Part shown: positions 1 through 64,000 of the stretch, piece by piece
Position numbering within the stretch: position 1 is the first letter of the stretch
How the letters are laid out: each line of letters begins with the position of its first letter
Source: Meghimatium bilineatum
Taxonomy: Eukaryota > Mollusca > Gastropoda > Stylommatophora > Philomycidae
Direction of reading: 5' to 3'
NCBI GenBank assembly: GCA_034231615.1
Contig: CM067298.1
Span: 66,793,591-66,857,590 of the forward strand
DNA length: 64,000 nucleotides
Translations under genes and position numbers: made by a program
Notes under the pieces: generated by a model
Told to the model about the DNA's origin: nothing
Database searches by the model: none
Seen by the model: the letters and a program-made list of their open reading frames with translations, nothing else

Positions 1-82
1 TCATAGATGCAGTGATAATATAGGCATGACCGGTACTGTCAGCAGAAGTGTAATGGCGGATACACTCAAGGAGAGATCGGAG

Positions 83-120
83 CAACTATGGACGTGTCCA
101 GTTTGCAGTGGTGATGATCC
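83..120 (+). repeat. short fragment resembling the 3' end of repeat family H
   Basis: The stretch reading GGAGCAACTATGGACGTGTC resembles the end of the family H copies near 12,290 and 39,630 (GGAGCACCTATGGACTTGTC). Only about 40 bases are shared. It is followed by a small (CTAA)n run at 123-140. No gene is visible in the first 137 bases. Confidence 0.3.
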
Positions 121-137
121 GACGACTAACTAACTAA

Positions 138-640
138 CTAGTAATAATATGTGTTATTGCTGAATTGTGTTTTAGATGATGTAGTCCAGGCTGCGATGCC
201 ATACTCTAGTACTGGCCTAACTCTACCTGTGTACAGCCTTTTCAGGATTTTGCTGTCCGCTTCCCATTTTGTGCCTGCTATCTTTTTCATTATGCATATT
301 CTGTTTCTGGCTCTTTTCTCTTGCCTTTTCTGTCTGCTTTGCACATGTCATTCTAGTCCAGGTAATTCAGAGGTACCCGGTATGTTGCTCTAGTGGAAGT
401 AAGTGATTGTTTATCTTTAGTGTTGTTGTCTGTACCTTGTTGGATAGGGTGAATATTGTGTGTGTTTTTCCTCTCATTAATGGTGAGCAAACATTTCTTG
501 GTCCAGATTTATAGTTTGTGCAGTGCCCCTTTCATTCTATTTTTTGCAACTGCTATTGCCTCCCCTCCTGTCCACAAAGCCAGGTCATTTTCATACATTG
601 CAGAGTTAACCCTAGTCGGTACGCCCTCAATCAATTGAAT
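138..640 (-). pseudogene. family J LINE fragment (reverse transcriptase, C-terminal part)
   Basis: Read on the minus strand, positions 640-509 encode a reverse transcriptase motif C variant (AMYENDLALW, where the family has AMYADDL), and 344-138 encode the downstream block with IMKKIAGTKW and RPVLEYGIAAW. These are the usual RT thumb blocks of Jockey/I-like LINEs of molluscs and relatives. The first catalytic Asp is replaced by Glu-Asn and the two parts are in different frames, so the copy is dead. Function is inferred from family resemblance only. Confidence 0.65.
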
Positions 641-765
641 ACCAATTTTAATGACCTTAAAATGACAATAATTACAAGACCAACTAAGCCAAGATGGAAC
701 TACAAGAAAGCAAAGTGGCACATCTATAAACACAGTTGTAATGTAAAGACTGACTGCATGTAAAC
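641..765 (+). pseudogene. family J LINE fragment (end of endonuclease/linker)
   Basis: The plus strand encodes TRPTKPRWNYKKAKWHIYKH, the same block seen at 4,585 and 21,085 where it follows the end of the endonuclease domain (SDHxPVI). It abuts a minus-strand RT fragment of the same family at about 640, so the two pieces meet in opposite orientation. 766-894 has no recognisable feature. Confidence 0.55.
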
Positions 766-894
766 TAAAGGATAGGCATTCTGTGGTCTCAGAAGTAATG
801 TCAGCTGATGAGCCCAAATCAATTGTGTCATTATTGTTTGTTAGGTAGGCTGCAGATGCATCAATAGAACTTGTGGTTCTGGTTGGATGTGAGT

Positions 895-1165
895 TTATAA
901 ACTTTGATTAAGACGTGAAAGATGTTTTGGCCTGTAAAGTCCAAGGGCATAAAAAAAAGTCATGGCGTAGAGTTGATACGCATGCGTCACCTGGAGACAG
1001 ATAGGAAGGCTGTTGCAGGATAGGACAACCCACTTGAATAAAAGGTATACCACAATTGGATGTGCTAGGTCTACATGGTACACACTGAACGGTTGCACAA
1101 TTTACTTTATGGCCCGTGGCAGAAATAACATGAAATTTGTGAGGATTAAATGAGAGCAAAAGCAC
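895..1165. repeat. repeat family A, partial copy
   Basis: This stretch is the reverse complement of 49,994-50,245 and matches 36,400-36,438 plus 38,412-38,500 on the same strand. Shared landmarks include CCTGTAAAGTCCAAGGGCA at the left end and a GAGCAAAAGC/GAACGCAGAAG block at the right end. The family is at least 950 bp long elsewhere; this copy holds about 270 bp. Class unknown. Confidence 0.6.
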
Positions 1166-1171
1166 AAAAAA

Positions 1172-1565
1172 ACATAACAATGACTATTTGTTACATTTAC
1201 TTTTGAAATTCAGTGAGAGTTATGTCCTTGTCTATGAGTTTGTAGATGGCTAATAGTCTTAAACCCTATTCTGGCTGAAAATGTCCTTGGACAATTCGGG
1301 CATGGAATGACCACTGTAAATGGTTTTTGATTTATCCATGAATCTCTAGCTATTCTATGCTGTTTTATTTCTCCTCTTTTCACACAATTTTTAGACTTTA
1401 TACCACCATGTACTGGGTAGATCATTTTTTTGCATGTTCTTCCCACACATCTTGGTTTATTTCAAAGGCTTTCAGCGAGATATTTTAATGAAACCTTGTA
1501 GTGGTTCTTGTAGTGGTCACATTGAGAACGTATGTCACCCTTCAGCAACTCACCAAAGAGAATTA
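1172..1565 (-). pseudogene. family P (RTE-like) LINE, 3' end fragment
   Basis: Minus-strand translation gives VVIPCPNCPRTFSARIGF followed by a HLQTHRQGHN-like end, the C-terminal finger of the full-length P element at 15,036-18,584. The DNA match runs from the 3' UTR (ATTTGTTACATTTACTTTTG) to about 1,565. The upstream coding part is frameshifted. A 5'-truncated, dead copy. Confidence 0.8.
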
Positions 1566-1862
1566 TAAAGAAAAGATAGAAACACAGAGAAGAAGCTGGA
1601 GGAGAAACTAGAAAGTTGTGGAAACTAACCAAGCAAATAAATGATGATAGTAACTCTCAGCGATAAACAATTACACTGGAAGATATAGGTAAACTCTACA
1701 CTGGCAGGCAAGCAGCAGACATGCTTGCAGAATCCTAAAGGAAAGAAAGTACCATTGCCATCAATGCATGCATACAACAAAATATTCATCAAGAAATAAA
1801 CAAATGTAGGAACAACACAAACTGTCCAGAAGTCATATCTAAACTATTCACATTACAATAAC
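1566..1862 (+). pseudogene. family J LINE fragment (linker between endonuclease and RT)
   Basis: The block with ACACTGGAAGATATAGGTAA and CTCTACACTGGCAGGCAAGC recurs at 5,400-5,460 and 21,540-21,580, always in the segment of family J between endonuclease and RT. The reading frame is broken several times. It abuts the minus-strand P fragment. Confidence 0.6.
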
Positions 1863-2255
1863 TAAAGATATAATAATCTATATAACAATCAAATCCATAG
1901 CACGTCCAGGTCGTAGTGGAGTCACATTGAGATGTGGTACAGAAAGATCTCCACACATTATCCTCTACTACCCTGATGAGTTTGGAAACACCCTGTCTAG
2001 CCCTTGCTATTATCCAGCCATGACTTCTGGCCATTTCATCTTCTTCCACCCTCTACCATACCTTGAAAAACATGTTTTGTCATCGAGGAATGTCTCATCA
2101 CGTGCCCATACCAATAAACAGGCTAAATGATAGAAAACCAATATGACAATCAATACAAGGTAACTGCGTGAAATGTAACAACAATTAGACTTAGTAAAAC
2201 ACAGGTTTATATATCGCTTCAATGAGACACGACAGAATATAGCTAAAACTAGTAG
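1863..2255. other. no recognisable gene
   Basis: No known domain was seen. The only long open frame is a hydrophobic minus-strand one (2,462-2,010) with no family resemblance, probably a chance frame in AT-rich DNA. The neighbouring Penelope-like element may extend its 3' part into this stretch. Confidence 0.4.
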
Positions 2256-3245
2256 GTAATGATGGGCAATGATGAGCACACAAGAAATCATAAAAATTAC
2301 AATACACAAACGTTTCAACCAAAAGGTCTTTATCAGACACAAACAAAACATCAAAAGACAACAAATGGAAAAATTATCACAACGTCCAACGGAAATATGG
2401 AAATGATATGCCGGAAGGTCATAAAGTACATAAAAACGTAAATATATGTGGAAACGAAACAAACAAAAAGATGAGTAAATGACGGAACAAAAAGAATAAA
2501 GACAAAGACCACACCAACTCAGTACTAGACATAAGAGTGGTCGGAATTGAGCCCAAAAGGCTTGAGTGTACCCAATTCAAAAATGAGACGATTTTCTAGA
2601 GCATACCTAGATCTATCATCGGTGGTGCAAGATCTGATGGCGGTGACCTGAATATCCAAAGCACCATGATGACCATCGCCGTTGAAGTGTATGGCCACAG
2701 GAGTGGGTGTTCTGTGCTTGATGGCATGAAGATGGTTACAAAAGAGATCGCTCAATCGTAGGCCGGTTTCCCCGATGTACTGTTTGCCACAGCGTTTATA
2801 TATGATCACGTAAATGACATTATGGGATTCACATGTAAAGGCCTCATCGATGGAGAAAGTTGCCTTGGCAAATGAAATGGAGCGCATCTGAACTATGTAA
2901 GGGCATGTATAGCAATGGACACCGTGAGCAACGAACAGTGCCAAAATGGTCAGGAACAGAAGACTTAATGTGGCTATGAACCAAGATGTCCTTCAGATTT
3001 CTATCACGCCTATAAGCCACCAGAGGTAAGTCATGGAAAGCGTTACGGGTGTCAGGATCAGACTGGAGAAGAGAATAATGTTTGAGCATGATGCGTCGAA
3101 CCGAAGAATTATGGGGATGAAAGGTAAGAACAAGTTTAACCCTATCAGAGGAGGAGGAAGAACCCTGAGAGTTAGTCAAGGTATCGAGGCGAGACAAATG
3201 GCGCACACGGAGCCAAGCGGATGAAAGAATGCTGTCAGGGAACGA
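2256..3245 (-). pseudogene. Penelope-like retroelement, 3' part with GIY-YIG endonuclease
   Basis: Minus-strand frames carry RVKLVLTFHPHN and LVAYRRDRNLKDILVHS (about 3,150-2,990) and then a GIY-YIG nuclease signature, NVIYVIIY...CGKQYIGETGLRL, with the downstream H-x-N-x-x-GHH block (about 2,820-2,650). This order is typical of the C-terminal region of endonuclease-bearing Penelope-like elements. A frameshift near 2,900 separates the two frames. Downstream, about 2,300-2,345, the sequence reads GTCTGATAAAGACC...GAAACGTTTG, the kind of phrase commonly seen at the ends of such elements. The RT domain itself is not recognisable, so this is a truncated relic. Confidence 0.75.
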
Positions 3246-3317
3246 TCGTCTATTTTCGTCAACGATTGTGACTGTGATTTTTTTAGCACATGGAAGAAGT
3301 ATATATACAAACTGTTT

Positions 3318-3440
3318 GTCAAAGAGTTGGTATATGTGTTTATGTTTACCGGTTGATATCTGTGTTTTTACCAGTTTATATCTGTGTTTGTGATTACCAG
3401 TTGGTATATGTGTGTTTACAAACTGGTTTCTGTGACTGGA
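3318..3440. repeat. degenerate minisatellite, about 25-30 bp unit
   Basis: Four or five diverged units built around TTGATATCTGTGTTT and TTACCAGTTGGTATATG. The array lies at the upstream edge of the Penelope-like fragment (minus strand) and gives a repeated K-H-K-H-x-Y peptide in one frame, but there is no reason to think it is translated. Confidence 0.6.
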
Positions 3441-3629
3441 TTTAATATTTAGTATTTCTGTATGTGGAAGGTCTGAAGATTTCACCAGTGGTCCACCACG
3501 AAACAGCAAACTCTTAATATATGGTATTTAATGAGGTGTACATCACAGAAGCCCTGCAGAACTTCATCTATGCAATTATGTTTTTACCCTGTTTAAGTAT
3601 GAAGCTTCTTCGTAAGGACACTCAGCTTT

Positions 3630-4165
3630 TCAATACCATCATGTTGCTTTAAGTGTCCAAAATACTGGACACTTCTTTCTTATGATGGTATTAAGAAGCC
3701 ACCCTTCATTTAGTTTCAGCAATTTCAAAACTTCAATGTTCTTCTTTTTCTCTGTCCATGATATTCGTAGGATCTTTCTGTAGCACCTCATTTCAAATGA
3801 ATTTATTCTTTTGGATATTGTCTTGTTTAAAGTCCAAGTCACGCATCCATATGTTGCCACTGGGAAAATACATGATCTTAAAAAGGTTACTTCAGTGTCA
3901 CTATTACTGCTTTGCCATAGCTTTCTCATTTGAGTGTTCAATTGCGAGTCTTCTTCTAATCTTGAATGAGCAATCTCCGGAACTGTTTATATTTGCTCCC
4001 AGATGTTCAAATTTGTTTACACATTCTAGTTCTATATTGTCTATGTTGATTATTGGTTTGATCTTTGTTTTGTCTGTTGTCATAATTGTTGTTTTCTGTG
4101 CGTTTAGATATAGATTTTGGATCTAGATTTTGTATTTCTTTGTTATTGTGATTAGCTGTCAGTCC
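3630..4165 (-). pseudogene. family R LINE, 3' part of reverse transcriptase
   Basis: Minus strand: a CVNKFEHLGANINSSGDC block near 4,060-4,000 leads into PVATYGCVTWTLNKT and INSFEMRCYRKILRISW (about 3,870-3,760). These match the intact family R copy at 49,077-49,684 (VDNFEYLGANINGAGDC, FELKCYRKILRISW). At least one frameshift near 3,940. 5'-truncated and dead. 4,166-4,499 holds nothing recognisable. Confidence 0.8.
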
Positions 4166-4499
4166 CCCAGGAAGGTGCTGAATACCAGATAATTTACATT
4201 AAAAAAACAACACCCTTGAACTCCACATACTAAAATCCTACTGCCCAAATGACATTCCATTAAACATAGTATTAATATCCCCAACAAACACTTCCTGGAA
4301 GTGACACATGTTGTTTAACAGACACTCCAAAAACTGCAGATACAACAATTTAGACAGAACAGGAGAAGAGATAGAAAGTTGACAAGATTACAACAACCTA
4401 ATGCTCCTGAATAATTCACAGGATCCACTAATTTTTTACTCAAGAAGATGTTTTAGCACTTCCAACCTAGACCTGGTCTCCTGCACCCCAGAACTGGCT

Positions 4500-4678
4500 G
4501 GAATAGTGAAAAGAACAATAAAAGAAAAGAAAAACTTGCTGGAAGTGATCATCACCCAGTCATCATCCAAGTGAATAAAATTATAACTACAAGACCAACT
4601 AAGCCACGATGGAACTATAAGAAAGCAACTGACACATATATAAACACAGAGCAAACCTACTGACAAAGGACATACAAA
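4500..4678 (+). pseudogene. family J LINE copy J3, endonuclease end/linker (first piece)
   Basis: Matches 21,040-21,175 of copy J4: ATCATCCAAGTGAA, then a TTRPTKPRWNYKK-like block and CCTACTGACAAAGGACATAC. The plus-strand element is interrupted at 4,679 by a minus-strand RT piece of the same family and resumes at about 5,105 with loss of roughly 45 bases compared with J4. Confidence 0.65.
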
Positions 4679-5104
4679 TTGCTCCTACAAATGCCTTGTT
4701 TAAGGTTCCCTCGTTGGTCCCCCAACTTGTTTCTGCCAATTTGCTCAGGATCACAAGTTTCTTTCTTGCCGTTGCATATATTTTCTCAAAGTGAAGTTTC
4801 TGTATCAGTCTCTTATCTAGTGTGGTGATCAAGTACACAGGCTCATCTTCTATTTGGATACCAACATTTCCATGCTTTATTTTTCCTGCTTCTTTATTTG
4901 AGAGCATGAAGAGTGTTGTTGAGTTTAAGACTTTTCAGAATTGATCTTTACTATTCTTTTCTATACCCATGCTGCTATGTTGTTTGTTGTCATTTTTTTC
5001 CTTATTAGAAATCTTTAGTCGTTCTTTTACACACTGCACCACCAAGTCATCTGCATACATTGCAGCTCTTACACCTTGTAGCAATTCACAGATTATAAAT
5101 ATTC
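4679..5104 (-). pseudogene. inverted family J RT fragment inside copy J3
   Basis: Minus strand carries VRAAMYADDLVVQC (RT motif C, Y-A-D-D intact) near 5,070, then MLSNKEAGKIKHGNVGIQIE and LVILSKLAETSWGTNEGTL. It belongs to family J but lies head-on between two plus-strand pieces of copy J3. Either an internal inversion or an opposite-strand 5'-truncated insertion explains this. Confidence 0.7.
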
Positions 5105-5630
5105 CTTTATTATATTTCAGATAGCTAAGGAGACAATACCAAGAGAAGCGCTAGGAAGAATTATCTACCATATTGGACCAATACACTCCAAAAACTACAG
5201 GAAGAACTGGTGGAAGTACATAACATAGCAGAGATGCAACCATCCCAACAGAACCATATCACACTACAAATGACCATAGCAAAGCTCACTAATGAAAAGT
5301 AAGAAAAAAAAAAGCTGGAGGGAAAAAACCCACAAATTAAATTTTGAAAAGGAAGGGAGAAAATTGTGGAAATGAACCACACAAATAAATGATGATAGCA
5401 GTTCCCAGTGACAAACAATTACACTGGAAGATTTAGGTAAACTCTACACTGGGAAGCAAGCAGTAGACACACTTGCAGAATCAAATAGAAAAGAAAGTAC
5501 TATTACCACCAATGCATGTAGACAAAAAAATATTTGCCAAGAAATAAACAATTATAAAAACAACACAAACTATCCAGATTCCATGTTTAAACCATTAGCA
5601 CTAGAAGAACTAAAAGTAAATAAGGAAATT
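5105..5630 (+). pseudogene. family J LINE copy J3, linker (second piece)
   Basis: Continues J3 after the inverted piece: AGATAGCTAAGGAGACAATA corresponds to 21,235 of J4, and the downstream run to 5,630 aligns with 21,290-21,720. Many stops and indels. It is cut at 5,630 by a minus-strand family V insertion and resumes at 6,821. Confidence 0.65.
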
Positions 5631-6820
5631 CTATCTATGTTCCTTCAGTGTGAAACATGGTGCATAGGGCAGAAACCAGAGCTCTCCAGTTTGAGCAAAG
5701 TGATGCTACTGTATGTAATTTCTGTATGTTGTTGAGACCCATAGTCATAATCTCTTTGATGGTTGTTTTGCAGAGACTCTCTCTAGGTCTTCCTCTTTTT
5801 CTTTTGTCATCTGGTATCCATTTCAATGCCTGTAGTGGCAGTCTGCCTTTATTCCTTCTAAGTACATGTCCGATATAAGTCCATTGTTTTCTTCTTATTG
5901 TTGTAGAAACATATTGCTGTTTGGTGTCTTCTCTTACTTGCACGTTATACTTGAATTCTTTGCAACCAATATTTAAGAGTCTTCTAACACATTTATTTTC
6001 AAATGAGTTTAATTTCTTCTCCAGCGCCTGTAATTTTCCAACTCTTGCAACCATATGTCAACACGGATATAACATTGGAGTTGAAAAGTCAGTTTGGTAT
6101 GTTTACTTATTGTTTTTGATTTACAGATGTTTGTTAGGTGGTTGAACACACTTACCCGGTAATGCCAATGCAATTCTGGTAGAGATCTCTTTTGTTGTAT
6201 CTCCATCTTGTGTTAATTTGCTGCCTAAATAAGAAAAGTTAACTGTCCAAATTGTTTCTCCGTTGAGGGTGATTTTAAGGTTACAGTAAAATTCATTAAC
6301 TTAGTCTTGGAAGTGTTGACCTGGACGCCAATTTCTTCTGAAAGGTGACATAGTTGATTCAGCATATCTTATGCATTATCAGGAGTTGGACTTAGTAACA
6401 CCAAGTCATCTGTGAAATCAAGATCACTAAGAGTTCTATCCCCTGTCCATTTTATTAAAAAATGTTCATTTCGGGCGTAATGTTTCACAACTCAGTCTAT
6501 AGCTAAGCTAAAAAGTAATAGTGACATAATGCAGCCTTGTTTTACTCCTGTTTCTATGTAAAACCATTAATTCCTAATCTTGTTTGTTTTAAAACAGCAT
6601 CTTGAGTTGTCATATAACGCTTTGATTACATTTAAATATATAGTCGGGAAGCCGTAATTAGCAAGGTTTTTCCAGAGTGTTGGCCAGTGTAGACTATAAA
6701 ATGACGTTTGAAAATCAATAAAGTTGATAATAAGTGGAGATTGTATTTCTAATGATACTTTGATAATTGTTCTAAGAGTACAAATTTAATCAATACATGA
6801 TTGCAATGTACATGATCATT
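5631..6820 (-). mobile_element. family V LINE insertion, 5'-truncated (RT to 3' end)
   Basis: Minus strand: an RT motif A remnant (FIDFQTSFYSLHW, about 6,715), a GVKQGC-like block (about 6,540), motif C LDFTDDLVLLSPT (about 6,400), then KWTYIGHVL-type and DKRKRGRPRE blocks and the family end WRALVSALC at 5,680. The frame is broken at several places. The target appears to be duplicated: AGGAAATT at 5,623-5,630 and again at 6,821-6,828, both in copy J3, which reads continuously once this element is removed. Confidence 0.75.
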
Positions 6821-6828
6821 AGGAAATT

Positions 6829-7190
6829 ATAAGAAATCACCATGACCAGACAGTATCACCAGTGAAATGCTTATCAACTTAGGACATGCAGCACTGTGCA
6901 CATTATTACAGATATACAACTACAACTGGAGTACAGGAAATGTACCACAGTCACGGAGAGAAATGCTTGTGTGTCCTATCATAAAGAAAGGCAAGGACAA
7001 ACAGAAGCCTGACAGCTACAGACCAATAAGCCTAACTAATTGTGTCTGCAAGACAATAGAAAGGATGATCAACAGAAGACTGAAATGGCACCTATAATCA
7101 GAGAAGCTATTGGTGCCAGAACAATCTGGATTTAGAGAGTGTAACAACACAGAAGACCAAGAACATTGCTGTCCTAGATCATAGAAGTAA
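6829..7190 (+). pseudogene. family J LINE copy J3, RT N-terminal part
   Basis: From 6,867 the frame reads MLINLGHAALCTLLQIYNYN, then CPIIKKGKDKQKP and YRPISLTNCVCKTIERMINR, the standard RT blocks 0-2 of Jockey-like elements, followed by PEQSGFRECNNTEDQ. The same region of J4 begins near 21,770. The copy is terminated at about 7,190 by a large palindromic repeat; no continuation is seen after it. Confidence 0.8.
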
Positions 7191-7990
7191 TTCTCAAGTA
7201 GGAAGCAAGAGAATAAATTTAAAATTCTTGAGACTAGTAGCAATTTAACCAAGTCCATTCTAACGGCACCAAATCACCTTGATACTTGAGTAAATGGGCT
7301 TTACCATGCATGACTAACCGCATCTCCAAAAATGATGTGACTTTATCAAGACATTCAAACTGTATACTCTAGTCACTGAGAACGGACTAATCAAAACAAG
7401 GACTATTACAACAACAATGAACATCTGTACAAGTATTGAAGTATCCTCAGTAGCACAAACATATAACATCCGTATTCATACTGCAATGGCAAATAGGTCT
7501 TCTTGTAAACATAAATAAGATAGAGACAGTACAATGTTGCTTCAAATAATAGCTTATACAAGTAAATTCAAGTAAGAAGCAATAGGATAAATTAAAAATT
7601 CTTGCAAGCCGATTCGGTGCCGTTAGAACGGACTTGGTTCAATTCCCGCTAGTCTCAAGAATGTTTAATTTATCCTCTTGCTTTCTACTTGAACTTACAT
7701 GTATACGCTATTTATTATTTGAAGCAACATTGTACTGTCTCTTATGTTATTTATGTTTACAAGAAGACCTATTGTAGTACGAATACGGATGTTATATGTT
7801 TGTGTTACTGAGGATACTTTAATATTTGTATGGATGTTCATTGTTGTAATAGCCCTTGTCTCGATTGGTCCGCTCTCAGGGACTTGAGTACATAGTTTGA
7901 ATCTCTTGACAAAATCGCATCTTTTTTGGAGATGTGGTTAGTCAAGTACGGAAAAACCCGTTTACTAAAGTTGCAAGGTGTTTCAGTGCC
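7191..7990. repeat. foldback repeat family F, large imperfect palindrome
   Basis: Left arm 7,265-7,594 and right arm 7,656-7,990 are reverse complements over about 335 bp (for example ATATAACATCCGTATTC on the left is mirrored by GAATACGGATGTTATAT on the right). The 61-bp spacer contains a tRNA-like B box, GGTTCAATTCCCG. A further direct half-copy of the spacer/arm end lies at 7,191-7,280. The element interrupts LINE copy J3. Confidence 0.85.
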
Positions 7991-8319
7991 TTATTTGAGG
8001 TATGGCCTATATTACGAACATCCTGAAAAATAATGCTAGGGCTTATCTTTGGGTTAGGTCTTATTTTAGAAAAAAGTGCTGGCTGGTAGCTCTACTGGTA
8101 GGTAGCTATGACTGTTTTTCAATATCTTGTCTAACATTGTGTTTACTCATTGATATCTGTGGTTGTGTTTATGACTGTAAAGTACACTCCTCATTCTGCA
8201 GCATAGGTACCCAGATCTATAGGTACAACATTTAATACAAAATTCTCCTAAAATTGCAATGATGTCAATTAATAACTAATAACCATTTATTTGTGCTTGT
8301 GTTTTTCTGTTTTGAATAC

Positions 8320-8375
<56 letters not shown>

Positions 8376-8479
8376 ACAAAGTATTTATTTGTCATTGTTC
8401 AAAACAAATTGACATAAATCAATATTACCAAGATTAAGAACATGATTCTCACTACCATTAAATTTTAAAATCACACAAT
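7991..8479. other. no gene; contains a (TA)n microsatellite
   Basis: No recognisable coding sequence. A pure (TA)n run occupies about 8,332-8,366. The small open frame at 8,002-8,235 has no family resemblance. Confidence 0.5.
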
Positions 8480-8960
8480 AAAGATACAATTAAGACAGTT
8501 GATAATGTTTCCTACTTGGGCAGCAAAATGACACAAAATAGAGATATAACAAAAGAGATTTCTACCAGAATTTCATTGTCATCAAGTGCATTCAACCACC
8601 TAATATTGGTTGCGAAGATTTCAAGTTGAACAAGCAAGTAAGAGTAAACACCAAACATCAATATCCTTCCAAACAATAAGAAAACGATGAACTTATATTG
8701 GACATGTACTTAGAATTAATGAAAACAGACCGCAATTACAGGCATTAAAATATGGCTACCAGATGGTAAAAAAGAAAGAGGAAGACAAAGAGAGACTCTT
8801 CACAGAATAACCCTCAAAGAGGGTGAGACTATAAGTTTCAACAACATACAAGAATTACACACAGTAGCATCACATCGCTTGTACTGGAGAGCACTGGTTT
8901 CTGCCCTATGCACAGTATTCAGCATTGAAGAAGCATAGATAGATACTATTATGTTTCTGC
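8480..8960 (+). pseudogene. family V LINE, 3' part
   Basis: Plus strand shows a DNVSYLGSKMTQN-like block at about 8,500, MNLYWTC (degraded form of WTYIGHV) at 8,690, KKERGRQRETLHR at 8,770 and WRALVSALCTVF at 8,890, followed by a (TAGA) tail. Stops and shifts in several places. 8,961-9,251 has nothing recognisable. Confidence 0.75.
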
Positions 8961-9251
8961 TACTTTGTAAACACATGCATGTATATTGTATCTAAAAGAA
9001 AAAACCAGACAATACTTCAAATCTGATAATTGCCATCACAAAACTTATAATGAGTTAACAAGTATACAACATAACACTTTAAAATGAACATTGAATATAA
9101 AATATCTCAAAGACTCATAACATTACTGATAACAAAACTGTACCAGAACATTTCATTACTTTATTATGGAAAATGTATTTTAAAAATGAATTCTTAACAT
9201 CATCAAACAGACAACAACACAAAATTATCATCTCATGTTTCTAATTAACAT

Positions 9252-9556
9252 AGAATAATCCTAATACAGCAAACAGTATCTACATCAGGTCCACTCAGAT
9301 GGCACGCACTCGTCTCGCAACTTGAGTCAAAACGTGTTCCATCTCTGACCACACCACATCCCTAAACAATGATGCAATTTTAGTCAAGACTTTCAAGAAG
9401 TTTCAATTTATGTTGGAAGTATTGACTAAAATTGCATATATTTTAGGGATGATATCTGGTCGAATATGGAAAATGTGGTGACTCAAGTTGGAAGGTGAAT
9501 GGATACCATTTTAGTGGACTTGGTTCAAATCCCATTTGCTGCATTATGATTTTTCT
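9252..9556. repeat. foldback repeat family F, short hairpin copy with B box
   Basis: Arms 9,252-9,387 and 9,422-9,556 are imperfect reverse complements separated by a 34-bp loop; the whole unit would fold into one hairpin of about 300 nt. The best paired part is CTTGAGTC...GCAATTTTAGTCAA against TTGACTAAAATTGC...GACTCAAG. The right arm contains GGTTCAAATCCC, a good polymerase III B box. Sequence of the outer arms matches the larger palindrome at 7,191-7,990. Confidence 0.85.
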
Positions 9557-10489
9557 TTAATAATGAATCCTTGACACTACTATATTATGCTATTCAGATT
9601 AACATGAACAGCAATAAAATGGATACCATCAAACAGAACAATATATTCAAAAGATCAATTTTTGTTCAGTTACTAAAGTTGAACAAAGTACCACAACTAA
9701 ATAAGATTAAAAGCAGATGTATATTGACAATACAAAACTGATGAGATAGATTGAAGTCATGAAAAATGTAACAAACCCTAATAAATATCTCTCTTTTATG
9801 ATGACAGATTATATAATTGTAACTAACAATACAGGTACAATACAAGGATTAATGGACATGTTTCTACGGAACAAAAAGCTAACATAATTAAACGGAACGA
9901 AATTCTGATAAAGACACATACTCCGACACAGCCAACGTTCTACATGTTTGGAGATGACATCACTCGATATGCATGCTACACACTAAGTAGGGGGTGGTTG
10001 TCCAGTGTGTTGCATGCAAATTGCTAGATCAGTATCCTTAGTTACATTAAAAAAAATATCAGAGTAACGGAAACAGAGCAATAACATATGAAATTAAAAA
10101 GTCAGACTGTTGTCCTGTGATTTGTCCACTGATTCTTGTACTGAACCACAATACATGAAAAAAAATTTGGATCCATGTTTTCATCAACAATGGAAGATGA
10201 CCTAATTAACTTATAAACCACATAAACAACAGAACATATATTTATATGTAAGATAGTTGTAACAAACCATGAAAAACAAAACATCATGTTATTTACAGCA
10301 GAGGATGAGATAGCTGAAACTAATAATAAAATATCAATCTACAACTGTGATGGTCTTAGCAAGATTCAATGGGTATACAGGATCACAAAACCTTTCAGTG
10401 ATTCTATTTGGGATCTGCCACTGTTGGATATATTTATAAAAACCAATATATATGAGAGAAATAAAATAATTGTGACTGCAGGTCAACAA
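9557..10489. other. no recognisable gene
   Basis: AT-rich DNA with only short open frames (largest 10,102-10,287 minus and 10,286-10,492 plus), neither with a known domain. Confidence 0.5.
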
Positions 10490-10725
10490 TAACATTGTCA
10501 GCTTGTGTGGTTTAGATATGTGGTGAGCTATAATTCTCTTTCCAAGACTGTCAGAGGACAGTTGAGGAGGGAGAAGAAGAGTAGGATAAAGGAATGTATG
10601 AATTGATCATATTAAGAGCTGGTTAGGATTAAGACTCATATATAAATGTTCAAGAACAGAGAGGTATGGTGGAATTATTGTATTGGTATTTCCAAAGTGC
10701 CACCCATACATATATTACTTTACAC
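10490..10725 (+). pseudogene. LINE 3' end fragment (unassigned family)
   Basis: Plus strand reads LVWFRYVVSYNSLSKTVRGQ then an R/K-rich block and NREVWWN, which resembles the common LINE C-terminal order WFGHVVRHDSLSKT - RRRGRQ - NRxxWR. Contains stops. Weak but ordered resemblance. Confidence 0.45.
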
Positions 10726-11706
10726 TGAATGGTTATGGATTTAATAACATTTATTAAAAAAAGAATTGATTCTGGTTACAATAAAAATGTATATGAAATA
10801 ATACTCGCTTTTGTTGTTGTCAGAGGACTGGCTTCATTTACTTAAGTTCTCCTATATTCTGTCCCTCTTAACAATAATACTTGCATCATGTTTAAAAAAA
10901 TAACTTAACCATAAACATCAATTTGTACATGCCTACTCAAGTGATATTACAATGAATAATTAATCTGTTTACTCATCATTGCACACGAGACATACCATAG
11001 CTGTTCTGATCTCATATTCAGGATATTATTCTGTATGAGGTAACTGACTGTTCCAGTTCTGTGTTGGTTGATAACTCTGCTCTTGACTCATATATGCTGC
11101 TGTTTAATAGAAACTTCACACATCACAAAACCTGCCAGGTTTTGAATTCTAGACATTGGCACAGAAGAAGAAACATGCCCTGCATCATCTAACTGGCCTA
11201 ACTTTTTGATTGCATTTAAAATATCAGCATGGTCCATTAGACTACTGCTTGTCACTGTGGTTATGTGAGGGGGGGGGCATGTCTGCTCTTTAATTTGTAT
11301 GAAGAATAATTCTTTATTTAATAAACAATTGAGAAAATGAAAGCAGACTTCTTCTTTCCTTCCTCTTTTACCCTTTACGGGTGTCGAGGGAGATACAATG
11401 TTCTTGTTCTCGCTTTTCTGACAGCTTCAGATAATGTTATTTGGTGTTCGTGTATAGTCTCTTTGATGTTGTCAAAGCAGACTGCTGAATTTAAATACAT
11501 ATTAGTTGGCAATCTTGAACAAGAGTGAACAAATGTTAACCAAAGATCACTTATCAGTACAAAATCCAGTGGCACTGGATTCAGGTCAGACCGCTCATTG
11601 AAAACACTGCAGAAAATTATGTAATAAGGCCTAACCTACACTGATAGGTCAGTCATTCATTTCAATGCCATAATACCCTAATTTCAGGCTTTTTCAGCAC
11701 AGCCTG
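10726..11706. other. no recognisable gene
   Basis: No coding resemblance seen on either strand. A G9-10 run lies near 11,270. Confidence 0.5.
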
Positions 11707-12027
11707 ATGAGAAAACTAAGAGAAGCTAGAAGTGACTTCATGATGGCCATGAGAAATCTTACAATGGATATAGAACATGTGATGGAGACAATGTCATGGC
11801 TGGTGTCACTGGACTATTTTCATGCATGCATACTTAGTAACTCAATTAACAAGTTCCAAAGTCGTCTGCTGTCAATGGGTGGAAATGTTGATGCAATCTC
11901 TGACCAGAAAGATTACCTTTATAATTGTGCTTGGACATCAGGTGTTGAGGGTAAAGAGCGAGCGAATTGGATTGGCTTATTGCTATGTAGCTGTCAGGCT
12001 TCTGTTTGCCCTTGCCTTTCTTTATGA
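11707..12027 (+). CDS. uncharacterised open frame, 106 codons
   Basis: I do not recognise this protein. The first about 80 residues (MRKLREARSDFMMAMRNLTM, then an amphipathic stretch) look helical and use balanced codons, and a plausible splice acceptor (CCTAATTTCAG) lies at 11,677-11,687. However the last 25 residues overlap a minus-strand family J fragment, so the frame as a whole cannot be a conserved gene. Probably a chance frame or a piece of an unknown repeat. Confidence 0.25.
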   Translation: MRKLREARSDFMMAMRNLTMDIEHVMETMSWLVSLDYFHACILSNSINKFQSRLLSMGGNVDAISDQKDYLYNCAWTSGVEGKERANWIGLLLCSCQASVCPCLSL

Positions 12028-12040
12028 TACACTGGCTAGC
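11940..12040 (-). pseudogene. short family J LINE fragment
   Basis: The stretch with AGCTGTCAGGCTTCTGTTTG and CTTGCCTTTCTTTATGAT is the reverse complement of the RT block that encodes IIKKGKDKQKPDSYRP in copies J3 (6,980-7,020) and J4 (21,885-21,930). Confidence 0.6.
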
Positions 12041-12049
12041 ATCGCCAGA

Positions 12050-12340
12050 ATATTAAAATATACATCAATGGATTTATCTGACATAATCAATGCACTGAGG
12101 GATCTTGTTTGCCCCGAACATTTTTTTTAATATGAATCACGGTCAACCTCAAGTTTATGAGAGATTAGTGTAAAGATTACAATGGCCAGTAAAGAGAAAC
12201 ATAAGATATATAAAGAGACTGATAAATCAACACTGAACTGGAACTGTGAGCTGCTGTACTCTGATGGATTTATTAAGATGGGGATTGGAGCACCTATGGA
12301 CTTGTCTGGTGTGCACTGATAATAACCTGCACTCTTAACT
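12050..12340 (+). repeat. repeat family H
   Basis: Aligns along its full length with 39,411-39,690 in the same orientation: GGATTTATCTGACAT...CAATGCACTGAG at the start, AACACTGAACTGGAACTGTG in the middle and GCACCTATGGACTTGTC at the end. Both copies are flanked by unrelated DNA, so this is an interspersed repeat of about 280 bp; the right end reads LWTCPVC-like in one frame and may be the 3' end of a LINE. Confidence 0.7.
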
Positions 12341-12920
12341 TGTTTTCCATGGAGAAATTCACAATTGTGAACAGGTACTGCTTTCTTAACAAATATTAAA
12401 GCAGACATCTAAAATAACGCACAGATAAAGAAAACAATTACATTATATATACACACTGTATGCATGAGGACACACATAAAAGGGCATTTGAAACAGAAGC
12501 CTTAAATTTGCTATAGAAATTCAAGAATGTGCTATTGTAATGCAAGTTAGTAGTGTTGTTGCAAAGTAAGTTAAAAGTGTTCCCCTGCAGGTGGCACCTT
12601 GATGACATGTCTTTAGATTTAGCATCTCAGAGAAGTATTATGTTCATTTCTTGAACATAAAAAGCTGAGACATAGAAATTCATAACAAATGTAAGTTCAG
12701 TATGGTGGTATAAATATATAGCACAAGTACAAGTTACAAGTGAAAAAATATTTCAAAATGATTAAATTTCATACAAGACTATTCTTGGTTGGCTTTGACA
12801 CTTCTATACAAAGAAAGTGTCATTGTGGCTTACTCTAGAAATGAATATCTGCAAGATTTGTGATTTGAAACAGAAGATTGGAGCAACCTGAGAATTGCTA
12901 ATGGTGAAAAAATAACCCGT
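12341..12920. other. no recognisable gene
   Basis: No domains or repeats recognised between repeat H and the minisatellite. Confidence 0.5.
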
Positions 12921-13280
12921 CTTTACTGCAATCAACTATATTTCAAGAAAGTGAGTCTGATTTCACTGCGACCAATAATATTTCAAGAAAGTGAGTCTAA
13001 CTTCACTGCAACCAATAAGATTTCAAGAAAGTGAGTCTGACTTCACTGCAACCAATAAGATTTCAAGAAAGTGAGTCTGACTTCACTGCAACCAATAAGA
13101 TTTCAAGAAAGTGAGTCTGACTTCACTTGAACCAACTAGATTTCAAGAAAGTGAGTCTGACTTCACTTGAACCAACTAGATTTCAAGAAAGTGAGTCTGA
13201 CTTCACTGCAACCAATAAGATTTCAAGAAAGTGAGTCTGACTTTACTGAAACCAAATATATTTCAAGATAGTGAGCAAAA
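12921..13280. repeat. minisatellite, 9 units of exactly 40 bp
   Basis: Nine head-to-tail units with no indels, consensus beginning CTTCACTGCAACCAATAAGA and continuing TTTCAAGAAAGTGAGTCTGA. Units differ by substitutions only; the two outer units are most diverged, and two central ones share the variant ACTTGAACCAACTAGA. The period is not a multiple of three, so it is not a protein repeat. Each inner unit carries AAAGTGAGT, close to a consensus 5' splice site on the plus strand. Confidence 0.97.
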
Positions 13281-14689
13281 AATTCATTATAGTTTCTTAC
13301 CATAATCAAGCAGTTGTGCTGTGAAAATCATGTAGACTCCTTTTAGGATGAATAAAATATTATTGAAAGAAAGGGGCTTAAAAGGCATAAAGGATTGGCT
13401 TCATTGTATTTTGGTTTCTCTATATGTACTTCATCACTCTCAACATAGCAGCACACTGCCTGCTGAGAGTATCTTTTATAGCATGTAATTCTGTAACTTC
13501 AAATGATAATCCCCTAGGACCTCCAAAGTACTATATACTCATGGAGAAAGCTATCACCAGTGTTACACATATGTTCTCAGAATTCACCTTCGATTCAAAA
13601 TAAAATCAAACTATCAAACTGCAGTGGATTTCTGAGTGTTTTGTTGCAATAAAACAATTCTCTACTACTCCATGCAACTGTAGCTCCAAGAATCTGCTGT
13701 ACTTACCAGATCCTCATTTGATTATGAATATCTATAAGTTTCACCCCCTGTCTGTTATTAAAAAAAAAATAATGTTGCTATCTAAGGTGCACATCATTAG
13801 TGGAGTGACTATTTTTCATCACCTACTGTGACATTTCATTGTCTTTTTTTTTTTTTTGCATGACACTTGATGTTCATAACAGCAATACTCTTAAAATAAA
13901 TGACAATGATACTGTTTTTCTATTTCTATAGCAAATAAAATACTTGTATTTAAAACAAATATTGACAAAGTGAATCTGTGAGAAATGTGAAAGTTGATTC
14001 TCTTGAGCAAATGTAGTTGACATAAGCCTAACTTGACCTACTCTTTGAAACTGACACTCACAAAATTTGAGTTGGCTATTCCAAGAGCACAGTAAGTGAT
14101 AAACTGTCCAGGAATTTGACCAATTGTCTATTGATAATAGACTGGGACAATAAATAGCCAAGCAAAATCTTGTGGCATAAACCCCTTTAGTAGGTGACAC
14201 CTTTTCAAAGCATTGCACATGGCTAAGATTTGGCATTGTCTGGGTATGCAAGAAAGATCAGTACCCCTGCTCACAGGACACAAAATCCTAATTGCTCATA
14301 CTTTCTGGAGACGATAATAAACAACAAATAGATTGAATTCAATATGAGGAAGACATATGCAAACAATTTCCCTTTAATAGCCAATACATTTTAGGCATTC
14401 TGACATGTGCAGCAACAAAGACTATGTTTCTGCCTAAAAGATATGGTTTTGTTGCATTACCTTTGAATTACAAGCAATAAAGTTCTTGTACCCTTTTGTA
14501 CAATATTTTGGGGCAGGAATGTCTCAAGAGTTTTATTTCATACCCAGAAGATTCCAACTCTCAGCAGCATACAATGCTTTGGGACTCCTACTTAGATGGC
14601 AGGCATTAAAACTCAATTCTATACATGAAGAGCTGTTGGTCTTCCACAAGAGAAAAGCCTCACTATATTGGCATAACATCTACTAGGCG
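13281..14689. other. no recognised gene; one long minus-strand open frame
   Basis: The minus-strand frame 14,251-13,874 (125 codons, Cys- and Phe-rich) has no family resemblance that I can identify and starts without a visible exon or promoter signal. Homopolymer runs (A9 near 13,760, T14 near 13,850) suggest old retrotransposition scars. Nothing else supported. Confidence 0.4.
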
Positions 14690-15024
14690 TTTGCTGGTGC
14701 ATAGTCCAAGGATGCATTTTATCACCAACCCTATTTAATATCTACACAGAGAATATCTTTAAAAATATAGAAGAAAGCCAGGACTCAAGATCAATTAGAA
14801 AATAATAAACAACCTTACATATGCAGATGACACTGTTCTTTTAGCAGAAAGTGAACATGAACAACAAAGACTAATAGATCAAGTTAATAAATCAAGTAAT
14901 GAATATGGACTGGATATAAATATCAAAAAGAAAACCCCATGATAATCAGCAAAGACACAGAAGAACAGGGCTAAACATAAACATACATGGAGAGAAACTA
15001 CAACAAGCAAAACATTATCAATAT
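14690..15024 (+). pseudogene. family Y LINE, RT part (5' piece of split copy)
   Basis: Plus strand reads QGCILSPTLFNIYTENIF at about 14,708, then NNLTYADDTVLLAES at about 14,810 (RT motif C, Y-A-D-D intact), GLDINIKK and KHYQYLGH. The family Y copy is split at 15,025-15,035 by the full-length P element and continues at 18,596 (NDGxCETEVKRR-like, then KSTFNDMRKILTS). Confidence 0.85.
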
Positions 15025-15096
15025 CTTGGACACATGTTGTTCATCCATCACAAGTGATGATGACCATTTGTTACATCCACTTTTGAAAATTCAATC

Positions 15097-15930
15097 TTAG
15101 TTATGTCCTTGATTATGAGTTCGTATATGGCTAATGAGCCCTATTCGAGCTGTAAATGTCCTTGGACAGTTTGGACATGGAATAACGACTGTAGACGGAT
15201 CTTGGTCTATCCGTGACTTTCTAGCTGCTCTCCACTGTTGAGCTGCTGCATTTCTCTTCTTTTCACAAGATGATGCGCTCTTTTTTATTTTAGAACGCCA
15301 TGTAGATCTATTTTGTGCAAGTTCTTCCCATGTATCGTGGTCTATTTCAAAGGCTTTCAGTGAGTCCTTTAACGAGTCCTTGTAGCGCTTCTTTTGGCCA
15401 CCTTGAGATCGTATACCCTTCTCTAGCTCACCATAGAGAAGTATCTTTGGCAGACGATGGTCTGGCATACGCACCAAATGACCTGCCCAACGAATCTGTG
15501 TCTGCATCAGGATCGTGTCAATGCTTGGGATACCAGCTCTATCAAGGACAGTGGTATCTGGAATCTTGTCTTGCCATCTGATGTTCATAACTTTTCTGAG
15601 ACAATTTGTATGAAAATGATTGAGTTTTTTCACATGACGTCTATACACAGTCCATGTTTCACTAGCGTAAAGCAGCACTGGAAGTACCACTGCTCTGTAA
15701 ACTTTCAGCTTAGTCTGTAGGTTAATGCCATTTCTACGGCAAACATTTGCGTACAATCTGCCGAAAGTACTGCTTGCTTTGGCGATCCTTGTATACACTT
15801 CATCATCAACGTTGGCATTTTGTGATAACGTACTGCCTAGATATGTGAATCTATTCACAACTTTCAGTGCTACACCATTTACCTTTATGCAGGGCTCGAG
15901 ATAGCTTTTGCCAAGTGCTGGTTGTAACAT
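15097..15930 (-). pseudogene. family P RT C-terminal region and terminal zinc finger
   Basis: Continues the RT frame after a single TAG. Contains VVNRFTYLGSTLS, LYASETWTVYRRH, CLRKVMNIRWQDKIPDT, RWAGHLVRMPDHRLPK, GELEKGIRSQGGQKKRYKD, then an Ala/Arg-rich stretch and a CPNCPRTFTARIGL...H-x3-H finger close to the stop. This is the usual C-terminus of RTE-like elements often mis-annotated as craniofacial development protein 2-like. Confidence 0.9.
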
Positions 15931-15942
15931 GACTTCTGTTTT

Positions 15943-17046
15943 CTATGTGTTAATGGTAAGCCCAAAGTTGGTACAGGCTTTGGAGAATCTGTCTATAATA
16001 CATTGAAGATCAGCCTCAGAGTTGGCATTTAGGGCACAGTCATCAGCAAATAGAAGATCCCTGATTGTGTGTGATTTAACTTTGGTTTTTGCTCGAAGCC
16101 GCCGAAGGTTGAACAATTTTCCGTCTATGTGATAGGTGATGTTTACTCCCAGGTCTAGATCTCTGAAAGCATCATCCAACATAGCAGAGAACATGATGCT
16201 AAATACGGTAGGTACTAATACACATCCTTGTTTTACTCCATTTGAGACAGGAAAGGTTTCAGATAACTCTCCATCATCCTGAACTCTAGCTTGCATTCCA
16301 TCATGAAATTGCTGCACCATTGAGATAAATTTCTGTGGAAATCCATACTTTGCCAGAATCTTCCACAGACCCTCTCTACTTACTGTGTCAAATGCTTTTG
16401 TCAAGTCTTTGAATGCTGTGTACAGGTCACAGTGTTGTTCTTGACATTTTTCTTGAAGCTGTCTTTCAGCAAAGATCATATCAGTTGTTCCACATTCTTT
16501 TCTGAAACCACATTGGCTTTCAGGTAGTAGTCCTTCATTTAGATGAGATGTAAGACGGTTCAAAAGGATTCTGGCAAATATCTTTCCAGCAATGGACAGT
16601 AGAGAAATACCTCGATGGTTGTTACAGGACTGGCGGTTCCCTTTACGTTTATACAGGTGTATAATTGTAGCATCCATAAAATTTTGTGGAATTTTTTCGC
16701 TTATCCATGACTGTTGGAAAATTATGTGAAGTTTCTCAATAAGATTTTTACCACCATATTTGTATATTTCGATTGGTATTGAGTCGGAGCCAGGTGCTTT
16801 TCCACTAGAAAGCTGATGAACTGCTTTATGAGTTTCCTCCAAAGTAGGGATGTCACCTAGCATTTCATTGAGAGGAACCTGTGGTAGTTGGTTGATAGCC
16901 TCTTCATTTATTGATGATGGGTTATTCAAAATGTGCTCAAAGTGTTCTACCCAGCGCTGCAGGATTTTATCTTTTTCTACGATTAGTTGCGTTTCATTTG
17001 CATTGAGAAGTGGAAAAGATCCTGATGAGGTTGGACCATATAACAT
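15943..17046 (-). pseudogene. family P reverse transcriptase domain (367-codon open frame)
   Basis: Longest intact piece of the element. Blocks in order: SSGKAPGSDSIPIEIYKYGG, a NHRGISLLSIAGKIFARILL block, PESQCGFRKECGTTDMIFA, motif A FKDLTKAFDTVSREGLW, SNGVKQGCVLVPTVFSIMF, and motif C LLFADDCALNA. Catalytic Asp residues of motifs A and C are present, so decay is mild. The frame ends at a TAG (15,943-15,945) immediately followed, in the same frame, by KTEVMLQ and the rest of the protein. Confidence 0.9.
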
Positions 17047-17340
17047 TTTAAGCGCATCATAGAAGTTTCTTAAATCGTTTGTGTCTGCAAATCTTTGTAT
17101 CTCAATCTGCTTTCTTATTCAGCCATGAGTCCCTCATATGGCGTAGTTTATTTTGAATTATTTTCCATTTGCAATTGAGTGCTTCTTTTTTAGACATATA
17201 TTTTGGATCATTTAAGTATGCTTTGAAAAGGTGGTGTTTTTCGTCCAACATTTCTTCGATTTTATTATCATTCTCATCAAACCAGTCATTTTTTTTTGGA
17301 TAGAATTACCTAGTTCCTCAGTAGCAGTGTCGTAAATTTG

Positions 17341-18403
17341 CTAACTCAGATATGTCCAGTTCGTATCTACATCTTGCTCTAGTTGTGCAGATTTCAGACA
17401 TTCATCCAGAGTAGAGGCTAGGGACTGTTGTGTGTTTACATTTGATAACTTTCTGACGTCTATACGTTTCTTTGCTTTGCTTCCTTGTGAGCGTCTGGCA
17501 GTCTGTATGCGAATTCTTAGTTTTGACACAATAAGACGATAGTCAGTCCAGCACATGAATTTTGTCACTCGAACATCTTGGCGGTCCTTTCTTCTTACAA
17601 TTATATAATCTATAAGATGCCAGTGTTTTGATCGAGGGTGCATCTAGGAGGTCCGGTTTCGGATTGGGAGTTGAAATATGGTGATGGTAATGAGGAGGTC
17701 ATGTTCGCCACAAGTTTGTAACAGACGAAGTCCATTGTTGTTGCACTTACCCACTCCATATTTCCCTATTACACAGTTCCAGGAGATATTGTCTTTACCC
17801 ACCCTTGCATTGAAGCCTCCAAGTAATATGAGCTTATCAGTTTTTGGAACTGCACTGATAGCTGCATGAAGTTCATCATAGAACTTATCTTTAACTTCTT
17901 CTGGATTTGCCAGTGTTGGTGCATACGCACTGATGATTGTTGCATATTTTTTACCAGAGAGCAGGGGGATTTTTACTGTCATGAAGCGGTCATTTATTGC
18001 CTTTGGTGGGCCTGCTAGTTTGCCAACGAGTGTTGTTTTAATGGCAAAGCCTACTCCTGCTTCACGTCTTTCCTTAATATCTCTTCCGCTCCAAAAGAAT
18101 GTATATCCTTCAACTCTTTCACAGAGCTGACCGACTCCAGCAAGTCGTTTCATTCAGAGCTGCTATGTCAATATGGTACCTTGCTAACTCTCTCCCAATC
18201 AGGGCTGTTCTTCGAATCGGTCTATTTGTGTTAGAGTCATTGTCGAGGAGTGTACGTACATTCCATGCTCCTAGAGTCAGTGGGAAAAGCTTTTCCCTTC
18301 GGGTGAATTTTCGTGAATGTGAAAATGACTTGCACTGGGGATTTTGATTAAAGTGAGGAAGAGTTGTGCAAAGTGTCGCCCTCACTCTCTTGTCGGACCT
18401 CAT
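17341..18403 (-). pseudogene. family P endonuclease domain
   Basis: AP-endonuclease-like domain that nicks target DNA in LINE retrotransposition. Visible motifs: LGAWNVRTLLDN at the start, ARYHIDIAALNET (the catalytic Glu), GYTFFWSGRD, ISAYAPT, LGGFNARVG (D-x-N motif altered to G-F-N), and SKHWHLIDYIIV. A frameshift near 18,150 separates the first 85 residues; a TAG at 17,644-17,646 falls just before MHPRSKHWH where related elements usually have Trp; a second TAG is at 17,341. Confidence 0.85.
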
Positions 18404-18595
18404 TTGAAACCAGTGGCAAGACGAATCGAGACGACTGAAAGTGAAGTATGATGCAGTGGATGACCATATTTTTTTCTACGTGTCTCACCATGCCCGATGC
18501 GGTCCACACCGCGTTGCTGGCGTTCGCCTACATTACCCTGTGGGTCATGTAGCTCGTACCTCGTACGCGTAAATTCGCCGAATACTTGGACACAT

Positions 18596-19165
18596 AGTCC
18601 ACAAATGATGGCAGATGTGAAACAGAAGTTAAAAGGAGAATATGAATGGCTAAAAGTACCTTCAATGACATGAGGAAAATATTAACATCTAAACTAATTA
18701 CAAACAAGTTAAAAATGAGAATTATAAAATGCTACATATATTCTACATTGATGCATAGCTCAGAAACATGGACACTAAATAAACAATTAGAAGACAGAAT
18801 TGATGCCTTTGAGATGTGGGTATATAGAAGAATAGGGAGAACATCATGGAAAGAGAAGAAAACAAATAAAGAGATGCTAAAAACACTTAATATGAAGAAA
18901 GAACTACTAAGAGAAATAAAGATCAAGCAAATAAAATATTTTGGACACATTAAAGGACATGACACCTTATTGAAGACCTTACTTGAGGGTAAAGTCAAAG
19001 GGACGCGAGCAAGAGGTAGGTAGAGATAACAAGTGGAAGAGTAACATCACACGATGGACAGGTTACAGTCTAGTAGAGTGCACCATCAATTCAAGAGACA
19101 GGGGATGTTGGAGATCTGTTGCAGTCAACCTTCATTGCAGAGATGGCATTTGATGATGATGAGTC
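18596..19165 (+). pseudogene. family Y LINE, RT C-terminal part (3' piece of split copy)
   Basis: Resumes the family Y copy after the P insertion. Open from 18,646: KSTFNDMRKILTS, IYSTLMHSSETWTLNKQLED, FEMWVYRRIGRTSWKEKKT, IKQIKYFGHIKGHDTLL, LLEGKVKGTRARGR, then a stop. The rest of the C-terminus continues in another frame and ends at a TGATGATGA tail (about 19,155). A related minus-strand piece lies at 46,960-47,075. 19,166-19,439 has nothing recognisable. Confidence 0.85.
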
Positions 19166-19439
19166 CGGTGAAACAGTCACACCTTTTGCATGCAGAAAGC
19201 TCTTTAGTAAAAACTGGACAATTAACACTTAACAGGACACAATCTGCATCTTTGCACTAAGGGTATATGATGTTCTTAGTCTCATTCTGAATGTGCCAGT
19301 AGGAAAGCATTAATATTTGGGATGATTGTAAATATCTTTTCATTTCAGAATACAAAAGTACAAATATAAATTGAGTGTTTAGGGAATCAATTGTAATTAT
19401 AACTATCTACTGGCAGACAAATTTAAATCACTGCCATAA

Positions 19440-19625
19440 GACTAAGAACAAGCATCATAAAGGGTATGTCTATGGGTCTCAACAATATGCAAGAATTACC
19501 CACAGTAGGATCACATTGCTCAAACTGGAGAGTTCTGCTCCCGCACTATGAAATGTATTTGGCGCTGAAGGAACACAGACAGACAGGCAAGCAGATAGAC
19601 AGACAGATAGATTAGATAGAGATAA
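19440..19625 (+). pseudogene. family V LINE, 3' end
   Basis: Matches the last 120 bases of the family V copy at 8,820-8,940: a TCAACAATATGCAAGAATTA block, the W-R-V-L end and a GACA/GATA microsatellite tail (19,575-19,625). Confidence 0.65.
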
Positions 19626-20499
19626 AGGTAATATAAACAAAGACAGTTAATAAAGTGTCACAATAAAAAATTAATGGAATAACAACTAATATACATGTTT
19701 AAATTCTAAAGACACAACAAAATTTGAGGTTTCAATATTTTAAAACTATTTATTGCATGTGTATTACAGTTGGACCATCCCTATTTGTCTAATTTACTTT
19801 GACAATCTGTTTATTTGATTCTCTGCATGAGTTTCAAAACAGTCAAATTTATAGAAAAAAAAACTGCACAAGAAGAAATATTCTAGGTGAACAACAGAGG
19901 AAGTTTATTTGAACACTAATTTCATAAAACAAAAACAGAACAAAATGCACTGATAATATAAGGAAATAACATAATAATATAGATAAAATATACTACATAT
20001 ATGAACCAAAATGCAACAACTACCGGGGTAGTTGCAATTAAAAGGGTCAGAAAAAAATACTTGATTAACATGAATTATAAAAAAACCTGATACTTCTATT
20101 TAAATGCCCTGTGTTACAATAAAGACTCCAACTTCTCCATCCCTCTTTTTCACTTATGCACCCATGTATACATGTTCCTATATATTTTGGTTATTTTCTT
20201 TTCTGTTTCCTCTTTAAATACTTGGACTTCAGTTTTTGGTATGAAAAGGCTTCTACTCCTTTTTAAAGAACAATGTATATAATCTGATCTCCAGGTGGAA
20301 ATCACAAAGCTGATTTAAAAAATAACAACTGTATGCACTAACCATCTGAGCTTAGAAAATACTACTTGGAACTCACAAGGGCTAAAAAGATCTGTGTCTC
20401 AACCCATGTGAAAATAGCCCAATCCATCCCCTCAATCCATTCTGTGCTGAATATCTGAGATGGGTCAGTATTTTATATATCATTTAAACAATTTTAACT
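19626..20499. other. no recognisable gene
   Basis: AT-rich DNA without domains, repeats or long open frames that I can identify. Confidence 0.5.
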
Positions 20500-21002
20500 T
20501 TTAATACCATTTCTTCATTCAACACACTTATAGTGAAGAGAATATTCATGGCATCTTGTTTGTTCACATCTGTCTTTTCTTTTAGCAGTTTAACATCTTT
20601 AGTATTTTTATTCCTTTTCTTTTCCTCAACACTTTGAAGTAGGCAATGGTTTGGTCTATCTCTCTGTTTATTGTCATTTCCAGTGTCGATAAGCGTTGTG
20701 GTGGTGGTGGTGGTGGTGGGGGGGGGGGGGGGGGGGTCAAAGAGGAATTCAGAGTTTTTTGTCTTTGGCCATTTGAGTTGCATTGGCCATGGTAAGCCAT
20801 GTCTATTTAATGTTTCTTTGATTGTCTCTGACAATCTAGTTCTTGGTCTTTCTCGTGCCTTGTAGCCCGGTCTTCTGCTGATGTATGAACGAAGGTCTGG
20901 TTGCGCAAGTTCCATTCTCATGACGATGTAGTCTTGACTTGAGATAGTCTTTACTTCTTTCCTGATATCCTAATATCTCTGGTGGTCTCTTCTCATTAAA
21001 TT
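20500..21002 (-). pseudogene. family S LINE, 3' part, with internal G/GT low-complexity run
   Basis: Minus strand from about 20,930: MRMELAQPDLRSY, RRPGYKARERPRTRLSETIK and TLNRHGLPWP, the C-terminal blocks of family S (compare SGYKARGRPRKRWIENVRDI at 33,770). Downstream lies a (GTG)n/G18 run (about 20,698-20,738) that gives a meaningless poly-Pro frame. Confidence 0.65.
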
Positions 21003-23965
21003 TATAGCTGAATAGTGGAAAGAACAATAGGTGAATAGCTTGGTGGCAGTGATCATTGTCCAGTCATCATCCAAGTGAACAAAACAGTAATTAAACGACC
21101 AACTAAGCCGATATGGAACTACAAGAAAGCAAACTGGCACATTTCTAAACACAAAGCACACCTACTCACAAGAGACATACAAGTAACAGGTAGAGATAAC
21201 AACACAATTGTCAGGGACTTTAATAAAGAAATACTTAAGATAGCTATGGCGAAAATACTATGAGAAACGAGGAATAATTCTGCACCATATTGGACCAACA
21301 TACTTCAAAAACTACATGGAAAACTGGCTGAAACATGTAATATTGGAGAGATTAAACCATCCCAACAGAACCACATCACCCTACAAAAGACCAAAGTGAA
21401 GTTCAGTAATGATAAGATAGAAACAACACAAAGAAACTGGAGGAGAAAAAAAACCACAAAAATTAAACTTTGAAAAAGAAGAAAATGTGGTAACTAACCA
21501 AGCAAATAAATGATGACAGCAACACTCAAAGACAAACAATTATAATTACAGCCAAACTCTACACAGGCAAGCAAGCAGCAGACATGCTTGCTGAATTCTA
21601 TAGAAAAGAAGGTACCATTATCACAAATGCATGAATATAATGAAATATTCAAGAAATAAACAGAAGGAATAACACAAACTGTCTAGATGTCATGTTTAAA
21701 CCATTCAGAGGAACTAAACAGAGGATCTATTAGGGAAACTAATAGATAAAAATCACCAGGACTGGACTGATGAAATGCTTAAGAACCTAGGACATGCAGC
21801 AATGTTTACATTACTACATATACAACTGCAGTTGGGGTACAGGCAATGTAACACAGTCATGGCGAGAAGCTGTTCATGTGTCCTATCATAAAGAAAGGCA
21901 AGAACAAACAGAAGCCTGACAGCTATGACTAACCTAACTAGTTGTGTCTGCAAGACAATGGAAAGGATGGTCAACACAAGATTGAAATTATAACTAGAAT
22001 CAGAGAAGCTATTGCTGCTAGAACACGCTGGATTTAGAGAGTGGAACAGCACAGAAATAACAAAGATCAAATAACAATCTTGCCCCCGACCATAGAAGAT
22101 GCATTTCATGAAAAGAGGAAAGTTTACACACTATGGATAGATCTCCAAAAAGATTTTTACAAGGTCTGAAATGATAGACTGATAGTAAAGCTGCAAAGAA
22201 ATGGAATCAGTGATAACATGAGTAAGTGGATACGATCCTTCCTACACAATTGGAAAACAAGAGTCACTATGGAAAGTCAGAACAGCTAGAAAAGTTATCA
22301 TTCATGGAGTTCCTCAAGCCTCAATACATCCAACTCTGTTTCCTGTGTTCATAAATGATCTAATCTGCAAATTGTCACAAAGTATAAGAGTCACCACGTA
22401 TGCTGATCACTTGATAGTGTGGTTTATAAAAGAACATTCACCAACAAGAAAATACAAAAGACATCAGATACAATTGCAGCACGGGCAGTAAAATGGAAGG
22501 TATAAATCAAGGTGAAAGAATACTCTAAACACTCTTCATGCTCTCAAATAAGGACAAAGCAGGAGAGATCAAACTTGGAAATACACGTATCCAAACAGAA
22601 GAGGAGCCAGTGTACCTGGGCTCCTGGATAAGAGATTGACATGGAGGCTTCATATTGAAGAAATAGAGGCACATGCAAGAAAGAAACCTTTCATCCTGAG
22701 GAATTTGAGAGGAAAAGGGAGGGCCAGAAAAAGGCCAATGAGACAACTTCGAAGAAGTTATATACAGGTGCAACCAGACCAGTACTAGAATATGAATCAA
22801 CAGCATAAACTTCAGCCGCCAATTCCCATCTACAAGCTCTGGATAAAGTACATAATCAAGCACTTTGCCTTATCATATGCGCACATAAATTAAATCACAA
22901 AAAATTACAGGTATCACCCTCTTACCATACAGATGGAACACTAAGACCATGATCCATGAAGAAAAGTACAAGATAATTCCAGCAGACCCAAAGACCAGCA
23001 GTTTTATTCACTGATTCAAAAATCTAATCTGAGAATAACAGATGAACTACCAGACATAACAAAAGAAATAATACCTACACTTTTCCAAGTTGTGTGACAG
23101 CAATATCAAAATCTCACTGTCAGAACCACAATAAACAACATCTACACCACGAGAGTACTAAATACACTCGAAAAGAAAACAATAGTATGCAATATGATTG
23201 AAAATATGTACCCCAGAGAAACGTGGATACAAAAATGTAATGATGGTTCAACAACAAAAGCAGTGAAGAACATCCTGTAGTGTACATAAAATATTGAGAA
23301 AAATAACATTAAACCACATATTCAGGTACTGCGGAAGTACATGTCCTAAGCATTGCTGCAGACATAATTAAAAACACAACAAGCCATGTCAACATGTAGT
23401 GTTTCTTACTGATGCAATATCTGTTCTACAAGCCCTTGACAGCGATAAACTGCCAATCCTGAAGGAAGCCATATGAGAATTGAGCATCCAAAAAAGAGTA
23501 GTACTACAGTGGATACCATCCCACTGAAGCATACCAGGAAATGAAAAGACAGATGCTATAAAAGACAAATGCTAGCAAAAGATGGAGCAACACAGGAACA
23601 ATATCACCTACCAGGAAAAAAAATCCTCATCAAAGCTATTAGGAAAGTCGACCACCCAAAAGACAACTATCACCATCTTGACATAGCTGAACATGATATC
23701 TTCTGCATGAGGACAGGACACAACAGACTAAACAGCCACTTTAATATATACTATGACTGATTTCATCACCTTTGTGTCCATGTGAGCAGGCAACACCCTG
23801 CAAGACTGCATTACATTAAACAAGTTAATGGAGGAGCACTAGCCCACAGACATTCAGAGAAAGCAGTATGGGAGCACTGAGAAACTTTTCAAATACAGCA
23901 GAATTTATCAATAAAACTAGACTTGCTGTGTAGACATGTTAAACTGTAAATGAGAAGAAGAAGAA
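21003..23965 (+). pseudogene. family J LINE copy J4, long but heavily decayed
   Basis: Nearly the whole 3' two thirds of a Jockey-like element. It starts with the end of the endonuclease (SDHCPVIIQVNKT, about 21,045-21,085), has the KRPTKPIWNYKKANWHI block, the linker, RT pieces (a GHAAMFTLL block at 21,790; FLKP/PQASIHPTLF-like block at 22,310; TYADHLI-like motif C at 22,400; EPVYLGSWI at 22,600), RNase H pieces (WIPSH at 23,510; LAKDGATQEQ at 23,570; RTGHNRLNSHF at 23,710) and an AGAAGAAGAAG tail at 23,952. Dozens of stops and shifts; clearly old. Confidence 0.85.
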
Positions 23966-25455
23966 AAGAAATTTTCTGTGACAATTTTTCAAAAAATGTA
24001 CTCTCTACTTGTCAAAACTTTAAAAATTTTTTTTTTAAAGCCAGCTTTTTCTGTTGCTTGCTATTGTGATTATTCTAATTTGGTTATAACAGTCTTAGAA
24101 TTATGTTGTTTTCTTTGGATTTGTTTTTCTGTTGTGTTTGATTCTACTTTTCTCTGACCAGCAAGGTTTGTAATAATTTCTGCTACCTCTTGGTGTGGCA
24201 TGCTTGTAAAAGTTCAGAAGTCATGCAAATTTTCACCTTCTTTATCCAGGATTTATGGTTTTGGTAAGTTTTAGATCCACTAACAATACCCCGGTACAAA
24301 CATTTTCTTGTGTTGCTTTGGTCATAGCATTCGTTTCTAACAGTTAGATCCAGACTGAAGTAGAGTGCCATCTTAAAGAGTAATTGTTGTCAATGATATC
24401 CAATTGCTGCTGTGTAAGAAAAGTGGAGGTCATCAGAAGTGTATTTAAAGATCAATATTGTGAGTTAGTAAGTTAAGGATGTCTAAACAAATCTTCCTGG
24501 CATTTGAGAGGAAAGGGCACACAAGATCTTGAACTGCTTAATTTGGAAAGGATCAGAGTCTATACATGTGTAGTTGCTTGGGGGGCTGATGTAGTTTAAA
24601 TGGTTGCTGACTGGTTATAAAACTACTCTTTGCACTGCTTCTTTGCTGATGCGATCTGCATCACTGATCCAGATCCAGTGAAAGTATGCCTTTAGATGGC
24701 AGTGTCTCATTCTCAGTAGAAATATCTTGACATTCTTTTCTGTGTAATTTGTTGATGTTGTCTTGCTCAGGTTTGTAGTAAATAATTAGTTATCTCTACT
24801 GAAGTCATAGAAACTGTATTAGCAGAGTCCTTACTTCCTAAAGGAGGACAATATAATAATTTTAAATATTTTGCAGCTATTGAATAAATCTATTTAATAA
24901 CATTTGATAGTAAGTACTCTACAAATACAGTATGCCTGTAGTATATACAGTGTTGGCAATTAAAAACTAGCATAAATCTGATCACTGCATCTTACTGACT
25001 TAATTGTTCATCTTTTTTTTCCTGGGTTGCAAAGATAGACAATTCATAAGCTACTTTTCATCTATCCTGGTTTCAGCCACTCTTCAGTGCTTCCAGAATA
25101 TTTGGAGTATCAAGGAGATCCGGTTACATGAATCTTGGGTTTTTATATGTTTTTCAGCACTTTACTCTTATTTCACAGATATAGTCAAACATGAGGATGT
25201 TTACTTTAGGTTGTATGTACTTGATGTCAATGTCATGACATATTTGTCTCTTCTTGTTGTTTTGACAGACATCCTCAAATACCTGATTTGGGATGTGCTG
25301 TGCTGAATCAATGGTCAGTGACATACATCTACTGGTCATTACAGGCAGGTAGGTTGACGAGAGATATACAAGCATCTTTGTACTATTATCAAAATTTCAT
25401 TTGCTGAATAATTTATCAATTTCTATGGTCTGGAAAAAATTGCCAGCTCTTCTCA
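23966..25455. other. no recognisable gene; possible 3' UTR of exon C
   Basis: Directly downstream (minus strand) of zinc-finger exon C. Some minus-strand open frames (24,371-24,183; 25,375-25,154) are not recognisable. No AATAAA on the minus strand was seen close to the exon C stop; an ATTAAA occurs about 570 bases downstream (24,889-24,894). Confidence 0.35.
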
Positions 25456-25766
25456 CTACAAGTGACCCAATATTATTTTCAAAGTCAGTGGAGATGGATC
25501 CACATATCTTACATTGTGAATCAAATCCACATCTGACATTTGTGACTCTACATCCCCTTCATGTTTCTCTTTAATGTGACGTATCAAAGATGATGGGCGT
25601 GTGTAAGTTTGTAAGCATGTCAGGCACTTGTAACAAGGCACTAAAGTTTCATGTTTCTCTTGCCAGTGCCGACGGTACTTGCGTCCAATGTATGTGTTGC
25701 AATCCTTAACAGGGCAATAGTTACCTGGCTTCCACAAAGGACAGTACATATCCCAACTTCTGAGAC
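25456..25766 (-). CDS. alternative terminal exon C: two-finger C2H2 module
   Basis: Exon begins right after an excellent acceptor (ATTCTTCTTGTCTTCAG) and the frame needs one base from an upstream exon (phase 1). It encodes about 103 residues: W-K-P-G-N-Y, finger 1 C-X4-C-X10-H-X4-H (CPVKDC ... HWQEKH), finger 2 C-X2-C-X12-H-X4-H (YKCLTC ... HIKEKH), then a tail NVRYVDPSPLTLKIILGHL and a stop. Same layout and phase as exons A and B. The likely product is a nuclear DNA-binding protein whose common N-terminus is encoded elsewhere. I do not recognise the gene. Finger 1 has a shorter spacer than in A and B. 25,767-26,194 is probably intron. Confidence 0.8.
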
Positions 25767-26194
25767 CTGAAGACAAGAAGAATATGAAGTGATTCATCCA
25801 ATGTACTGAAGACCTATATAAAAGATCTTCTTATACACAGATTATAGATGCAAACAATAGAGTGCATACCTCTATTCATATTACACTTTTCATGCCTACC
25901 GCAACATAAATACAAATTCTACAATTGTTTAAAATGATATTGATAACAAAGGATTAAAATATGCATTAAAAAAATACAAGCTATCCATTTTGTGTATACA
26001 TTTTTGGTGAAGTGAGAGATCCAAATCAATGTCACAAAAATATTTAACTAATGAGTAAATATGTTGCACCAAAAAATATATTTTGTCAGAACAGATATTG
26101 AAATATACATCCACGCAAATTGAAATATACATCCACTCAAATGTATACATGCAGTCCCTGTGCCCAAAAGGGGAGCAAAGAATAGCAACCGTAT

Positions 26195-26400
26195 GATGTT
26201 CCACGCGAGAAGCATCGAAGGGGGTTTTAGTAGTAGAGTAACTGTCCTAGGCCATTGGTCAATGTGATAAAAAAAACCATGATAAAGTCTGATGCCAAAG
26301 ATGAAGATATAGTAGCAAAGTTGTAAACCACGATGTAGCACATTCTATTCTCTGGACTACACCTTGGACTACATCCAGCAAGTTGAAGACAAACGCAGCA
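26195..26400 (-). repeat. unclassified repeat, inverted relative of 27,302 and 60,632 repeats
   Basis: On the minus strand it reads GGATGTAGTCC ... GTCCAGAGAATAGAA ... CCAATGGCCTAGGACAG, similar to the plus-strand repeats at 27,302-27,405 and 60,632-60,735. Similarity is moderate. A nearby stretch (GGAGCAAAGAATAG, about 26,170-26,185) also recurs at 54,005-54,020. Confidence 0.4.
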
Positions 26401-26929
26401 GACAAAACTTTTAAACCTACATTGTACTTACTGTTTCAAAAGACATTGAAACTTACTAAACACAATAAAGTAATTCAGCTTAATCCACTCCCTCCCCCTC
26501 CCCACAAAGCAGGAAATTTAATTGTTATCTTCCACGTGTGACCTAAATGGGTTTCCATAGATCTCCTGAAGAAAATTATATTATTCATTGAAGACAATAC
26601 TGGTATATGATTTCTTGTCACATATCAGTCCGTGACAAATTTGTGTAGTATTGGTAAGTAAATTATTGTTTTGAACTAACAATATCTGTTCTGTTACACT
26701 TATTTCAAGATTAAAGATAAACAGTGTACAATTTATTAACAGAGTGCTCTGATGACATAATGAAAGATATATTCGCAACAGATCACTCTCATTAAACAGT
26801 AACCCACTCTACGAAAATACCATTAGTGTGATATACCCCCCCAGCTCGAGAATAGTATCACTTACTAACCCAAAACATAGAGAATGGACCGGCATCAGGA
26901 GAGATGATGGTGCAAGAACTTGTTGCATT
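26401..26929. other. no recognisable gene
   Basis: Nothing supported between the two flanking repeats. Confidence 0.4.
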
Positions 26930-27180
26930 TAAAACCACAAGACAAACTAATTTACTCAGATGGCTCAGTCAATAGAGAAAAGAGTTAGAGAAATTGTCTG
27001 CCTACTCCACCGCAACAGTGAGCAGGAAAATGAAATAGAAGTGTTGGTTGATGACTGACATATCAACTCACATAGTCATGCTCTCAGACTTGCCAAAAAA
27101 AAATGTGTAACATAGGAAGGTGTTTGTTCAGAAAATAATGGATGATATTACTAAACATATATGCTAAACCTGATATACTA
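26930..27180 (+). pseudogene. possible RNase H fragment of a LINE
   Basis: The plus strand contains LIYSDGSVNREKS at about 26,950, like the T/S-D-G-S-x-x core of RNase H domains, followed in another frame by a THIVMLSDLPKKN block that could be the second Asp strand. Weak, multiple shifts. Confidence 0.35.
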
Positions 27181-27301
27181 AACCTACTAAACAATATTTT
27201 TATATTATTATTTCAAAAGATAATGACACAGATTACACTATATTTAATTAGTTTAATATTTTTTAATTTGTTCTAAAACACCCATAAATATCTCTCTTAT
27301 A

Positions 27302-27405
27302 GCAGTACAAAGGTATTCTAGATTTCCCCCAGGATGTAGTCTAGAGAATGGAAATGCACTGTGTCGCTGTTTTATTTGCGCTAATGGTCCAATAAATCTG
27401 ACTTT
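27302..27405 (+). repeat. unclassified coding-like repeat
   Basis: About 100 bases match 60,632-60,735 on the same strand. In one frame both read R-F-P-x-G-C-S-x-E-N-G-N-A-L-x-R-x-F-I-C-A-N-G. A more diverged copy is at 31,320-31,420. Role unknown. Confidence 0.55.
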
Positions 27406-27517
27406 GGCATTGGTAACCATTACGTTCAGCTTTTTTACCACTTCCATTGAGCTGTGCTTAACCATAAGATGGATATCTTTCAATATAGTCCTGGAGGCGA
27501 CTAATACAGTATTGTGG

Positions 27518-27775
27518 AAACGAACCCTTATTGGCAAGCAGCAAGAGCATAAAACAAGAAAATGGAAACAGCAAGATATAAAGAAAGACCACAAGAAGGT
27601 GGGGGGAAGGAGCTACCAACATTCTGTGATCATAACATTACTGCACATCAATCAACCAAAATGCCATAGCCCAAAAACCAATCATCATTCAATCCCACAA
27701 CACGTTACAGCAAAAGCAGAGAAAGACAATAGATGGATAGGTAGATTTATGGTGGATGTCTGAAACAAAATCGCT
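27518..27775 (+). pseudogene. family S LINE, 3' end
   Basis: Aligns with 59,465-59,672: AACCCTTATTGGC, the AAATGGAAACAGCAAGATA block, GTTACCAACATTCTG-like sequence, a CCAATCATCATTCAATCC block and GCAGAGAAAGACAATAG at the end. Open frame interrupted. 27,776-29,029 holds nothing recognisable. Confidence 0.7.
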
Positions 27776-29029
27776 AGTATAGTAAGCAAATCATACAAGA
27801 GAACTAGTTCTCATACATACACACCGGTCACCAATCTCAAATCTAACCATCATCACCTATATTTGACCTTTTTGCCGATATCTTGCTTTGAACTTGCTAT
27901 AACCGCAGATGCCCACGAGAATGGTTTGAAAATGAATTAGAGATTATGTTTTTCCAAATACCTAATTAAAACGCTTTTTTCCAATTATTATAAATAAACT
28001 CCACACATAATATGAGGTTTCATGTTAACTACAGTTGATAGTTATTTAGGCACCACTAAAGCAATACTTGTACCACAACCAAGTTAATGTGAGTTAGGAC
28101 TATTCAACTGTTTTTCTAGCCCATTTATTAAGACTCATTGCAGTCATTGAAACAAATTTAACCTTCCCTTCATCATTAATGTAAAAAAACATATTCTCAC
28201 CGGATCACTTCAAATTATGTTGTAAACCAATCTGCCATAAAATTAAAGTACCTGCACCATGTAGCTAATAAGACTGCTTACTAGAAGAACAATATTTTCA
28301 CATTTAAAACTCATTTTTTATAATTTTTAGCATATTTAATGTGTCATGCAAACAGAGCAAGAATAGTACCACTTGAACATTTTGCCACACATTATGTTAC
28401 AGTGTCATGAGATACTAAGTGTGCTATAACAAAATCAATAACATAATTTCATGGAACTCTTCTGTGCAAGTGTAGCGAAAATATTATTATGTAGAATCTG
28501 TTTATGCAGTGATATATTGCTTTTACCAGGTAAATGCATTAACAGTATGTCATGGTTTACATAATTTTGGAGTAATGTGTTCTCAATTTACACCTCAGAA
28601 AACAAGATTTTTGACTGTATATGTATCATGGCTCATTTAATCACATAAAGATTCAGGTGTCCAAATATTGAGCAAATGAAAAATAAAATCATGTATCTAG
28701 AATGAAACATTACTCGTAAACAATGGTGATGATATCTCAGTGACAAAAAGAGGCATATCTCCCTCCTACCGTGATCCACCACTAACAGAGGTTATTAAAA
28801 TATTGTATCTATGTGTAGAATAAGAGCAGAAATTAGATGTGTACTACTAATAGTACTAGCACAGTGGATCCAAACCTTTTTCATGTTGCAATTCTATTTT
28901 TTAGAAGCACAGTGACCTGAAAATTACATCTTTTAAGAAGCTATATTTTTCCAGTGGCAACAAATGGTTGTGAGATGTCCAACATATGGGCAATGACATC
29001 CTCAATTGAAAATAAATATAGGCATCAAT
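27776..29029. other. no recognisable gene (likely intron)
   Basis: AT-rich, no domains. If exons A-C belong to one gene, this is part of the interval between alternative exons B and C. Confidence 0.45.
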
Positions 29030-29365
29030 AAATGCCTAAAATAAATATTCTAGAAAGGTCCTAAGAATATCATGCACAGAAAAGACGAACTAACGCAGAT
29101 GTCCGCAAATACCTAAACATAGAAGACCTCTTCAAAACTATTACAAAACGCAAGCTAACATATTTTGGACATATAAAAAGACAATGATTTATAAAGATTA
29201 ATCATGGAGGGAAAAATACCTGAAAATAGAACAACAGGCAGACGAAGGCTAATATGGACATAGGATATTGAATAACTTCTGAACATGACACTGGAAGATG
29301 CTGGGTGACTTGCACAGAACAAAGAGAGTGGCAGTAAAGACAATATTCTGTAAAGGATACATTAC
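29030..29365 (+). pseudogene. family R LINE, 3' part
   Basis: Plus strand: KVLRIS-type block near 29,060, a YFGHIKR-like remnant (ATATTTTGGACATATAAAAA) at 29,159, EGKxPxNRTTGRRR-like block at 29,210, and the W-x-D-I-x-x-N block. Matches 49,380-49,680 in order with several shifts. Confidence 0.65.
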
Positions 29366-30059
29366 ATAGATGAATGTGACCCGCAACTCAATCATGCGAA
29401 AATGATTGTTTAAAAAAATATAAGTGGCAGTTTTACATTGAAAAATACAGTGTCAACTTTATTAAAAAAATTAAGGTTGGGACAAACCTAATACGAAAAA
29501 AGCCATAAATACATACAATAAAAAATACTACACTACTGCAGTCTCCCAGTCACACAATAATGTAAAACGGGCTTTATAATAAGGTTAAAATAAATCATAA
29601 TTAAAATAGATAAATATATAATTACCACATAGAAAATAGATTGTTCAGTAAAATACACCATAACTCAATATATAATTGTCAGCATAAAATATGTTTCTTG
29701 TTTTGGTTTCAAATGAAGAAGTGTTGAAAAATGCACTCTCATGAAGATATGTAGAAGCAAAGGATATTAAGCTTGGATGAATATTCCACACAAAACATTA
29801 TTGTTAGTGTACTGTTTAGCCAGTAATTCAACAAAAAATCTTTCGTGACCCCAAAGGGGTAATGAAAACCCATAAGTTTGGAACATGTGTACTAGCAAAC
29901 CTGTAACTGATCCGATTGACCCAAATGATGCTATTGAAGGAACCCACATCAGTGATCAAAGGACAATATATTTGATGCTATAAATTCTAAAAACTATGTT
30001 ACTTGTGTTTAGGAGATATTGTAAGTTACCTGGATTATACAAATACATCACACTGTAAG
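29366..30059. other. no recognisable gene
   Basis: Nothing supported; downstream (minus strand) of exon B. An AATAAA on the minus strand exists at about 29,458-29,463 but is 800 bases from the stop codon. Confidence 0.4.
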
Positions 30060-30215
30060 GTTGATAGCAATTATATTAAACAAGCAAACATATATTACAA
30101 ATACCTGCCACTACTAATGATAAAATTAAATGATTAAATGATGATAAAAACAGCTATAATAAAAGAAATAAGAATGAAAACAGTTGACGTTTCGATCTTA
30201 GACTAAAATAATAAT
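30060..30215 (+). repeat. repeat family G, short copy
   Basis: Shares AAATACCTGCCACTACTAATG-type and TATAATAAAA...GTTGACGTTTCGATCTTA sequence with 31,510-31,650 and the reverse of 39,010-39,150. Family G is longer in those places. Confidence 0.45.
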
Positions 30216-30273
30216 GTAACAAATCTGAGATGTAAATTGTATAGAATCATAGTTAGAACACTAGGTACTACTC

Positions 30274-30641
30274 TTAAACTTCCATCCTGAGAACTGATTG
30301 CTCTTTATTTCTAAATAATACAGCTTCCAGTGTTAAAGGACTTGGGTCTTCAAATTCTCGGTTGTGTTGGAAATCTATTTCCCCAATACAATTTAAAAAT
30401 TCCCCATCCGCATGTTTTTTTCTGAAATGCATAAATAAGTTAGTCTTGCGTTTGCTAGAATATTGACACATTGAGCAGTGATATTTAGGAACTATTTTCT
30501 CATGCTTCTCCGTCCAGTGTTCCCGCAACCTTGTGGAGGTCGGAATCTTCCTAGCACTGCATCCTCGCACTGGACAACCTAGACCAGCCATCCACAAAGA
30601 AGAAGAGTTGCTCATATGCATTGTCTTGCCTGTGTTATCCC
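30274..30641 (-). CDS. alternative terminal exon B: two-finger C2H2 module
   Basis: Begins after the acceptor CTTGTGTCTACAG, again in phase 1. Encodes about 122 residues: a Ser-rich lead, W-M-A-G-L-G, finger 1 C-X4-C-X13-H-X4-H (CPVRGC ... HWTEKH), finger 2 C-X2-C-X12-H-X4-H (YHCSMC ... HFRKKH), then CIGEIDFQHNREFEDPSPL followed by T-L and a basic/acidic end. Aligns with exons A and C from the Trp to the PLTL motif. The longer C-terminal extension is unique to B. The acceptor pyrimidine tract is weaker than those of A and C. 30,642-31,319 is presumed intron without other features. Confidence 0.8.
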
Positions 30642-31319
30642 CTGTAGACACAAGTTTGTATGACATAAAATGTACTGTATAAAATGTACTGTATATGTTG
30701 AACATACATACTGTGAATACAGAGATTTTCATATTAGTATTTTCTGTAAAAATTCACGTTAAAAATGTCCAAATACATTTTATTGTTGAAACATACAAAA
30801 CTTATTTCGTACATTCAATGGTGCATACTGAATCTATGGGCCTGATGTCTAGCCTGAATTAATTTTGATGGTGCAATGTGCAGATTAAGAATATATAAAA
30901 GATTTCAGAAATAAAATACCAACTGCAAGTAAATAACAAGACTATGATGAAAAGTTTTACACAAGAATAGTAAACCAAACTACCTTTACTGAGTACATGA
31001 AAAAAATATAATCACAAATACTATTAACTCTGTAACATTAAGTTTTGGTTGTTTTCTGCAGACATCTTTCTTTCAAAGAATGACATGCAAATGTCTTTAT
31101 CTCACACTGGTTGTATGGTCAAAACGATTAATTTCCGTGAGGAAATCTCCATGAATGGCTCACAGAAATGCATTCCCAAACAACAACCAAAGTCGTGCAA
31201 AATACCTATTTATGTTAAAATGCGCTAATTCTGTAAAACGTCTCTAATTTTTGTTTTGTTAATGTTTTTTAGCTTTCATTCTCAAACTCCTGCTGGATTG
31301 GAGCATTATAGTAGGACAA

Positions 31320-31420
31320 TAACACTACTAATTTCAAGCAGAATGTAATCCAGGGAACTGATATGCAATGTGTTGTCTATTTGCAGCATTTTGTCATTTT
31401 ATTCTGATTACAACATATCA
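31320..31420 (+). repeat. diverged copy of the 27,302/60,632 repeat
   Basis: CTAATTTCAAGCAGAATGTA followed by ATCCAGGGAACTGATATGCA aligns with the repeat at 60,632 with several gaps. Low similarity, so uncertain. Confidence 0.35.
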
Positions 31421-31504
31421 GAACTTCTGCAGGTTTAGTTACTTATTTGAAACTTGAGTAGAGATATAAATTGGATTTTCTGTACTTACGAAAAAGCAAG
31501 AAGA

Positions 31505-32420
31505 CTAATAAAAAAGATACAGGGAATAAGTAAATATGTGTTACAAATACCTACAACTATGAATAAAAATATAATAAAACCAACTATAATAAAATATTAA
31601 GGACAAAAATGGTTGATGTTTCAATTTATGATCATTGCCTGAACATAAACAAATTGGTAGTGTATCCTATTCAAGACATAGCCATCAACCTTTAATTTTT
31701 TGGCTGTTATGATTTTTTAGGCAATATAAATAGGTTCAGTATTTTTCCATTGTTTTCTGAATGGTCTGAATGCACAATTGCCTGTGGTGGGATTCAAACC
31801 CAGTACCTTGGCAGTCACAGACCTGCTCTGTACTGCGCAGCCAAAGAGCTGGACAAACATATAATAATTAGAAAACGAATAATACAGAAAAGGAAATAAA
31901 TATTAATTTTAAAATATCTTTTTAACAAGTAAATAAATAGTCTGTGTAATGTCCTGGCAAAGAATGGAACGATCATGATATATTGCACACAATTTGTTAA
32001 ATATGTTCTTCAATCATGAAGAAATTGTGCACTATAGAGAAATCTAGAGGACTAAGACAAGGAACCAAGATAATATTTAACCATAGACACAAGAGAAACA
32101 CACATTATAGAATAGCGCACCATGACTGCCATATAAGCAAGATTGAGTTAACAGACGGGGAAATAGTCAACACAGCAGATACACTACCGTAAATATAGAC
32201 CAAAACTACATCCACATCAAATGCACAAGACTGAAACATCAACAACTATGCCATAAACACAGGTCCAAGGAAATAGCGGTACCAAAAATGAAAGACCAAG
32301 ACATGAATAAACTGCACACACAAGAATTAACAAATAGACGGAGACAACATCTACATTACAGATAGAGCAGAGATAATAAAGAGTCTATAACACAAATACA
32401 ACAAAACACAAACATATGCA
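31505..32420 (+). repeat. repeat family G, long copy split by a SINE
   Basis: Aligns over about 700 bases with the reverse complement of 38,520-39,150. Landmarks: GTTGATGTTTCAAT, TAAATAAATAGTCT, TATATTGCACACAATTTGTT, GACAAGGAACCA, GCACCATGACTG. A SINE copy (31,652-31,862) sits in the middle. The coding potential is poor; class unknown. Confidence 0.65.
31652..31862 (-). repeat. tRNA-derived SINE, copy 2
   Basis: Reverse complement shows a tRNA-like head with a B box (GGGTTTGAATCCC at about 31,790-31,802, matching GGTTCGANTCC poorly but clearly by alignment) and a tail block (GAAAACAATGG ... TTTATATTGCC). Matches the better preserved SINE at 40,613-40,829 over its entire length. Confidence 0.75.
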
Positions 32421-32504
32421 CACACAAATATACATTTGTAAACATACATATCTACATACACAATACACACACATGTATACAACTATTGTCTTTCTCCAGG
32501 TGAA

Positions 32505-33215
32505 TGATGGTTTATATTATCCCACTTGCCGCTAAGTATAGGAGTGGGAAGCCTCAGTTTTCCTTTCAAGGATAGAAGTGTCACCTTGGTTGCGTTGACA
32601 ATATTTGTTCAAGGTTATCTTGATGTTTTCTATCCATGGTTTTCTTGGTTTACCTTTGACTTTATGTCAGGATATTCTTTAGTTATATGCTATTATTGAT
32701 ATTTGGTTTAGCATCATTCTCATACAGTGACAGAACTATTTTACTTGCTGTCTTTCTATATGTTCAATACATGATATTATACCTGCTCTTTTCCTATTTT
32801 CTTTATTTCATATTTTATCTAGTTTAGTAAACATTGCAGCTTTTCTCAGACACTTAATTTCACATATAACAATTTTTCTTTGCTGTGAGACAGTTAGAGA
32901 CCATGTCTGACATTGATAGCAGAGTATTGGTATAAAAATTGTAGATATTATCTGTCATTTGATTTTCATCTTGATCTTTGGATGAAAAAGTAATGGTGAA
33001 AATTGGTAAATTGTGTTTGCTTTCTGACATCATTTTTCTATTTCTCAGTCGTATTTCATTTTCAGAAAAAATCCTGCCTAGATATTTAAATTCTTTGGCT
33101 TGTTTCACTTTGGTGTTGTCTATTGTTACATTCATTGGTGTTGAAGACTTGCTGTTTTTCATAACTTCTGTTTTTTTGTATGTTAATTTTCATGTTGTAC
33201 TTCTTAAATGCTAAT
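32505..33215 (-). pseudogene. family S LINE, RT C-terminal part
   Basis: Minus strand: TIDNTKVKQAKEFKYLGRIF at about 33,120, an IPILCYQCQTWSLT block at 32,930, AGIISCIEHIERQQVK at 32,780, and KGKPRKPWIENIKITLN at 32,640. Same order as the family S copies at 41,460 and 58,985. Several frameshifts. 32,421-32,504 is AC-rich low-complexity sequence. Confidence 0.75.
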
Positions 33216-33559
33216 ATCAATGTATACAATAAACAACAAAACACGTACTCGCATGCGTGACTGCACACACATGCAAATAAATATGCACATACAAAAACAG
33301 ACATACAAAACTACACACACAAACACGCATACAAAGAATGCTCGCTCTCATTCTCTCTCTCTCTCTCTCTCTTGTACTCTCTCTCTTTGAACTCTTTTGA
33401 GTCTGATGTGCACTTCTTCCCTTCCCCCAAATTAGTGGTGAGGCAATGGGTACTAAAATGGGCACAAGCTATACTTGTTTATTGATGAGTCATCTTGAAT
33501 ATTTTATATTTTCTAATTTTCAGGATCCTATTCCGATCTTTTACAATCTTTACATTGAT
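33216..33559. repeat. AC-rich and (CT)n low-complexity stretch, no gene
   Basis: ACAC-rich sequence at 33,255-33,325 followed by (CT)n at about 33,350-33,373. The R-E-R-E-type open frame on the minus strand is only a translation of the microsatellite. Confidence 0.7.
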
Positions 33560-33965
33560 GATGAATTTGGGAAAGATAGTGACGTGAGATGAAATGCTTG
33601 AGGAAAGCTGCCGGTCTCACCAGGCTTGATAGATTATGAAATGAATATATCAGGGAAGGAATAGGTATAATATCTTGTACAGATTACATAGAGAGAATAG
33701 ATCAAGTGATTTGGCCACATTATGAGAATGCGTCACGAAAAGTTGCCCGTACAAGCATATAACCAAATGAGATCAGGGTACAAAGCCAGAGGAAGACCAC
33801 GGAAAAGATGGATAGAAAACGTCAGGGACATCCTGAACAGACACGGTCATAGCACAGCCGAGGCCACACATCTGGCTTTAGAACGCAAGCTTGAGCTCCA
33901 ATCATCCCTACGCTTAACGGCAAGAGTGGATGACAATCCACGTGGGGAAAAGACAATAAATGGAT
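33560..33965 (+). pseudogene. family S LINE, 3' end
   Basis: Plus strand: MKCLRKAAGLTRLDRL at about 33,590, IGIISCTDYIER at 33,660, IxWFGHIMRMRHEKLPVQAY spanning a frameshift at 33,710, SGYKARGRPRKRWIENVRDI at 33,770 and ILNRHGHSTAEATHLALERK at 33,830, stop region near 33,930. A clean example of the family's C-terminus. Confidence 0.8.
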
Positions 33966-34824
33966 TTGGAATTACTGATATGGCATTAGAGGACCTAACC
34001 CTTTTCATTAATTTTATTAGTGATTTCCAGTCTTCTATTGAATTTACCTCACATAATTCCTCTATTTCTGTCAACTTTCTCAATATCTCTGTTTCCATTG
34101 GACATGCATCTTTCTCAGATCTTCAGTACATTATAATCCTACAGCTTCCAATAGCTTTCTTCTTTATACTTCTTCTCACTCCAGGTCTTTTCGAAACTCC
34201 CGTTTTCACAACCCCATCTTTGTCAGGATGATGCTGATTTCTTTCAACATGTTCATTAGATGTTACAATTTCTTCCCCTCGTTGTACCCTGAGGATATTC
34301 TCTCTTCATACTTAAACATGTTCTCTATATTTTCCATCCTGGAGCCCTTTTCACATCTTCTGAAAAAACATCTGACCAACTTATTATTATTGTTATTAAT
34401 ATTGATTAGCTATTACTTTCCATTCTCATTATACTCCAGCTCATCGAATTATTGTGTATTTCTCTGTTCTCTTAACTGATCCCTTTATTAGTTTTGTTTT
34501 TCATTCTACTCGTTCTACTTTCCACAGAGATAGGAACCTATGGGATCATTTAGTCCACTCATATTTATGCTCTTCCTAGTACTTTCCTTTGCTCTCTGCA
34601 TTGTTTTACATCTTTATGTAGCTTCTACTCAAACTATCCAGTTCCGCAGGTCACATTTTGACATTCAAAATTCCTTTTCTTGTTTGTTCTGCAACGTTAT
34701 TTACTGCATCATGGGTTTGTTTTTCCATAAATGTGTGTGTATTATTTATGTGCGTATATGCAGTAATAAAATTATAACAACATGGTCCAGATTGACAAAA
34801 TATGTATATATAATAACACAAATT
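33966..34824. other. no recognisable gene
   Basis: Pyrimidine-rich on the plus strand; several open frames arise from this bias. No domain recognised. Confidence 0.45.
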
Positions 34825-36075
34825 CACTGGGGTGCAAAGGGAACGCACTGCTCTTGGTAAACCCAGAGTTAGCAGATAACCAAGATCCCAAAAGAACCTC
34901 CTCAGGTGCACTGTGGAAACAGAAATACAGTGGCTCATGCTGATTCTGGCTGAAACTTTTGGCGATCAAGTCCGTGGAAAGTGGAGGTAGCAGATGGAAA
35001 GAGATTTGACTGCATAAGAGACAGACAATATCTCCGACACCACCAGCGCCAACACGTGCAGTGTCACTGTTGACACACAGTGATGCTAGTCAGTCCAGTC
35101 CGAGCATTGGAGGGGCGGCCAATTAAAAAGGCATGAAAAGGTAGATGCATGGCGAGAGACAAAAAGACAACATACTGAGTATAATGAAAGGGCAGCACAG
35201 CGCCAGAAGGCAGCACTGAATGCAAATAAAAAATGAAAACATTCCAAGGAAATTGGAACTACAAGCTTTGTTAGCTCGAGACAAGCTTCTAGTTATCAGT
35301 GCTCCTTATGTGTAGAGACACATACCCAATCGTGGGCGCACGGGAAGGAAAAAGACCTGACCATACTCTAATGTCGAGCTTTCCTATACTGAAAACATGC
35401 TCGCGATGAGAATTGGTTCTGCACCGAATGGGTTCAGTCACAAATGGTACAACGAATACAGCTGTGGTCCAACTCTTCTGTCGAGCTTTCCTATTCCGGA
35501 TACATGCTTGCAGAGAGAAAAGGTTCAGTTTCTGATGGGCTAGGCACAAATGGGACAAGGTCATTCAGCTCGAGAACACGTCTTGCACCCAAACGCGTGG
35601 TGAGACTCTGACTTGAATAGGGGTTCACAATGTCAGTGAACGACACCTCGGGTAAGAAGGCGAAAGAGTCTGGATTCAACTCTTCTGCCGAGTTCTTCCT
35701 TTACCAGAACCAGACTCGGGGAGGAGAAAAGGTTCAGTACCTGATGGGCACAGGCACAGAACATCTAATTACATGAGGCAAGTTCACTGACGGCTGAACA
35801 CCTCATGTGAGATCGTCTTAGCGAAGAGTCATTATACACCTGTGCGACCGTCAACAGATAGGCTGTCACTGGCTAGGGAAACCTACTATCCGAATTAAAG
35901 GCATAATGAAAATGGATGTGCTGGGCCTTGGATGTCCTGGTCACAAAGTAAACCAACCAAGACGAAAATAACACAGTTCAATTGTGGAGCTTGCAGTACA
36001 ACGTACTTCCCGCTACCAGGCGGAAATCACACAATTTATTTGATGTGGTTACAAGAGAGCAAACGCAGAAATTTG
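34825..36075. repeat. repeat family A, longest copy, with three internal subrepeats
   Basis: The reverse complement aligns in order with 49,994-50,950: TTTCCCTAGCCAGTGACAGC, CAGTGAACTTGCCTCATG, TGAACCTTTTCTC, TCACTGACATTGTGAA, a GCTGTGCTGCCCTTTCATTA block, and a GGATCTTGGTTATCTGC block. This copy also has three diverged tandem units around GAGCTTTCCTAT/GAACCTTTTCTC at about 35,368-35,450, 35,470-35,560 and 35,677-35,765 that explain its extra length. More GC-rich than its surroundings. Whether it is an LTR, a LINE end or a large non-autonomous element cannot be decided here. Confidence 0.7.
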
Positions 36076-36399
36076 TTATATACAATATAGAATAAATATA
36101 ATTGGGGATTTTGAAAAGTGTTATTATATAGTGAAATTTGTTATAAAAGAATGCATTATATTCCACTGTATATGTATACATTTGTGTTTGTGTGTACATG
36201 CATTTATATAGTATATGTAAGTAAAATAAATAAGTAAAGTAACCCATAGCATTTATTAATGCTGTAGGGGTGTGAGATGTTAGAGATCTCACATTTTAGA
36301 GGCTCTGCAAATACTGCGCTACGTGGCTCCCTAATAGTATATGTACATTTATTTATATGTATATATGTGTGTCAGATGTATATTTTTATATACTAAGAC

Positions 36400-36438
36400 T
36401 TATGCTAGGCTGATATGGTGCAAATTGAACGGTAGCAT
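36400..36438. repeat. repeat family A, piece left of the J5 insertion
   Basis: TGATATGGTGCAAATTGAAC continues, after removal of the LINE insertion, into 38,412-38,500. The joined sequence aligns with 1,050-1,165. Its last 12 bases (GAACGGTAGCAT, 36,427-36,438) are the target-site duplication. 36,076-36,399 has nothing recognisable. Confidence 0.7.
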
Positions 36439-38399
36439 TACTAGCAGCATGGATAGACCTCAGGAAAGCATTTGATAAGGTCTGGAAAGAAGGGCTCCTA
36501 AAGAAATTGCGAAATTGCAGGGTTAGCTCAAGAATGTATAAATGGGTAAAAGCATACCTGCATAATAGAAGAGCCAGGGTACAATTAGATGGTCACAAGA
36601 GCAAGAAAGTTCTACTGCGTCATGGAGTCCCCCAGGGAGGAGTCCTGTCGCCCACACTTTTCTTGGTTTACATCAATGACCTAGTTGCTGAACTACCACA
36701 CGGGATCAAAGTGGCAATGTATGCTGACGACCTGGTGATCTGGTGCACAGAAGAACATGCGACAGTGGCCACTAAACAAATACAAAGAGCTATCGATGCC
36801 ATAACCTTATGGGCTAATAGATGGTGCGTCAGCATTAACACAGATAAGTGCAGCACTACACTTTTTACCCTCTCACCAAAACAAAAAGCCGGTCATATCA
36901 AAATAGATGGAGAGCTCTTGAAAGAAGACAAACAACCCACATACCTCGGAGTTACTTTTGATGATAAACTGACATGGAAGCAGCACATAAACAAAGCAAC
37001 AACAAAAGCCAGGAGGAAGTTAGCTATCCTGAGAAAACTAAGTGGAACCACATGGGGAGCCAGTGGGAATATACTCAGTAAAGTTTATCAGCAAGGCATA
37101 AGACCACACCTGGAATATGGTTCAGCTGCGTGGTGTCCTGCATCAAACACCACATTACAAGATCTAGATAAAGTGCAAAACCAGGCACTTAGAATAATGT
37201 TGGGAGCAATGAAATCAACACCCATAGCAGAGATGCAGAAAATGGGAAGAATGCAAACACTTGGCGAACGCAGAGACACAAAAGTACTAATTCAGGCAGA
37301 AAAGTTTCAGTGTATGACAAGTCATCCAATGAAGGAAAGATTCCAAAATCTAGCAATGGGACGACTGAAAAGAAGCAGCTTTATCCATCAAGCTAAACGA
37401 CTCCGCAGACAACTTATAGACCTACCTGAAGTTGACAGCCCCTTAAGGCCTGTACCAGAACAAACCCCGTGGAGTGAAAGACATGGAATGCCAATATATA
37501 TTCAGACCCATGTGAAAGGAATACTAAGCGTGGACGAACAGAACAGTGTGCAGCGAAGGACAGTCACCCTCAGTTTCCTGGATGAGGAATATCCACAAGA
37601 TATATGGGTCAGAGTATACACAGATGGGTCAGCACAGAATGCCGTGAGGAATGGAGGTGCAGGTGTATATATAGAATATCCACACAAGCCTAGAGATACA
37701 ATCAGAACACCGACAGGAAAATTCTGCAATAATTATGATGCAGAAATCCAGGCAATTAGTGTGGCAGCTAAAAAACTGCTGAACTCCAACTCTGACCTAC
37801 AGCCTGTGGTATTCCTGACAGATGCAAGGTCAGTGCTTCAAGCTCTCCAGTCTGAAAAACTAACAGACTTGAAAAAACTACTTAGCGAATTGTCTTACCA
37901 GTATAGGGTAACCATGCAGTGGATACCCTCTCACTGTGGAATACCAGGAAATGAAAAAGCAGACCAACTGGCTAAGGAAGGTGCTGCCGAAGACCAACCA
38001 GATATACCAATCACCTACCATCAGAAAAAACAGATGATCAAGTCAATAAGAAAGCCACAAACACCAACACAAGATGACTATCATATTATGAACAGACCAG
38101 AACAAGTTATAATTCTACGTCTCAGAACAGGACACAACCGACTCCGCAGTCACATGTATACAAAGTTCAAGATTGGCAACACGGCCATGTGTACATGTGG
38201 ACAGGCAGCACAGAGTGCCAAACATATACTTCAAGAGTGTTCTGAGCATGAAACGCTGAGGCAGACATATTGGCCAGAGGAAACAACACTGGAATCAAAA
38301 CTCTATGGGACACTGTATGAACTACAAAAGACAGTGAGTTTTATTAAGGAGACAGAATTACAGATATAGACATGTTTCAAGTGAACGAAAGAAGAAGAA
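36439..38399 (+). mobile_element. family J LINE copy J5: best preserved Jockey-like element
   Basis: 5'-truncated LINE inserted into repeat A. It is bracketed by a 12-bp duplication GAACGGTAGCAT (36,427-36,438 and 38,400-38,411) and ends in a (GAA)n tail after GTGAACGAAA. The reading frame is open from the truncation point to the stop at 38,367. Other copies of the family in the window (J3, J4, J6, J7, 47,076, 48,835) are all broken, so J5 is the youngest J insertion here. Confidence 0.95.
36507..38369 (+). CDS. reverse transcriptase-RNase H protein of LINE J5 (N-truncated)
   Basis: 620 codons from 36,507, but the frame is actually open from 36,439 (with RT motif A, DLRKAFDKVW, before 36,507), so the first codon (TTG) is internal, not a start. 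RT: HGVPQGGVLSPTLF at residues 39-52, motif C MYADDLVIW at 71-79. Thumb: TYLGVTFDDKLTWK, SGTTWGASG, IRPHLEYGSAAW. RNase H at about 370-490 with its acidic residues: YTDGSAQNA, YDAEIQAI, FLTDARSVLQAL, and HCGIPGNEKADQLA. A C-terminal CTCG...HILQEC knuckle follows near residue 561. It lacks the endonuclease, so the copy cannot move on its own. Jockey/I-type assignment rests on the RT-RNase H order. Confidence 0.93.
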   Translation: MRNCRVSSRMYKWVKAYLHNRRARVQLDGHKSKKVLLRHGVPQGGVLSPTLFLVYINDLVAELPHGIKVAMYADDLVIWCTEEHATVATKQIQRAIDAITLWANRWCVSINTDKCSTTLFTLSPKQKAGHIKIDGELLKEDKQPTYLGVTFDDKLTWKQHINKATTKARRKLAILRKLSGTTWGASGNILSKVYQQGIRPHLEYGSAAWCPASNTTLQDLDKVQNQALRIMLGAMKSTPIAEMQKMGRMQTLGERRDTKVLIQAEKFQCMTSHPMKERFQNLAMGRLKRSSFIHQAKRLRRQLIDLPEVDSPLRPVPEQTPWSERHGMPIYIQTHVKGILSVDEQNSVQRRTVTLSFLDEEYPQDIWVRVYTDGSAQNAVRNGGAGVYIEYPHKPRDTIRTPTGKFCNNYDAEIQAISVAAKKLLNSNSDLQPVVFLTDARSVLQALQSEKLTDLKKLLSELSYQYRVTMQWIPSHCGIPGNEKADQLAKEGAAEDQPDIPITYHQKKQMIKSIRKPQTPTQDDYHIMNRPEQVIILRLRTGHNRLRSHMYTKFKIGNTAMCTCGQAAQSAKHILQECSEHETLRQTYWPEETTLESKLYGTLYELQKTVSFIKETELQI

Positions 38400-38411
38400 G
38401 AACGGTAGCAT

Positions 38412-38500
38412 AATGTACTTCACAATGTACTTTCCCTGGCTGAAATCACATGCAATTTGTGATGATTAATTAAGAGTGAACGCAGAAGATGAATGTGTTT
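38412..38500. repeat. repeat family A, piece right of the J5 insertion
   Basis: AATGTACTTCACAATGTACT up to GAGTGAACGCAGAAG matches 1,085-1,165 and 35,985-36,070. It completes the family A copy split by J5. Confidence 0.7.
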
Positions 38501-38519
38501 TGTTGAATTTGTGTTATAG

Positions 38520-39150
38520 ATAGTATCTTTACGTATTTTTTTTTCTAACTGTAGTATAGATGTCTCTGTCTTTTTGTTTCATTCTTGTATTATTGTATCT
38601 GCAGTTTATTGTCTTCGTCTTGTGTATTTGGTACAGTTATTTCCTTAGACTTGTGTTTAAGATATAGATGTTAATTTCTTAGTCTTGTGATTTTGATGTG
38701 CATGTTTTGGTCTATCTTTTACTGTGCTGTATTTACTATGATGACTGTTTCTTCATCCAATACTTCAATCTTGCATCTATGGTAGACATGGTGCCTTATT
38801 TATTCTCTCATGTCAGTGGTTAGATCTTATTCTGGTTCCTTGTCTGTCTTCTAAAGCTCTTCATAGTGTGCAATTCCTTTATGGTGCGCATGCTATTCTT
38901 GAACATACTTAACAAATTGTGTGCAATACATCATAATCCTTCCATCCCTTGCCAAGTTGTTACAAAGACTATTTATTTATTAATTTTAAAAAATATTTTA
39001 AATTAATATTGTTTTCTGTATTATATTCAGATGAAGATCATAGATTGAAATGCCAACCATTGTCATCCTCAATCGTTTTATTATAATTGACTTTATCATA
39101 TGTTTACTAATAGTTGTAGATATTTGTCACATACTTATTAACTGTAATTA
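38520..39150 (-). repeat. repeat family G, inverted copy
   Basis: Reverse complement of the 31,505-32,420 copy without the SINE. Shows that the SINE there is a later insertion. 39,151-39,410 has no feature. Confidence 0.65.
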
Positions 39151-39410
39151 ATTTGATAGTTGTATTACACATAACTAATATAGTGGAATCCCATTACATT
39201 GAATATATTATCAACAAAATTACCTATTTAACAACACTTTTCAAAATCCTAATTCATATATTCTTTATTGTATATAGCAAATTTTGATTATTATATAAAT
39301 ATTTAGTCTGTCTAGACAAATTTGTTATAGAGAGATCCCACTATTTGTTTTACCTGTTGTTACTGTTACATGTATATTGATTGTAGTCATTTATAGTACT
39401 TTATCAAAAG

Positions 39411-39690
39411 GTACATTAATGGATCGATCTGACATCGTCAATGCACCGAGAGACCTTGTCTGCTCAGAATATTTTCAAAAGTATAAATGATAGGCTTTCT
39501 CAAGATAGAAAGAGTTTGGTGTAAAGATTATTGCAGCCCATAAAGAGAAACATAATAGATATACAAAAAGACATAACTCAACACTGAACTGGAACTGTGA
39601 GCCACTACACTCTGGTGGATTGAGACCTGGATCGGAGCACCTATGGACTTGTCCAGTGTGCAATGATAACCTGCACTCATTACTAAACTC
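39411..39690 (+). repeat. repeat family H, second copy
   Basis: Matches 12,050-12,340 in the same orientation along its length; see that entry. Confidence 0.7.
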
Positions 39691-40252
39691 ATAACATACC
39701 GGTAGTACTATACTGTATTACTTTTTCTAAAGTATCAAGTCACAGTGAGCAAAAGATAAAATTGTTCCTTAGACAACAGAAGTTGCAGGATATAACTCTC
39801 CTTTCAAACGAGTTTTCCTATATTCAGTCTTTAAAGACATCAAAACGTTATTGGTCAAACCGACATCATTCTTTCTGATGACATAAACAGAGATTCAGTC
39901 TCCTTTAACAGATGTTGAAGGGTGGTTACCATAGCTCACTGATTAAACACTCTTCAGTCACAGTAGATAACTTAGCAAAACATTTGGTATACTAGTTCAC
40001 TAAACACATTGTGGGGGAAATGAATGAATGAAATTTACAATATTCTAGGGTAACCATATAGCATTTACTCAATATATTTTTATGAGGGGGAATAATTAAG
40101 TTTTCAAATACTAGCTCAAGTAGTATTTTGGGACTATATTTTATTTACATTTGCTAACATTCAGCTCACCCACCCACTTATTAAAATTATGGTGCTCAGT
40201 GATTTATAAAGTTTATAATTGTTACTTACCGGTAATTAACTAAACTAGAAGC
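39691..40252. other. no recognisable gene
   Basis: Nothing supported. Confidence 0.45.
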
Positions 40253-40612
40253 TAGAAGAAAGAGCTGTTAAGGGAAAGAGAAAACAGAACACTTAAATGT
40301 TGAAAAGGATGGAAGAAAACTACAGTTTTCTGAAGCTGGTCAATTAAACAGCTAAATGATGAGGGAATAGGAAGAAGCACAAACATAATACTCATACTTT
40401 ATGGCAAAATGATTACAGGAAAGAAAGCAGTAGATAATTTCGCTAGGATATTCGCTCAAGACTGCTATATTGAAATTAGAGAAACCAGAGAAACAGCGTA
40501 CAGTATGGAGCGACCAACAAAGTGAAATGGAACATGTTCAGACTAGACTCCCTGATGAAAACAGCACAGATGAAATGATGGATACATTGTTCACATATAG
40601 TAAATTGGAATT
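40253..40612 (+). pseudogene. family J-like LINE copy J6, linker piece
   Basis: Upstream part of copy J6. Purine-rich linker with TACAGGAAAGAAAGCAGTAG (compare CTACACTGGCAGGCAAGCAG in other copies). Ends in the 12-bp duplication TAAATTGGAATT (40,601-40,612) created by the SINE insertion. Confidence 0.6.
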
Positions 40613-40829
40613 TTTTTTAATTTAAAAATTGGTAGCATATCCTTTACAGGACTTAGCTATCAACCCAATATTTGTTGGCTGTGGTGATTTTCTAGGCAAT
40701 ATAAATACATTCAGTAGTTTGCCATTGCTTTCTGAACGGTCCGGATGCACAATTGCCTGTGGCGGGGATTGAACTCGGTACCTCGGCCATCACAGACGAG
40801 CTCTGTATCACTATCTCACAGAGCCAGAC
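40613..40829 (-). repeat. tRNA-derived SINE, copy 1, with target-site duplication
   Basis: 217 bp inserted in LINE J6 and flanked by TAAATTGGAATT (40,601-40,612 and 40,830-40,841). In minus-strand reading: tRNA-like head with an A-box-like GATAGTGATACAGAG and B box GAGTTCAATCCCC (about 40,767-40,780), body with CGTTCAGAAAGCAATGGCAA, and an A-rich 3' end (the T-run at 40,613). Copy 2 is at 31,652-31,862. Confidence 0.88.
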
Positions 40830-40841
40830 TAAATTGGAATT

Positions 40842-41459
40842 AGCTGTATCTATATTAAAGCTAAATAAGTCCCCAGGTATTGATAAAATATCAAATGAAA
40901 TTATTAAGAATCTAAGAAGAACAGCAAGGAGAAAACTATTGGACAACTTAAATATTAGCTGGACTATGGGAAAAATCCAACAAAATCTGGAAATAATCAA
41001 TTATGGTCTGACAGGTCACTAGCTACAGACCAATTAGTCTTACAAGTTGCCTGTGCAATGGATCCCATCATAAACTTAAGACTAAAATTTCACATGGAAA
41101 GTAGAAAATTTCTTGCACCACAGCAGGCAGGCTTTGGGCAATGCTACTCCACAGAGGATCAAACTACATACTTCTCACAGGAAATTGAGGATGCTTTCCA
41201 AGACAAAAAAACAGTACTGGTGACATGTATTGACTTACAGAAGGCCTTTGATAAGGTATGGAAAGAAGCATTGCTTAAAAAAATGAGAAACTACAAGATA
41301 AGTGATAATGTGTTTTGATGGATGAAAGTCTTTCTGCACAATAGAGGAGCCAAAGTACATGTAAACGGCAAAAAAAGTAAGAAGGTACTGCTACGCCATG
41401 GAGTGCCTCTGGGAGAAGTTCTATCTCCCACTCTTTTCCTCACATTTATCAATGATCTA
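40842..41459 (+). pseudogene. family J-like LINE copy J6, RT N-terminal half
   Basis: Continues after the SINE: LNKSPGIDKISNEI at 40,862, then QQAGFGQCYSTEDQT at 41,120, motif A TCIDLQKAFDKVWKE at 41,224, and GVPLGEVLSPTLF-like block at 41,402 with shifts. Ends at the duplicated ATCAATGATCTA (41,448-41,459), where a family S LINE is inserted. Confidence 0.85.
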
Positions 41460-42408
41460 GTAAAATGATATGCTAAAATCAATGATATGGTAAAATGGTG
41501 TGAAGTAACAACTGTGTTATTTCTATGACCACAGATGGAAGTTCAGTTCTGTGTTTCAGGACAATTCGCATGGAATATGTGGTTTCTTTCTGTATATGTT
41601 AATTAGAGATTGCAGTGTAGCATTGTGAATTTCCTGATACAACACTGAGACAGGATTAGCAAACCATCAGTGAGAGCACAATGGCTCTTAATAAAATGAA
41701 GAGTATTCTGAAGACTACTACTAGTAATAGTCGACCAACTACTAGTAGAATCATCAGAAGAGCAACTACAAAGACAAATAGACAGATTACATCAAATATG
41801 CCTAACCTTTAACATGAAAATAAATATATAGAAGACCGAAGTAATGAAGATAGGGAGAACAGAAAGAAACACCAACATATATATTGGAAACAACAGACTT
41901 AAACAAGTGACAGAATTTACATACGTAGGAACAGACGGCTGGAGCAGCATAGAAATACACAATATTTGTAGTAAAGTATACTAAGCCCTAGGACAAATGA
42001 CACCAATCTTCAAAAACAAAAATGTAGATTTAAACACCACAATAACACTATTCAAAACAATTCTTATACCAACGCTGTGTTATCAATGCCAAACATGGAC
42101 AACGACAGCACAAAATAAACATAGGCAAAGAAACGGTACTACTCCAATCTTGGAATATATTAAGAGAAAACAGATAAAATGGTTTGCACACATCAGCAGA
42201 CTACCATCAGACAGCATACCACAGCAAGCTATGCTAAACAGATACAGTGAAGGCAGGCCTAGAGGCTGACCACAAAAACAATAGACCACCAAAATAAAAG
42301 AGGGGACAAACTCCACAATATACTCAGCACACACGTGGGCCGTCTCCAGAAAACTCTTCTACCTCTGACGCTGAAAGGCAACACAGGGTTTAGCGAATAA
42401 ATAGATAG
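41460..42408 (+). mobile_element. family S LINE insertion in J6, 5'-truncated
   Basis: About 950 bp flanked by ATCAATGATCTA (41,448-41,459 and 42,409-42,420). Contains MKINI-K-T-E-V, VTEFTYVGTDGWSS at about 41,920, TILIPTLCYQCQTWTTT at 42,055, KQIKWFAHISRLPSD at 42,170, and EGRPRG before a stop. Ends in an ATAGATAG tail. The first 40 bases contain an imperfect second copy of the target sequence, perhaps a junction artefact of insertion. Confidence 0.85.
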
Positions 42409-42420
42409 ATCAATGATCTA

Positions 42421-44125
42421 ATTGAAGAAATATCCAGTGAAGCTAGAGCCGCATTATATGCAGATGACTTAGTTCTATGGTGCATACATGAGAGCGCTGT
42501 GGTTGCCACAAAAATGCTTCAGAGAGCCATGGACATTTTGACCAATTGGGCTGATAAATGGTATGTAAGTATCAATATAGAGAAGTCAGCCACAACCCTC
42601 TTTACACTTTCACCAAAACAAAGAGCAGGAAACATCTATGTAAATAAAACTGACTTAAAGGCACATATCTTGGTGTAACATTTGATGTCAAAATGATATG
42701 GAAACATCATATCAGCAAAGCAGAAACAAAGGCTAGAAGGAAGATAGCTATACTAAGGAAAGTGAGTGGGACAACTTGGGGAGCTGATAACAGAATTCTC
42801 AAAAATGTGTATCAACAAGCTATTCGACCACACTTGGTATACGATTCTACAGCATGGAGTTCATCATCAAACACCACACTACATAACTTAGAGTACAGAA
42901 TCAAGCACTTAGAATCACTACAGGAGTAATGAAATCCACGCCAATCATAGAAATGCAGAATTTATAAGATATGCAGTCACTGAAAGAGCGCAGAGATACT
43001 AAAATTATAATTCATGGCAAAAAGTTCCTTTCCCACCATAGTCACCCAATGAAGGAAAGATTCCAGAATCTGTCACAAGGACGGGTTAAAAGAAGCAGCT
43101 TTATACACAAAGCCCAGCATCTACATAGACAGGTATCGGATCTTGCAGAGCTAACAATACCACTGATGTCTCAACCAGTACACACCTCAAGGAAAAAACA
43201 GAGACACCTACAAGTGAACATCCAAACAATAACTAATGCGTATGGGGATGAACAGCAGAATAATCTGCAGAAAAGGGTAGCAGCTCTCAAATTCCTTGAT
43301 GACATTTACCCAAGTGATCTATGGACCAGAGTGGATACGGATAGATCAGTACAGAATGCAGTAAGAAATGGGGGAAGTGCTGTAAATGTGGAATACCCAG
43401 ATGGCACCACTGATACCACATGTATACCAATGGGAAATTACTGACTATGAAGTAATATATGACTCTGAAGTCAAAGCTATTTGTGCAGCTGCAGAGAAAC
43501 TGTTAACATTGGACAGCACCTTACACCCAATTGTAATACATACAAATGCAAGATCAGTACTAGAGGTACTGCAATCCAATAAACTAACAGAGCTAAAAGA
43601 GGTATTGTCCATAGTGCAACATTGGTGTAGAATTATACTGCAATGGATTACATCACACTGTGGAATAGCAGGAAATGAAAGAGCTGATCAATTGGCCAAG
43701 GAGAGTTGTAACATGCAACAACCAGATGTACCAATCAGCTATCACCAAAAGAAATTCATGATAAAGGCACAATGAAAGCCTAACTTACCTTCATGGGATG
43801 ACTACCACCTACTTAACAGACAAGAACAGGTCATCATATTTCGACTCAGAACTGGACACAATAGACTAAACAGCCAATATGTATACACAATTTTTAATTG
43901 GCACATCAGCAAAGTGTTAATGTAGGCAAGCAAATAAAATTGCAGAGCACATCCTTTAAAAATGTGCAAATGACACACTAAGTTGCACATATTGGTCTTC
44001 AGATACACCTATGAATGTTAAACTCTATGGTACAAAACAGAAAATGGAAAACACTGCCCAGTTTATACAAGAAACAATACTGAAGATATAGACATTATTA
44101 GTGAACGAAAGAAGCAGAAGAAAAA
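42421..44125 (+). pseudogene. family J-like LINE copy J6, RT C-terminal half and RNase H
   Basis: Resumes J6 right after the S insertion: ALYADDLVLWC at 42,455, NIEKSATTLFTLSPKQ at 42,575, KARRKIAILRKVSGTTWGAD at 42,730, then RVKRSSFIHKAQHLHRQ at 43,085. RNase H: RVDTDRSVQNAVRNGG (Gly of TDGS changed to Arg) at 43,330, YDSEVKAI at 43,457, HTNARSVLEVLQ at 43,540 (catalytic Asp changed to Asn), WITSHCGIAGNERADQLAKE at 43,645. Ends with GTGAACGAAAGAAG and an A-rich tail at 44,125. Confidence 0.9.
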
Positions 44126-44164
44126 ACAATCTTCCTAAATTTTAGTTTAAAAGTTTATTCAGTT

Positions 44165-44585
44165 ATGAGACTTTGGCTATGACATTCACAATGGAAAAGG
44201 AATATCAGCATTTGAAATTAAATTCTATAGAAGTATCTTGAGAATATCATAGACAGAGAGATAATCCAATTCAGGCAGTAAAGACCTGAACACACAAGAA
44301 TATTGTTTCCTCAAAAACGTAAACTACTTATTTTAGAAATATAATGGGTACACTATGGGTTAGACCCATAGACACAATGGGTTTTAGAAAGATTAATCAC
44401 AGAGGGAAAAAACCAGGAAAGAGAACAAGAAGCAGACCAAAACAACAATGAACACATGGTATCAATTACATTTTGAATATGATAATGGAAGAGGCTGGAC
44501 AACTTGCACAGAACTGGAAGGCTTACAGATTGAGAGAGAGAGGACGTTCTGTAAAGGACACGCCACAGAATAAGAAAATAATTGC
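44165..44585 (+). pseudogene. family R LINE, 3' part
   Basis: FEIKFYRSILRIS at about 44,207, an R-R-G-R-like remnant at 44,425, NTWYQLHFEYDNG at 44,450 and W-TTCTELEG at 44,495 follow the order of the intact family R copy. Broken by stops and indels. Confidence 0.7.
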
Positions 44586-45034
44586 CCCACATCTATAATT
44601 TCTGAGTACATGGAATCTATTTTAAATTTATTGATTATTTCAGTCTCCTTCTGCATTTCTTCTCCAACTCCTGCAAATTAGCAAGATATAGTCAGAATAA
44701 AGAAATGAGTTGGTCAAAACATCTGTCTTTCGAGTGGGATAGTCAACTACACACTCAACCCTCCTTGGTCTCTTCTTACAACAAGCATTATAATTCTATT
44801 CCCTGTCAGGCCAGTTAAACACATGTGCATTACTCCAGTATATTGCAGAAACTTTCCAGTTACACTGCAGTTGAAATCAATGTTCTGGAAAATGTACATG
44901 GATATTCTGGTAATGTTCTGATTTATAATGTAGCATAAGTGCATAAAATATTTAGTTGTTTAGCTGTTATGTAAATAATCTGAGAGTAGAATATCCTCAT
45001 GTGGTAGTTGGGCATTTGCACTAACTGTCATGAG
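44586..45034. other. no recognised gene
   Basis: The minus-strand open frame 44,944-44,747 (MHLCYIINQNITRISMYIFQ...) looks protein-like but I cannot assign it. Confidence 0.35.
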
Positions 45035-45307
45035 CCGTGGACTTCCACAGTGGTCACCTCTATCCCCAGTATTGTTTAATGTGTATACTGCACAAATTAC
45101 AGGCAGACATATCAGAGATTGACAGAACTATGTTGCATGCTGATGATATTCTGGTGTATAGACAGGGTAGAAATTTAGAGATGTGCATCAGTGAGTTACA
45201 AAGTGAGTCTGCATAGGGAAGTAGTGCAGCAATGCAGGAGCATTGGTGAGTCCATCAAGGAATTTATAACATGTTTTCCCTTAATAACCAAACAGTACTC
45301 TCCATGT
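45035..45307 (+). pseudogene. family L LINE, RT fragment (5' piece of split copy)
   Basis: Plus strand reads LPQWSPLSPVLFNVYTAQIT (Gly of PQGSP changed to Trp) at 45,040 and MLHADDILVYRQGRNLE (motif C) at 45,132. It is interrupted at 45,308 by a family E LINE and resumes at 46,197 with TMKYLGLLFDRGLSFKDH. Confidence 0.75.
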
Positions 45308-46185
45308 TTTCACCAGACCTGTTCTCTTTATACAGTGAAAACATATTGCATGCAATAGTAGATATCCCAGGAATATCAGTGGAAGGACATAACATAAATA
45401 ATTTGAGATATGCAGATGACACTGTTCTGATTACAAAAAGTGAAGAAGACCTTCAAGATTTAATTAATGTAGTAGTCACAGAAAGTAAAGAGAAAGGTCT
45501 CTTCCTAAATATCAAGAAAACAGAAGTAATGGTTATTTCAAAGAAACAAAATGCCACACCTTGCAAGATAAAAGTGAATGATATAGTATTCAAACAAGTC
45601 AACCAATTCAAATATTTAGGTACAATGATTACAGCAGATGGAAGACGTTAAACAAAACATAAGAAGCAGAATAGGGCAGGCAAAAACAGCTTTAAGAAAA
45701 ATGAAAAATATACTGTGTAATATGACCTTGTCATTACAGTCGAGAAAGAGAGTTCTGCAATGCTATATAACACCTATACTAACATATGGGTGCGAGTCTT
45801 GGACAATAAACAAACTGGAAAGTGGGAAATTAGAGGCAACAGAGATGTGGTTCTACAGGAGAATGCTGAGAATACCATGGACTGTCAGAAAAAACTAATG
45901 TAGAGGTGTTGAAAGAGTCAAATGCGAAACAGACCTTAATCAACAAAATAAGAAAAAGGCAATCTTCTTTTTTTGGTCACTTCATGAGACAGGCAGACTT
46001 AGAGAACATAGTCACAACAGGCAAAATTGAAGGCAACAGAGACAGAAGGCAACAACGTGAGAAAATATTAGTTTGACAATCTGGCACGGCAAGGAAACAA
46101 CAACAACTTTGATACATAATACTGTGGACAGATAGCTGTGGCGAGCCATGACCGCCTACGCCAGCCGGCATGGCACCTGATGATG
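45308..46185 (+). mobile_element. family E LINE insertion, 5'-truncated, in L
   Basis: 878 bp flanked by ACTCTCCATGT (45,297-45,307 and 46,186-46,196). Encodes SPDLFSLYSENILHAI, NNLRYADDTVLITKSEEDL, NIKKTEVMVISKKQN, VNQFKYLGTMITADGR (then a frameshift at 45,650), ILTYGCESWTINKLESG and ATEMWFYRRMLRIPW up to 45,897, then decayed C-terminus (VEVLKESNAKQTLINKI in another frame) to a TGATGATGA tail. Removal restores the L host. RT motif C is intact. Confidence 0.88.
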
Positions 46186-46196
46186 ACTCTCCATGT

Positions 46197-46940
46197 GTTA
46201 CTATGTGCAGAAACACTCTTGTAGGAACCAGCACAATGAAATATTTGGGGTTGTTATTTGACAGGGGCCTGAGTTTCAAAGATCATGATGTTCAGATTAT
46301 TGTAAATGTAGGCAAGGTCATACAGCATTGAAAGATTCTGTGCTCTGAACAAGGATTGTGTTGCATGGAGGGGAACGATAATGCAGAGGTTACTATTTAT
46401 TCTTTATATATTTATGCATTTTGGAATTCTAAATGTGAAAGGTAGTAGACAGCAAAGAGCAATAACATGGACAAGGTGTGCAGAATATGTCATAAAAAGC
46501 ATGTCCATGTTGGAAGATGGTGATCTAGGTTAGGAGTACTGATAGGCGGACAGAATATAGCACCGTACTGCTGATCCGGTAGCTCATGCGGCTTATTACA
46601 AAGCTTGTTCCAAATATATCTGCATTACCTTTACTTTGGAGTTAACAAGACAAGCAGATTGTGCTGCATGGGCAACACATGGTCACTATATTTCAGCCAG
46701 GCATTGTGTTATGGAAATATATATTTCATATCTGACCGTAATGGGTCTCGGAATCAAATTACGAAATGGCATTACTCGTTTAAGTCCTTGTCAATTGGCG
46801 CCACAGGCTATCTCTTGAGGGTGGGAGACATTTTCGCTGTCATTGATCACTTAATGCCTACCTCAAACCAATAAGGTTTGCTTGTGATTTGCCACAGCCT
46901 ATACGCTTCAAGGGGTGCTAAAACAAAATAAAAAAGTCTG
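46197..46940 (+). pseudogene. family L LINE, RT thumb and C-terminal region (3' piece)
   Basis: TSTMKYLGLLFDRGLSFKDH at 46,225, then a ML-x-L-Y block at 46,380 and a weak C-terminal part to about 46,940. A plus-strand open frame (46,605-46,874) lies in this stretch but matches nothing certain. Contains a 32-bp string (46,350-46,381) identical to 48,009-48,040. Confidence 0.55.
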
Positions 46941-46959
46941 TAAATAAATTGTACTGCAC

Positions 46960-47075
46960 ATCATCATCTTAGTAGTTCTTTCTTCATATTAAGTGTTTTT
47001 AGCACCTATTTATTTGTTTTCTTCTCTTTCCATGAAGTTCTCCCTATTCTTCTATATACCCACATCTCAAAGGCA
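46960..47075 (-). pseudogene. family Y LINE, short fragment
   Basis: Reverse complement of 18,800-18,915 (FEMWVYRRIGRTSWKEKKTN block): CTTTCTTCATATTAAGTGTT and ATCTCAAAGGCATCAATTC are diagnostic. Confidence 0.7.
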
Positions 47076-47296
47076 TCAATTCTGTATACAAGCATACAAA
47101 CCCCCAAACACATACTCCAAGACTATCCAGAATACAAAGAACTGCACAGCAAGACACGGCTACAATGGACTGAACTGAGGCAAAAACTTTGGGGCAGCCA
47201 CTCTGATCTGAAGAAGACTGGGAGCTTCATCCTGGCGACTGGCCTGAATATCTAGTAAGACCAAAAGATTCCTGAATGCCAAAGAAGAAGAATAAA
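47076..47296 (+). pseudogene. family J LINE, 3' terminal fragment
   Basis: HILQDYPEYKELHSKTR at about 47,108 and LRQKLWGSHSDLKKT with FILATGLNI and a stop correspond to the C-terminal knuckle and end of the J5 protein (HILQECSEHETL ... FIKETELQI). Followed by a GAAGAAGAA tail, as in other J copies. Confidence 0.75.
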
Positions 47297-47353
47297 CTCT
47301 TGGTTTACCAGGCTTGTGGCCTCAGCACTCCCCTCTACAGCAGGAAACATGGG
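47297..47353 (+). pseudogene. P-like LINE fragment, piece left of a V insertion
   Basis: Encodes the start of a LYSRKTWETYMHHKK block that continues at 47,676 after removal of the family V insertion (related elements have LYASETWTTYKRHxKKLN). Confidence 0.6.
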
Positions 47354-47363
47354 AAACCTATAT

Positions 47364-47665
47364 ATTATGTTATGTTCCTCCAGGGCCATAGGCGGTGCAT
47401 AGGGCAGAAACCATAGCTTTCCATTTCTGTCTTTGTGTTGCCAGGTCTTTCAATTCCTGCGTGTTGTTTAGGTTTATTACACGCCTTCTCTATTAATGGT
47501 TCTCCGTAGAGTTACTCTAGGTCTCCCTCTTCTTCTTACTCCAGGTGACACCCAATATAGTGACTGCTGGGGAATTCTTAGGCTGAACATGGCCGATGTA
47601 AGTCCAATGCCTTTGTCTAATGAAGGAAGATATATAGGTTTGTTTGCTTTCCTCTCTTATAGTAT
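47364..47665 (-). mobile_element. family V LINE insertion, 5'-truncated and recent
   Basis: 302 bp on the minus strand, flanked by AAACCTATAT (47,354-47,363 and 47,666-47,675). It is nearly identical to 57,225-57,489, including GRPRxTLRRTINREG and WKAMVSALC..YGPGGT coding blocks and the ATAACATAA tail, with a small deletion after GCCATGTTC. The close match between two separate copies indicates recent activity. Confidence 0.9.
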
Positions 47666-47675
47666 AAACCTATAT

Positions 47676-48220
47676 GCATCATAAGAAATGACTAAACAGC
47701 TTTCACATTCTGTGCCTATGTAGAATTCTTCGAGTTAGGTGGCAAGACAATAACACTAACACTAAGTCGCTAAAACTAATGTATTGGAAAGAACAAGCAA
47801 TGTCACAGTTTTTATCAATGCTACCTGTGCTACTCAGTTGGCTGGGACACACTAGGAGGATCGAAGATGGCATAATACCAAAGCATCTACTTTATGGAGA
47901 ATTAGTCTGGAAAAGATTTCAGGGTGGACCTCTACGTCAGCACAAAGACGTATGCAAATGTAATATGCATGATACGGACATTGATACAGAATCATGGGAA
48001 CAGGATACCAAGGATTGTGTTGCATGGAGGGGAACGATAAGGAATAGCCTAAAGACAAAGGAGAAACTGACAGCAGATAGTTTAAGAACTGCAAGTCTTA
48101 AAAGACACACATAAACCCATGATGCTATAAGTTGGCCTGTGATTCCTTGTACATAATGTGGAAGACTCTTTGTGGCTCAGATTAGTCTTGTGAATCACAT
48201 CCATCAACATGGATCGTAGA
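47676..48220 (+). pseudogene. P-like LINE, RT C-terminal part and terminal finger
   Basis: LCRILRVRWQDNNTNTK at 47,718, then an open frame from 47,779 with LLSWLGHTRRIEDGIIPKHL, LYGELVWKRFQGGPLRQHKD, DTESWEQDTKDCVAWRGTI and RTASLKRHT. After the stop the terminal finger remnant reads C-T-x-C-GRLFVAQISLVNHIHQHGS at 48,148-48,218. Same architecture as family P but diverged in sequence. Confidence 0.8.
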
Positions 48221-48384
48221 TTATATTTCTTATAGCACAACAATAAAACCATTGTCTGTAATGACGGAAATATTGTCATTACACTACTATTCTGTATATG
48301 ACAGCTTTTTTTAACTATTGTTGAAATTTTAGACACCAATAATAAATGCAGTCACAGCATCAGTACAATGTGGATGATTGGCAT
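48221..48384. other. no recognisable feature
   Basis: Short non-coding gap between the LINE end and a SINE head. Confidence 0.4.
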
Positions 48385-48470
48385 TTGAAGCATGAGAAAA
48401 TTTGACCGAGTTATGTTTGTGAGACAGGATCACTAATCACTATACCACTGAGCTATATGGATATAGTTAT
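48385..48470 (-). repeat. tRNA-like SINE head
   Basis: Minus strand: ATATAGCTCAGTGGTATAGT (A box) and CTCGGTCAAATTTT (degenerate B box) about 50 bases later. It does not fold into a full tRNA and lacks a CCA-ready acceptor stem, so it is a tRNA-derived repeat rather than a tRNA gene. 48,471-48,834 has nothing recognisable. Confidence 0.6.
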
Positions 48471-48834
48471 ATTTGTCACATATTTTTATTAATTTCTTAC
48501 TTGTATGTCAATGGCTAAACTCTATATATGAGAATAACAAAATTAGAAACAACTACATGGCAGTTTCAAATAATGTGGCTTTTTAATTGGTGTTAATATA
48601 AAACAAACACAATAAGTTGCTTAACACTTTCACAAATAAAGCTAGACAAATGAAAATTAACTGCTTGAAGTCTCATATAAATATGAGCAAATAAAAGAGC
48701 CCTTAAGAGAATGTACATATTGTAGTAATAATTAACTGTAATAAACTGTAGAACAAACAACTTTATGAGAAAAAGTTTGTACATGAAATAATGAAAACTG
48801 ATCATAAACAGGATATTCTCTTCTCTCTCGCAGT

Positions 48835-49062
48835 TTAACGTGTCTACACTGCGAGTGTTGTTGGTTTTCTTGATAAATGCTGCAATATTTGAAAGCTTCT
48901 CAGTGTTCCCATACAGCTTTCTGTAGATATTTGTCTCTGTAGGATAGTGCTCCTCCCTTAATTGCTAATTGGTTGAGTGTAATGCAGACTTGCAGGACAT
49001 GTTCTACGGTTTGTGCTGTATGCCCACTGATGGAACCAGTCTTAATTTATTTAAGCAGCTGT
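48835..49062 (-). pseudogene. family J LINE, 3' terminal fragment
   Basis: Minus strand reads GSISGHTAQTVEHVLQVCIT, LAIKGGALSYRDKYLQKAVW and E-H, matching the end of J4 (NGGALAHRHSEKAVWEH at about 23,830). A family R insertion lies just inside its 5' side. Confidence 0.7.
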
Positions 49063-49076
49063 ATAAACAGGATACA

Positions 49077-49684
49077 ATACCGAGATAGAATGTGTGGATA
49101 ATTTTGAATACTTGGGAGCAAACATCAACGGTGCAGGAGACTGCATGGCAGAAATAAGGAAGAGATTGGCAATGGCATATTGCAAAATAACACGGCTGAA
49201 AAACATATGGAAAAACAACAAAATAGAAACGAAAGTGCTAATGTTACGAACTTTTATTTTTCCGGTTGCAACATACGGCTGTGAAACATGGACTCTAAGT
49301 AAAACAGCGGCAAAGAGGATCAACGCCTTCGAGCTGAAATGCTACAGGAAAATACTTAGAATATCATGGAAGGATAAAATCAGAAACTCAGATATTATAA
49401 ACACACTGAATATTCCAGAGTGTTGGTTACTAAACACAACAACAAAAAGAAAACTACACCTGTTTGGTCATATAAAGAGACATAACTGTTTAGAAAGACA
49501 AATAATGGAGGGAAGAGTACCTGGGAAGAGGAGAAGGGGCAGACCAAGAAGACGATGGACTGACGACATTAAAGATAACATGAATACATCGCTAGAAAAT
49601 GCAAGCCACATCGCCCAAGACAGAGAGAGGTTCAGAGAGTTCATTGGGAAGACAACGTTCTGGAAGGAATACGTCACATGACAC
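49077..49684 (+). mobile_element. family R LINE insertion, 5'-truncated, frame intact
   Basis: 608 bp flanked by a 14-bp duplication ATAAACAGGATACA (49,063-49,076 and 49,685-49,698). The frame is open over the whole insertion and encodes about 200 residues of the RT C-terminal region: VDNFEYLGANINGAGDCMAE, FIFPVATYGCETWTLSKT, FELKCYRKILRISWKD, KRKLHLFGHIKRHNCLERQI, VPGKRRRGRPRRRWTDDIKD, and a short end FWKEYVT with the stop at 49,679. Almost no 3' UTR or tail. No catalytic RT residues are included, so it is a dead-on-arrival copy, but a young one. Confidence 0.92.
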
Positions 49685-49837
49685 ATAAACAGGATACAGC
49701 ATAAACAATGACAGCAAGTGGTTAAATGTTTCTCAATGTCCATGATGCTACAAGTATATGGATTCATTCTAACAATTTCTGCAAGACACAATAATTTCTT
49801 TCCATCTGAGTTTGTTGTTGATGTGTGGGGACCTCTG

Positions 49838-49925
49838 AGGCTTAGTGGCTAAGCTATTTTACTTATGTTCACCCTCCGAGGCTTAGTGGCTAATAAATTT
49901 ACTTATGTTCACAAATTCGAGTGAT
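49838..49925 (+). repeat. tRNA-like SINE head with duplicated A-box segment
   Basis: GAGGCTTAGTGGCTAA followed by ACTTATGTTCAC occurs twice in tandem (49,841-49,871 and 49,876-49,909); the second is followed by AATTCGAG. The A-box-like TTAGTGGCTAA and B-box-like GTTCACAAATTCGAG suggest a tRNA-derived head. Confidence 0.5.
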
Positions 49926-49993
49926 TTTATGCTGGGAAATGACTCTTGTTTACTAGTGCATTTCTTTGCAGATCTCTGGGTATTATTGGTTCT

Positions 49994-50950
49994 TCTTTTG
50001 CATCCGCTCTTAAATAATCATCACAAATTTCGTTTGCTTTCTGCCAGGGAGTATGAGGTATGTTGCGCTACCATTAAATTTGCACCATGTAGGCCTAGTA
50101 CATCCTGTTTTGGCATGCTTTTAATTTGGCTGAGCTTCCCTAGCCTGTGACAGCCTTCCTGTATGTTGTCAGGTGATGGATATGTATTGACTCTACACTG
50201 TGACATTTTACCACTGTGCCCTTGGACTTTACAGGTTAAAACATGTCCCTGGGTGCTTCGAGAAGTCAGTAATCAGGGATTTAGACTTGGGTCAATTATG
50301 TTGATCTTGTACGAGGTATTTCGCTGCCAGTGAACTTGTCTTGCATAATTACAACCATTGTCCCTGTGTTCATCTTGTTTTGAACCTTTTCTCATCTTTG
50401 AGCATAGTTCCAGTTGGGCTTAGGTTCTTTGCCATCGTAGCTGAGGTATCATTCACAGACATTGAGTTTAACAGTGATTTAGTTAAGGTTTCCAAATAAC
50501 GTTTTCTCCACTCTATTTCCACATGGCACTGCCCTCTAGTGCTGTGATACCCTATTATTATACTGAATACGTTAGCCTTGATTCTCAATGTTCATCATGA
50601 CATCTTTCTCTATCAGGACATCGGAATTGTCTCCCCCCCCCCCCCCCCCCCAATGCATCTGGATTTTGGCTGACAGTTGGAATGTCTTGTGTCACTATGT
50701 GCTGACTGCTGCTGTATGTTTTGGCACAGAGGTTTAAGAGACATTTCTCATCTTTATTTGCAGTCAATTCTCATTCCATCTACAGTCTCCACATACACGG
50801 ACACAACCCCTAAAAGTGTTGGTCAGGAACACAGCACAAGCTGCTGTATTTGTTTCCAGGGTGACCCCACTGAGGTACTTTAAGGATCTTGGTTGTTTGC
50901 TAACCTTGCAATTTGCAAGCAATGAGGAACCCGCTGCACCCCTATTGCCG
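49994..50950. repeat. repeat family A, second long copy
   Basis: Reverse complement of 34,825-36,075 in order, with fewer internal subrepeats. A C19 homopolymer (50,633-50,651) interrupts it. In one frame (ATC-ACAAATTTCG onward) both this copy and 895-1,165 read CRPSTS and CPWTLQ, but stops are present. Confidence 0.7.
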
Positions 50951-51409
50951 CTTGAAGCTACAGAGTGCCAGTGTGCATGTGAAAAAAACCCAGAGTACAG
51001 TGAAGTCAATCGTCTATGCCTTTTCAGTAATGCTGATGAGCTTATGATTTCAATTAATTTTTCTTATTTGCTGTGTCCTAGTTTTTCTTTACAGATACCA
51101 TCTTTACCAAATAAAATATTTTTGAGTTTCTATATAAGATAAAAAAAAAGTACATGAATAGATGAAACATTCTAAATTTGTAGCCACAGGTGAACATGAA
51201 TCAAAGTACAATTATTATTATTTACTCATGACTTGAGTATACATCCAAATCATGTAAGATAACATAATCTACATGTTTTAAAAAAATAACATTTGAAATA
51301 TAACAGACCGCAGGAATGAGAAAATCACAATAATAATAGAAAAATGTAGGCGCCTGAAACATCACTTTATGCATGAGAAAACAAATTAACTAACACTAAA
51401 TTGATGGCA
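50951..51409. other. no recognisable gene
   Basis: Nothing supported. Confidence 0.45.
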
Positions 51410-52110
51410 AAGACCAAGCTTCGATCACATTAAAAAACTACAGATCAGAGCTACAAGTAATCTTAGAAGCATTAAAAGCACTGGAGGAACACAGACTCAA
51501 AGGAGAAAATATCATCTACTTGTGTGGCTGCAAATCATATCTTCAGACCATCCTAAAAAATGAAACTAAAGATCTAACAAAAACAAATGGAGAACTTTTA
51601 AATCGACTGATAACAACAACATGGTACTGCAGTGGATCCTTGCACAATGTGGAACTGCAGGAAATGAGGCAGTTAACAGTCTGGCAAAAGCACGTGCAGA
51701 AAAAAGAAACGATTTCATCACAGAATATCACTGACTGAAATAAAAACTCTCATTAAAAAAAAATACAAACATACATGGAGTCAGAGAACAGACATCAACT
51801 TTTCACAGGACCCCACCCTAAAGATGAACAGATCACAGCAAACTACAATTTTTAGGCTCAGTACAGGACACTGTAGGTTGCAAGCACATCACAAAATAAA
51901 GGCTGTTCAAACTGATCAATGTTCATGTCAAACTTCAGAACACATTCTGCAGACATGCCCACTCTTCGACGACTTGGGGGCTAAAATATGGCCCTAAAGA
52001 GACATCTGGAAGTGAAGCTGTGGGAGAACCATGAGGACCTCCTGCTGACTGAATTAATGGAGGAGGACCTCCTGCTGACTGAATTAATGGAGGCGGCCCT
52101 CCTGCCTGTA
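51410..52110 (+). pseudogene. LINE RNase H domain and C-terminal knuckle (different from J)
   Basis: Plus strand: NYRSELQVILEALKALEEHR at 51,439 (the RNase H Glu strand), LCGCKSYLQTIL at 51,520 (TDCKSAL in relatives, catalytic Asp lost), VLQWILAQCGTAGNEAVNSL at 51,620, then GHCRLQAHHKIKAVQTDQC, SEHILQTCPLFDDLGAKIW. Multiple frame changes. A 30-bp tandem duplication (52,033-52,107) lies at its end. Confidence 0.75.
52033..52107. repeat. 30-bp tandem repeat, 2.5 units
   Basis: GAGGACCTCCTGCTGACTGA plus ATTAATGGAG, two exact units and a partial third, inside the LINE remnant. Confidence 0.9.
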
Positions 52111-53239
52111 TAGACTTCTGAACATAGGAAACTAATAGTAGAAGAAGAATTAACAATCATAAATCATTAAACATTAAATCATAAGCTTTTCTTTGAGGGG
52201 CAAAAGAACAAAACTAGAGAACTTAATTATAGAGTAAGGGATTAAGCAGTGCTAGGTATAGAATAAAAAACTGGTATAACAGAAACCAACCAATACTGTC
52301 AAATAATGTTCATAATTTGGGATAACTTTATGCAAGTAAATAAACATACTTGAAATATTTTACAGTGAAATCGCATGCTTCTAGTGTCAGGTGTGTTCTA
52401 GATGGATAGGAATTTTAAGATATTGAAAAAAAAACATAAGATAATCTTAACATAAAAGATATAACTTCTAGAATTTTAAATAATTCCCACATGAGTCAAG
52501 CACTCAAAGACAGCAATGGCATCAAATAAAGACAAATATAAAATACATTCATGAAAATGACAAATGCAAGTCCATTTATAGTAGTTATAAATGATTATCC
52601 AACAATACAAAGATGTAATATTCTATTTATGTGAACTATATAAGGGGATACAATAATTTTGAGACTGAAAGAAATATAACATGAAATGTCCTATACCTCG
52701 GAAAAGAACACCAGACCCACTTAAACATTTAATGGAGAGAATAAAAAGTAAAAAAAAAAACTTCAAGCCTATCATGTACAGAACATACAGTAGCTACTAT
52801 TGTTGAATATTTAGATGCCATTAATAAATCAAATAGTACAATGTTAATGAGTGGTGTTCAAACCATAAGCTATTTCAACAAGTTGGGTGTGCAAGTTGAG
52901 CTGACTCCATAGGTGTCACCTAGTACAGATTTAAAATGCGGATTTATGAAAAAATAAGTTGACTGCTATGCTTTCCCCTCTCCCACAGAGCCGAAAAAGA
53001 AAATCAAACAAAAAGAAAGAATGTGGATAGTTCAGCAACATGATACATCTTCCAGTAAACAAGAGGAAACATGGGACTGGATGTGGATGAATATTTCTCA
53101 ATATATCAGCAGACATGATAATTCATGACAATATTGAATATCAAGTGCTAATTATAGTAATCTTTGAAATTTTACAAGACATTTAAACAAAGAAATATGA
53201 ACAACAAATTATTCACATACTATATTTTGTGTTCAGGTA
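52111..53239. other. no recognisable gene
   Basis: AT-rich; no domain, repeat or splice-bounded exon recognised. Confidence 0.45.
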
Positions 53240-53700
53240 TGTGATTAAAATTCTTCTCCAGTGCTTTTGCAAAAGGTGGAAAATAACAAAAGTATAGGAG
53301 AAGAAATTTAATTCACTTGATAATAAATGTTTTAGAAAACTCTTACATGTTTGGGAAGAATTTATGTTACACAAACAAGTACGAAAAGACACAAAACAGC
53401 AACATGTTTCTACAGCATTAAGACAACAATGATAATGTGGGACATGCACTTAGAATGTATGAAAAAAGACTGTCATTACAAGAATTAAAATAGATACCAA
53501 TTGGCTAAAGAAAAAGAGGAAGACTAAGAGAGATTCTTCGCAGAACAATCATCACAAAAGGCTATGACTATCAGTCTCAACAACTTACAATAATTACACA
53601 CAATAGCATCGCATCGTTCGAACTGAAGAGTGCTAATTTCTGCCTTATGCAGTGAGTGCATTTGTCTTTGAGGAAATATAGATAAACAGATAGAACTACA
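53240..53700 (+). pseudogene. family V LINE, 3' part
   Basis: EKKFNSLDNKCFRKLLHV at about 53,300, VRKDTKQQHVSTALRQQ at 53,375, a WTYIGHVL remnant at 53,430, K-K-R-K-T-K-R block at 53,508 and the family end near 53,650 with an ATAGAT tail. Several shifts. 53,701-54,034 holds nothing recognisable. Confidence 0.7.
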
Positions 53701-54034
53701 TATGAGATTATTCATATATATCAACGCTCACTTAAATTCCCATGTAAAACTATTTAATGCTTTCATAAACCTCAAATAGTTGATAAAATGCTAATCTCAT
53801 GAGGTATAGTGCCATAATGATGTGATATGTTTGGATCTTAGCATTTCAAAGTGATACCGATTTATTTCTAATGCAAGGTCAGTGCTTTGATTATGTCAAT
53901 ATGCCTGCTATAAGATAATTCTTTCTAAAGGAAACAAATATTAACAAGCAATTTTGAGTTAAACTGCTCAATCTACAAAAACATATGTTGTCAAGACTCA
54001 AAGGGAGCAAAGAATAGTAACATTGTGACTTTCA

Positions 54035-54260
54035 AGGCCTGTCATAATAATAATAATAAGACCCATAATCCGTCAGGGTTGTAGGGGTGCCACACATGAG
54101 ATATCAGCGCAAAATACCTCCAAACAATTCTATCCTCACAAACAATTCTATCCTCAGCCATTTGGAGGAGTATAGAAAAATCATGTCCTGACCATAACTT
54201 GATACTATCAATCCAGGATTTTCTTTGTCTGTCTATTCCCCTTCCACCCTTGAATGGTGG
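54035..54260 (-). pseudogene. LINE 3' end fragment with (TTA)n tail
   Basis: Minus strand: RQRKSWIDSIKLWSGHDF at about 54,225, LQMAEDRIVC/EDRIVWRYF (a 17-bp tandem duplication at 54,123-54,156 repeats EDRIV), HVWHPYNPDGLW and a (TTA)n microsatellite (54,043-54,058). The usual order of a LINE C-terminus. Confidence 0.65.
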
Positions 54261-54656
54261 ACATGTCTAAACTAAACAAGTTTATGCCGTTTACCACTGC
54301 CTTTCGTGTCATAAGAAGTGGCAAAGGAAGATTGGGCGTGGTATCATCTTTATCATCTTAAAGAAAGTCAAAGTAGTCAAATGTATCGGACAAAAGGACC
54401 CAAATATCATAATCAAGACATAAGCTACCATGCAACACATTTTCATGTCTCCTGCATACTCTATATATTAGTAGGAGTTTGATAAAAGATATACACATAA
54501 AAGAAGCTAAAAAAGATATATTAAGCTATAAATAGTTACAAAGGAGAACTAAAAAAAGTAAACAAGTGACACATTAAAACATAGATATTTAAAAGTATCT
54601 AACTTTAGCCCAAATTAAGAGAATATATTCAGATAGTTTTTATAGGTATGCTGAAA
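54261..54656. other. no recognisable gene; downstream flank of exon A
   Basis: Non-coding. May be 3' UTR of exon A, but no clear AATAAA on the minus strand was seen. Confidence 0.4.
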
Positions 54657-54988
54657 TTATCTCAATCCTAGGACAGAACGTAAGGTTAATGGGTAAGGGT
54701 TTATAAATTCAGAATTTGACTGGAACTCAACTTTCCCCAAACATTCTTTTGAATTGCCTCCATGTTTACAACGAATATGAGCAAATAAGTTTGACTTTCT
54801 TTTAAAAGAGACACCGGAGCATAATGCACAATGATAATAAGCAGTGATCTCTTCGTGTTTTTCTAGCCAATGAGAGCGCAAGTCTGATCTATTTCGACAA
54901 AACTTTGCCCCACATCCAAGAACGGGACATCCACTGCCAGGCTCCCATACTGCTGGAAACCAATGGACCTTATTGTCAAAGCTGTGAC
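54657..54988 (-). CDS. alternative terminal exon A: two-finger C2H2 module
   Basis: Starts after a strong acceptor (TTATTTTCCCTCTGCAG), phase 1 like exons B and C. Encodes about 110 residues: HSFDNKVHWFPAVWEPGSG, finger 1 C-X4-C-X13-H-X4-H (CPVLGC ... HWLEKH), finger 2 C-X2-C-X13-H-X4-H (YHCALC ... HIRCKH, one residue longer than usual), then CLGKVEFQSNSEFINPYPLT and L-x-x-V-L-G-L-R with a stop at 54,657. Frame runs from the acceptor without interruption. Same domain order as exons B and C, 24 kb downstream. The gene itself is not recognised; a nuclear DNA-binding factor is inferred. Confidence 0.82.
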
Positions 54989-56904
54989 CTGCAGAGGGAA
55001 AATAATGTGTCTTCAGTATTGCTGGTCTAAAGTGAATAAGAAATCCTACCTAGGAAATATCAGAGTGATAAAAGTCGTTAAGGTACTCCATGCCAGAAAT
55101 ATTCTTCTATTCTTTATTAATACAATATGTAATATCTTGAGATTAAAATGTGAGACATTTCTTACTAAATTAAAACTTTATTGTTTTTCAAAACATAATC
55201 CATGAACATTACACAGGTCATACTAACAAATAAAAACAACAGTTTTAAGAGATGGTACATACACACAAATTCCTATTAAAAAAACACTGGGTTGATTGAT
55301 CACTATGTCCTAAACAGGTTCTACAACCAACAATTAAAAATAAAAATATTCGATGGAAAACAAATTAGAAATTCATAATTATCATCTGAACATAGAATTG
55401 CTTTATTGAGAAGAAAAATTTGCATTTCAACACAAGTAAATTTGAGCTGAAATACGGATTAAATGTAGCAGAATATACCATTTACTTGTCACATAAATTT
55501 ATACAGTAGAACTGTAACCACAATGTTCTATAATATATATAATAATCGTCACTGAAATAGACCATAGTCTACACCTGTAGATCAGTTTAGAGGCCATATT
55601 TTGCTTACTTTTGTACTATATGAACCTCAGCTAACTAACCAATGCATGATTTGTAGATATACTGTTTATCAATCTCTGATCAGGTCAACTCCCCCTGTTA
55701 AATGTGCCTCAGAAACATTTATTTGCATCTCATCATTTCATCAAGCAGTCAGCATCAACATCAATATGATATTCTGTTGATTCACACAGCTACTTCTGAT
55801 CAAAATGGTGTGGCAAGATAACAGTGTTTTTCTGCTGGTCTCACTTCGACTCTAATGCAGATTGCCATTAGTCACATTTAAGGACGCAGTCCTTCAGAAA
55901 AGAATTGCAAAGCAGTTGCATAGTTACTGAGTAGATCGATTCTTAGCTAGGGATGTGATCTTTATGACATTTCATATTTTTTTCATTATATTTTTAAAAA
56001 AAATATGTGAACTGCAGGAAAACTATAATTCAACAGGTGAAAATTGAAAACACTGTAATGAAATTGTACTAATCACTGGGACAAAGACAGACATATCTAT
56101 GTTTTCACCAAAGGGCCTTTATCAGAAACACAACATTGTACATGTGGAAAACTGAGTGAATGGGAGACTGCAGTAAAACTATGCATGAATTGGTAAGTGA
56201 ATACAGAAAAAAACAATATAAACAGGGTAAAATAGCAGTTTTATTTGGAACAATATGCAGAATCAAAATGTATTGTACTTAAAATGTATGTGTATTATTC
56301 CACATATAACTGCTATTTAAACCTTTTTTTTAATATATTCACATATTGTGAAGAACGGCACTGTGATTGATCCCATCACAAACTAAAATAGTAATGTCAT
56401 ATTTTAATTATCTTTACATCATATTGTCATATTTTATGCATTTTCTTTATTGTAGGCTAAATTGTTAGAATACTCAGGTTGAACTATAAAAAGTATTTTT
56501 GTGTTCGAAAAGCTACAAAGTGTGCCACATTGTAATGAAGGATATTAAACAATATACAATATTAGTGACATTCTTAGTAGTAAACGGCAAGATTTGAGGA
56601 TAGTGAAATAAATCTTTAGCAGGGATTTGACATTATTCCAAAGTACACCAGTTACTTCATGTGATATGAAAAGGAATTTTTCCAGTTATAAAAACCAGTG
56701 ATAAATGAAGATCAATTCTGTTTTAAATCTTCAAAATGTATGCAATTTAAAAAAAAAACCAGTTGTTATTGACAATGGAACATTAGGTTTCATTATGTGT
56801 CCTTTATTTTCTTCAAATAGAATGACAAAAGTTAAATCTATATGATTAGCACATGAAGAATCATCCTTTGTGACAAAATGAGTTATGTTGAATGTTCATT
56901 AAAA
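54989..56904. other. no recognisable gene; possible Penelope-type end at 56,095-56,135
   Basis: Upstream (minus strand) of exon A, where common exons of the gene could lie, but none is identifiable. A phrase like that of the Penelope-like element (TTTTCACCAAAGGGCCTTTA then TCAGAAACAC, about 56,102-56,132) may mark another element end. Confidence 0.35.
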
Positions 56905-57107
56905 TTGTAAAAACTTAGCAAACATTGTATGAAGATGTGGAATTACCAGAACAGATTCCATACCTGAAATATGGGCCAGATGCAATGTGTTCAGCTTCAA
57001 ATACCATATTATATGAGTGATATCAACATTACATGAGCTAGATAAGGTACAAAACAAGGCACTTAGGACCATCACAGGGACAATAAAATCAACACTCATA
57101 GTAGAGA
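56905..57107 (+). pseudogene. family J LINE copy J7, RT thumb (piece left of V insertion)
   Basis: YLKYGPDAMCSASNTILYE at 56,960, LDKVQNKALRTITGTIKSTL at 57,037 (J5: LDKVQNQALRIMLGAMKSTP). Ends in the duplicated CATAGTAGAGA (57,097-57,107). Confidence 0.8.
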
Positions 57108-57489
57108 ATAAATGCCTACGTACCATTCTGAATGTTAAGTGGAGTGAATTTAAATCTAACACTACTATAAGAGAGGAAAGCAAACAAACCTATATATCTT
57201 TCTTCATTAGACAAAGGCGCTGGACTTACATCGGCCATGTTCTCAGAATGAACAGCCTAAGAATTCCCCAGCAGTCACTATATTGTGTGCCACCTGGAGT
57301 AAGAAGAAGAGGGAGACCTAGAGAAACTCTACGAAGAACCATTAATAGAGAAGGCATGTCAATGAACCTAAACAACGCGCAACAATTGAAAGACCTGGCA
57401 ACACAAAGACAGAAATGGAAAGCTATGGTTTCTGCCCTATGCGCCGCCTATGGCCCTGGAGGAACATAATATAACATAACATAACATAA
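57108..57489 (+). mobile_element. family V LINE insertion, 5'-truncated, in J7
   Basis: 382 bp flanked by CATAGTAGAGA (57,097-57,107 and 57,490-57,500). Frame intact across the whole piece: NKCLRTILNVKWSEFKSNTT, RQRRWTYIGHVLRMNSLRI, VPPGVRRRGRPRETLRRTIN, WKAMVSALCAAYGPGGT and stop, then an (ATAAC)n tail. The host reading continues perfectly when it is removed (STLIVEMEKMGRIQTL). Nearly identical to the insertion at 47,364-47,665. Confidence 0.93.
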
Positions 57490-57500
57490 CATAGTAGAGA

Positions 57501-57695
57501 TGGAGAAAATGGGGAGGATACAAACACTGAGTGAATACAGACACAAAAGTCATAGTACAAGCAGAAAGGTTCCACTGTTTGCCAAATCATCCAATGAAAG
57601 ACAGATTTCTAAACTTAGTAATGGGGTGAATGAAAAATGTAGCTTTATCCACCAGATCAAACAAATTCGCAGACAGATCTCAGACTTCTTTTGAA
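57501..57695 (+). pseudogene. family J LINE copy J7, piece right of V insertion
   Basis: MEKMGRIQTLSEYRHKSHST and then KCSFIHQIKQIRRQISD, aligning with J5 residues at 37,235-37,430. Truncated at about 57,695. Confidence 0.8.
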
Positions 57696-57699
57696 TTTG

Positions 57700-58680
57700 A
57701 ATGTTTTATTTTCTGTTGCTACCTGTTCCTTAATTTTAACCCAGACAAATTATATTGGGTTTAAGTAAGAATGGTAAGGTGACAGCCTTAAACATCTGTG
57801 ATCATGTTCCTGGATTGACTTGTCTATATGAAATATCCTTGTATGCTGTTTCTTTTTTGCAATTTCAAGTAATTCAAGCGTCAGGGACTGATTGAATTTC
57901 ATTCAATGGAATATTGTTTTTTGTCAAACCAATTTGTATTACATCTTTAGTATTTGATGAATTAGGAACTTTATCTTCTGGTGCCACAGCACTGTGATAT
58001 TAAGCATTATCCACTATCAAACACGATGGTCTATCCAATGAAGGAAGTACATGCTTCACAATTCAATCTTGCCATTTATCTCTATATGATAACCCCTGTG
58101 TGTTATTTTGTGTGAAATTATGTGTGTTGTTTCTAAAACAAATATGAGCTCAGTATTATTTAAAACACCATGATGGCTGTTTCCTGCATGTTCAATTATT
58201 ATGTGATGCCCATTGCTGCTTGGTACTAGTCCCTTAGTTGATCTCTCATTCATTACTGTGGTATGTACTGCTCCAAGTTTCCTCTAAATATACTATATCA
58301 TAGAAAACTTTTTAAAATTTCTCTGACCTTGCTAAATATTTGCTTCTCATAGCTCATTGCAACTATATGAAACTTCTCACAAATAAGGTTTCTACCACCA
58401 AAATATTTTCTAAAAGTGAATCATAAACTTCTAATAGTCCTCAATAGCGTAGATTTGGAAATATCAATGTCAGTATTCTTTCTTAACAAACTGTTAAATT
58501 TCTTTAAAATCACTGCCTCATTATTGTGAAATTTATTGCAAATTTCACTTTAGATAAATTCTCAGAAAATTATCCACCACTCTTGGCCTATTTTTCATAT
58601 GTAAACAACTTGAATTAGAAATTTCAAATTTCGATATTTCAAGGTGCAATGATCGTTACATATCCTCAAGGCAAGAATAG
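57700..58680 (-). pseudogene. decayed DDE transposase (IS630/Tc1-like, DDE_3 type)
   Basis: Minus-strand blocks in order: NNEAVILKKFNSLLRKN (about 58,530), ISKSTLLRTIRSL (58,470), SYEKQIFSKVREI (58,350), YLEETWSS (about 58,285; relatives have YLDETW), HHIIIEHAGNSHHG (58,190), a GYHIEINGK block (58,090), IVDNA-YHS (about 58,010), NIPLNEIQS (57,900), and RLSPYHSYLNPIQFVW (about 57,775). This is the order of the widespread metazoan DDE_3 transposases that cut and paste DNA transposons. Many stops and shifts, and the first catalytic Asp appears as Glu. Terminal inverted repeats not identified. 58,681-58,984 may be its 5' part. Confidence 0.7.
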
Positions 58681-58984
58681 TCCTCTTCTCTGGGTTTGAA
58701 AAAGAATGATATAGTTTTCGAGTAGTTGCATTGCAAAAGTACTTTAAAATATTATTTGTGATCAGCAGATGTCATAAACTTTACTCGCAGACTCATTTTT
58801 CCTACTAAATTTGAAAAAGTTGTAATTACGTTTCATTTGGGGAATAATTATATTTTTGAATATTAAAAAACATGTATTTTTTCTTGAGTTCTTGTATAAT
58901 TCTAGAGTAGATTTCTGTGAATACTTTAATCCCCTATTGGTTTGCTGGACCTGTCATAAATTCATCCTTGAATGAATACCTAAA

Positions 58985-59672
58985 ATGAAGGTCACAACAT
59001 GAAGATCAACACAGAAAAAACAGAAGTTGGCAGAAAACCCAATACAATCAACATAAAAATAAATGATCAACTAGTGAAACAAGTGCAGGAATTTATATAT
59101 CCAGGGAGCATTTTTATAGTTGATGGAAGAATGGACAGAGAGCTTGAGACATGAATTCAAAAAGTACATAAATCATGAACTTACACTAATTTTGAAACAC
59201 AAATCTATCCCGATGGAAACCAAAAGGCTAATCATAAATTATATATTCATCCCAATATTATATTTTCAATGTCACTCATGGACACTAACTAAAGAACAAG
59301 AGAGAAAGCTTACTAAGTGTGAAATGAAATGAGAGAAAAGCAGCAAACAGAACAAGCAGAGATTATGTGAGAAATGAGATTACTAGAATTGTTGGAACAA
59401 CATCTGTGGTCAAATATATTGAAAAACATAGATTAACATGGTTTGGCCACCTAACGAGAATGAACCCTTATTGGCCAGCGGCAAGAGCATACATGAAAAT
59501 GGAAACAGCAAGATACAGAGGAAGACCAAGAAGAAGATGGATTGAAGGAGTTACCAACATTCTGATATGGCACAGTATTACTGCATATTTAGCGACTAAA
59601 TGTGCAATAGCCCAAAACCCAATCGTCATTCAATCCTGTGACACATCACAGTAAAGCAGAGAAAGACAATAG
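58985..59672 (+). pseudogene. family S LINE, RT C-terminal part to 3' end
   Basis: MKINTEKTEV (58,999), QLVKQVQEFIYPGSIFI (59,070), an IPILYFQCHSWTLTKEQERK block (59,248), VVKYIEKHRLTWFGHLTRMN (59,410), ETARYRGRPRRRWIEGVTNI (59,500), AIAQNPIVIQS and stop near 59,652, then GCAGAGAAAGACAATAGG. Three frames are needed. 59,673-59,859 is non-coding. Confidence 0.85.
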
Positions 59673-59859
59673 GAAAAAATATGTATATGTTACATAGAGG
59701 AGCACCAGATTTTAGAGAGACTTAGGTTGGGTGGGGGCATGGTAAAAAACAAAAAGGTTGGGAAACACCGCTTTAGATATATATTGCAAATAAATGAAAA
59801 TTGACACCAATGATTGCATTTTAAAGAAAGATTTAATTCATAGGATCACATTTCAAATT

Positions 59860-60625
59860 TACACACAAAAAACCAGAAAAGCCATATAACTTAAAACAGA
59901 TACTGAATTACATTGAGTATAACAAGTACAGCTGGCACGTATGTTGTCATTTGAAGGTACCGTAGTTGTCCTTTTAATGGGACTGCAGCTGGTCTGCAGA
60001 ATATATACAAAATACATGTGTTTTTTATGTGAGTGGGATAGCCGAGCAAGGGAATTGCACTACTTGCGGAAGGAATGGATTTGCAGACAAAATATAGTAG
60101 CTGGAAAGAATGTCCAGCATCCAACTTTGGTTGACTCACACAAAATCCTTTTACCACACCTCCATATTAAACTAGGTTTGATGAAGAATTTCATGAAACC
60201 CATGGACCAGACTTCGCCAGCTTTTCGAAAAATTCCCTCAACTGAGTGAAGCAAATATTAAAGAGGAATTTTTTTGTGGGTCCTCAGATTTGAGAGCTCT
60301 TTAATGATGACTGGATCAACAACTTGCTGCAGGGTGATGTGAAACAAATATGGAATGCTTTTCAACTAGTGTCCACCAACTTTCTCGGTAATATTAGGGC
60401 AGAAAACTACAAGGAACCAGTATAAGACATGCTGATGAAGTATCAGATTCTTGACTGCAGTATGTCTCTAAAAGATATACTTCCTTCATTCCCATCTGGA
60501 TTTTTTTCCTGAGAACTGTGGCATGGTTAGTGATGAACATGGTGAATGTTTTCATCAAAATATTACAACAATGGAACAACAATACAAGGAAAAATGGTCA
60601 ACTACAATGCTGGCTACAATTGTAG
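59860..60625 (+). pseudogene. relic of a conserved protein of unknown function from a repeated element
   Basis: A single open frame covers 59,941-60,249 and flanking pieces continue in other frames. Blocks in order: LNYIEYNKYSWHVCCHLKV (59,908), LQLVCRIYTKYMCFLCEWDS (59,983), LHYLRKEWICRQNIVAGKNV (60,058), HKILLPHLHIKLGLMKNFMK (60,140), FLGNIRAENYKEP-like (60,382), a LKDILPSFPSGFF region, FFPENCGMVSDEHGECFH (60,505) and QYKEKWSTTMLA (60,580). I recognise this order from multi-copy, unnamed proteins present in many arthropods, cnidarians and other invertebrates. The WDS/CxLC and HFH-like residues suggest metal binding, but the function is not known to me. At least three indels make this copy dead. 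Confidence 0.7.
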
Positions 60626-60631
60626 CAAGAC

Positions 60632-60735
60632 CATGGTCCTACTAGATTTCCAGCAGGATGTAGTTCAGAGAATGGAAATGCGTTGTATCGCCACTTTATT
60701 TGTGCCAATGGCCTGACACATCTGCCTTCGACGGG
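60632..60735 (+). repeat. unclassified coding-like repeat, second copy
   Basis: Same repeat as 27,302-27,405: GATTTCCAGCAGGATGTAGT, AGAGAATGGAAATGCGTTG, TTTGTGCCAATGGCC. It follows the conserved-protein relic within 10 bases, so it may be the 3' part of the same element. Confidence 0.5.
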
Positions 60736-62439
60736 AAACTTACATATAAGCACATTTCAGGAGAACAAAAGAACTCGAGAGAAGAACTCAAATAGATGAC
60801 TTTCCTTATAAAAATCATCAATGTCAACATCTGAAAAGTGAATGCAGAAAAACAGATAAAAAATAGACAACAAACTGTTACAGTTGTCACTCCTTCCTAT
60901 CTAGCTGCTTATCAGTTTATCATATTACAGTTTATCAATTCCTAAAAAAGACTAAATCTGTGGCCCTTGTGTATTTTCGGCCAATCATAGTAATTGAAGC
61001 ATATCCTGTATATGAGATTGCTTTTCATCTATTGCTGAAATTTGATAAATCGCTAACACACCAAATATCATCATCACTACAATGTGGACAGGTGTTTTCG
61101 AACAACGTGCAAGTTCAAGTGAGTTGTGTTCATGAGAAGGGCCCATTAACCACTCTATCACTGAGCGACAAATTGTTGAAACAATATCTGTTGTGGTAAG
61201 CTTATAACACTTTACAGTTGCTGGTAGTGTGCCTTGTTAAAATTCTATACAAACTTATGGCAAACAGTGAGAACTTGAATAATAAATAAATTCAGTAACA
61301 AATTTCTCATAAAATTAGAAATGTCTACACATTAAATGGCATTTTAATTTTGGCAATATGACAGGAAGTTCAGAATAACTGACCACACAATCATATTCTC
61401 CATTATCCTCCATAGACTAAACCCCTAATTCTCTCACATAAATAAAATTGTAATTTCTGCTAGCATGAAACTATGAACGACATCATTGCACTTCATGCAA
61501 TGCCATAATTGATCAGTCTCTTCTAGCAGATGTCAAAGAGTATGTATTTTTATAGTTGTTGGGGTTTTTTTTGTTTGAACATTCTCTACATGGTGCCTTG
61601 CAGGAATCCAGTTTTACTACTTTTAGAATAAGTTACATGGACAGTTCAGAATTTAAAATGGATATTTAAATAAAAAGCTTTGAAACATAATACATGATAG
61701 AATATTTTACGCTTGGTAAACAATTTATACAATCAAATTCACAAGGATTGTTCACCAGGGACTAAAAAAATCTGCAAAACACGCACATATGCGTAGACCA
61801 AGGTAGTCAGACATGGAAGTCAGACAAAGATACAGAAACTTATGAAAAGATAAACAGATAATGCAAAGGTCACTGTGAAGTCAGAGTGACTATTTCATTC
61901 TGCAATAAATTCTACATGAGCACACAATGTATTTGCTAAATACCCATCTAAATAAAACAAAAAGGACCATATATATGTATATATATAGTGTTTACTTTTC
62001 AATTAAAAAAAAAGGTGGGGGTTAAGGGTATATACAAAATGAACAGTCAAAATTAAAATAAGACGTATGGACAATTTTTAAAAATAAAAATGTTTACCCT
62101 TCATATGAAATATGATAAATTTATAGTTTACTTTGACCATTGTCATTTTTATTAAATGGGGAAGGGGGGGGGGGTGTGGTGTGTGCGCATTATTTCTTCT
62201 TTTTTTATGCTTTGGTGTTTCTCGTTGTGCTAATCATGAAGCTATATTATATAAGCATTTAAGATTCTCAAAAGAATTGACCAAAAATAGGTGTGATGGG
62301 CTTTTTCATATTATAAATCATATTTCCATGGAAATTAAGTTTCTTTATCTAGGGACAGCATTAAAATAAAGTAATAAAATTTAGGATTAAAAATGTGAGG
62401 ATAAAGCTTATACCCACGTACCACCAGAAAAAAACTGTG

Positions 62440-62506
<67 letters not shown>

Positions 62507-62577
62507 AGAGTTAAGACTACACAAATGAAGTGGCACATAAGGTATTATAATTCACAAATGAGTGTCTTATGCAAAAT
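60736..62577. other. no gene; (AT)n microsatellite and G-run
   Basis: No domain recognised. A G-rich run lies at about 62,161-62,175 and a pure (TA)n array at 62,444-62,502. The Ile-Tyr repeat frame on the minus strand is a translation of the latter. Confidence 0.6.
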
Positions 62578-63507
62578 ATGAGGCATGTTGAAATGAAACC
62601 CACCCGTGCTGCATCACTTATGACAGCACATGAGGAGTGTGAAGATATAACTGATGTAATAAGTAAACATCAATAGAACAAATAGTCACATGGTCATTCT
62701 CTTCATTGGTTATTTTCCTGTGCAGGTAGTCAACAACATGGCCAATGTGATCATTAATCCGTCCAAATTTGACCAATGGGGAGTAACTCAGTTTCTTACA
62801 GCTGAAGAATATCGACCAACCAACATTCATCAAAGGTGGTGTATGGAGAAAAATGTGTTTCGAAGATTACAGTGAATAATTGGGCAAGAATTTTTGGGAC
62901 GGTCGACAGGTAACAAATGACTTTCTGCTGTGAGCTCAGGAAAGTGTTGTTGTGACAGAAGAAGCCATCACCAAGATGGATGCATCAATACTGTTCACTG
63001 TTGTCGAAGTTTGCGTTCGCTAGCTAATGAATTCTCTGTGTCATTTGGAACACAGAGAAAATGATTGTTTGGAAGATACTGAAGTATCGGAAAGTGTGTT
63101 CTCTGTGGGTGTCATGGTTGTTGACTAAACAACATTAGGAAGAATGAGTGGGGTGGAGTTGAACCATTTGCAGCATTACCATGCAGAAGGTGATGTATTT
63201 CTGCCATGAATAGTGGTAGGTAAAGATTTGTGGTGTCACCATTTTGAGTCATGTAGCAAAGAGCCAGCATGCAATGGAAATATCCTGGATCACTGAATTC
63301 AAATCTCAAATTTCTGCAGGAAAGGTTATGGTTATTGCCTGTTTTTGCAAAGTAGGACTCTTGTTGGTGTACTTTAAAGAACCTAGATCAATGCTATCAT
63401 ATACAAGCACATGCTAGAAAATCATACAGCCATCAAGAATAGGTGGCCGGGCATGTTGTTGTATGGTGTCATTCTTTTGCATGACAATACTCGCCGGGTT
63501 GGTTTTC
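62578..63507 (+). pseudogene. mariner-like transposon, 5' three quarters
   Basis: Plus strand: a start ATG at 62,738 (MANVIINPSKFDQWGVTQFL), helix-turn-helix-type N-terminus with EEYRPTNIHQR, a LRSLANEFSVSFGTQR block at 63,012 (in another frame), HYHAEGDVFLP at 63,175, GKDLWCHHFESCSKEPAWNG at 63,212 (GDETWVHHFEPESK in relatives, first catalytic D), and LLHDNTRRV at 63,472 (HDNARPH in relatives, second catalytic D). Reading stops abruptly there; the last quarter with the third Asp is missing. Upstream 62,578-62,737 is the 5' UTR with GGCATGTTGAAATG near the end, matching the inverted second copy. Confidence 0.85.
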
Positions 63508-63905
63508 TGTCACAACAATACGTACCTTACCCGGCCGCATAAGATCATTTGTTATCTGTCGTCCTTCCCAAAACATTCTTGCTTAATCCTTCACTGTTCT
63601 CTTCAAAATTTAAAACACATTTTCCACCATACACTGCCTGCATTCTTTGATGAATCTTGGTTGATCGACATTTTTCAGTTGTAAGAAACTGAACTACTGC
63701 TCGTTAGCAAAATTTGGATGCATTTGTCATCATACTGGCCATGTTGTTGACTACCTGCACAGGACACTAAGTGTAAGAAGAGAATGACCAAATGACCAAT
63801 TTTTCATCAATTGTATTTATTACATTAATGTCTTCATACTCCTTGCATTCTAGCATTGGTGACGCAACACTGGTGACTTACATTTTAACATGCCTTGTAT
63901 AATAA
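63508..63905 (-). pseudogene. second mariner-like copy, 5' end only, inverted
   Basis: Reverse complement of 63,905-63,508 aligns with 62,578-62,965: 5' end GGCATGTTAAAATG, GTGCAGGTAGTCAACAACAT, AGTTTCTTACAACTGAA, and ends at TTGTTGTGACAGAA, exactly where the first copy also has TTGTTGTGACAGAA (62,951-62,964). The two copies thus face each other and together span about 1.33 kb, close to one mariner length. 63,906-64,000 has no feature. Confidence 0.85.
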
Positions 63906-64000
63906 TAAACATAATCAAAGTATCATGTCCAGAGTTAGAGGAGATGGGTCTAAGAACTGTTTGTTTTCACTGTACTCTAGAGAAATCTCTTGGGAAGTGT

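Follow-up and report, generated by a model that had tools for sequence, protein, structure and literature searches.

An array of short zinc-finger modules as putative alternative terminal exons of one slug gene with a constant domain that lacks a BTB match

The 64,000-nucleotide stretch of Meghimatium bilineatum DNA analyzed here (the window) contains short zinc-finger modules that, with a probability we place at roughly 85%, act in a mutually exclusive manner as the terminal exons of a single ~132 kb transcription-factor gene on the minus strand of chromosome 1 of this stylommatophoran slug. Both the joining of the modules to constant exons and their 'alternative' use are predicted from the genomic sequence. 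In the proposed mechanism the donor of constant exon 2 (or that of constant exon 1, which has the same phase) would be joined to one module acceptor in each pre-mRNA, and the transcript would end after the chosen module exon. Since a single acceptor would be used per pre-mRNA, every isoform would keep a common N-terminal domain and vary its DNA-binding end, which in most modules is a pair of fingers.

Three class II modules lie whole within the window on its minus strand, these being module A (54657..54988), module B (30274..30641) and module C (25456..25766). The coordinates, acceptors, phase 1 and private stops (TAA, TAA and TAG, respectively) that a preliminary description gave for these terminal exons hold, and the W-x-x-G motif, the two fingers and the P-x-PLTL tail that it claimed for them are indeed common to all three. 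The acceptors of module A, ttttccctctgcag|GTCACA, and module C, ttcttgtcttcag|GTCTCA, are usable as proposed. At module B the site chosen earlier, tgtgtctacag|GGGATA, scores 0.9 while other phase-1 AGs at 30578 (1.1) and 30743 (1.0) score slightly higher, so the exact acceptor of this module is unsure. In each case, joining to a donor that leaves a G would create a Gly codon across the junction. The three modules are homologous, with a likeness far beyond chance in tblastn comparisons (A-B, 50% identity, E 5e-28; A-C, 37%, E 2e-17; B-C, 38%, E 2e-19), and all of them score under the gathering cut-off of Pfam zf-C2H2. The first finger of module A reads C-X4-C-X13-H-X4-H and is followed by a C2H2 finger. 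Its C-X4-C spacing had been called unusual, which we correct here as this spacing is ordinary in C2H2 fingers, for example in finger 1 of Zif268 (CPVESC). The shortened X10 spacer in the first finger of module C is real as described, but class II spacers vary, with X13 present in 8 of 11 modules and X10, X12 or X17 in the others. An AlphaFold2 model of module A, built on a 3-row alignment, has middling confidence (mean pLDDT 66), with the second finger fairly confident (block means 83-88) and the first finger less so (57-70). A donor-like AAT|GTAAGA precedes the stop of module C and counts against its role as a terminal exon, module C being the only one of the 37 in which a GTRAG falls between the second finger and the stop (a single-finger module could not be parsed for this feature).

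A further class II module, the fourth (D), was missed by the earlier reader; it is cut by the window edge, with its 3' end inside. The part within the window (63915..64000, minus strand) encodes the tail DPSPLTLDMIL followed by a stop at 63915-63917, the tail reaches the window end at 64000, and the exon starts at C1:66857833 (C1 and C2 denoting chromosomes 1 and 2), 243 bases past the edge. A plus-strand segment at 48373-48420 that resembles 'W-x-x-KHEKI' was rejected as a module given that it contains a stop and shows no second finger, and it is taken to be either a chance likeness or a relic.

Cassettes of this kind extend well beyond the window. Counting module ORFs gave 22 short zinc-finger modules at the chromosome 1 locus, A, B, C and D among them, and 15 at an ohnologous locus on chromosome 2. 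A spacing census that parsed 36 of the 37 modules found paired C2H2/C2HC motifs with finger spacing, and the second finger ends in Cys in 22 of the 25 parsed class I modules from both loci. Every module ORF ends in a stop simply because of how the ORF list was constructed, so the real evidence for terminal exons is only the short distance of 4-45 codons between the last finger and the stop in the 36 parsed modules (n=37). Poly(A)-like hexamers are listed after modules and are not counted as evidence, since a rough estimate predicts them in almost every kb of this AT-rich DNA. When scanned against Pfam, 3 class II and 13 class I modules gave mainly C2H2-type families, along with other zinc-binding or weak unrelated ones; zf-C2H2 is matched at E <=0.01 by 12 of the 13 class I modules scanned, and no FLYWCH match is present among the Pfam matches listed for these 16 modules (25 of 32 for class I). 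The tramtrack structure 2drp is a weak match (E 0.14). On both chromosomes a next family member begins beyond the last module found, at C2:72704898 and at C1:66770686, the latter outside the window with module C being the last module before it.

The best-scoring acceptor is in phase 1 in 34 of the 37 modules and in phase 2 in the remaining three. Among control ORFs the corresponding phase-1 count is 277 of 693 (P about 5e-11). When a stricter upstream limit is placed on acceptors, phase 1 is best in 34 of 36 modules; two of the three phase-2 modules turn phase 1, and the module at C1:66868449-66868820 turns phase 2 because its former phase-1 site lies inside its first finger. A shared phase 1 fits a common donor.

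By comparing the two loci we found two constant exons outside the window, upstream of the modules and on the same minus strand. Exon 1 (C1:66950839-66950050), which codes for the N-terminal domain and a linker, has a phase-1 donor at C1:66950050, and exon 2 (C1:66946974-66946792) has a phase-1 donor at C1:66946792; they are ~131 and ~127 kb from module C, respectively. The two copies of exon 1 are 81% identical with a dN/dS of 0.12. For exon 2 the dN/dS is 0.53, an estimate that includes a few codons past the donor, and a search at E up to 10 gave two matches that are found only at the C1 and C2 loci. The exon 2 donor, CAG|GTTGGT, is off consensus at +3/+4 yet kept in both copies. All 37 modules are on the strand of the constant exons of their own locus, so ordinary cis-splicing suffices to join them. 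A trans-splicing arrangement, of the kind reported for some of lola, would have the modules start from internal promoters before being linked to the constant exons. It would suit an array of >100 kb in which module C is 127 kb from exon 2, and lola isoforms do arise by both cis- and trans-splicing according to PMC1947980. However, nothing in the sequence requires it, and together with the uniform strand this makes trans-splicing quite improbable here.

Comparison of the modules at the two loci identified 11 reciprocal-best pairs, including module A with its ohnologue at C2:72653171 (72% identity) and module B with C2:72658904 (59-60%). Partners are missing for 11 of the 22 C1 modules, among them module C, which has no reciprocal-best partner among the C2 modules, and for 4 of the 15 C2 modules. 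The dN/dS values (NG86) are 0.14-0.34 in the eight pairs with finite dS; the three pairs that lack a finite dS include that of module B. A different set of three pairs are not sisters in the module tree, where the class II modules form one clade with support of 100/100, and the eight tree-supported sister pairs keep the same order on both chromosomes. Judged by eye, the few-copy stretches conserved in order and orientation from exon 1 to the last module are exon 1, exon 2, the modules and one further fragment (C1:66927723-66927902 to C2:72597079) that has the look of a LINE tail and a better match on the opposite strand, with all other few-copy C1-C2 matches being out of order or in another orientation.

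These results bear on two further explanations, both of which we disfavor. Tandem clustering is common among zinc-finger genes, and each module or small group could be the last exon of a separate small zinc-finger gene that has a promoter and 5' exons to itself, as an array spanning >100 kb might suggest. However, the conserved stretches in order and orientation are those listed above, the sole conserved exon seen to carry a start over the stretch compared (C1 up to 66957000) is exon 1, and the shared phase 1 points to a common donor, so that a cluster of separate genes is unlikely. The modules could also derive from a transposon-encoded finger as scattered or dead copies, an outcome that the preliminary description had named as refuting its proposal. 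LINE fragments abound in the window, and a LINE-like ORF at 15097-15942 (minus) has a C2H2-like finger near its end. Against this, all 11 matches to module A at E <=0.001 in the 1.6 Gb genome lie inside the two arrays, and the modules keep open frames, phase and order with dN/dS <0.35 wherever it is finite, which makes a transposon origin of this kind extremely unlikely. The earlier proposal of one gene with alternative terminal exons is instead supported by the phase-1 constant exons, the predominance of phase 1 among modules, the duplicated order and the low dN/dS, from which we infer the splicing itself.

The domain encoded by exon 1 is ~75 residues long and has no credible relative in Pfam or PDB. 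The genome carries 14 copies of it, which are confined to chromosomes 1 and 2, and a Pfam scan detected BTB in none of the 14. A genome-wide Pfam search for BTB, in which 116 candidates were scored, gave 80 matches, with no match lying within 3 Mb of either locus. A BTB constant region is rejected on these results. A second gene pair of this family has 9 short two-finger exons within 20 kb, with phase 1 best in 8 of them. Our guess is that the N-terminal domain probably mediates protein-protein contacts. More tentatively, and at somewhat less than even odds, a BTB-less system resembling lola may have arisen in a mollusc lineage, with 7 genes before a genome duplication and 14 now, in which a new N-terminal contact domain is combined with rows of swappable phase-1 finger exons, allowing isoforms with this common domain to pair and read composite DNA words.

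Several known genes have a similar organization. The Drosophila mod(mdg4) gene likewise has common 5' exons and many alternative 3' exons, but FLYWCH fingers make up most of its variable ends and BTB its constant region, in contrast to the C2H2/C2HC pairs and lack of a BTB match in the slug. The BTB-ZF genes fruitless, tramtrack and broad have alternative two-finger ends whose first finger carries H-X4-H, as observed here; they differ in offering many fewer alternative ends and in having BTB as the constant domain. In Drosophila lola, the constant 5' exons are spliced to any one of 20 or more carboxy-terminal ends, mostly C2H2 or C2HC fingers, as described in PMC1947980, which compares well with the 22 modules of the slug locus and their frequent Cys-ending second fingers. 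As its constant region lola carries a TTK-group BTB domain, a group which PMC11426971 reports only in arthropods with Mollusca among the taxa searched, whereas the slug gene has a mollusc host and a domain without BTB match or credible Pfam or PDB relative that is present 14 times. An arthropod host was rejected, as the mollusc haemocyanin family PF14830 has 50 matches in the genome; PF00372 has 0, in a search that recovered no control either. The earlier comparison with lola is thus apt for the exon logic and fails for the constant domain, and the slug gene is lola- or mod(mdg4)-like in logic while being a member of neither. A literature search of titles and abstract openings, with most subscription papers outside its scope, gave no mollusc or non-BTB equivalent among the matches listed.

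If transcripts confirm this organization, one gene could yield ~20 proteins that read different DNA words. The alignment of the N-terminal domain, with its invariant residues, defines a domain family outside Pfam. To our knowledge, a common front combined with many exchangeable DNA-binding ends is best known from arthropod genes, where it is tied to BTB. Finding this exon logic in a mollusc, on an unrelated domain, would mean that the architecture evolved more than once, or that it predates the front domain. Finally, land snails and slugs have undergone a genome duplication that provides two copies of each array, which allows a direct reading of how single isoform exons were gained, lost and selected.

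We re-examined the three minus-strand zinc-finger terminal exons in the window, A, B and C, and found that the preliminary description of them as phase-1 exons, each closed by its own stop, holds; in pairwise comparison they are also mutually homologous far beyond chance. A profile built from the three picked up the tail of a fourth such module at the window edge. Searching the genome (1,612,235,226 bases, 32 contigs) with module A gave 11 matches at E <= 0.001, all inside two arrays, with seven on the minus strand of chromosome 1 (C1) and four on the plus strand of chromosome 2 (C2). The window itself corresponds to C1:66793591-66857590. The C-X4-C first finger, earlier called unusual, is not so in itself. 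Rather, the A-type modules belong to a distinct clade of 11 (class II), marked by CP[VI]xxC...HWxxKH and a PLTL-type tail that is varied in several modules. An AlphaFold2 model of A from a three-row alignment had a mean pLDDT of 66, the second finger being its most confident part.

An iterated profile search recovered 37 module ORFs, 22 of them on C1 and 15 on C2. Class II accounts for 7 and 4 of these, respectively, and class I for 15 and 11. In most class I modules a C2H2 finger precedes a C2HC finger (22 of 25 parsed, one of the 26 being unparsed), the oddities being one module with more than two fingers (C1:66918668-66919114, minus strand) and one with a single finger (C1:66918166-66918381, minus strand), both with a phase-1 best acceptor. 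When acceptors were scored with a generic matrix drawn up from general knowledge, phase 1 came out best for 34 of 37 modules; among 693 control ORFs scored by nearly the same rule, 277 were in phase 1, 227 in phase 2 and 189 in phase 0. Ending the scan where a strict finger pair begins gave phase 1 in 34/36, with two of the three earlier exceptions turning to phase 1. C2:72619058 remained in phase 2, its best site scoring 2.6 against 1.8 for a phase-1 alternative located 7 bases upstream, and C1:66868449-66868820 moved to phase 2 because its earlier phase-1 site falls within its first finger. The stop ending every module ORF is there by construction; the tail from last finger to stop spans 4-45 codons (36 parsed modules), and GTRAG precedes the stop in one of the 37 modules, exon C, the single-finger module being unparsable in that scan.

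The window also holds LINE sequence. A 646-aa reverse-transcriptase/RNase H-like frame of LINE type (36429-38369, plus strand) may have been active recently, since its translated pieces show 76-100% identity to C2:72636774-72637482, with several in the 94-100% range. A broken LINE, named by eye, lies at 15097-18475 on the minus strand with endonuclease-like and reverse-transcriptase-like frames, the last of which closes, by eye, with a C2H2-like finger (CPNCPRTFTARIGLISHIRTH).

A translated search between the C1 and C2 loci revealed two further conserved exons on the module strand, the constant exons. Exon 1 (C1:66950839-66950050; C2 from 72570171) has 263 codons plus one base at 81% identity, opens with an ATG and closes in phase 1. 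Exon 2 (C1:66946974-66946792; C2:72575907-72576086) has phase 1 at both boundaries and matches these two loci only. The N-terminal domain of exon 1 has 14 matches at E < 1e-10, seven on each chromosome; a fifteenth at E 0.76 was excluded. Under a nearest-ATG rule, a purine occupies position -3 at 12 of these 14 start codons, and the other two have an upstream in-frame ATG (MPELQ) with A at -3. We take the exon 1 Met as the probable true start, because similarity between members ends, by eye, upstream of it; an additional upstream coding exon is less likely. Residues F9, I10, K15, L17, L20, C21, F27, G35, D42, D48, E53, K57, S67 and S69 are invariant across the typed alignment. Of eight members with a usable exon 1 end, five have a phase-1 GTRAG donor near it, one has none, and in the remaining two the phase-1 candidates are weaker and lie deeper inside. 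In 8/14 linkers [IV]K[EQ]E[YF] is seen by eye, a motif resembling the SUMO-attachment consensus, psi-K-x-E.

Modules also occur near other family members. A near-consensus class I search, a sample in that 150 of 4572 candidates were scored, gave at least 108 matches, mostly ordinary long zinc-finger genes, and also flagged short exons downstream of a second gene pair (C1:39514043 and C2:96753275). The 20 kb examined there contain nine short two-finger exons, eight with phase 1 best, and at a third member (C2:72704898) the 30 kb examined contain one, in phase 1.

Four neighbouring family genes keep mirrored order and orientation on C1 (66950839, 66770686, 66578155, 66554986) and C2 (72570171, 72704898, 72936610, 72961548), the pattern that would follow from the genome duplication reported for Stylommatophora, to which land snails and slugs belong (PMC12328838). 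We infer that C1 and C2 (135.71 and 122.72 Mb) are a pair from that event. The published assembly of the land slug Meghimatium bilineatum is described as 1.61 Gb in 25 pseudo-chromosomes and seven unanchored scaffolds, with chr1 at 135.71 Mb and chr2 at 122.74 Mb (PMC10770140). Mollusc haemocyanin has 50 matches in the genome.

Eleven module pairs are reciprocal best between C1 and C2, leaving 11 C1 and 4 C2 modules unpaired, and the order of the eleven pairs is identical except for one swap. NG86 dN/dS is 0.14-0.34 in the eight pairs with finite dS (A, 0.15; three pairs including B lack a finite dS), 0.12 for exon 1 and 0.53 for exon 2, whose estimate includes a few codons past the donor; all are rough because dS is high. 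In a tree of 44 rows, with the second pair's nine modules added and the multi-finger and single-finger C1 modules left out beforehand, eight starred cross-chromosome pairs lie in the same order (8/8), so the array is older than the duplication and at least these eight modules have persisted on both chromosomes.

The comparison with Drosophila lola made in the preliminary description stands for manner of working and falls for identity. The N-terminal domain had no BTB match or credible relative in Pfam (best E 0.005-0.07, unrelated families) or credible relative in PDB (E >= 0.8), and TTK-type BTB is reported to be arthropod-specific (PMC11426971), so the slug gene is not lola. The constant exons, phase, nearby stops, order and constraint are shown by the sequence analysis. 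In lola's manner, each transcript would use one chosen module acceptor and would terminate after that module, and the N-terminal domain might, as a guess, keep the proteins together.
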